Virus record (IMG/VR): IMGVR_UViG_3300029267_002069
Location: 1-20,995 of that record
Source of the DNA: a virus
Reading direction: 5' to 3' (one strand)
DNA length: 20,995 bases
The notes beneath the pieces were generated by a model. The model did no database searches. It was not told where the DNA came from and was given only the letters and a program-made list of their open reading frames with translations. The position numbers and the translations under genes were made by a program. Shown piece after piece: positions 1-20,995 of this stretch. The number at the start of each line of letters is the position of its first letter. Within the stretch, counting starts at the first letter, position 1.

Positions 1-953
1 GAAAAACTATTGGTAGTATTTACACCAGATAAAAGCTTAGTTACTACTCCATTATTATACAGGTATATACTACATCTTGATCCAAATAAATTAAGGTTAT
101 TATCTATTACAAATTTCCAGAATCTATCAGCATCAGATAAGGAAAAAGAAAAGCCTTCTCTCCTGGCAATGGATGGGCCTTTATTAAGATCTGTATTTTG
201 GCTGGGAAGATTAATATTCTTATAAGTAAGAAAGCCAGCTTTAAAAGTTATAGTACCATTATCAGGATCATCATCTGGAAGATCAGCAGATACATCAGCA
301 AAAGTAGCTAGATGAAACTTACCATTTATAAGCCCCAGCTCAGCACCAGTAATATTACCATCTACTACATTATCAGCTATTACTGTATAAAGAAATTCAG
401 CTGTACCAGATACATTCTCATATAAAGAGTTATCATCTGTATCCATCCATCTTTCACCATCTACCCAGGCTCCAGGCTCTGAAGCTTGATAATAATCTGC
501 CTGTACAGTATCTATAGTAATCAAAGCATCAAAGTTAGAATTAGATTCATTAGGTATATCATCAGATTCAGTACCAGCTAAAGCTACTTTAATAGATACA
601 GTATATAGATTATCTGTTACAGAAAAATCTTCTTCCTGAAGCCCTTTAGGTTCCAGGATGTATACATAATAATCATTACCAGAGATACCAGTAAAAATTT
701 TCTCCCCATCATTTTCAGCTTGAATTAAAACCTTATTACCAGCATTAGCTATAAGGTAATCTACTAAAGCTACAAACTGAGATTTTTCAATATTGATTAA
801 AGTAAATTCAGCTATTCTTTCTTGCCTAGCTCCATAGCTTAAAGGATCCACCAGCCCAGAAACCATAGATCTAAATTTTACAGTATCCAGTTTAGGATCT
901 TGTGCAGATGTATAGCCTAAAACTAAATCATATGATACACTATTAATAATCAT
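1..953 (-). CDS. Tail-tip/baseplate-type structural protein, 3' end outside window
   Basis: The frame stays open from ATG at 953 to the left edge, giving at least 317 residues; the C-terminus is missing. The start overlaps the stop of the preceding 147 aa gene as ATGA, which suggests coupled translation. The N-terminal part (about residues 1-130) alternates beta strands and polar loops. Two Asp/Gly/Asn-rich segments follow, and then a stretch containing SFSLSDADRFWKFVIDNN and IYLYNNGVVTKLLSG that recalls tail-tip hub proteins. There is no signal peptide or membrane segment. Its place after the tape measure and adhesin genes fits a tail-tip or baseplate component. I do not recognise a named family, so only the structural role is inferred, from position and beta-rich composition. 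Confidence 0.7.
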   Translation of the reverse strand, partial: MIINSVSYDLVLGYTSAQDPKLDTVKFRSMVSGLVDPLSYGARQERIAEFTLINIEKSQFVALVDYLIANAGNKVLIQAENDGEKIFTGISGNDYYVYILEPKGLQEEDFSVTDNLYTVSIKVALAGTESDDIPNESNSNFDALITIDTVQADYYQASEPGAWVDGERWMDTDDNSLYENVSGTAEFLYTVIADNVVDGNITGAELGLINGKFHLATFADVSADLPDDDPDNGTITFKAGFLTYKNINLPSQNTDLNKGPSIARREGFSFSLSDADRFWKFVIDNNLNLFGSRCSIYLYNNGVVTKLLSGVNTTNSF

Positions 954-1393
954 GTAGTGGCCGTTATTAAAGTATTCAAGTAAGTAATGCTAATTTCATA
1001 ATGGGCTGGCATATTTCTTTTAGGGGATCCGATCTTAATAATTCTTACTGGATTCTCTGTAGCATCTCTTAAGAAAAGCTGTAAGCCGCAAATAGCTAGA
1101 TTAACTATAGAATCTTTATTATTAACATGAAAATTATAAAAAGCATCCATGTTAATATCTCTGATCCTATATCTTAATGTTATGTATTCATGCCGCCATA
1201 ACTGCTCAGATTTTTGTACTCCCTTCCATTCCATTGAATCTTTTCTGAAGGAAAGAACATTGGCTTTTCCAGAAGGCTGAATAGGGTATAATACTTCTAC
1301 TCCTGTCATTGGTACAGCTGGAGCTTTAGGCTGGAAGGTTCCGTACCTATGCCAGCCAAAGCCAAATGATGTATATCTGGATACTATAGCCAT
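950..1393 (-). CDS. Small tail-tip protein, 147 aa, family not recognised
   Basis: A 147-residue protein that begins with ATG overlapping the previous stop (TAATG) and ends overlapping the next start (ATGA). It is therefore locked between the 997 aa fibre-type gene and the partial gene at the left edge. The sequence is rich in aromatic and basic residues (GFGWHRYGTF near the N-terminus; WRHEYITLRYRIRDINMDAFYNF around 66-88) and reads as a compact beta domain without signal peptide or membrane helix. Such small proteins beside large tail genes are often distal-tail or baseplate adaptors. That role is inferred from position only. Confidence 0.75.
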   Translation of the reverse strand: MAIVSRYTSFGFGWHRYGTFQPKAPAVPMTGVEVLYPIQPSGKANVLSFRKDSMEWKGVQKSEQLWRHEYITLRYRIRDINMDAFYNFHVNNKDSIVNLAICGLQLFLRDATENPVRIIKIGSPKRNMPAHYEISITYLNTLITATT

Positions 1394-4386
1394 TATGTTA
1401 TTATAAACCCATCAGAAGCTGAAGGAGTTTCAGTTAAAGCTGTTACATGAATAATTTTATTGGTTCCATCATAGTCGGTTATATCTGAGCTTTGCCCAGT
1501 TAAAGCTCCTGAAATAAAGGTTACTATTCTTCCATTATAATGATCATCAGTAGTTTCAGTAAGATTAGTTTTAAACTGTATCTGGCTATTACCAGCATCA
1601 GCCGCCACTAGAGCAGATACAGTACCCTTCATACCATCTTCAAGCTTTGAAGCTTCTGTAGCATTATCATGTATCTGTTTAATGTTACCATCAGCTATGC
1701 CAGAATTAAGGTTTATTTCTCCAGTACCAGTACCAGATTTAATAGTAACCTTTGGAGCACCAGCAGTATCTGGAGTAAGAACAGCCGAACCATTCCAGTA
1801 TGTAACATTAGCGGCTATAGGCTCAGAGTTAGTAATGGCAGTTTCTACATCACTAACTGATAAATCATTAAGAGCATTTATCTGGTTAGGAATATCTGTA
1901 CCTGTATAGGTTTTTATGAAACCAATATTTACAGCATTACTATCACATGTACCATCTATTTGAGCAGATATTAAGCGGATAGCTTCTAATGAATCAGTAG
2001 TATTATCATATGTATCCCAATCTGCTGTAGCCGCTATAGAAACAAGCTTAGCAAAAACTGAATCATCAGTAACATCAGTTCCTGTAACTGCTACCTTAAG
2101 AAGATGATCAAGATTCAAACCTACTAGAGCATCATTACATTCGCTTTCTACTTCAGCATCCCATGAACTATTCCAGGGTATATTAGAGAAACCAGATCCA
2201 TCAGAATAATCAGTTAATGTTCTGGCTCCATATGCCCATACAGCGGCTGGAGTAGTGCCGCCACTAATGCCGCCTATAGCATCTCTAATAGCTTCAAGAG
2301 AGTCTGTACCAGTATCAAAGCCAGTACCTTGTATATCGTTTATATCTCCATTTAAGTTAGGAAGATAATTTGCCGCCGCTTCACTATCTGAAATAGCACT
2401 AACATCCACCGTGGGATATTGAGTAGCTACACTCAGTTGAACAGCTACATCCAGCCACTCTCTTACATTTACATGGAAACCAGTAGGATCTGCCTGAGAT
2501 TGGTTTTCCCATTCATCGACCACGTTTGAAGGTATAGTATTAGCGAGTTGAACAACACTAGTACCTACTGAATTATCGGTTATACTAAAGTTGCCGTAAA
2601 CATAAAGTGTCCCGCCGGTACAGTTAGAGGACAATGTTATCTGACCCCGACCATGTATGTATGCTACGTCCGTAGGCACGGCTCCAAGTTGCCTTATTTC
2701 CATACTGCCGCTATAGTCGTGCATAAAGAGCGTAGTACTTGCTACTGATGCACCGAAATTAATTATTGGTTCGGTGGTCCCAGTGTCGGCATTATAGCAA
2801 GAATCAAAATGATAGTCAGAGGCTTCGGCAAGTATGATTTGACCCCTTAACCCACATCTTTTTACAGTGCTCCCAGTTAAGTTGGTATTGGTACCGCCGC
2901 CTATTGTGCCGTTTATCATTTTCGGATCGTTAGTATTAGCGGTCATATCTCCCATAACCCGACAACCCACTATAGAAACATCTTCCATAGATTGAGAATT
3001 AGGATCTAGGTCCCAGTTCTCACCGATAAAATCGTAGTAGTCAGAATTGGCGGTAAGCTGAATAGATGAGCCATTAGCTATATGGAATTTTTTAATACCA
3101 AGGGATCCCGCAAGAGTTAATGCCGCCGCCCATGTGCTTACAGGGTTATCTATTGTCCCGTCTACATAATCCGTAGTGTTAGTGTTAGAGGCATTAGTGT
3201 CCACATATATACGCCCATCAGCGTAAACCGTGGCTTTTGTAATATCGGTAAGAGAATGAGTGTCTTTAGTAAACCCTGTTCCCTTAATATCATCAAGGTC
3301 AGTAATGATAGCGTCTTGTTTAGCTTCTGTAGCATCTCCACCAGTAGGAGCCAGTTCTAAAGCATTAGCAGTAAATTGAGATACCCCAGCATCATTACCT
3401 ATAATTTCATTAAGTAGTGCAGTAGCAACCCCAGGTTTTGCGGCTGGATCATAATCCACCGCAAACAAGTGATCAAGATGTATATCAGCTAGAGCGGCAT
3501 CTACCTCAGCATTAACTTGAGCTTCACTCAAATCATTAAGGGCGGCAAAACTTGCATCCATTTCTGTTTTAGTAGGCCCATCATAATCAGATAGTGCCGT
3601 ATCTACTTCAGCATTAACTTGAGCCGCACTCAAGTCATTAAATCCTGTTAACTCAGTACCCTTTGCAAGAGCACCAGACACATCATCAAGATCAATAGTA
3701 GCGTCAAAGTCTTTTCCACTTCCTAAACCTGTAGCTTTAATACCAGCACCATTACCACTATTCATGTAGGCATGTATACCTCCTGAACCATTTTCACCAA
3801 TACACTCTAAACCAGAGCCAGATGTAGTACCTCCCTGAGCGATAATACCAGCCTGATTTCCTTTACCTACAGCCTGTATACCAGAAGAGTTAGTAGCTCC
3901 ACCTTCTGCATGTATACCATCCCCATTAGAAGCTCCACCTACTGCATTAAGCCCATGCCCAGTACCATTACCAGTAAGTTTAATAGCATCCTTATTTGAA
4001 TCCTGAGTAGTAATATCCAGGGAATTTAATTTCAAATCTCCTAACAGAAATTCTCTATGAGCTATTTCATTATTACCATCATCATAAACAGAGATAGCTA
4101 CCCTATCAGCTCCAGTAGCAAAAGCGGCATCAGGTACATCAGCTCTAAAAAGAAAATATGATCCTTCTGAAGTATCAGAAGAAAGATAAATACCATAGTT
4201 ATCTGTATGAGCAGTAGTTATAGAAGCCAGAGCTGTCATAGCTACAGCAGTACTATCAGTAAAGCTTGTACCATCCCCATCACTCCATCTTACATAACCC
4301 AGCTTAAACCCTGTAACAGCAAGATTTTGTGTTAATGCAAACATTACAGACTGGTTAGTAGAACCTTTTCTGATTACATCGATCAT
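1393..4386 (-). CDS. Large modular tail fibre/adhesin with central beta-helix
   Basis: A 997-residue modular protein, probably a receptor-binding tail appendage. In order: an N-terminal domain (1-125) with WSDGDGTSF and DNYGIYLSS, probably for tail attachment; six Gly-rich repeats of the G-x-G-hydrophobic-x-A-x-G type (about 138-222); two copies of an (S/E)AQVNAEVD(T/A)AL helical motif (253-305); a beta-helix-like region (about 385-625) with YVDTNASNTNTTDYVDG, an NPVSTWAAAL segment and short repeated turns; a second linker (681-701); and a C-terminal domain (about 890-997) with GRIVTFISGALTGQSS and ITDYDG, a fold I associate with phage structural proteins. The start overlaps the previous stop as ATGA. 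Residues about 363-624 are encoded by DNA much richer in CpG than the rest, a sign of module exchange. An enzymatic depolymerase activity is possible but no catalytic residues can be assigned. Confidence 0.8.
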   Translation of the reverse strand: MIDVIRKGSTNQSVMFALTQNLAVTGFKLGYVRWSDGDGTSFTDSTAVAMTALASITTAHTDNYGIYLSSDTSEGSYFLFRADVPDAAFATGADRVAISVYDDGNNEIAHREFLLGDLKLNSLDITTQDSNKDAIKLTGNGTGHGLNAVGGASNGDGIHAEGGATNSSGIQAVGKGNQAGIIAQGGTTSGSGLECIGENGSGGIHAYMNSGNGAGIKATGLGSGKDFDATIDLDDVSGALAKGTELTGFNDLSAAQVNAEVDTALSDYDGPTKTEMDASFAALNDLSEAQVNAEVDAALADIHLDHLFAVDYDPAAKPGVATALLNEIIGNDAGVSQFTANALELAPTGGDATEAKQDAIITDLDDIKGTGFTKDTHSLTDITKATVYADGRIYVDTNASNTNTTDYVDGTIDNPVSTWAAALTLAGSLGIKKFHIANGSSIQLTANSDYYDFIGENWDLDPNSQSMEDVSIVGCRVMGDMTANTNDPKMINGTIGGGTNTNLTGSTVKRCGLRGQIILAEASDYHFDSCYNADTGTTEPIINFGASVASTTLFMHDYSGSMEIRQLGAVPTDVAYIHGRGQITLSSNCTGGTLYVYGNFSITDNSVGTSVVQLANTIPSNVVDEWENQSQADPTGFHVNVREWLDVAVQLSVATQYPTVDVSAISDSEAAANYLPNLNGDINDIQGTGFDTGTDSLEAIRDAIGGISGGTTPAAVWAYGARTLTDYSDGSGFSNIPWNSSWDAEVESECNDALVGLNLDHLLKVAVTGTDVTDDSVFAKLVSIAATADWDTYDNTTDSLEAIRLISAQIDGTCDSNAVNIGFIKTYTGTDIPNQINALNDLSVSDVETAITNSEPIAANVTYWNGSAVLTPDTAGAPKVTIKSGTGTGEINLNSGIADGNIKQIHDNATEASKLEDGMKGTVSALVAADAGNSQIQFKTNLTETTDDHYNGRIVTFISGALTGQSSDITDYDGTNKIIHVTALTETPSASDGFIIT

Positions 4387-6557
4387 GTTTGGAAACCTCC
4401 CAGAAATCCTCTATTAAAATTCCCTCTTAAATTTGTCAAAAGCCCATCTTCACTAGGGCTAAAATTAATAACAGCTATGGAAAATTTAGCTTCAATGCTA
4501 GAGCTAGATCCTCTAATCATAGATATGTTACTATTAGATGTTAGATCTACAGTAAAAGCAAACTCATCCCCATCTTCAGCCGTATCTTCTGAAGAAACTA
4601 AAGAAGGCTCCAGGCTTTGATGTACAGCAATAGAAACATCACTATCTACAGTAGGGGATAAAGTTTGGCTTTCTGTATCCCCACTTTCCAAAGTATTCAG
4701 GTACTGGTAAACTACAGCATCATCAGTAAATTCAATAACAAAAACTCTATAATAAATACCATGAGCTACAGCACTATATTTTCTGAAGGTGACAGTGTCA
4801 ACATCGGTCAACTCCATGTTGACGATCTGGTCCCCGTCATTGGTATTGGAGCCACTGTCCCGGAGCGTCCCAACTAAGAATGTTTTTGATACAATAAAAG
4901 ATCCAGCCGTATCGTCGGTAAACGATGTTGCCGCATCCGAATTGGTACCATTAAGCCACTGAACTTCACTACCATCGTATTGCACGACCTGTATGCTGTA
5001 CGTGCCAGCAATCCCGCCAGACGTAGCTCTTTTGATCAGACAATTATTTGAATGCTCAAACTCTACACTTATTCTCCCATCCGAATCCAGAGCAGTCTGG
5101 TTAATCGCATAGTTCATCATTATAAATGATCTATACCTGTTAAACGGATTGGTGAATGTTTCCTCTTCATCAGTTACAGCCGCACCCATTGCCTGATTAT
5201 TAAACCTCTCCACAGTAACACCAGCACTAAATTCAACTAACTGATATTCTATAGTAACTGTACCTGAAGATCCATACCTAGTAGCTTGAATGTTAGTAGT
5301 AGAAGACATGTATACATCACAGTGTACATCATCAGCCCCAGGTACATCTCCCCCACTATTTCTAACACTCGTAAACAGAATAGATTTTGATAAATCTACA
5401 GCAGTAACAGATTGGCCCTGAGATGTACCAGACATGGTAAAACTCCCTCTCTGTATGTTATCAATAACTACTGTAGCAGAAGTATCTGTTATAGCTGTTC
5501 TAGTTCCTTTACTGGCAAAGTTAGCTGGATCTCCCTGGTTTCTCTCCAGGGCTAATCTTAAAGCTTCTTGAGCAGAATCCAAAATAATTACATCATCCAT
5601 GAAACCTTCATAATCATCAGCATCATGATCTGAGTCATTACCTAAACATATCACATTAGCATTATCATTATCCACAGCAGTTATACTTATATTAGATTTC
5701 CATTCACCATCTACATAGACTTCTACTGTACCATTTAAAAAATGAAATCCATATATATGCCAGCTATCATCACCTATGGAAGAAGTAACTGTAAGAGTAG
5801 CAACAGACGCAGTATGACCACGAACTTTCATCTGTGTGTCACTACCACTCACTCTGGATATTTCAAAACCTGTTTCATCTTCTCTGCCATCTTTTTTAGA
5901 TATAATTATTTCATCTGCTGAAGGATTAGTTACATCAGTTTTCAGGGCAAACTGGACATAGAAAACAGGACCTAAGTCTACATTAACTAAATCAATGTAA
6001 CTGCTTCCATCCCCTGTAAACTCTTGCCCGTCAAAAAATTGACCAGATGTAGCTGAATGTATAGGATCGCCAGAGCTTTGTTTAGTACCATCATTACTGT
6101 TTGAAGTCCTGTCTGTAAGAGTCGTACCTGACGATTCCATGCAGTAATAACCTTTGTAGTCTGAAGGATATACATTATCTCTGCCGTAGGTATGATCACT
6201 AGCTAAAGCTGTTTCTCTGGGCATACCCCATGCAACATGTATAACTGTGTCACCAGAAGCCGTAACTTCTGGAACTTTAACATGAATCTCCACCTTAGAG
6301 TTTGCTGGTGTATTGTCTAGATCAAAGTTTACAATATCAAAAGCAAGTGGAGTAAGTAAATTTGTATTGCTGTCAAAAAATCTTACATCAGCACCACTAG
6401 CAAGAGGGGCATATGTTCCATCAGCATCGAGAAACTCATCTGGCAAATGATCTTCAGTAACTTTGAAAACAAAATCAGTAATATCAAATTTAATCTTAGC
6501 ATCATCAATAGTTATTGACGCATAAGACTCATAATCTCTTGCGATGGAATCAGCCAT
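4383..6557 (-). CDS. Tail appendage protein with DUF2341-like and LamG-like domains
   Basis: A 724-residue protein with an N-terminal DUF2341-like region (about 20-125: FKVTEDHLP, ADVRFFDSN, VEIHVKVPEV, DTVIHVAWG). A concanavalin/LamG-like jellyroll follows (about 136-345: GYYCMESSG, DGSSYIDLVN, WHIYGFHFLNGTVEVYVDG, GFMDDVIILD). The C-terminal half is made of related beta-sandwich units, each with an SxxV-type start and an ending such as VEF, IEF or VINF. These combinations bind carbohydrate or protein surfaces, so host-surface adhesion is the likely role. The gene starts 3 nt after the preceding stop with only a weak SD, which suggests coupled translation. About 4801-5150 (residues 470-586) is unusually CpG-rich. 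DUF2341 and LamG are assigned from pattern memory. Confidence 0.8.
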   Translation of the reverse strand: MADSIARDYESYASITIDDAKIKFDITDFVFKVTEDHLPDEFLDADGTYAPLASGADVRFFDSNTNLLTPLAFDIVNFDLDNTPANSKVEIHVKVPEVTASGDTVIHVAWGMPRETALASDHTYGRDNVYPSDYKGYYCMESSGTTLTDRTSNSNDGTKQSSGDPIHSATSGQFFDGQEFTGDGSSYIDLVNVDLGPVFYVQFALKTDVTNPSADEIIISKKDGREDETGFEISRVSGSDTQMKVRGHTASVATLTVTSSIGDDSWHIYGFHFLNGTVEVYVDGEWKSNISITAVDNDNANVICLGNDSDHDADDYEGFMDDVIILDSAQEALRLALERNQGDPANFASKGTRTAITDTSATVVIDNIQRGSFTMSGTSQGQSVTAVDLSKSILFTSVRNSGGDVPGADDVHCDVYMSSTTNIQATRYGSSGTVTIEYQLVEFSAGVTVERFNNQAMGAAVTDEEETFTNPFNRYRSFIMMNYAINQTALDSDGRISVEFEHSNNCLIKRATSGGIAGTYSIQVVQYDGSEVQWLNGTNSDAATSFTDDTAGSFIVSKTFLVGTLRDSGSNTNDGDQIVNMELTDVDTVTFRKYSAVAHGIYYRVFVIEFTDDAVVYQYLNTLESGDTESQTLSPTVDSDVSIAVHQSLEPSLVSSEDTAEDGDEFAFTVDLTSNSNISMIRGSSSSIEAKFSIAVINFSPSEDGLLTNLRGNFNRGFLGGFQT

Positions 6558-6560
6558 ATT

Positions 6561-6821
6561 TTATAAGCTCAGTTTGTCTACAGCGGTTTTAATGGCTATG
6601 ATTTCCGCAAGGTTCCCGGCCACTTCGTTTTTCTGTTCTGTTGTGAAAGAAGCTTCAGAACCTATCATGCTACTTAAGGCTGTAAGCTCATCATGTATAG
6701 TAGTAATACGAGTTTTAAACTCTGTTAATCTTTGAGTAGCCTGTTTAGTCAAACTAATAATTTGATCTGGAGCAGTCGTTTTATTTTTCAGCTGTTCCAT
6801 CTCTGTAGTTATAATAGCCAT
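6561..6821 (-). CDS. Small coiled-coil protein, 86 aa
   Basis: I start this protein at the ATG at 6821 rather than 6836, because a GGAGG site lies 8 nt upstream of 6821 and nothing comparable precedes 6836. The first gap is then 1 nt after the upstream stop. The product is almost entirely helical with heptad-like spacing (EMEQLKNKTT, LTKQATQRLTEFKTRITTIH, NEVAGNLAEIIAIKTAVDKL). It has no Cys, signal peptide or membrane segment. It is probably an oligomeric helper or small virion component of the tail tip. No family is recognised. Confidence 0.7.
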   Translation of the reverse strand: MAIITTEMEQLKNKTTAPDQIISLTKQATQRLTEFKTRITTIHDELTALSSMIGSEASFTTEQKNEVAGNLAEIIAIKTAVDKLSL

Positions 6822-6834
6822 TTTAATTTCCTCC
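6822..6834 (-). promoter_or_regulatory. SD inside upstream gene that decides the 86 aa start
   Basis: GGAGG (6834-6830) overlaps the Gly-Gly codons at the end of the 107 aa gene and lies 8 nt before the ATG at 6821. The alternative ATG at 6836 has no such site. Confidence 0.75.
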
Positions 6835-7146
6835 ATTCTTTTTTAATTGGTTATAATCTCCACCACTTTTTCCTACTAGATAAGCCATGCCTACTTCTAG
6901 CCCATGTATAGAATTATCATGTTTACCATTAATTTTTTCTAAGCGATCAATCTCTTTTCCTACTCTATGCATAGCTGGTATACAATCTTCTTTATCTACC
7001 TTTTCAGCTATAATTTTTTTAAGTGAAGTTTTAGCATTATGTTTTTTATTATGGGCTATATTGTACCATGCTATAAGAAACATTCCCAAAAAATTTATAA
7101 GACCAGCCACAAATAGCATATGTAGATCATTAGTAGTCTGTTCCAT
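6823..7146 (-). CDS. Membrane-anchored coiled-coil protein, 107 aa
   Basis: Starts with TAATG overlapping the tape-measure stop. Residues about 8-32 (LHMLFVAGLINFLGMFLIAW) form one hydrophobic helix. A basic stretch (HNKKHNAKTSLKK) follows, and then a helical region with a possible coiled coil (KEIDRLEKINGKHDNSIHGLEVGM). The positive charges after the helix predict that the C-terminus stays in the cytoplasm. The topology resembles small phage membrane proteins such as holin-like or spanin-like components, but no lysis gene adjoins it and its place is between tail genes. A tail-tip or infection-channel role is equally possible. Function is unassigned. Confidence 0.7.
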   Translation of the reverse strand: MEQTTNDLHMLFVAGLINFLGMFLIAWYNIAHNKKHNAKTSLKKIIAEKVDKEDCIPAMHRVGKEIDRLEKINGKHDNSIHGLEVGMAYLVGKSGGDYNQLKKNGGN

Positions 7147-9872
7147 TATTCTATATATCCTTTACCTATTATCTCTTCCTGAAGGAAAGAAGCAAAATCT
7201 TCTTTATCATTTTTTAAAACATCTATAAGATCTCCTGAAGATTCAGCGTTAATATTAATACTGGGAGAATAGGTTATTTCATTAGTAACATTTTTATTTA
7301 TTGTTTGCCCAGAGTTTAAAGCGTTAACTCCACCTACTCCTAAATTAGCTGTAGCTCTGGCATTAAGTACAGATTCCTGTCCTGATTCATTTACTCTAAT
7401 CATGGCATTTTTTCCTATAGGAAAGCCGCCAGATTGAAAGCCCTGCTGTTGAATCTTAGCTACCTGAGCCGCTGTAGCCGCTGTAACTAATCCAGCCTGT
7501 ATAAAATTAAATGGAGGGGGAGCAGATCCTAAAGCTCTGGTAACAGCTAAAGCTCCCTGCACTATAGCTTCTCCTTTAGCTACAGCCTTCTGTTTTCCAG
7601 CTGATAATTTTATAGCTCCTAAAACCTGAGAGAGAGTATTGATAGCTATATCAGCTGTTTCTTTTCTAGCTTCTCTTCTCTGCTCTTGAAGTTTTAAAAA
7701 TCTTTTCTCTTCTTTCTCCTGAAGCTTCCTTCTTTCATTTACTGCTTTCTGAGCTTTCTTAGCTCTCTCCTTCCTATACTTCTCTTCTATAGCTTCTTTC
7801 TTAGCTTCAAAGGATTCAATTAATACTCCCTCATCTGCATTGGCCGCTTGAAGTATAGCTTGCTTTTCCAGTACCCATAGCTGAAGCTGAGCCAGCTCCC
7901 TATCCTGGCCTTCTAAAGTCATTACATATAAATCATCTTGTAATTTTTGTGCGGCTTCTTTTGCGGCTTTAGCTTTTGCCGCCGCTTCATCATTTACAGC
8001 TTTAGCTTGTGCGGCTTTAGCGGCTTTCTGCCTAGCTAACTCCTGTTCCTTTGCTACCTGTTCAGCATTTTTCTTAGCCTGTTCAGCCTTTTCTTTTTCT
8101 TTAGCAGATAACTTATCAGTAATAGTAGCTATGGTTCTAAGCCTTCTTATAGTACTACCCTGGTTAATATCAAAAGCTTCAGTATGATTGGTAATTTCTG
8201 CAAACTCATCAGATAATTTTTTGGCTTTAATGCCAGCTTCACTTAAAGCAGTAACCCCCATGCCCATATTTATTCTAAGGGATTCCCCACTCATTCTGAT
8301 CTTACCATACTCTTCAGCTATTTGGGCGGCTCTTCTAACTCTCTTAGGATCATCCATCCAGGATATATCCATTCTTTTTTCAGCCAGCTCTTCCATGTTA
8401 CCTATGATCTTATCTACAGCCAGCCCTAAAGCTGTTAGAGACATAATGATCGGGTTTATGTTAAGAGCTTTTAGCTTTGTACCAAAAGCGGCTACTCCTA
8501 AGCCAGCTGTTTTAAAAGCTGTACCTATAGCTACTATCTTACTTACTGCCATAGCCAGTAAAAGATTTTTACCTAAAGAAACTAATGTATCAAGATGTTT
8601 AATAACCTGAGTAGCAATAACACCAGCTACCTGAGCAAAAGCCTTAGCTGAATCATTAACAGATCTTCCCAGCTCTAAAAATGTTTCTCTATTTTCTAAT
8701 ACAACCTGTTTAAGTCTGTTAACAATTTTTATAGTAAATTCTATTCTATCCTGTTTAGTAGCTCCAAAAGCTTCCCCTATAGCAATAGCTAAACCTTCCT
8801 GAGCTGATTTTAGTTTTATAGTAGCTCCAGCTACATTATCCAACATGGTATCAGCCATTCTCTGAGCTGTACCTTCAGCTCCCTGTAAAAGAGTATCAAA
8901 CTCTTTAACATTCTCAGAGCCTTTAATAAGTATGCTGGCTGATGTAGTAGCCAGTAATCCAAAGGTATCTTTAATTTGCCCTGGTGAAAGATTATGAGCC
9001 TGTAGATCTGTTAATCTTTCTGCTAATGTTCTAGTATCATCAGCAGTAAGCCCGATCATTTTTCCAGCTTGAGAGCTTGCATCTCCCAGCTGTAACATGA
9101 TCCTTCTCATAGCAGTACCAGCCATACTACCATGTATACCCTGCTGAGCTAGAGTAGCTATAGCCGCTGTAGCTTCTTCCAGGCTAAAGCCCATCTGAGC
9201 CGCTACTGGACCAGCAAACTTCATAGACTCTGAAAACTTAGCCATATCCAGAGCAGAAGATGTAAAGCTTTTAGCCATTACATCAGTTACCCTTTGAGCT
9301 TGCCCAGCATCCAGGCTAAACTGTTTTAAAGTCTGGGCTGTACTTATAGCCGCTGTAGATAAATCTACATCAGCCGCCGCCGCTATACTCAATACATCAG
9401 CAGAAGATTTAAGGATCTCATTAGTTTTTAAACCCAGCTTACCCAGCTCTACAAAAGCATCCCCAGCTTGAGAAGCTGTAAAAGCTGTAGCACTACCTAA
9501 TTGTTTAGCTTTATTTGAAAGAGCATCAAAATCATCTTGAGTAGGTTCTATAATAGCCTTAGCTCTACTCATAGTTTTTTCAAAGCCTTCAGTAGCTTCT
9601 CTGATAAGAGTTAAGCCTGATCTTAATTTCATTACCCCAGCAGTAAGACCAGCTACAGCTATAGCGGCTGGGCCAAATCTTTTAGCAAAGTTAGCTATAT
9701 CAGAGCTTACACCTTTTACTACCTTCCCCATTCCTGAAGTAGCTTTAGTGTTTTCATTAACTTTATTTTTAAGCCTGTCTGTAGACTTAGAAACATTAGC
9801 TTCCATCTCAGCAAACTTACTAGAGATGAGATCTCTTAATCTGGCTTCTACCTGGATTAATTCACTTGGCAT
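7146..9872 (-). CDS. Tail tape measure protein
   Basis: A 908-residue protein that sets tail length and serves as scaffold for tube polymerisation. A helical N-terminus (1-60) precedes a hydrophobic segment (67-83: FGPAAIAVAGLTAGVMK). A TP901-type core follows (about 95-300: FTASQAGDAFVELGKLGL, SALDMAKFSESMKFAGPVAA, GFSLEEATAAIATLAQQGI). There is a second hydrophobic region (about 428-465), a long Ala/Lys/Glu coiled coil (about 585-745), and a beta-prone end (NEITYSPSININAES). At about 0.15 nm per residue this predicts a tail near 135 nm. The start overlaps the chaperone-extension stop as TAATG, the usual gene order in siphoviruses. Ala-Ala pairs use GCC or GCG first, so no GCWGC site arises. 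Confidence 0.93.
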   Translation of the reverse strand: MPSELIQVEARLRDLISSKFAEMEANVSKSTDRLKNKVNENTKATSGMGKVVKGVSSDIANFAKRFGPAAIAVAGLTAGVMKLRSGLTLIREATEGFEKTMSRAKAIIEPTQDDFDALSNKAKQLGSATAFTASQAGDAFVELGKLGLKTNEILKSSADVLSIAAAADVDLSTAAISTAQTLKQFSLDAGQAQRVTDVMAKSFTSSALDMAKFSESMKFAGPVAAQMGFSLEEATAAIATLAQQGIHGSMAGTAMRRIMLQLGDASSQAGKMIGLTADDTRTLAERLTDLQAHNLSPGQIKDTFGLLATTSASILIKGSENVKEFDTLLQGAEGTAQRMADTMLDNVAGATIKLKSAQEGLAIAIGEAFGATKQDRIEFTIKIVNRLKQVVLENRETFLELGRSVNDSAKAFAQVAGVIATQVIKHLDTLVSLGKNLLLAMAVSKIVAIGTAFKTAGLGVAAFGTKLKALNINPIIMSLTALGLAVDKIIGNMEELAEKRMDISWMDDPKRVRRAAQIAEEYGKIRMSGESLRINMGMGVTALSEAGIKAKKLSDEFAEITNHTEAFDINQGSTIRRLRTIATITDKLSAKEKEKAEQAKKNAEQVAKEQELARQKAAKAAQAKAVNDEAAAKAKAAKEAAQKLQDDLYVMTLEGQDRELAQLQLWVLEKQAILQAANADEGVLIESFEAKKEAIEEKYRKERAKKAQKAVNERRKLQEKEEKRFLKLQEQRREARKETADIAINTLSQVLGAIKLSAGKQKAVAKGEAIVQGALAVTRALGSAPPPFNFIQAGLVTAATAAQVAKIQQQGFQSGGFPIGKNAMIRVNESGQESVLNARATANLGVGGVNALNSGQTINKNVTNEITYSPSININAESSGDLIDVLKNDKEDFASFLQEEIIGKGYIE

Positions 9873-10689
9873 TATCTCTTTATCCCTTTACTTCTGCTTC
9901 TGGCATTACCTATACTCAAATCTATTTTTTTCATTTCAGCTTCATAAATATTACATGCTTCTAAAAAAATTCTTTTCTGAGAAAAGTAATCTACTATACT
10001 AGCTCCCTGAAACCTGTTATAGAAATCATATATACTCCACCATTGAAAAATACTCTGAGGAATAAATTTATTAGGGCAATGCCAGTATATGTATGTAATG
10101 CCTTCATGTTCTTCTTTCTCTACTGGTGCTCCAGCTGGTTCTCCATTACATCCTCTAGCTTTTGCAAAAATTGGATCTGTCTTACATTTAGAGCATGGAG
10201 CAGAAGATATAATGCCAGAATGAAAGCCAGCTAAAATTCTAAACCCGCTTTTTCCTCTTCATTTAAACATGATTCAGTATTGATAGCTTCCAAAAGCTCC
10301 AGCTGTAGCTCCTGAGAAAGTCTATGTAAACATGCATCTGAAATCTGGCCTTCTTCATCCTTTTCAAAAGGGATCACTTTGCCAGACTTATCTTTATAAT
10401 TTTTCCATTCCAGTAAATGGTTTTTCAGGATCATCAGCCTTAAGTTAGCTGTATTAGTTCTAGCGTTATTACCTTCCCCAGTAAGATCTATCAGAAGATT
10501 ATCTTCAGCATCAGCCCAGTCTTTAGCATCTCTGTTAGAGAATTTAAAAAGCGGCCACTCTTCTTTAGGAGTATTCAGCCTGAAAAGATCTGGAGTCCAT
10601 ATAAAAACAGACTTAGGAGAATATCCCCTAAGCTTATTTAATTTTTCCTGTAATTCTGGAGTTAATTTTTTATTAACTATTGTATTCAT
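9872..10689 (-). CDS. Tail assembly chaperone, -1 frameshift fusion (GT-like), about 272 aa
   Basis: Downstream of the 152 aa chaperone gene, the -1 frame stays open to a TAA at 9872-9874, directly at the tape-measure start. It has no usable start codon near its beginning. Ribosomes slipping back one base at GGGTTTA (10246-10240) would add 122 residues after residue 150. The added part contains Cys at extension positions 16, 19, 31 and 55 (PCSKC, GCNG, WHCPN), followed by an aromatic segment (FQWWSIYDFYNRF), and looks like a genuine protein. This matches the lambda gpG/gpGT arrangement, in which the longer product binds the tape measure and recruits tail-tube protein. The coordinates span both frames; the extension alone covers 9872-10240. 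Confidence 0.85.
10231..10689 (-). CDS. Tail assembly chaperone, short form (G-like)
   Basis: A 152-residue soluble protein placed just before the tape measure, where the gpG-type chaperone is expected. It is mostly helical, with LTPELQEKLNKLRGY near the N-terminus, a central WPLFKFSNRDAKDWADAED, and an acidic C-terminus ending NEEEKAGLEF. A good SD (AAAGGAG) precedes the ATG at 10689. The last 30 nt overlap the -1 frame of the extension and carry the slippery heptamer, so most ribosomes should stop here and a minority should continue into the fusion. Identity rests on position, length and the frameshift signal rather than on a sequence motif. Confidence 0.85.
   Translation of the reverse strand: MNTIVNKKLTPELQEKLNKLRGYSPKSVFIWTPDLFRLNTPKEEWPLFKFSNRDAKDWADAEDNLLIDLTGEGNNARTNTANLRLMILKNHLLEWKNYKDKSGKVIPFEKDEEGQISDACLHRLSQELQLELLEAINTESCLNEEEKAGLEF
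10240..10246 (-). promoter_or_regulatory. Programmed -1 frameshift slippery heptamer GGGTTTA
   Basis: Read on the minus strand, this is G GGT TTA in the chaperone frame, a canonical X XXY YYZ heptamer, three codons before the TAG at 10231-10233. In the -1 frame the region is closed by TGA at 10261-10259, so a shift must occur in about the next 28 nt, where this heptamer lies. An SD-like AGAGGA sits a few bases upstream, which may stimulate slippage as in dnaX. No strong downstream hairpin was seen. Confidence 0.85.
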
Positions 10690-10717
10690 GTTTGGCTCCT
10701 TTTGTTATGTATGTATG

Positions 10718-11563
10718 CTAATCTGTTACTACATGCCCTTGAATTACTACATTAAATTTTTCCAGCCCATCCATATCATCCTGAAGCAGGATCTGAAACT
10801 CATCATCTGTAGTACCTATTAATCTTATAGTAACTCCATTTTTAGATTGGCCAGCAAATGTACGTCTACCTCTTATAGCGTTAGATCCTCCACCAGCTTT
10901 ATCAGAGTATGTTACATCATACATATGCTGAGCCAGATCCCCATTAGTAGCCGCTGAAAAAATATTTAGTACACTACCATTATTTACTCTAAAAACAATA
11001 CCTTTAGCCAGAGCAGTTTGATCCCCGAATTTAGCATCATCCATAGCTCCAGATCCCTGTATGTATACGATCATCCTGGTAATATCCCAATCTACAGAAT
11101 CTGGCGGCTCTACATGAGCCTGTACTATACCACCAGAGGCATCTATGTTTAAGCTATCTGATCCTATTCTTACAACTTGATTAACAGGAAAGATAGTATC
11201 TAAAGGAGTATCCAGAAAAGCAGTATCATTACTAATACTGGTAATCTTACCTTCATAATATCTTCTGGCAGTTTTCATGTATACTAAATGCCCTGTATTC
11301 ATACTGGAAGTATCCGCTACTACTATAAATACAGAATCTATAACACTAGCCGCTGTAATAGAAGTAGTGTCTATATCTCTATGTACATGATAATCTACTA
11401 TAGCAGAATGTTGATCCTGTATGTTTACTGCCATAGCTCCATTAGATTCTATATCTAAATAAGCTCCATTAGTATCTCTTATGGCAATAGCCCCATATCT
11501 GGGAGTAATGCCATAAGAAAAGGAGAGCAAAAACAGTAATATAGTTATGAAAAATGTTTTCAT
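10718..11563 (-). CDS. Beta-rich structural-cluster protein with Sec-type signal peptide
   Basis: I start at the ATG at 11563, which has AAGGAG 6 nt upstream. The frame is open further up, into the tail-tube gene, but without a good SD. The 281 aa product begins MKTFFITILLFLLSFSYG, a typical signal peptide, with no lipobox Cys. The mature part is beta-rich: GAIAIRDTNGAYLDIESNGA; FLDTPLDTIFPVNQVVRIG; DWDITRMIVYIQGSGAMDD; a TFAGQSKNGVTIRLIG segment; and the end FNVVIQGHVVTD. I recall similar unnamed proteins, which read like tail or virion components, in other phage structural clusters. An export signal on a protein between the tail-tube and chaperone genes is unexpected. It could be a secreted or surface factor, or a virion protein whose N-terminus is later removed. 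Function is unassigned. Confidence 0.75.
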   Translation of the reverse strand: MKTFFITILLFLLSFSYGITPRYGAIAIRDTNGAYLDIESNGAMAVNIQDQHSAIVDYHVHRDIDTTSITAASVIDSVFIVVADTSSMNTGHLVYMKTARRYYEGKITSISNDTAFLDTPLDTIFPVNQVVRIGSDSLNIDASGGIVQAHVEPPDSVDWDITRMIVYIQGSGAMDDAKFGDQTALAKGIVFRVNNGSVLNIFSAATNGDLAQHMYDVTYSDKAGGGSNAIRGRRTFAGQSKNGVTIRLIGTTDDEFQILLQDDMDGLEKFNVVIQGHVVTD

Positions 11564-11574
11564 TTTATTCTCCT
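11564..11574 (-). promoter_or_regulatory. Strong SD deciding the start of the signal-peptide gene
   Basis: AGGAG (11574-11570) with a 6-nt spacer precedes the ATG at 11563. It is the reason to prefer the 281 aa product over a longer frame that would extend into the tail-tube gene. Confidence 0.8.
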
Positions 11575-11585
11575 TATGTATATGA

Positions 11586-12596
11586 TCAAGTTTTTGCTCC
11601 CTGGAGCAGTTCAAAAGAATCATTACCAGATGAGCCTTTATGAAGCCTGAAAGTTTCTTCAAAGATCCTAGCTTCATCTCTTTCTCCCCTGGCTACAGTA
11701 CTCTTCTGAGCTGTAGGAGCATCTAACCTAAGTACAGGAGTAGATCCCAGTACAATAGCTACAGCTCCAGTAGTACCAGCTACCCAATCTGCATATACAG
11801 ATTCAGTAGCTACCAGCTCAGCTATAGGATCTATATTCAGGGTAGTTTCTCTGGATCCTATGTATGCTCCTTTAATTCCTGAATCTTCTGTAGCACATGT
11901 CCAGAGATTAACAGAGTTACCAGTATTAATCTCAAACTTAGAGATACATTGGGATACTCCCCCTACAGTAACTGTAGCTCCCAGTACTGAAGGCGGCTGT
12001 ACAGAAGATACACCAGTAGGAACCAGAGCTACAGGAGCCGCTACATCAGCTACACTCTCTATAGATCCCTGAAATTCAAAATTCATTTGTATAGGCTCTC
12101 CAGCATCCCCTATAAGGAATGTTACATTACCCATACATCCTACCATAGTAGTAACCATCTGTTTATTAAGATCAGCGGCCACTCCTGAAGAATAAACTTC
12201 AAAAGCTTTAAAAGTCATTGGAGTATGAGTATAATCTTTATGTGGCCTCCAGCTTATACCATCTACAGCAGATCCTACAGCTACTTCAGCTCCACCATCC
12301 CAGCCAGTAGCATAGAATCCACAAGCTTGTAAAAACTTACTCCATTTAGGCTCATCAGTAGCAGAGCTTCCAGGATTTAAGCAAGTCATAAAAGAACAGG
12401 AAGCAGACTGTTTACCCATTACTGAAGGAGAAGAATCTAATGTACCATCAGCCAGCTTTCTCTGAAACTCTGCTACATTTTCAGACCACTCCAAATTTTC
12501 TACTTCTATATCAAAGTTAGCTGAAGCTATTGTTTCTTCAGCATAAGCTGGATCTTCTATAGCTCCTACTAATTGGGCCTTTTGTGCTACAAACAT
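11586..12596 (-). CDS. Major tail (tube) protein
   Basis: A 336-residue protein placed after the tail terminator and before the chaperones, as expected for the tail-tube subunit. The N-terminal part carries DIEVENLEWSENVAEFQRKL, then GTLDSSPSVMGKQSASCSF and PKWSKFLQACGFY, a pattern I associate with phage tail-tube proteins. The middle contains FEFQGSIESV, and the rest is beta-rich. It has one of the strongest ribosome sites in the window (AGGAG, 7 nt spacer), consistent with a protein needed in hundreds of copies. Residues near the C-terminus (ARGERDEARIFEETFRLHKG) fit the last strand of tube folds. No Ig-like extra domain is obvious. Confidence 0.82.
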   Translation of the reverse strand: MFVAQKAQLVGAIEDPAYAEETIASANFDIEVENLEWSENVAEFQRKLADGTLDSSPSVMGKQSASCSFMTCLNPGSSATDEPKWSKFLQACGFYATGWDGGAEVAVGSAVDGISWRPHKDYTHTPMTFKAFEVYSSGVAADLNKQMVTTMVGCMGNVTFLIGDAGEPIQMNFEFQGSIESVADVAAPVALVPTGVSSVQPPSVLGATVTVGGVSQCISKFEINTGNSVNLWTCATEDSGIKGAYIGSRETTLNIDPIAELVATESVYADWVAGTTGAVAIVLGSTPVLRLDAPTAQKSTVARGERDEARIFEETFRLHKGSSGNDSFELLQGAKT

Positions 12597-12608
12597 TTTA
12601 TTTCTCCT
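12597..12608 (-). promoter_or_regulatory. Strong SD leader of the tail-tube gene
   Basis: AGGAG (12608-12604) with a 7-nt AT-rich spacer, inside an A-rich run on the minus strand. It matches the leader type of the capsid gene. Confidence 0.8.
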
Positions 12609-12632
12609 TTTTTTATTTTAAGATTTTTTCTT

Positions 12633-12851
12633 TTAGTCTGATGTATATTCACTTGTATCTTCAGAAGAGCTTTCAGAAATTTCTTCTATAGGATCTGGCT
12701 CTGGTTCTGGCTCTGGTTCTGGAGCTTCCAGGCTTTCTACAGACTCATGAATTTTTCTATAAATATCATCTGATACATCCAGGATAGATCCGCCATAATG
12801 ATTAACACCTTTTAAGGTAAGGATCTTAGTAGTTTTTACTCTTACTTTCAT
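12633..12851 (-). CDS. Small protein with acidic Glu-Pro tail, 72 aa
   Basis: A 72-residue protein with a good SD (TAGGAG) before the ATG at 12851. Residues 1-42 form a compact basic/beta segment (KVRVKTTKILTLKGVNHYGG; VSDDIYRKIHESVESLE). From about residue 43 the sequence becomes acidic and repetitive: EPEPEPEPDP followed by Ser/Glu/Thr. The N-terminal half resembles small phage proteins with an SH3-like fold that often lie near neck genes; the tail is disordered. It is located between tail terminator and tail tube. No function is assigned. Confidence 0.7.
   Translation of the reverse strand: MKVRVKTTKILTLKGVNHYGGSILDVSDDIYRKIHESVESLEAPEPEPEPEPDPIEEISESSSEDTSEYTSD
12691..12726. repeat. Six-base repeat (GGYTCT type) encoding the Glu-Pro tail
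   Basis: Two perfect copies of GGCTCTGGTTCT (12697-12708 and 12709-12720) are flanked by imperfect six-base units. Together they encode the alternating Glu-Pro residues of the 72 aa protein. The block can change length by slippage without shifting frame. Confidence 0.8.
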
Positions 12852-12863
12852 GGCACTCTCCTA

Positions 12864-13373
12864 TTAATAAAGTGAAGTAGGATCACTTCTTTTCTGCCTA
12901 AATTTTACATCCATAGTAAAGGTAAGCCCAAACTGATCTTTATGATCCATAATATCAAAAATGGTAGTGTTTACTGGAAGAGCTATAAGAGCTGTACCTT
13001 CCAGATTCCCAGCTGTATCTGTCATACTATAAGCTGGATTTCCTCCCCATACATCATCACAAAATCTAACCTCTATATCTGCCATAAGGTTAATTAACAG
13101 ATCATCCCTGATCCTTACTTCTGCTTCTTCCATGTATACATCCAGTAAAAATCGAGTAGTTTTCATCAGCTTGCCAGCTTCATTATTTTCTGGATTTAGA
13201 TAAACAGTATCACTACTGATTACATTAACAGCTGGAAACTGTTCTATATTTTCTAATGATACATCCCCTTTATTTACTTCTCTTATATCTGTTAAATATC
13301 CATTAGCTACAGTAATATCCTGGATCATTTCTACGATCTTATTATGGATCACTCTCTGTACTACTTCAGGCAT
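12864..13373 (-). CDS. Probable tail terminator protein
   Basis: A 169-residue protein that begins at TAATG with the preceding stop. The N-terminal helix (EVVQRVIHNKIVEMIQDITV) is followed by an alpha/beta domain containing NIEQFPAVNVISSD, TTRFLLDVYMEE and IRDDLLINLMADIEVRF, and later FGLTFTMDVKFRQKR. This helix-then-beta layout, with a conserved-looking FPAV motif and a DVYME strand, is typical of tail terminators that cap the tail tube and join it to the head. Position between the gp10-like gene and the tail-tube gene supports this. No direct family motif is decisive. Confidence 0.7.
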   Translation of the reverse strand: MPEVVQRVIHNKIVEMIQDITVANGYLTDIREVNKGDVSLENIEQFPAVNVISSDTVYLNPENNEAGKLMKTTRFLLDVYMEEAEVRIRDDLLINLMADIEVRFCDDVWGGNPAYSMTDTAGNLEGTALIALPVNTTIFDIMDHKDQFGLTFTMDVKFRQKRSDPTSLY

Positions 13374-13855
13374 TATCTATACACCTTCAAAGCTTCATTA
13401 ATTCCAGCCGCTCTAAAAGCCCTTCCTTCTCTTTTGAAAGATCCTACTATATCTGTTCTCTTCACTAATACTACTCTTTTAGTTCTTATAAATCTTCCAT
13501 CATCAGCTCTGAAAGTCATATAAGGTTTATTAGTTGGCCTAAGTACTTTTCTTCTACCACTCTTATCATGGTTAGGTATGTATATTCTAGCTGGGTTAGA
13601 AGGATTTATAAAAATTCTCTGCACTACATCAAAGCCTTCTCTTCTAGTTCTGCTCTGTAAAGCTCTAGCGGCATTACCAGATTTCCGCTTTAATCCTGGC
13701 CTTCCTGAAAACTGCTCTCTTACAATTTTGGCTATAAGAAGCTGAGCACCTAAAGCCCAGTTTTTAGCTACTGCACTAAAAAATTTTTTATTCTTAGCAT
13801 TAAAATGCTGGAATACTTCCCTAGCTCCTTTTATTGTAAATCTCATCTCAGCCAT
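13373..13855 (-). CDS. HK97 gp10-like head-tail joining/neck protein
   Basis: A basic 160-residue protein with the pattern I associate with gp10-like neck proteins: an N-terminal helix, then QFSGRPGLKRKSGNAARALQ (about 48-67), FDVVQRIFINPS, YIPNHDKSGR and PYMTFRADDGRFIRTKRVV. These read like the FxGRxGxxxRTG, Y.H..G and F..dG elements of the family. It starts 2 nt after the connector stop (TAG) and ends with TAATG into the tail terminator. The high Arg/Lys content fits contact with DNA or the connector ring. A stopper or completion role is possible; the family assignment is from pattern memory. Confidence 0.65.
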   Translation of the reverse strand: MAEMRFTIKGAREVFQHFNAKNKKFFSAVAKNWALGAQLLIAKIVREQFSGRPGLKRKSGNAARALQSRTRREGFDVVQRIFINPSNPARIYIPNHDKSGRRKVLRPTNKPYMTFRADDGRFIRTKRVVLVKRTDIVGSFKREGRAFRAAGINEALKVYR

Positions 13856-13857
13856 AT

Positions 13858-14682
13858 CTATACATGTATGTTTCTATACCTATCCAGAATAGAAGCTACT
13901 TCAGGTAAAAATTCATGTTCAAACTTATTCGCCCTTCTACTTTGGGATCCCCTGGAAGTAGAAAAGTTTTCATAATCCCCTCTATGATCATTCATGTATC
14001 TGATCTCAAGCTCACAAGCTACAGTAAGATCTGTATATTCTTCAGCTATACATCTTACATCAGCTGAAGCTATGTCAGCAGTTTGATCAGCTGTTTTAGA
14101 TCCTGTCTCAGTAGCACTTCCAGCTATCTGTTCTCCTACTTCAAATCTTCCATATAAAACTTCTATAACTATGGTAGTAAGAGTTTTACTTATAACATAA
14201 CCCATAGCTCCTGAAGTTTGCCCTTCAGCAAAAACCCCAGCTACAAAAGCTTCTGATCCTTCATTCTCAATAGTGAAAGTAGATTGAGTACCTGAAGCGG
14301 CTAAGCCGCCAGTATATACTACTTCCAGCCCTCTTTTAGCTGGGATAACTGGAGTTTGTAAACATATAGATCTTTCCTGAGATCCTATGTATGTATCTGA
14401 TTCTGTAGTTTCAGATCCAGTAAACTCTCCTGTACTATCAGACTTAACAGAAGTTAAAACAGTTATAGGGAAATTCCTTACAGGATATTCTATAGTTTTA
14501 GGCAAAGTATCAAAATATTCTGTATGGCTTTTCAGCTCCAGATCCCTGTTAAGGTACTCTTCTATTTTCCTGGAGATAGCTGGAATCCAGCTTAAAAATT
14601 TCCGCTTATTTACAGCATCATCTGTAAGGGGAGTATTCCCCCCTAAAAAATATCTAGCTCTTCTCCAGCTTGTAAGATTCAT
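13858..14682 (-). CDS. Head-tail connector (gp6-like) with inserted beta domain
   Basis: A 274-residue protein. The N-terminal part is the alpha-helical core of gp6-like connectors (DDAVNKRKFLSWIPAISRKIEEYLNRD, about 21-47), followed by PVRNFPITVLTSVKSD and a strand ending VVYTGGLA (121-128). The helical C-terminal part (ACELEIRYMNDHRG, EFLPEVASILDRYRNI) completes the core. Between them, about residues 132-203 form an extra beta-rich segment with GQTSGAMGYVISKT and GRFEVGEQIAGSATETG, a motif I associate with surface modules on phage structural proteins. The family is usually shorter, so the insertion explains the length. AAGGAG lies 8 nt before the ATG, outside the upstream stem-loop. Confidence 0.75.
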   Translation of the reverse strand: MNLTSWRRARYFLGGNTPLTDDAVNKRKFLSWIPAISRKIEEYLNRDLELKSHTEYFDTLPKTIEYPVRNFPITVLTSVKSDSTGEFTGSETTESDTYIGSQERSICLQTPVIPAKRGLEVVYTGGLAASGTQSTFTIENEGSEAFVAGVFAEGQTSGAMGYVISKTLTTIVIEVLYGRFEVGEQIAGSATETGSKTADQTADIASADVRCIAEEYTDLTVACELEIRYMNDHRGDYENFSTSRGSQSRRANKFEHEFLPEVASILDRYRNIHV

Positions 14683-14703
14683 TTACTCAGCTCCTTTAAG
14701 GAA

Positions 14704-14745
14704 GGGAGCAGATACATATAAATTAACCAGGATGTATCTGCTCCC
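14704..14745 (-). other. Perfect 14-bp stem-loop in the 77-nt gap before the connector gene
   Basis: GGGAGCAGATACAT (14704-14717) is the exact reverse complement of 14732-14745, with a 14-nt loop. The arms lie between the stop of the 153 aa gene at 14760 and the connector start at 14682. There is no run of T after either arm on either strand, so it is not a classic intrinsic terminator. On the minus strand, AAGGAG follows the stem and stays single-stranded. It may act as an attenuator, processing site or 3'-end stabiliser. Confidence 0.8.
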
Positions 14746-14759
14746 AGGTATGGCAGTTA

Positions 14760-15221
14760 TTAAGGATTCTGATGATCGAAGTCTACAGTATTATCCTGAG
14801 TTACAGGCTGATCTTCAGCACCAGCCAGCAATACATTAATGCCAAAAGCTTTAGAGCTGGCATCAGCATTAGTAACTTTGATAAAACAGTATCTTTTCAT
14901 ATCCCTAGCTCTTACTCTGATGATAAGAGTTTTATCATCATCAGAAGATCCCAGCTGATCAAAATCAGCCGCTGTACCAGATCCATCTGTAAAAGCAGTA
15001 GCGGCTTCTCCATCATCAGTAGCTGAATCAAAAACAGCTACATCCAATGTACCAGTGATAGCTCCCAGGCTAAGCTCTACTAACATCTCATCAAAGCCCT
15101 GAGTATCAATACCTGAAGCCGCCGCCGCTGTAGTATTGTTATAAGTGGTAAGAGTAGCTGTTACAGTTTCTGGCGGCACTACCTGAACCACTTTTACTTC
15201 TTCATGTAATCCTTTAATCAT
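14760..15221 (-). CDS. Beta-rich structural protein, candidate head decoration, 153 aa
   Basis: A 153-residue protein read as a beta sandwich: KVVQVVPPETVTATLTTYNN; GFDEMLVELSLGAITGTLDV; AVFDSATDDGEAATAFTDGSG; TLIIRVRARDMKRYCFIKVTN; and GINVLLAGAEDQ. It has no signal peptide or membrane helix. Its start at 15221 overlaps the 123 aa gene by 8 nt but has a strong AGGAG with a 7-nt spacer, the same site type as the capsid and tail-tube genes. Together with its place after the capsid gene, this suggests an abundant virion protein, perhaps decorating the head or forming an outer ring. No specific family is recognised, so the role is inferred. Confidence 0.7.
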   Translation of the reverse strand: MIKGLHEEVKVVQVVPPETVTATLTTYNNTTAAAASGIDTQGFDEMLVELSLGAITGTLDVAVFDSATDDGEAATAFTDGSGTAADFDQLGSSDDDKTLIIRVRARDMKRYCFIKVTNADASSKAFGINVLLAGAEDQPVTQDNTVDFDHQNP

Positions 15222-15585
15222 TTTTATTCTCCTGTTTTTTAGTAATATTTTTTAATTGATTGAAAATTGGAGTATGTTTTTCAGGCTCTGCTAAAGTGAT
15301 CGCAACATCAGGGCTTCCATTATAAGATGGTTTAGAAGAATCTTGTTTCTTCTCTTTTCCCCTGTTAGCCAGATCATTTAAAGCAGAGATAAGATTATCC
15401 TTAGAGATCTCACAGTTAAAGCTTTCTCCTGGTTTACCTTTTGAAATAAGATCAGCTATAGCTATTTTAAGCTTAGCCGCACTTTTTTCATTAGGAGATC
15501 TAGGGATACTTAAACAAGCTTTCTCTACACTAGAGATAGGAGTTAAAGTATCAGCTTTACTTTTTATCTCATGGTTTATTCTCAT
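15214..15585 (-). CDS. Hypothetical head-module protein, 123 aa
   Basis: A 123-residue soluble protein that starts with ATGA overlap and ends inside the 153 aa gene. The N-terminal part has IKSKADTLTPISSVEKACLSI and a helix (EKSAAKLKIAIADLISKG); the C-terminal half is polar and charged (KKQDSSKPSYNG, KHTPIFNQLKNITKKQENKND). Two Cys residues are present without a metal-type spacing. I do not recognise it. Its only clue is the position between the Lys-tail gene and the 153 aa gene. Confidence 0.65.
   Translation of the reverse strand: MRINHEIKSKADTLTPISSVEKACLSIPRSPNEKSAAKLKIAIADLISKGKPGESFNCEISKDNLISALNDLANRGKEKKQDSSKPSYNGSPDVAITLAEPEKHTPIFNQLKNITKKQENKND
15222..15233 (-). promoter_or_regulatory. 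Strong SD leader of the 153 aa gene, inside the 123 aa gene
   Basis: AGGAG (15233-15229) with an AT-rich 7-nt spacer lies within the last codons of the 123 aa gene. It is nearly the same as the capsid leader and supports independent, strong initiation at 15221. Confidence 0.75.
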
Positions 15586-15875
15586 CCCTTAGCCTTTTTC
15601 TTTACAGCCTTCTTCATAGCTTTCTTAACTTTAGAAAGCTTTGATTCAGGCTTACTTTCTTTCTTAGCTTCCTTCTTAGGAGCTTCCAGCTTCTCTTCCT
15701 TTTTAGGAGTTTCAGCTGGAGCTTCTAAGATGGTAACTTTTTTCTGAGCCTGTAGAGTTAAAGCCCTAGCATGGGGAACAGTACATACATCCCCCTTATA
15801 AAACAGCCCTTGAGCTGTCTGATAGCTAGGTACTTCAACTCTAACCAGAGTATCATTACTCATTACTTCTACCAT
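15582..15875 (-). CDS. Small protein with histone-H1-like Lys/Ala/Pro tail, 97 aa
   Basis: The ATG at 15875 lies inside the end of the capsid gene; a second ATG at 15863 (MSNDTLVRV) would give 93 aa, and neither has a strong SD, so the start is undecided. The N-terminal 50 residues form a beta domain (LVRVEVPSYQTAQGLFYKGDV, CTVPHARALTLQAQKKVTIL) like small SH3-type phage proteins. The C-terminal half is dominated by Lys with Ala, Pro and Glu (AETPKKEEKLEAPKKEAKKE, then KVKKAMKKAVKKKAKG), as in histone H1 tails. Nucleic-acid binding or capsid-interior packing is plausible; function is unassigned. Confidence 0.65.
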   Translation of the reverse strand: MVEVMSNDTLVRVEVPSYQTAQGLFYKGDVCTVPHARALTLQAQKKVTILEAPAETPKKEEKLEAPKKEAKKESKPESKLSKVKKAMKKAVKKKAKG

Positions 15876-17122
15876 TCACTTTCAGTAGTGGCGGCATCAG
15901 AAATAATAGAGAAGGCTTCAGGATGTAGTACCAGAGTATCTATATCCAGGAAAACTACCAGCCAAGTCTGATTACTCTGGAAAGCTGTTCCAGCTACATC
16001 AGAAGACTTAATAGCCATGCCGCCCCATAGGCCCATAGCGAACTGTTTCCACTCCCCTACTACAGCTTTAGAAAGAGTAGTAGAAGATCCCTTAGCTATG
16101 TTCTTAGGAACATTAGTAGTGCTTCTAACCTTCAATCCCAGAGTTTCCTCCAGTACTTTATCAGTCATAAGGGGATTAATCAGAGGCATGCCTAATGTAT
16201 CTCCAGAAAACTGGGCTACTCTTTCTCTCTTCAATCCAGATTTAACTCTGGGATGGCAGAGTAAGCCGCCCTGATCCTGGATCTTCAGGTAGTTATCATC
16301 CTGTACATCAGCGATCATAGAAGCTACCTTATCCACTGTAAGCCTTCCACCATTAGCACCTATAGCTGTAGCTGTATTCAGGCCAGTAGCGTTAAGGATT
16401 CCCAGAGGCTGAGAAGCTGAGCCAGTACCAGTAAGACCAATCTGATCCACTCCCAGGCTGATCCCTTCCTGCATAAGCATTCTTACAATAGGCTCAGCGG
16501 CACTCTGTTGCTTCAGAAGTTTGTTACTCATCTTCAAAAGCATGTTGCCAGTTTTCGGCCTGAGCTGTTTAAGCCCAAAAGCGATCTCTTTTTCAGTAGC
16601 ATTAGCACCATCAGCCGCCCATGTAAGAGTAGGACGATCTTCAGCTTCAGGAATATCTACATCATCTGTAAGATTGGGCCACATAGTGATCCCCAGTTCC
16701 TGAAGTACTGTCTGGGCCAAAGCTGGCTTAAGGATCTTATCCATAGCAAGCTCTGTAGGAATAAGATAAGCTCCCTGAGCACCAGTATTAGTATCCTGAG
16801 CTTTTTTCCTAGCTTCCTGAAAAATCTTCTGCTCCAGCTCAGCATTAGACCATTCACCAGTAACAATAGCATGGCAAGCTTTAGCAAAGCTAAAAGGCTC
16901 CCCTTTATAAGTCTCTTCATCTGAACCAGGAACAGATACATTAGTAGCTCTAACAGCTTTAACATACTCTTCCATCTCAGCTTTCATTTCAGCCTTAAGA
17001 GCTGTAATTTTGCTATCTGTCATAGATTCATTATCTTCCTTCTGCTTAATCAGATTTTCCTCATAAGTTTCCAGGAAGGAATCCATTTTTTCTTCCAGAG
17101 TCTTTTTGTTATCTTCAGGCAT
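15869..17122 (-). CDS. Major capsid protein, HK97 fold
   Basis: A 417-residue protein. Residues 1-60 are a charged coiled coil (LEEKMDSFLETYEENLIKQK) like the HK97 delta/scaffold region, normally removed by the prohead protease. The capsid core then shows GAQGAYLIPTELAMDKILKP, a W-N-L-T-D-D-V-D-I-P stretch, AADGANATEKEIAFG, LRPKTGNMLLKMSNKLL and GLTGTGSASQPLGILN, the pattern of HK97 gp5-type proteins. AGGAG with an 8-nt spacer precedes the ATG at 17122. A 52-nt gap with a 13-bp tandem repeat separates it from the protease gene. The last codons overlap the start of the 97 aa gene. It is the main shell protein and substrate of the upstream protease. Confidence 0.93.
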   Translation of the reverse strand: MPEDNKKTLEEKMDSFLETYEENLIKQKEDNESMTDSKITALKAEMKAEMEEYVKAVRATNVSVPGSDEETYKGEPFSFAKACHAIVTGEWSNAELEQKIFQEARKKAQDTNTGAQGAYLIPTELAMDKILKPALAQTVLQELGITMWPNLTDDVDIPEAEDRPTLTWAADGANATEKEIAFGLKQLRPKTGNMLLKMSNKLLKQQSAAEPIVRMLMQEGISLGVDQIGLTGTGSASQPLGILNATGLNTATAIGANGGRLTVDKVASMIADVQDDNYLKIQDQGGLLCHPRVKSGLKRERVAQFSGDTLGMPLINPLMTDKVLEETLGLKVRSTTNVPKNIAKGSSTTLSKAVVGEWKQFAMGLWGGMAIKSSDVAGTAFQSNQTWLVVFLDIDTLVLHPEAFSIISDAATTESEW

Positions 17123-17135
17123 TTTTTATTCTCCT
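17123..17135 (-). promoter_or_regulatory. Strong SD leader of the major capsid gene
   Basis: AGGAG (17135-17131) with an AATAAAAA-type spacer precedes the ATG. The same leader form appears before the 153 aa, tail-tube and signal-peptide genes. Confidence 0.8.
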
Positions 17136-17144
17136 GTTTTAATT

Positions 17145-17176
17145 AAGGTTTTAAGTTAAGGTTTTAAGTTAAGGTT
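17145..17176. repeat. 13-bp tandem repeat in the protease-capsid gap
   Basis: AAGGTTTTAAGTT occurs at 17145-17157 and again at 17158-17170, followed by a partial third copy that runs into the protease stop codon. The units are short enough to arise by slippage. The AT-rich spacing may set distance between the genes or bind a protein, but no function is shown. Confidence 0.85.
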
Positions 17177-18437
17177 ATTTTAATAAGGCTTTCATTTTTG
17201 CTGAAGCATTATCTAAACATGAGTATAGAGCTTCTGAAGCTTCCCCATCTTGATCGCTCTTGCTACTCTCTTCTTCAGGAGTAGAAGATGATTTTTCTGG
17301 TTCAGGTTCTTTAGGCTCAGCCGCCTGTAAGATACTCTTCAAATCTTTTTGTAAATCTTTCAGAGAATTTAAAATTCTATTAATAGTGTCTTTATTTTTC
17401 TGGGAAAGAACAGAGCCAGCTTTTTCTACTATGTTAGTTACTGCTTCTTTCTCCTGGTACATATTTACATTAACTTCATGCCCAGACTGTTTTAGAGATC
17501 TTGCTAGTATCAGCTTCTCTCTCATATCTTCTACATTATCCTTTTCAGATACATGTATAGTAATAGGCAGTTTAATATCACTAATACCTTCAGATTTTTC
17601 TTCTGAGTTTTCTTCACCTTCAGGCTTTTCTTCTGCTGGAGTATCCAATGATTTTTTATCTGTTTCATTATTTTCTTCTGTAGGATCCTGATCCCCAGCT
17701 GGATCATCTCCTTTTTTCAGAAGCTCTATATGTTCATCAGATACTCCAGCTTCTTTAAGAGTATTCAAAGCTTCTTCTGTATACATACCTTTTCTAGCAG
17801 AAATTTGAGTAGCATTAGGATTAGCTGGGATAGTAACTATTGAAAATTCCCTAAGCTCAATCTTATCAAAAATTATTCCAAAATCATCCAGCTTAAATTT
17901 TGCTTTCTCTTCTGGAGAAGCCAGCCTTACATTTTCAGGTTTAGCTGTAAAACCTATGGATCCATTTTTCAAAGCTCCAGCCTTTACCATTCTGAAAGTA
18001 GATTCAGCCATACCTGTTCTATCGATCTCATCATCAAAAAATAAAACCTTGCCCACTACATCATTAGCTTCTTTATCGTAAACAGTTTCTATAGATTTTC
18101 CTATGGGGAAGCTATGAGCATCATGCTGTAAAAGAATGATCGGATCTTTTTTATAAGATTTTAAATTTACTCCTGAAGGAATGATTACTTCATTATGCCG
18201 ATCTGCTGTAGCATCTGTAAACCTAAACTGTACTACTCGCTCTTCCATACCTTCCTGGAAGGTAAGCCCGATCTTATTACAGAGCTTCTTACATTCAGCC
18301 GCTGAAATTTTAACAGCTGAAGAAGCCTTCAGCTCCAGGCTCATACTTTTTTGATCTTTTAAAGAATCTACTACATCCTTTAAAGCGGCTTTAGCTTTTG
18401 CGGCTGTATCTCCCAGATCAGATAATGTTTTAGGCAT
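17175..18437 (-). CDS. Prohead protease (HK97 family, U35-like) with acidic C-terminal extension
   Basis: A 420-residue protein. The catalytic domain lies at about 65-215: VVQFRFTDATADRHNEVIIP, LLQHDAHSFPIGK with His105, KNGSIGF with Ser160, and the closing ELREFSIVTIPANPNA. His and Ser are the catalytic pair expected for HK97-type proteases that mature the capsid. The remaining half is acidic and disordered (about 235-300), then helical (DTINRILNSLKDLQKDLKSI), and ends with SEALYSCLDNASAKMKALLK. This C-terminal part could act as an internal scaffold or target the protease into the prohead. An N-terminal helix (1-30) precedes the catalytic core. AAGGAG with 8-nt spacing supports the start at 18437. 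Confidence 0.88.
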   Translation of the reverse strand: MPKTLSDLGDTAAKAKAALKDVVDSLKDQKSMSLELKASSAVKISAAECKKLCNKIGLTFQEGMEERVVQFRFTDATADRHNEVIIPSGVNLKSYKKDPIILLQHDAHSFPIGKSIETVYDKEANDVVGKVLFFDDEIDRTGMAESTFRMVKAGALKNGSIGFTAKPENVRLASPEEKAKFKLDDFGIIFDKIELREFSIVTIPANPNATQISARKGMYTEEALNTLKEAGVSDEHIELLKKGDDPAGDQDPTEENNETDKKSLDTPAEEKPEGEENSEEKSEGISDIKLPITIHVSEKDNVEDMREKLILARSLKQSGHEVNVNMYQEKEAVTNIVEKAGSVLSQKNKDTINRILNSLKDLQKDLKSILQAAEPKEPEPEKSSSTPEEESSKSDQDGEASEALYSCLDNASAKMKALLK

Positions 18438-18451
18438 GTTACAATCTCCTT

Positions 18452-18607
18452 TTATTTAGTATTAAAATAGAATCCTCTAAGCTGATGGGGAACTATTCTT
18501 TCACCAGTATCTGGATGTTTAAGCTCTTCCATTACATCTTTTTTAGTTTTAACAGCTGGCTTCTTAGCCGCTCTTTTCTTTACTGCTTTTTTCTTTCTTA
18601 TCTTCAT
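18452..18607 (-). CDS. Very small basic protein, 51 aa
   Basis: Start ATG at 18607, with AGGAG 8 nt upstream, and stop TAA at 18452-18454. The N-terminus is strongly basic (MKIRKKKAVKKRAAKKPAVK), then KKDVMEELKHPDTGERIVPH and a C-terminal QLRGFYFNTK. The Lys/Ala/Pro composition is similar to the tail of the 97 aa protein near the capsid gene. Presence of a good SD and a place in a tight operon support a real gene. Nucleic-acid binding is plausible from charge; function is unknown. Confidence 0.6.
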   Translation of the reverse strand: MKIRKKKAVKKRAAKKPAVKTKKDVMEELKHPDTGERIVPHQLRGFYFNTK

Positions 18608-18623
18608 GCTGGCTTCTCCTGGT

Positions 18624-18782
18624 TTAGTACTCTGTTATTTTATTTGGTTCAGATTTAGCTCCTATATGTATAGATTCATCAGCTATAATTCTCTGGCTTC
18701 TATGTATGCCTGAAATCTTCCTTTTAATATTAGCCCAGCTGAAAGCTGTATTATCTTTTTTCTTTTCTTCTTCTTTACTCAT
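18624..18782 (-). CDS. Very small protein downstream of portal, 52 aa
   Basis: Start ATG at 18782 overlaps the portal stop as ATGA, and the TAA is at 18624-18626. The sequence is charged at the N-terminus (MSKEEEKKKDNTAFSW), then basic (ANIKRKISGIHRSQR) and mixed (IIADESIHIGAKSEPNKITE). No motif is recognised. Coupling to the portal suggests that the two are made together, but no role can be stated. Confidence 0.55.
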   Translation of the reverse strand: MSKEEEKKKDNTAFSWANIKRKISGIHRSQRIIADESIHIGAKSEPNKITEY

Positions 18783-20926
18783 TTTACTGCCTCTGTAGTA
18801 CATCTACAGTTTATAACTTCTGATGGAGCACCATTAGAATCTAATGGCTGAATAAGCCCAGTAACAGGAAAAGGATCACCTACTTTAACTCCAGGCCCAT
18901 CTCCTTCTAAAGCATGTGTATGCCTTACCTTTTCATCGGCGGCTGTTACCCATCTCCATTTTTCAATCTTCTCAGCTTTAAAAATCTTTCCTTTAGTGGC
19001 CTGAGCTACAGCTGATGTTTCTGTTCTAGCTATAGTCATAGAATTTTTAATTCTGAAGTTATAGAAATCTTTTGTAGTGTTTTTAATTTCTTTAGCTAAC
19101 TGCTGAGTAGTTAAATTTTGTCTTAACCCAGTTTCAATAGTACCAGTAAGTTTATTACCCAGAGTTTTAAAGTTAGTAGTATTCACTCCTTTTAAAAATT
19201 CTATTCTCTCTTTCCTTATAGCTGATGTTACTTTAGGGCTGGGCTTATAATTTAAAAGCTGGCCTAAATCTTTTTCAGCTTGAAGAGTTTGTAAGCCTAT
19301 AGTTTCATCATATATGGGAGCCGCCATCTCCATAAGAATTTTATCTTCATTCAGTTTACCAGATATGAAAGCTGAAATTCTTACACCTTCAGGCTGAGCT
19401 TTTGATTTATTAGCGGCCCAGCTATCTACCCTATCCAGTATTTTATTTCTCTGCCTGATAAGGTACTTTTTAAACTCTTCATTAAATTTTTTCTCAGGCT
19501 TCTTCAGTACATTAGTAACATGATCTAACCATGTAGTAGAAGCTTTTTCTTCCAGGAGCTTTACAGCTTCAGGCTCACTTGAAAGATATTTCATGTAAGC
19601 TTTCTCAGCTTCAGAATTTCCCTGGTTTACAGCTCCTATAACTTCCCCAGTATTCAAGTTTACTCTGGGCTTAACTACTAAGGGCTGGCTTAACCAGGGA
19701 TACATGTTAAGATTATTTACTGGAAGATTAACAGTCCTGTAAGCTTCATCAGCTGGTAAGCCCTGCTCTATTAAAAGTTTTGCATCCTTAATTTTTTGGC
19801 TTACATCTTTTTTCAGCGGCTGTACATTAGAAAGATCAAACTGGCCTACTATATTTTTATTTCCTAAATGCCTTATAAACTGGTTATTCAATCCTAACCA
19901 AAGTTTATCTATCAGAGGCATTAATGTATCTTCCCAAAAAATTTCTTTCTCTACTTTTGCTGTAGCTCTGTTTACTGTATCCGTTAAACCCAGTACAGTT
20001 TTAGGTACTCCATATACAGCCAGAATTGTATCTCTATTCATTTGTCTCTGATCTGTAAATTGAAGCTCTTGTAAATTTTTAGCAGTCTGTTCAAACTTTA
20101 AGCCACTATGTAAGAAAGCTGTCTTACCAGCTTTAGACCAGCCTTCATACTGATCAGCCCACATATTTTTTATGCCTTCAGCCTGATTAGTAGTAAGCTT
20201 ACTATCTGTTTTCAGTATGCCGCCTACATTAGCTGAGTTATCCATAAACTTATCTGAAAGCTCTGAAGCCTTAGCATCAGCTGTAGCTGTAATAGCTATG
20301 GAGCTGTAAGGGCTTAAACCCAGGAGCCAGTTATAAGGATTAAATAATCTAACCCTGATTAACTGATCTGGATAAAAAATAAGCTCTTCCCCTGAAGGAT
20401 GTTTATACTTCCATCTTACTGATGTTTGCTCTGCTTTATCTCCCTTAACAGGTTCTATACTTTCATCTGAAAAAGGAAAAAGATAAGAAGGAAGCTTACC
20501 ACTTATAAGGCTCATCTGCTCCCCGTTTTTATCCAGGGGAAGAATAAAACATTGACCACCAGGGGAAACTGTAGTAGGAAGCATAAGGTTTAATAAAACA
20601 GCTTCAAAAAATTCAGAGCCATTCATTAAATTATTAGGATTTCTAAACAGAGCGATTAACTCATTATCCCTACTAAACTCTTCTGGATTATTTTTATTAC
20701 CCACTATTACAGGTAGGCGGCTAATGTTATTAACTATGGCAGATACAGCGGCATATACCCAGGGATGTTTAGCATAAGGTTGTCTAGTTATAGCAGATAC
20801 ATTACCAGAGCTTCCCCCAAATAACGTCCACCAGCTTTTCATAAAATTAGGATCAAGATCAGGTACAGATTTTGTATCTATCTCTTGCCCTGTATGATCA
20901 AAAAGTACTACATCTTTTTTCGGCAT
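18779..20926 (-). CDS. Portal protein fused to C-terminal MuF-like domain
   Basis: I start at the ATG at 20926 (MPKKDVVLFDHTG), which has AAGGA 6 nt upstream; the open frame extends 19 codons further without a good SD. The 715-residue protein combines two head proteins. The N-terminal part (about 1-430) is an HK97-type portal: KHPWVYAAVSAIVNNISRLP, FRNPNNLMNGSEFFEAVLLN, NPYNWLLGLSPYSSIAITAT, and DRQMNRDTILAVYGVPKTVL. The C-terminal part carries MuF signatures: ARTETSA (633-639), DEKVRHTHALEGDGPGVKVG and EVINCRC (703-709). Portals form the DNA-entry ring; MuF-type domains accompany head assembly and may be carried with the DNA. The middle (about 430-600) is helical. Two separate genes are more common, so this is a fusion. 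Confidence 0.93.
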   Translation of the reverse strand: MPKKDVVLFDHTGQEIDTKSVPDLDPNFMKSWWTLFGGSSGNVSAITRQPYAKHPWVYAAVSAIVNNISRLPVIVGNKNNPEEFSRDNELIALFRNPNNLMNGSEFFEAVLLNLMLPTTVSPGGQCFILPLDKNGEQMSLISGKLPSYLFPFSDESIEPVKGDKAEQTSVRWKYKHPSGEELIFYPDQLIRVRLFNPYNWLLGLSPYSSIAITATADAKASELSDKFMDNSANVGGILKTDSKLTTNQAEGIKNMWADQYEGWSKAGKTAFLHSGLKFEQTAKNLQELQFTDQRQMNRDTILAVYGVPKTVLGLTDTVNRATAKVEKEIFWEDTLMPLIDKLWLGLNNQFIRHLGNKNIVGQFDLSNVQPLKKDVSQKIKDAKLLIEQGLPADEAYRTVNLPVNNLNMYPWLSQPLVVKPRVNLNTGEVIGAVNQGNSEAEKAYMKYLSSEPEAVKLLEEKASTTWLDHVTNVLKKPEKKFNEEFKKYLIRQRNKILDRVDSWAANKSKAQPEGVRISAFISGKLNEDKILMEMAAPIYDETIGLQTLQAEKDLGQLLNYKPSPKVTSAIRKERIEFLKGVNTTNFKTLGNKLTGTIETGLRQNLTTQQLAKEIKNTTKDFYNFRIKNSMTIARTETSAVAQATKGKIFKAEKIEKWRWVTAADEKVRHTHALEGDGPGVKVGDPFPVTGLIQPLDSNGAPSEVINCRCTTEAVK

Positions 20927-20937
20927 AAAATATCCTT
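20927..20937 (-). promoter_or_regulatory. SD site deciding the portal start
   Basis: AAGGA (20937-20933) lies 6 nt before the ATG at 20926. No comparable site precedes the upstream in-frame ATG at 20983, so I place the portal start here. Confidence 0.75.
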
Positions 20938-20954
20938 CAAAACCACTATATATA

Positions 20955-20983
20955 TTAATAGCATATGTTCTATAATGAAGCAA
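20955..20983 (-). promoter_or_regulatory. Weak sigma70-like promoter candidate upstream of portal
   Basis: On the minus strand, TTGCTT (20983-20978) and TATTAA (20960-20955) are separated by 17 nt and lie about 30 nt before the portal start. Each box matches the consensus only in part, and the region is AT-rich, so chance is likely. The true operon promoter may lie outside the window. Confidence 0.2.
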
Positions 20984-20995
20984 GTTATAAGTTTA

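Follow-up and report, generated by a model that had tools for sequence, protein, structure and literature searches.

Elimination of recognition sites is a documented strategy of phages (Rusinov et al. 2018, PMC6286503). In the part of that survey that deals with elimination, it affects 7.1% of orthodox Type II sites, compared with less than 0.5% of the sites of other types, its increase is confined to non-temperate phages, and GCWGC is treated both as a Type IIM and as an orthodox Type II site. A cytosine methyltransferase specific for GCDGC has been reported (PMC8936443); such an enzyme treats GCWGC and GCSGC differently, so a split between the two is biochemically possible, although no GCDGC-type enzyme was found among the proteins scanned from the phage studied here. 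Among seven other phage or viral-contig stretches that we used for comparison, four are without at least one word (at most 5% of at least 12 expected), foremost Bacteroides phage Versailles (ON453897, 41,260 bases), with GATC 0 of 129, GGCC 0 of 123 and CTAG 0 of 78 expected, and fecal phage MT835482 (50,000 bases), with CTAG 0 of 53 and CCWGG 1 of 46 expected. Unlike the virus described here, these two have ordinary GCWGC numbers (55 of 66 expected in Versailles, 113 of 109 in MT835482), and across all seven stretches GCWGC stands at 0.83-1.22 of Markov expectation. Short words that are over-used in genomes are known as well, HIP1 of cyanobacteria and Chi sites being examples. Like these, GCSGC in the present virus is over-represented in more than one reading frame; unlike them, it comes without a reader, polarity or host evidence, and goes together with the loss of GCWGC.

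What we describe below resembles avoidance of Type II sites, as far as the cases set out in PMC6286503 go, in that a real restriction site has been purged throughout a dsDNA phage, mainly synonymously. It differs from those cases in that several words were lost at once, in that the sister word GCSGC is over-used where nothing forces it, and in that the enzyme is one that we infer.

Absence of GCWGC from the virus sequence

The window is an entire virus record of 20,995 bases, in which predicted portal and head-morphogenesis, prohead protease, HK97-type capsid and tail tape measure proteins (Table 1) mark the virus as a tailed phage. A second IMG/VR contig, IMGVR_UViG_3300017987_000122 (51,791 bases), matches positions 2560..20995 of the window at 100% identity (18,436/18,436 bases) and adds another 33 kb past it, with genes for terminase, a family A DNA polymerase, a Toprim primase-like protein, an SNF2-type helicase, Sak4-like and ParB-like proteins, and many small genes. 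We analysed the 54,350-base union of window and contig, of which positions 1-20995 are the window, without assuming that it is a complete genome. Gene calling was mechanical and gave 87 ORFs, 81 of them on the minus strand; the codon-context tables and the junction model described below used minus-strand ORFs only, leaving out the ORF at 10718-11677 (319 aa, minus), whose overlap with the adjacent gene exceeds 50 bases. The Pfam scan covered 70 distinct proteins, with part of it reporting families per protein set and selected proteins rescanned singly; the tape measure, the portal and the product of 13858-14682 were searched by PHROGs only, and the protein scans left out the N-terminal stretch of PolA, nine short minus-strand ORFs (41-59 aa) and the six plus-strand ORFs. 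No integrase family was found among the 70 Pfam-scanned proteins of the union, which is possibly a partial genome.

Table 1. Features of the 54,350-base union (numbering as in the window up to position 20995)
Feature	Position	Strand	Evidence or remark
CCGG site 1 of 3	2615..2618		
CCGG site 2 of 3	4860..4863		
CCGG site 3 of 3	6616..6619		
Tail tape measure protein, 908 aa	7146..9872	-	PHROG 1533, E 1.6e-57
HK97-type major capsid protein	15869..17122	-	Phage_capsid PF05065
Prohead protease	17175..18437	-	Peptidase_S78 PF04586
Portal protein fused to head-morphogenesis domain	18779..20983	-	PHROG 2662, E 2.3e-69; head-morphogenesis matches at residues 479-733
ParB-like protein	23418-24149		PADLOC MTase_II, E 5.3e-9; phrog_498, E 1.4e-13
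188-aa protein with short sialyltransferase-like match	25050-25616		PF00777, E 9e-7, residues 2-49
Lar-like zinc ribbon	27157-27339		PF14354, 25.0 bits (cut-off 28.6)
Dam-type adenine methyltransferase (predicted)	29009-29542		PF05869, E 1e-17, above cut-off; NPPY in translation
ArdC-type protein (predicted)	33915-34790		PF08401 and PF18818 above cut-offs; PHROG anti-restriction protein, E 1.9e-64

The earlier note had claimed that GCAGC and GCTGC are wholly absent from the window and that GCSGC occurs there more than fifty times. Counting gave 0 and 0 for the former and 75 for the latter (45 GCCGC and 30 GCGGC), and the zero extends to the whole union, its 3,249 noncoding bases included, with both strands covered by symmetry; GCSGC occurs 162 times in the union. 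Together, four null models put the expected number of GCWGC sites in the union at 63-105, namely 100.6 on a codon-preserving shuffle (sd 5.8, with a minimum of 87 in 300 shuffles), 105.4 (sd 5.3) on a junction model built from codon usage and from the trinucleotides across codon junctions, 65.9 on a maximal-order Markov null and 63.2 on an all-subword (Burge) null. For the window alone the codon-preserving shuffle, a check that the note had proposed, expects 54.4 (sd 3.9, minimum 44), and in both sequences zero lies far below the minimum. Another proposed check, a search for under-representation among words of four to six letters, places GCWGC at the lowest probability of the 33,087 motifs tested, all with at least five occurrences expected (10^-28.6, on the smaller of two expectations). 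Run on six other phages, the junction model predicted their GCWGC and GCSGC totals to within about 25%. A ratio of 0.00 with 63-105 sites expected falls under the ratio of 0.1, at more than 15 expected, that the relevant part of PMC6286503 takes for this kind of call. The zero is thus confirmed as real and not a product of chance. Since GCSGC remains at 162 sites in the union, an enzyme that recognizes GCNGC is ruled out, as the note had concluded.

Synonymous routes and the use of GCSGC

The bias was said to act through synonymous choice, and the codon tables bear this out. In the called minus-strand genes the first codon of an Ala-Ala pair is GCC (52) or GCG (46) in 98 of 98 cases, whereas Ala codons without a following GC are GCS in 135 of 1,127. 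The tape measure gene, credited with well over ten such pairs, has 18, every one opening with GCG (11) or GCC (7). Of the two examples quoted from it, GCG GCG GCG GCT does read so on the plus strand at 9372-9383 (the gene being on the minus strand), whereas GCC GCC lies at 8325-8330 and not at 8329-8334. The description of Ala as normally GCT or GCA was loose: GCT does dominate the called genes (858 codons), but GCC (176) exceeds GCA (138), with GCG at 61. Outside Ala-Ala pairs, all 3 Gln codons flanked by G and C are CAA, none of the 51 Leu codons in that context is CTG, and the 24 AGY or TGY codons (Ser or Cys) that follow xGC are all AGT or TGT, so all three frames obey the GCWGC rule. The Ala-Ala effect by itself could mimic a codon-pair or translation bias, but such a bias is refuted, and we give it practically no credence, because GCWGC is missing from all three frames: in the two frames other than that of Ala-Ala, the codon shuffle predicts 23.7 sites and the junction model 31.4, and 0 were found.

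The same rule bears on base composition. CpG in the union stands at 0.22 of expectation, and 162 of the 397 CpGs fall in GCSGC, so that the CpG-rich patches are in good part a footprint of the GCWGC rule itself. The patches do obey the rule, as had been claimed, with GCWGC at 0 throughout, but the donor once invoked for them is unnecessary, given the share of CpGs that GCSGC holds. Depletion of CpG through methyl-cytosine decay was considered and is unsupported (the TpG/CpA ratio is 0.94, with no surplus). Arg is mostly AGA or AGG, at 675 of 738 codons in called genes.

Avoidance of GCWGC forces GCSGC in the Ala-Ala frame only. When GCWGC is forbidden, the junction model gives 98 GCSGC in that frame, exactly the 98 found, but in the other two frames it gives 3.8 + 5.0 or 3.9 + 7.8 (two runs) against 31 + 25 found. 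In these two non-wobble frames, 1 and 2, which were singled out post hoc as the ones that Ala-Ala pairs do not force, there are 56 GCSGC sites where 9-12 are expected. The frame-assigned total is 154, compared with 162 in the DNA, and a site in a gene overlap may count twice. In frames 1 and 2 GCCGC/GCGGC is the most over-used of the 512 pentamers (z 12.5), while across six control phages the z of pentamers in these frames peaks at 6.6, and a GCSGC excess is absent from all of them. The junction model fits the virus less well than the controls: its z values scatter more widely across pentamers, with a spread of 2.08 against 1.16-2.03. Codon contexts point to the whole word. Arg is CGG in 13 of 21 codons flanked by G and C and in 16 of 701 elsewhere (5/93 with only the G, 2/71 with only the C); for Pro, CCG makes up 12 of 18 codons so flanked and 11 of 548 elsewhere (3/106 and 0/33 with only the G or only the C); and Gly is GGC in 28 of 36 codons that follow xGC, compared with 8 of 39 that follow other C-ending codons. 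Interaction P values for the three contexts are 3e-8, 4e-16 and 7e-7, respectively, and the preference belongs to the pentamer GCSGC.

This excess in frames 1 and 2 is the new part of the finding, and simple avoidance leaves it unexplained: contrary to our own expectation for such avoidance, the near-cognate word is not at neutral frequency. The literature that we consulted on site avoidance, GCWGC methyltransferases and phage Chi, a small sample, gave no report of sister-site enrichment. The Bacillus-type Chi word AGCGG was tried as a cause and rejected; it occurs 101 times against 58 on the codon shuffle, but in 85 cases it is part of AGCGGC, which shows that the final C is required.

Other missing words, anti-restriction genes and relatives

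GCWGC is the strongest in a set of eliminated words. GCGC occurs 0 times in the union (12-48 expected over the nulls run) and CCGG 3 times (24-74 expected), and both losses are firm under every null run. GATATC (0, 10-19 expected), GRGCYC (0, 17-45 expected) and CCTTTC (0, 4.5-30 expected) were probably purged as well, though for these three the case depends on the null: the non-palindromic CCTTTC/GAAAGG is expected 27-30 times on the Markov, codon and junction nulls and 4.5 times on the all-subword null, which also expects merely 2.3 GAGCTC. Known enzymes for GCGC, CCGG, GATATC and GRGCYC are HhaI, HpaII, EcoRV and BanII, respectively, and TseI, ApeKI and BbvI are those for GCWGC. All three remaining CCGG sites (Table 1) are confined to the first 6.6 kb, where the genes downstream of the tape measure are located, with 0 in the next 47.7 kb; these first genes may be newer arrivals, or may come from a partner without a history of CCGG restriction. 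GATC is found 402 times against 289 on the codon shuffle, an over-use that may be linked to the phage's own Dam-type enzyme, but against 377 on the all-subword null it is hardly over-used. CCTTC (193 against 115) and, in the model genes, CACTA (94 against 45) are also over-used.

The predicted Dam-type, ArdC-type and Lar-like genes (Table 1) fall within about 8 kb of the union. The first has the PF05869 match and the NPPY motif expected of phage Dam-type adenine methyltransferases; it scored under the cut-off of TIGR01712. The putative ArdC-type protein has matches to the N-terminal domain and to a zincin-like peptidase domain (E 4.3e-21 and 1.7e-35), and its H-E-x-x-H motif is invariant in an alignment with four relatives. 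The zinc ribbon falls short of the PF14354 cut-off for the restriction alleviation protein Lar and is called Lar-like only. Among the scanned union proteins, no cytosine-5 methyltransferase family was found with Pfam, PHROGs or PADLOC. The methyltransferase matches of the ParB-like protein probably reflect a ParB domain shared with such enzymes, a reading based on its better PHROG matches, which are to ParB families. Nor did the scans give a credible match to a restriction nuclease, the sole REase_II match being a 55-residue zinc-finger segment (E 4.7e-5). Thus, the genes scanned offer no evident methylation route that would shield GCWGC, which fits avoidance.

Relatives of the virus are distant. 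Megablast of the window against phages gave no match, and searches of viral contigs with the portal, terminase, PolA fragment, primase-like protein, SNF2 helicase, capsid and Sak4-like protein returned the virus itself, plus two further records at 27% identity for PolA. In protein searches of named phages all relatives were below 60% identity, at 20-46% among the matches listed, and ArdC matches in plasmids reached 43% among those listed. An ArdC alignment search of genome contigs found relatives in many phyla (best 80 of 364), so that it carries no host signal, and the capsid search of such contigs gave 27 pattern matches and no relative. In whole genomes, capsid relatives at E <= 1e-20 were present in 9 of 297 from the phylum of Desulfocarbo (29-36% identity, best E 2.9e-66), compared with 1 of 296 from the phylum of a Prolixibacteraceae MAG, 1 of 296 from that of a Sphaerochaeta MAG, 2 of 199 from that of Halalkalibacter, and 0 of 291 from the class of a Clostridiales MAG, an empty answer that is uninformative alone. 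Capsid relatives are thus more frequent and closer in the Desulfocarbo phylum than in the four other groups, which is at most a weak hint to the host. The five loci examined, from five of these nine genomes and each about 4 kb, have 7-16 GCWGC sites against 10-16 expected and thus no avoidance; these five loci are GC-rich and merely 31-36% identical to the virus capsid. Terminase relatives (24-28% identity) occur in 12 named phage records, of which 10 belong to phages of Polaribacter, Bacteroides, Cellulophaga or Flavobacterium, all Bacteroidota. A ribosome-binding-site-like word is found upstream of 38 of 58 genes on a permissive test that has no background control; such words are unusual for Bacteroidota.

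Explanations of the missing sites

Escape from restriction, which the earlier note had offered as the likely meaning, stands as the best explanation: GCWGC was probably purged by selection, a Type II enzyme in the host range cutting the unmodified site. A newly arisen GCWGC would be a target for cutting and would be lost. Escape would be mainly synonymous, with GCC or GCG placed ahead of an Ala codon, G-CAG-C and G-CTG-C avoided via another codon or another preceding wobble base, and AGT or TGT chosen after xGC. Other Type II systems would then underlie the loss of GCGC and CCGG, and probably of GATATC, GRGCYC and CCTTTC; against other restriction routes the phage would have its Dam-type methyltransferase and its ArdC-type protein. 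The zero and its significance, the synonymous routes, the further missing words and the family membership of the anti-restriction genes come from the sequence itself; that hosts carry such enzymes, with these specificities, is what we infer, together with what the phage proteins recognize and whether they are active. Several observations weigh against this explanation: six words lost at once are many, some of them being null-dependent; the distant capsid relatives in bacterial genomes keep GCWGC; a ParB-like phage protein matches methyltransferase profiles; and avoidance alone predicts no GCSGC excess outside the Ala-Ala frame.

The last of these could mean that the whole GCNGC family is under selection, with a central A or T barred and a central C or G favoured, and with GCSGC acting as a protective modification, binding, Chi-like or decoy site and not as a harmless leftover. 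This two-sided rule would add to the best explanation; we consider it possible, though doubtful. The pentamer-specific preference for Arg CGG, Pro CCG and Gly GGC, and the top rank among 512 pentamers in frames 1 and 2, speak for it. Yet there is hardly any strand polarity (sense GCGGC 87, GCCGC 67), we know of no reader of GCSGC, and under-use of GAGG, GCCCC and CAAC in GCSGC contexts may push codon choice towards the word. Statistics conditioned on subwords also give little or no excess, with 162 sites found against 126.7 on the Markov and 370.8 on the all-subword null; and with all frames pooled and GCWGC forbidden, 154 against about 107-110 leaves GCSGC outside the six most over-used pentamers. 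On our reading the subword nulls miss the excess since GCSGC sites mostly make those subwords themselves.

Other accounts do without selection by an orthodox enzyme on the phage. One may consider that the host chromosome itself lacks GCWGC and that the phage merely matches it, and bacteria are reported to avoid their own Type II sites as well (PMC4687349). However, in the relevant part of PMC6286503 prokaryote genomes have fewer nearly excluded sites than non-temperate phages do, and none of 79 loci of at least 5 kb (73 ArdC-bearing bacterial stretches and six control phages, none of them known to be from the host) has clear elimination of GCWGC, the lowest by ratio being 0 of 3.9 and 2 of 6.7 expected; we regard such matching as improbable. 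Pressure from a GCWGC-specific, modification-dependent enzyme (Type IIM, BisI-like) or from a phage-carried nuclease seems more improbable still. GCWGC and GCNGC do count among Type IIM sites, but the same part of that survey ties modification-dependent enzymes to only weak avoidance in phages, and the scans gave no evident phage cytosine methyltransferase and no credible restriction nuclease match. About as unlikely, if not slightly more so, is a mutation or repair process that, like very-short-patch repair, turns the centre of GCWGC into C or G in place, with no restriction involved. It would account for the GCNGC number being roughly kept (154 in modelled genes against 140 expected, W and S together) and, in contexts flanked by G and C, for a shortage of Gln (3 against 12.0) beside an excess of both Arg and Pro (21 against 14.5 and 18 against 11.2, respectively). 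Transitions alone, however, predict GCC and GCG at 86:14, the proportion of GCT to GCA, where 52:46 was found; Gly-Gly pairs show no excess (62 against 69), nor is there a shortage of Gly-Ser (121 against 73), so the frame-1 sites look like synonymous choices; and no such enzyme was seen in the union proteins scanned. Pure A-to-G conversion was rejected.

We therefore return to restriction escape, and view the finding as best explained as a strong example of a known strategy, site loss against Type II restriction, given the published elimination rates and the control phages that have lost other words. Complete loss of a site hints at the kind of enzyme in the host range, so that the sequence of a phage can help to track down its host. 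Should the GCSGC excess reflect true selection, avoidance would gain a second side, in which the phage gathers the uncut sister of the cut site.
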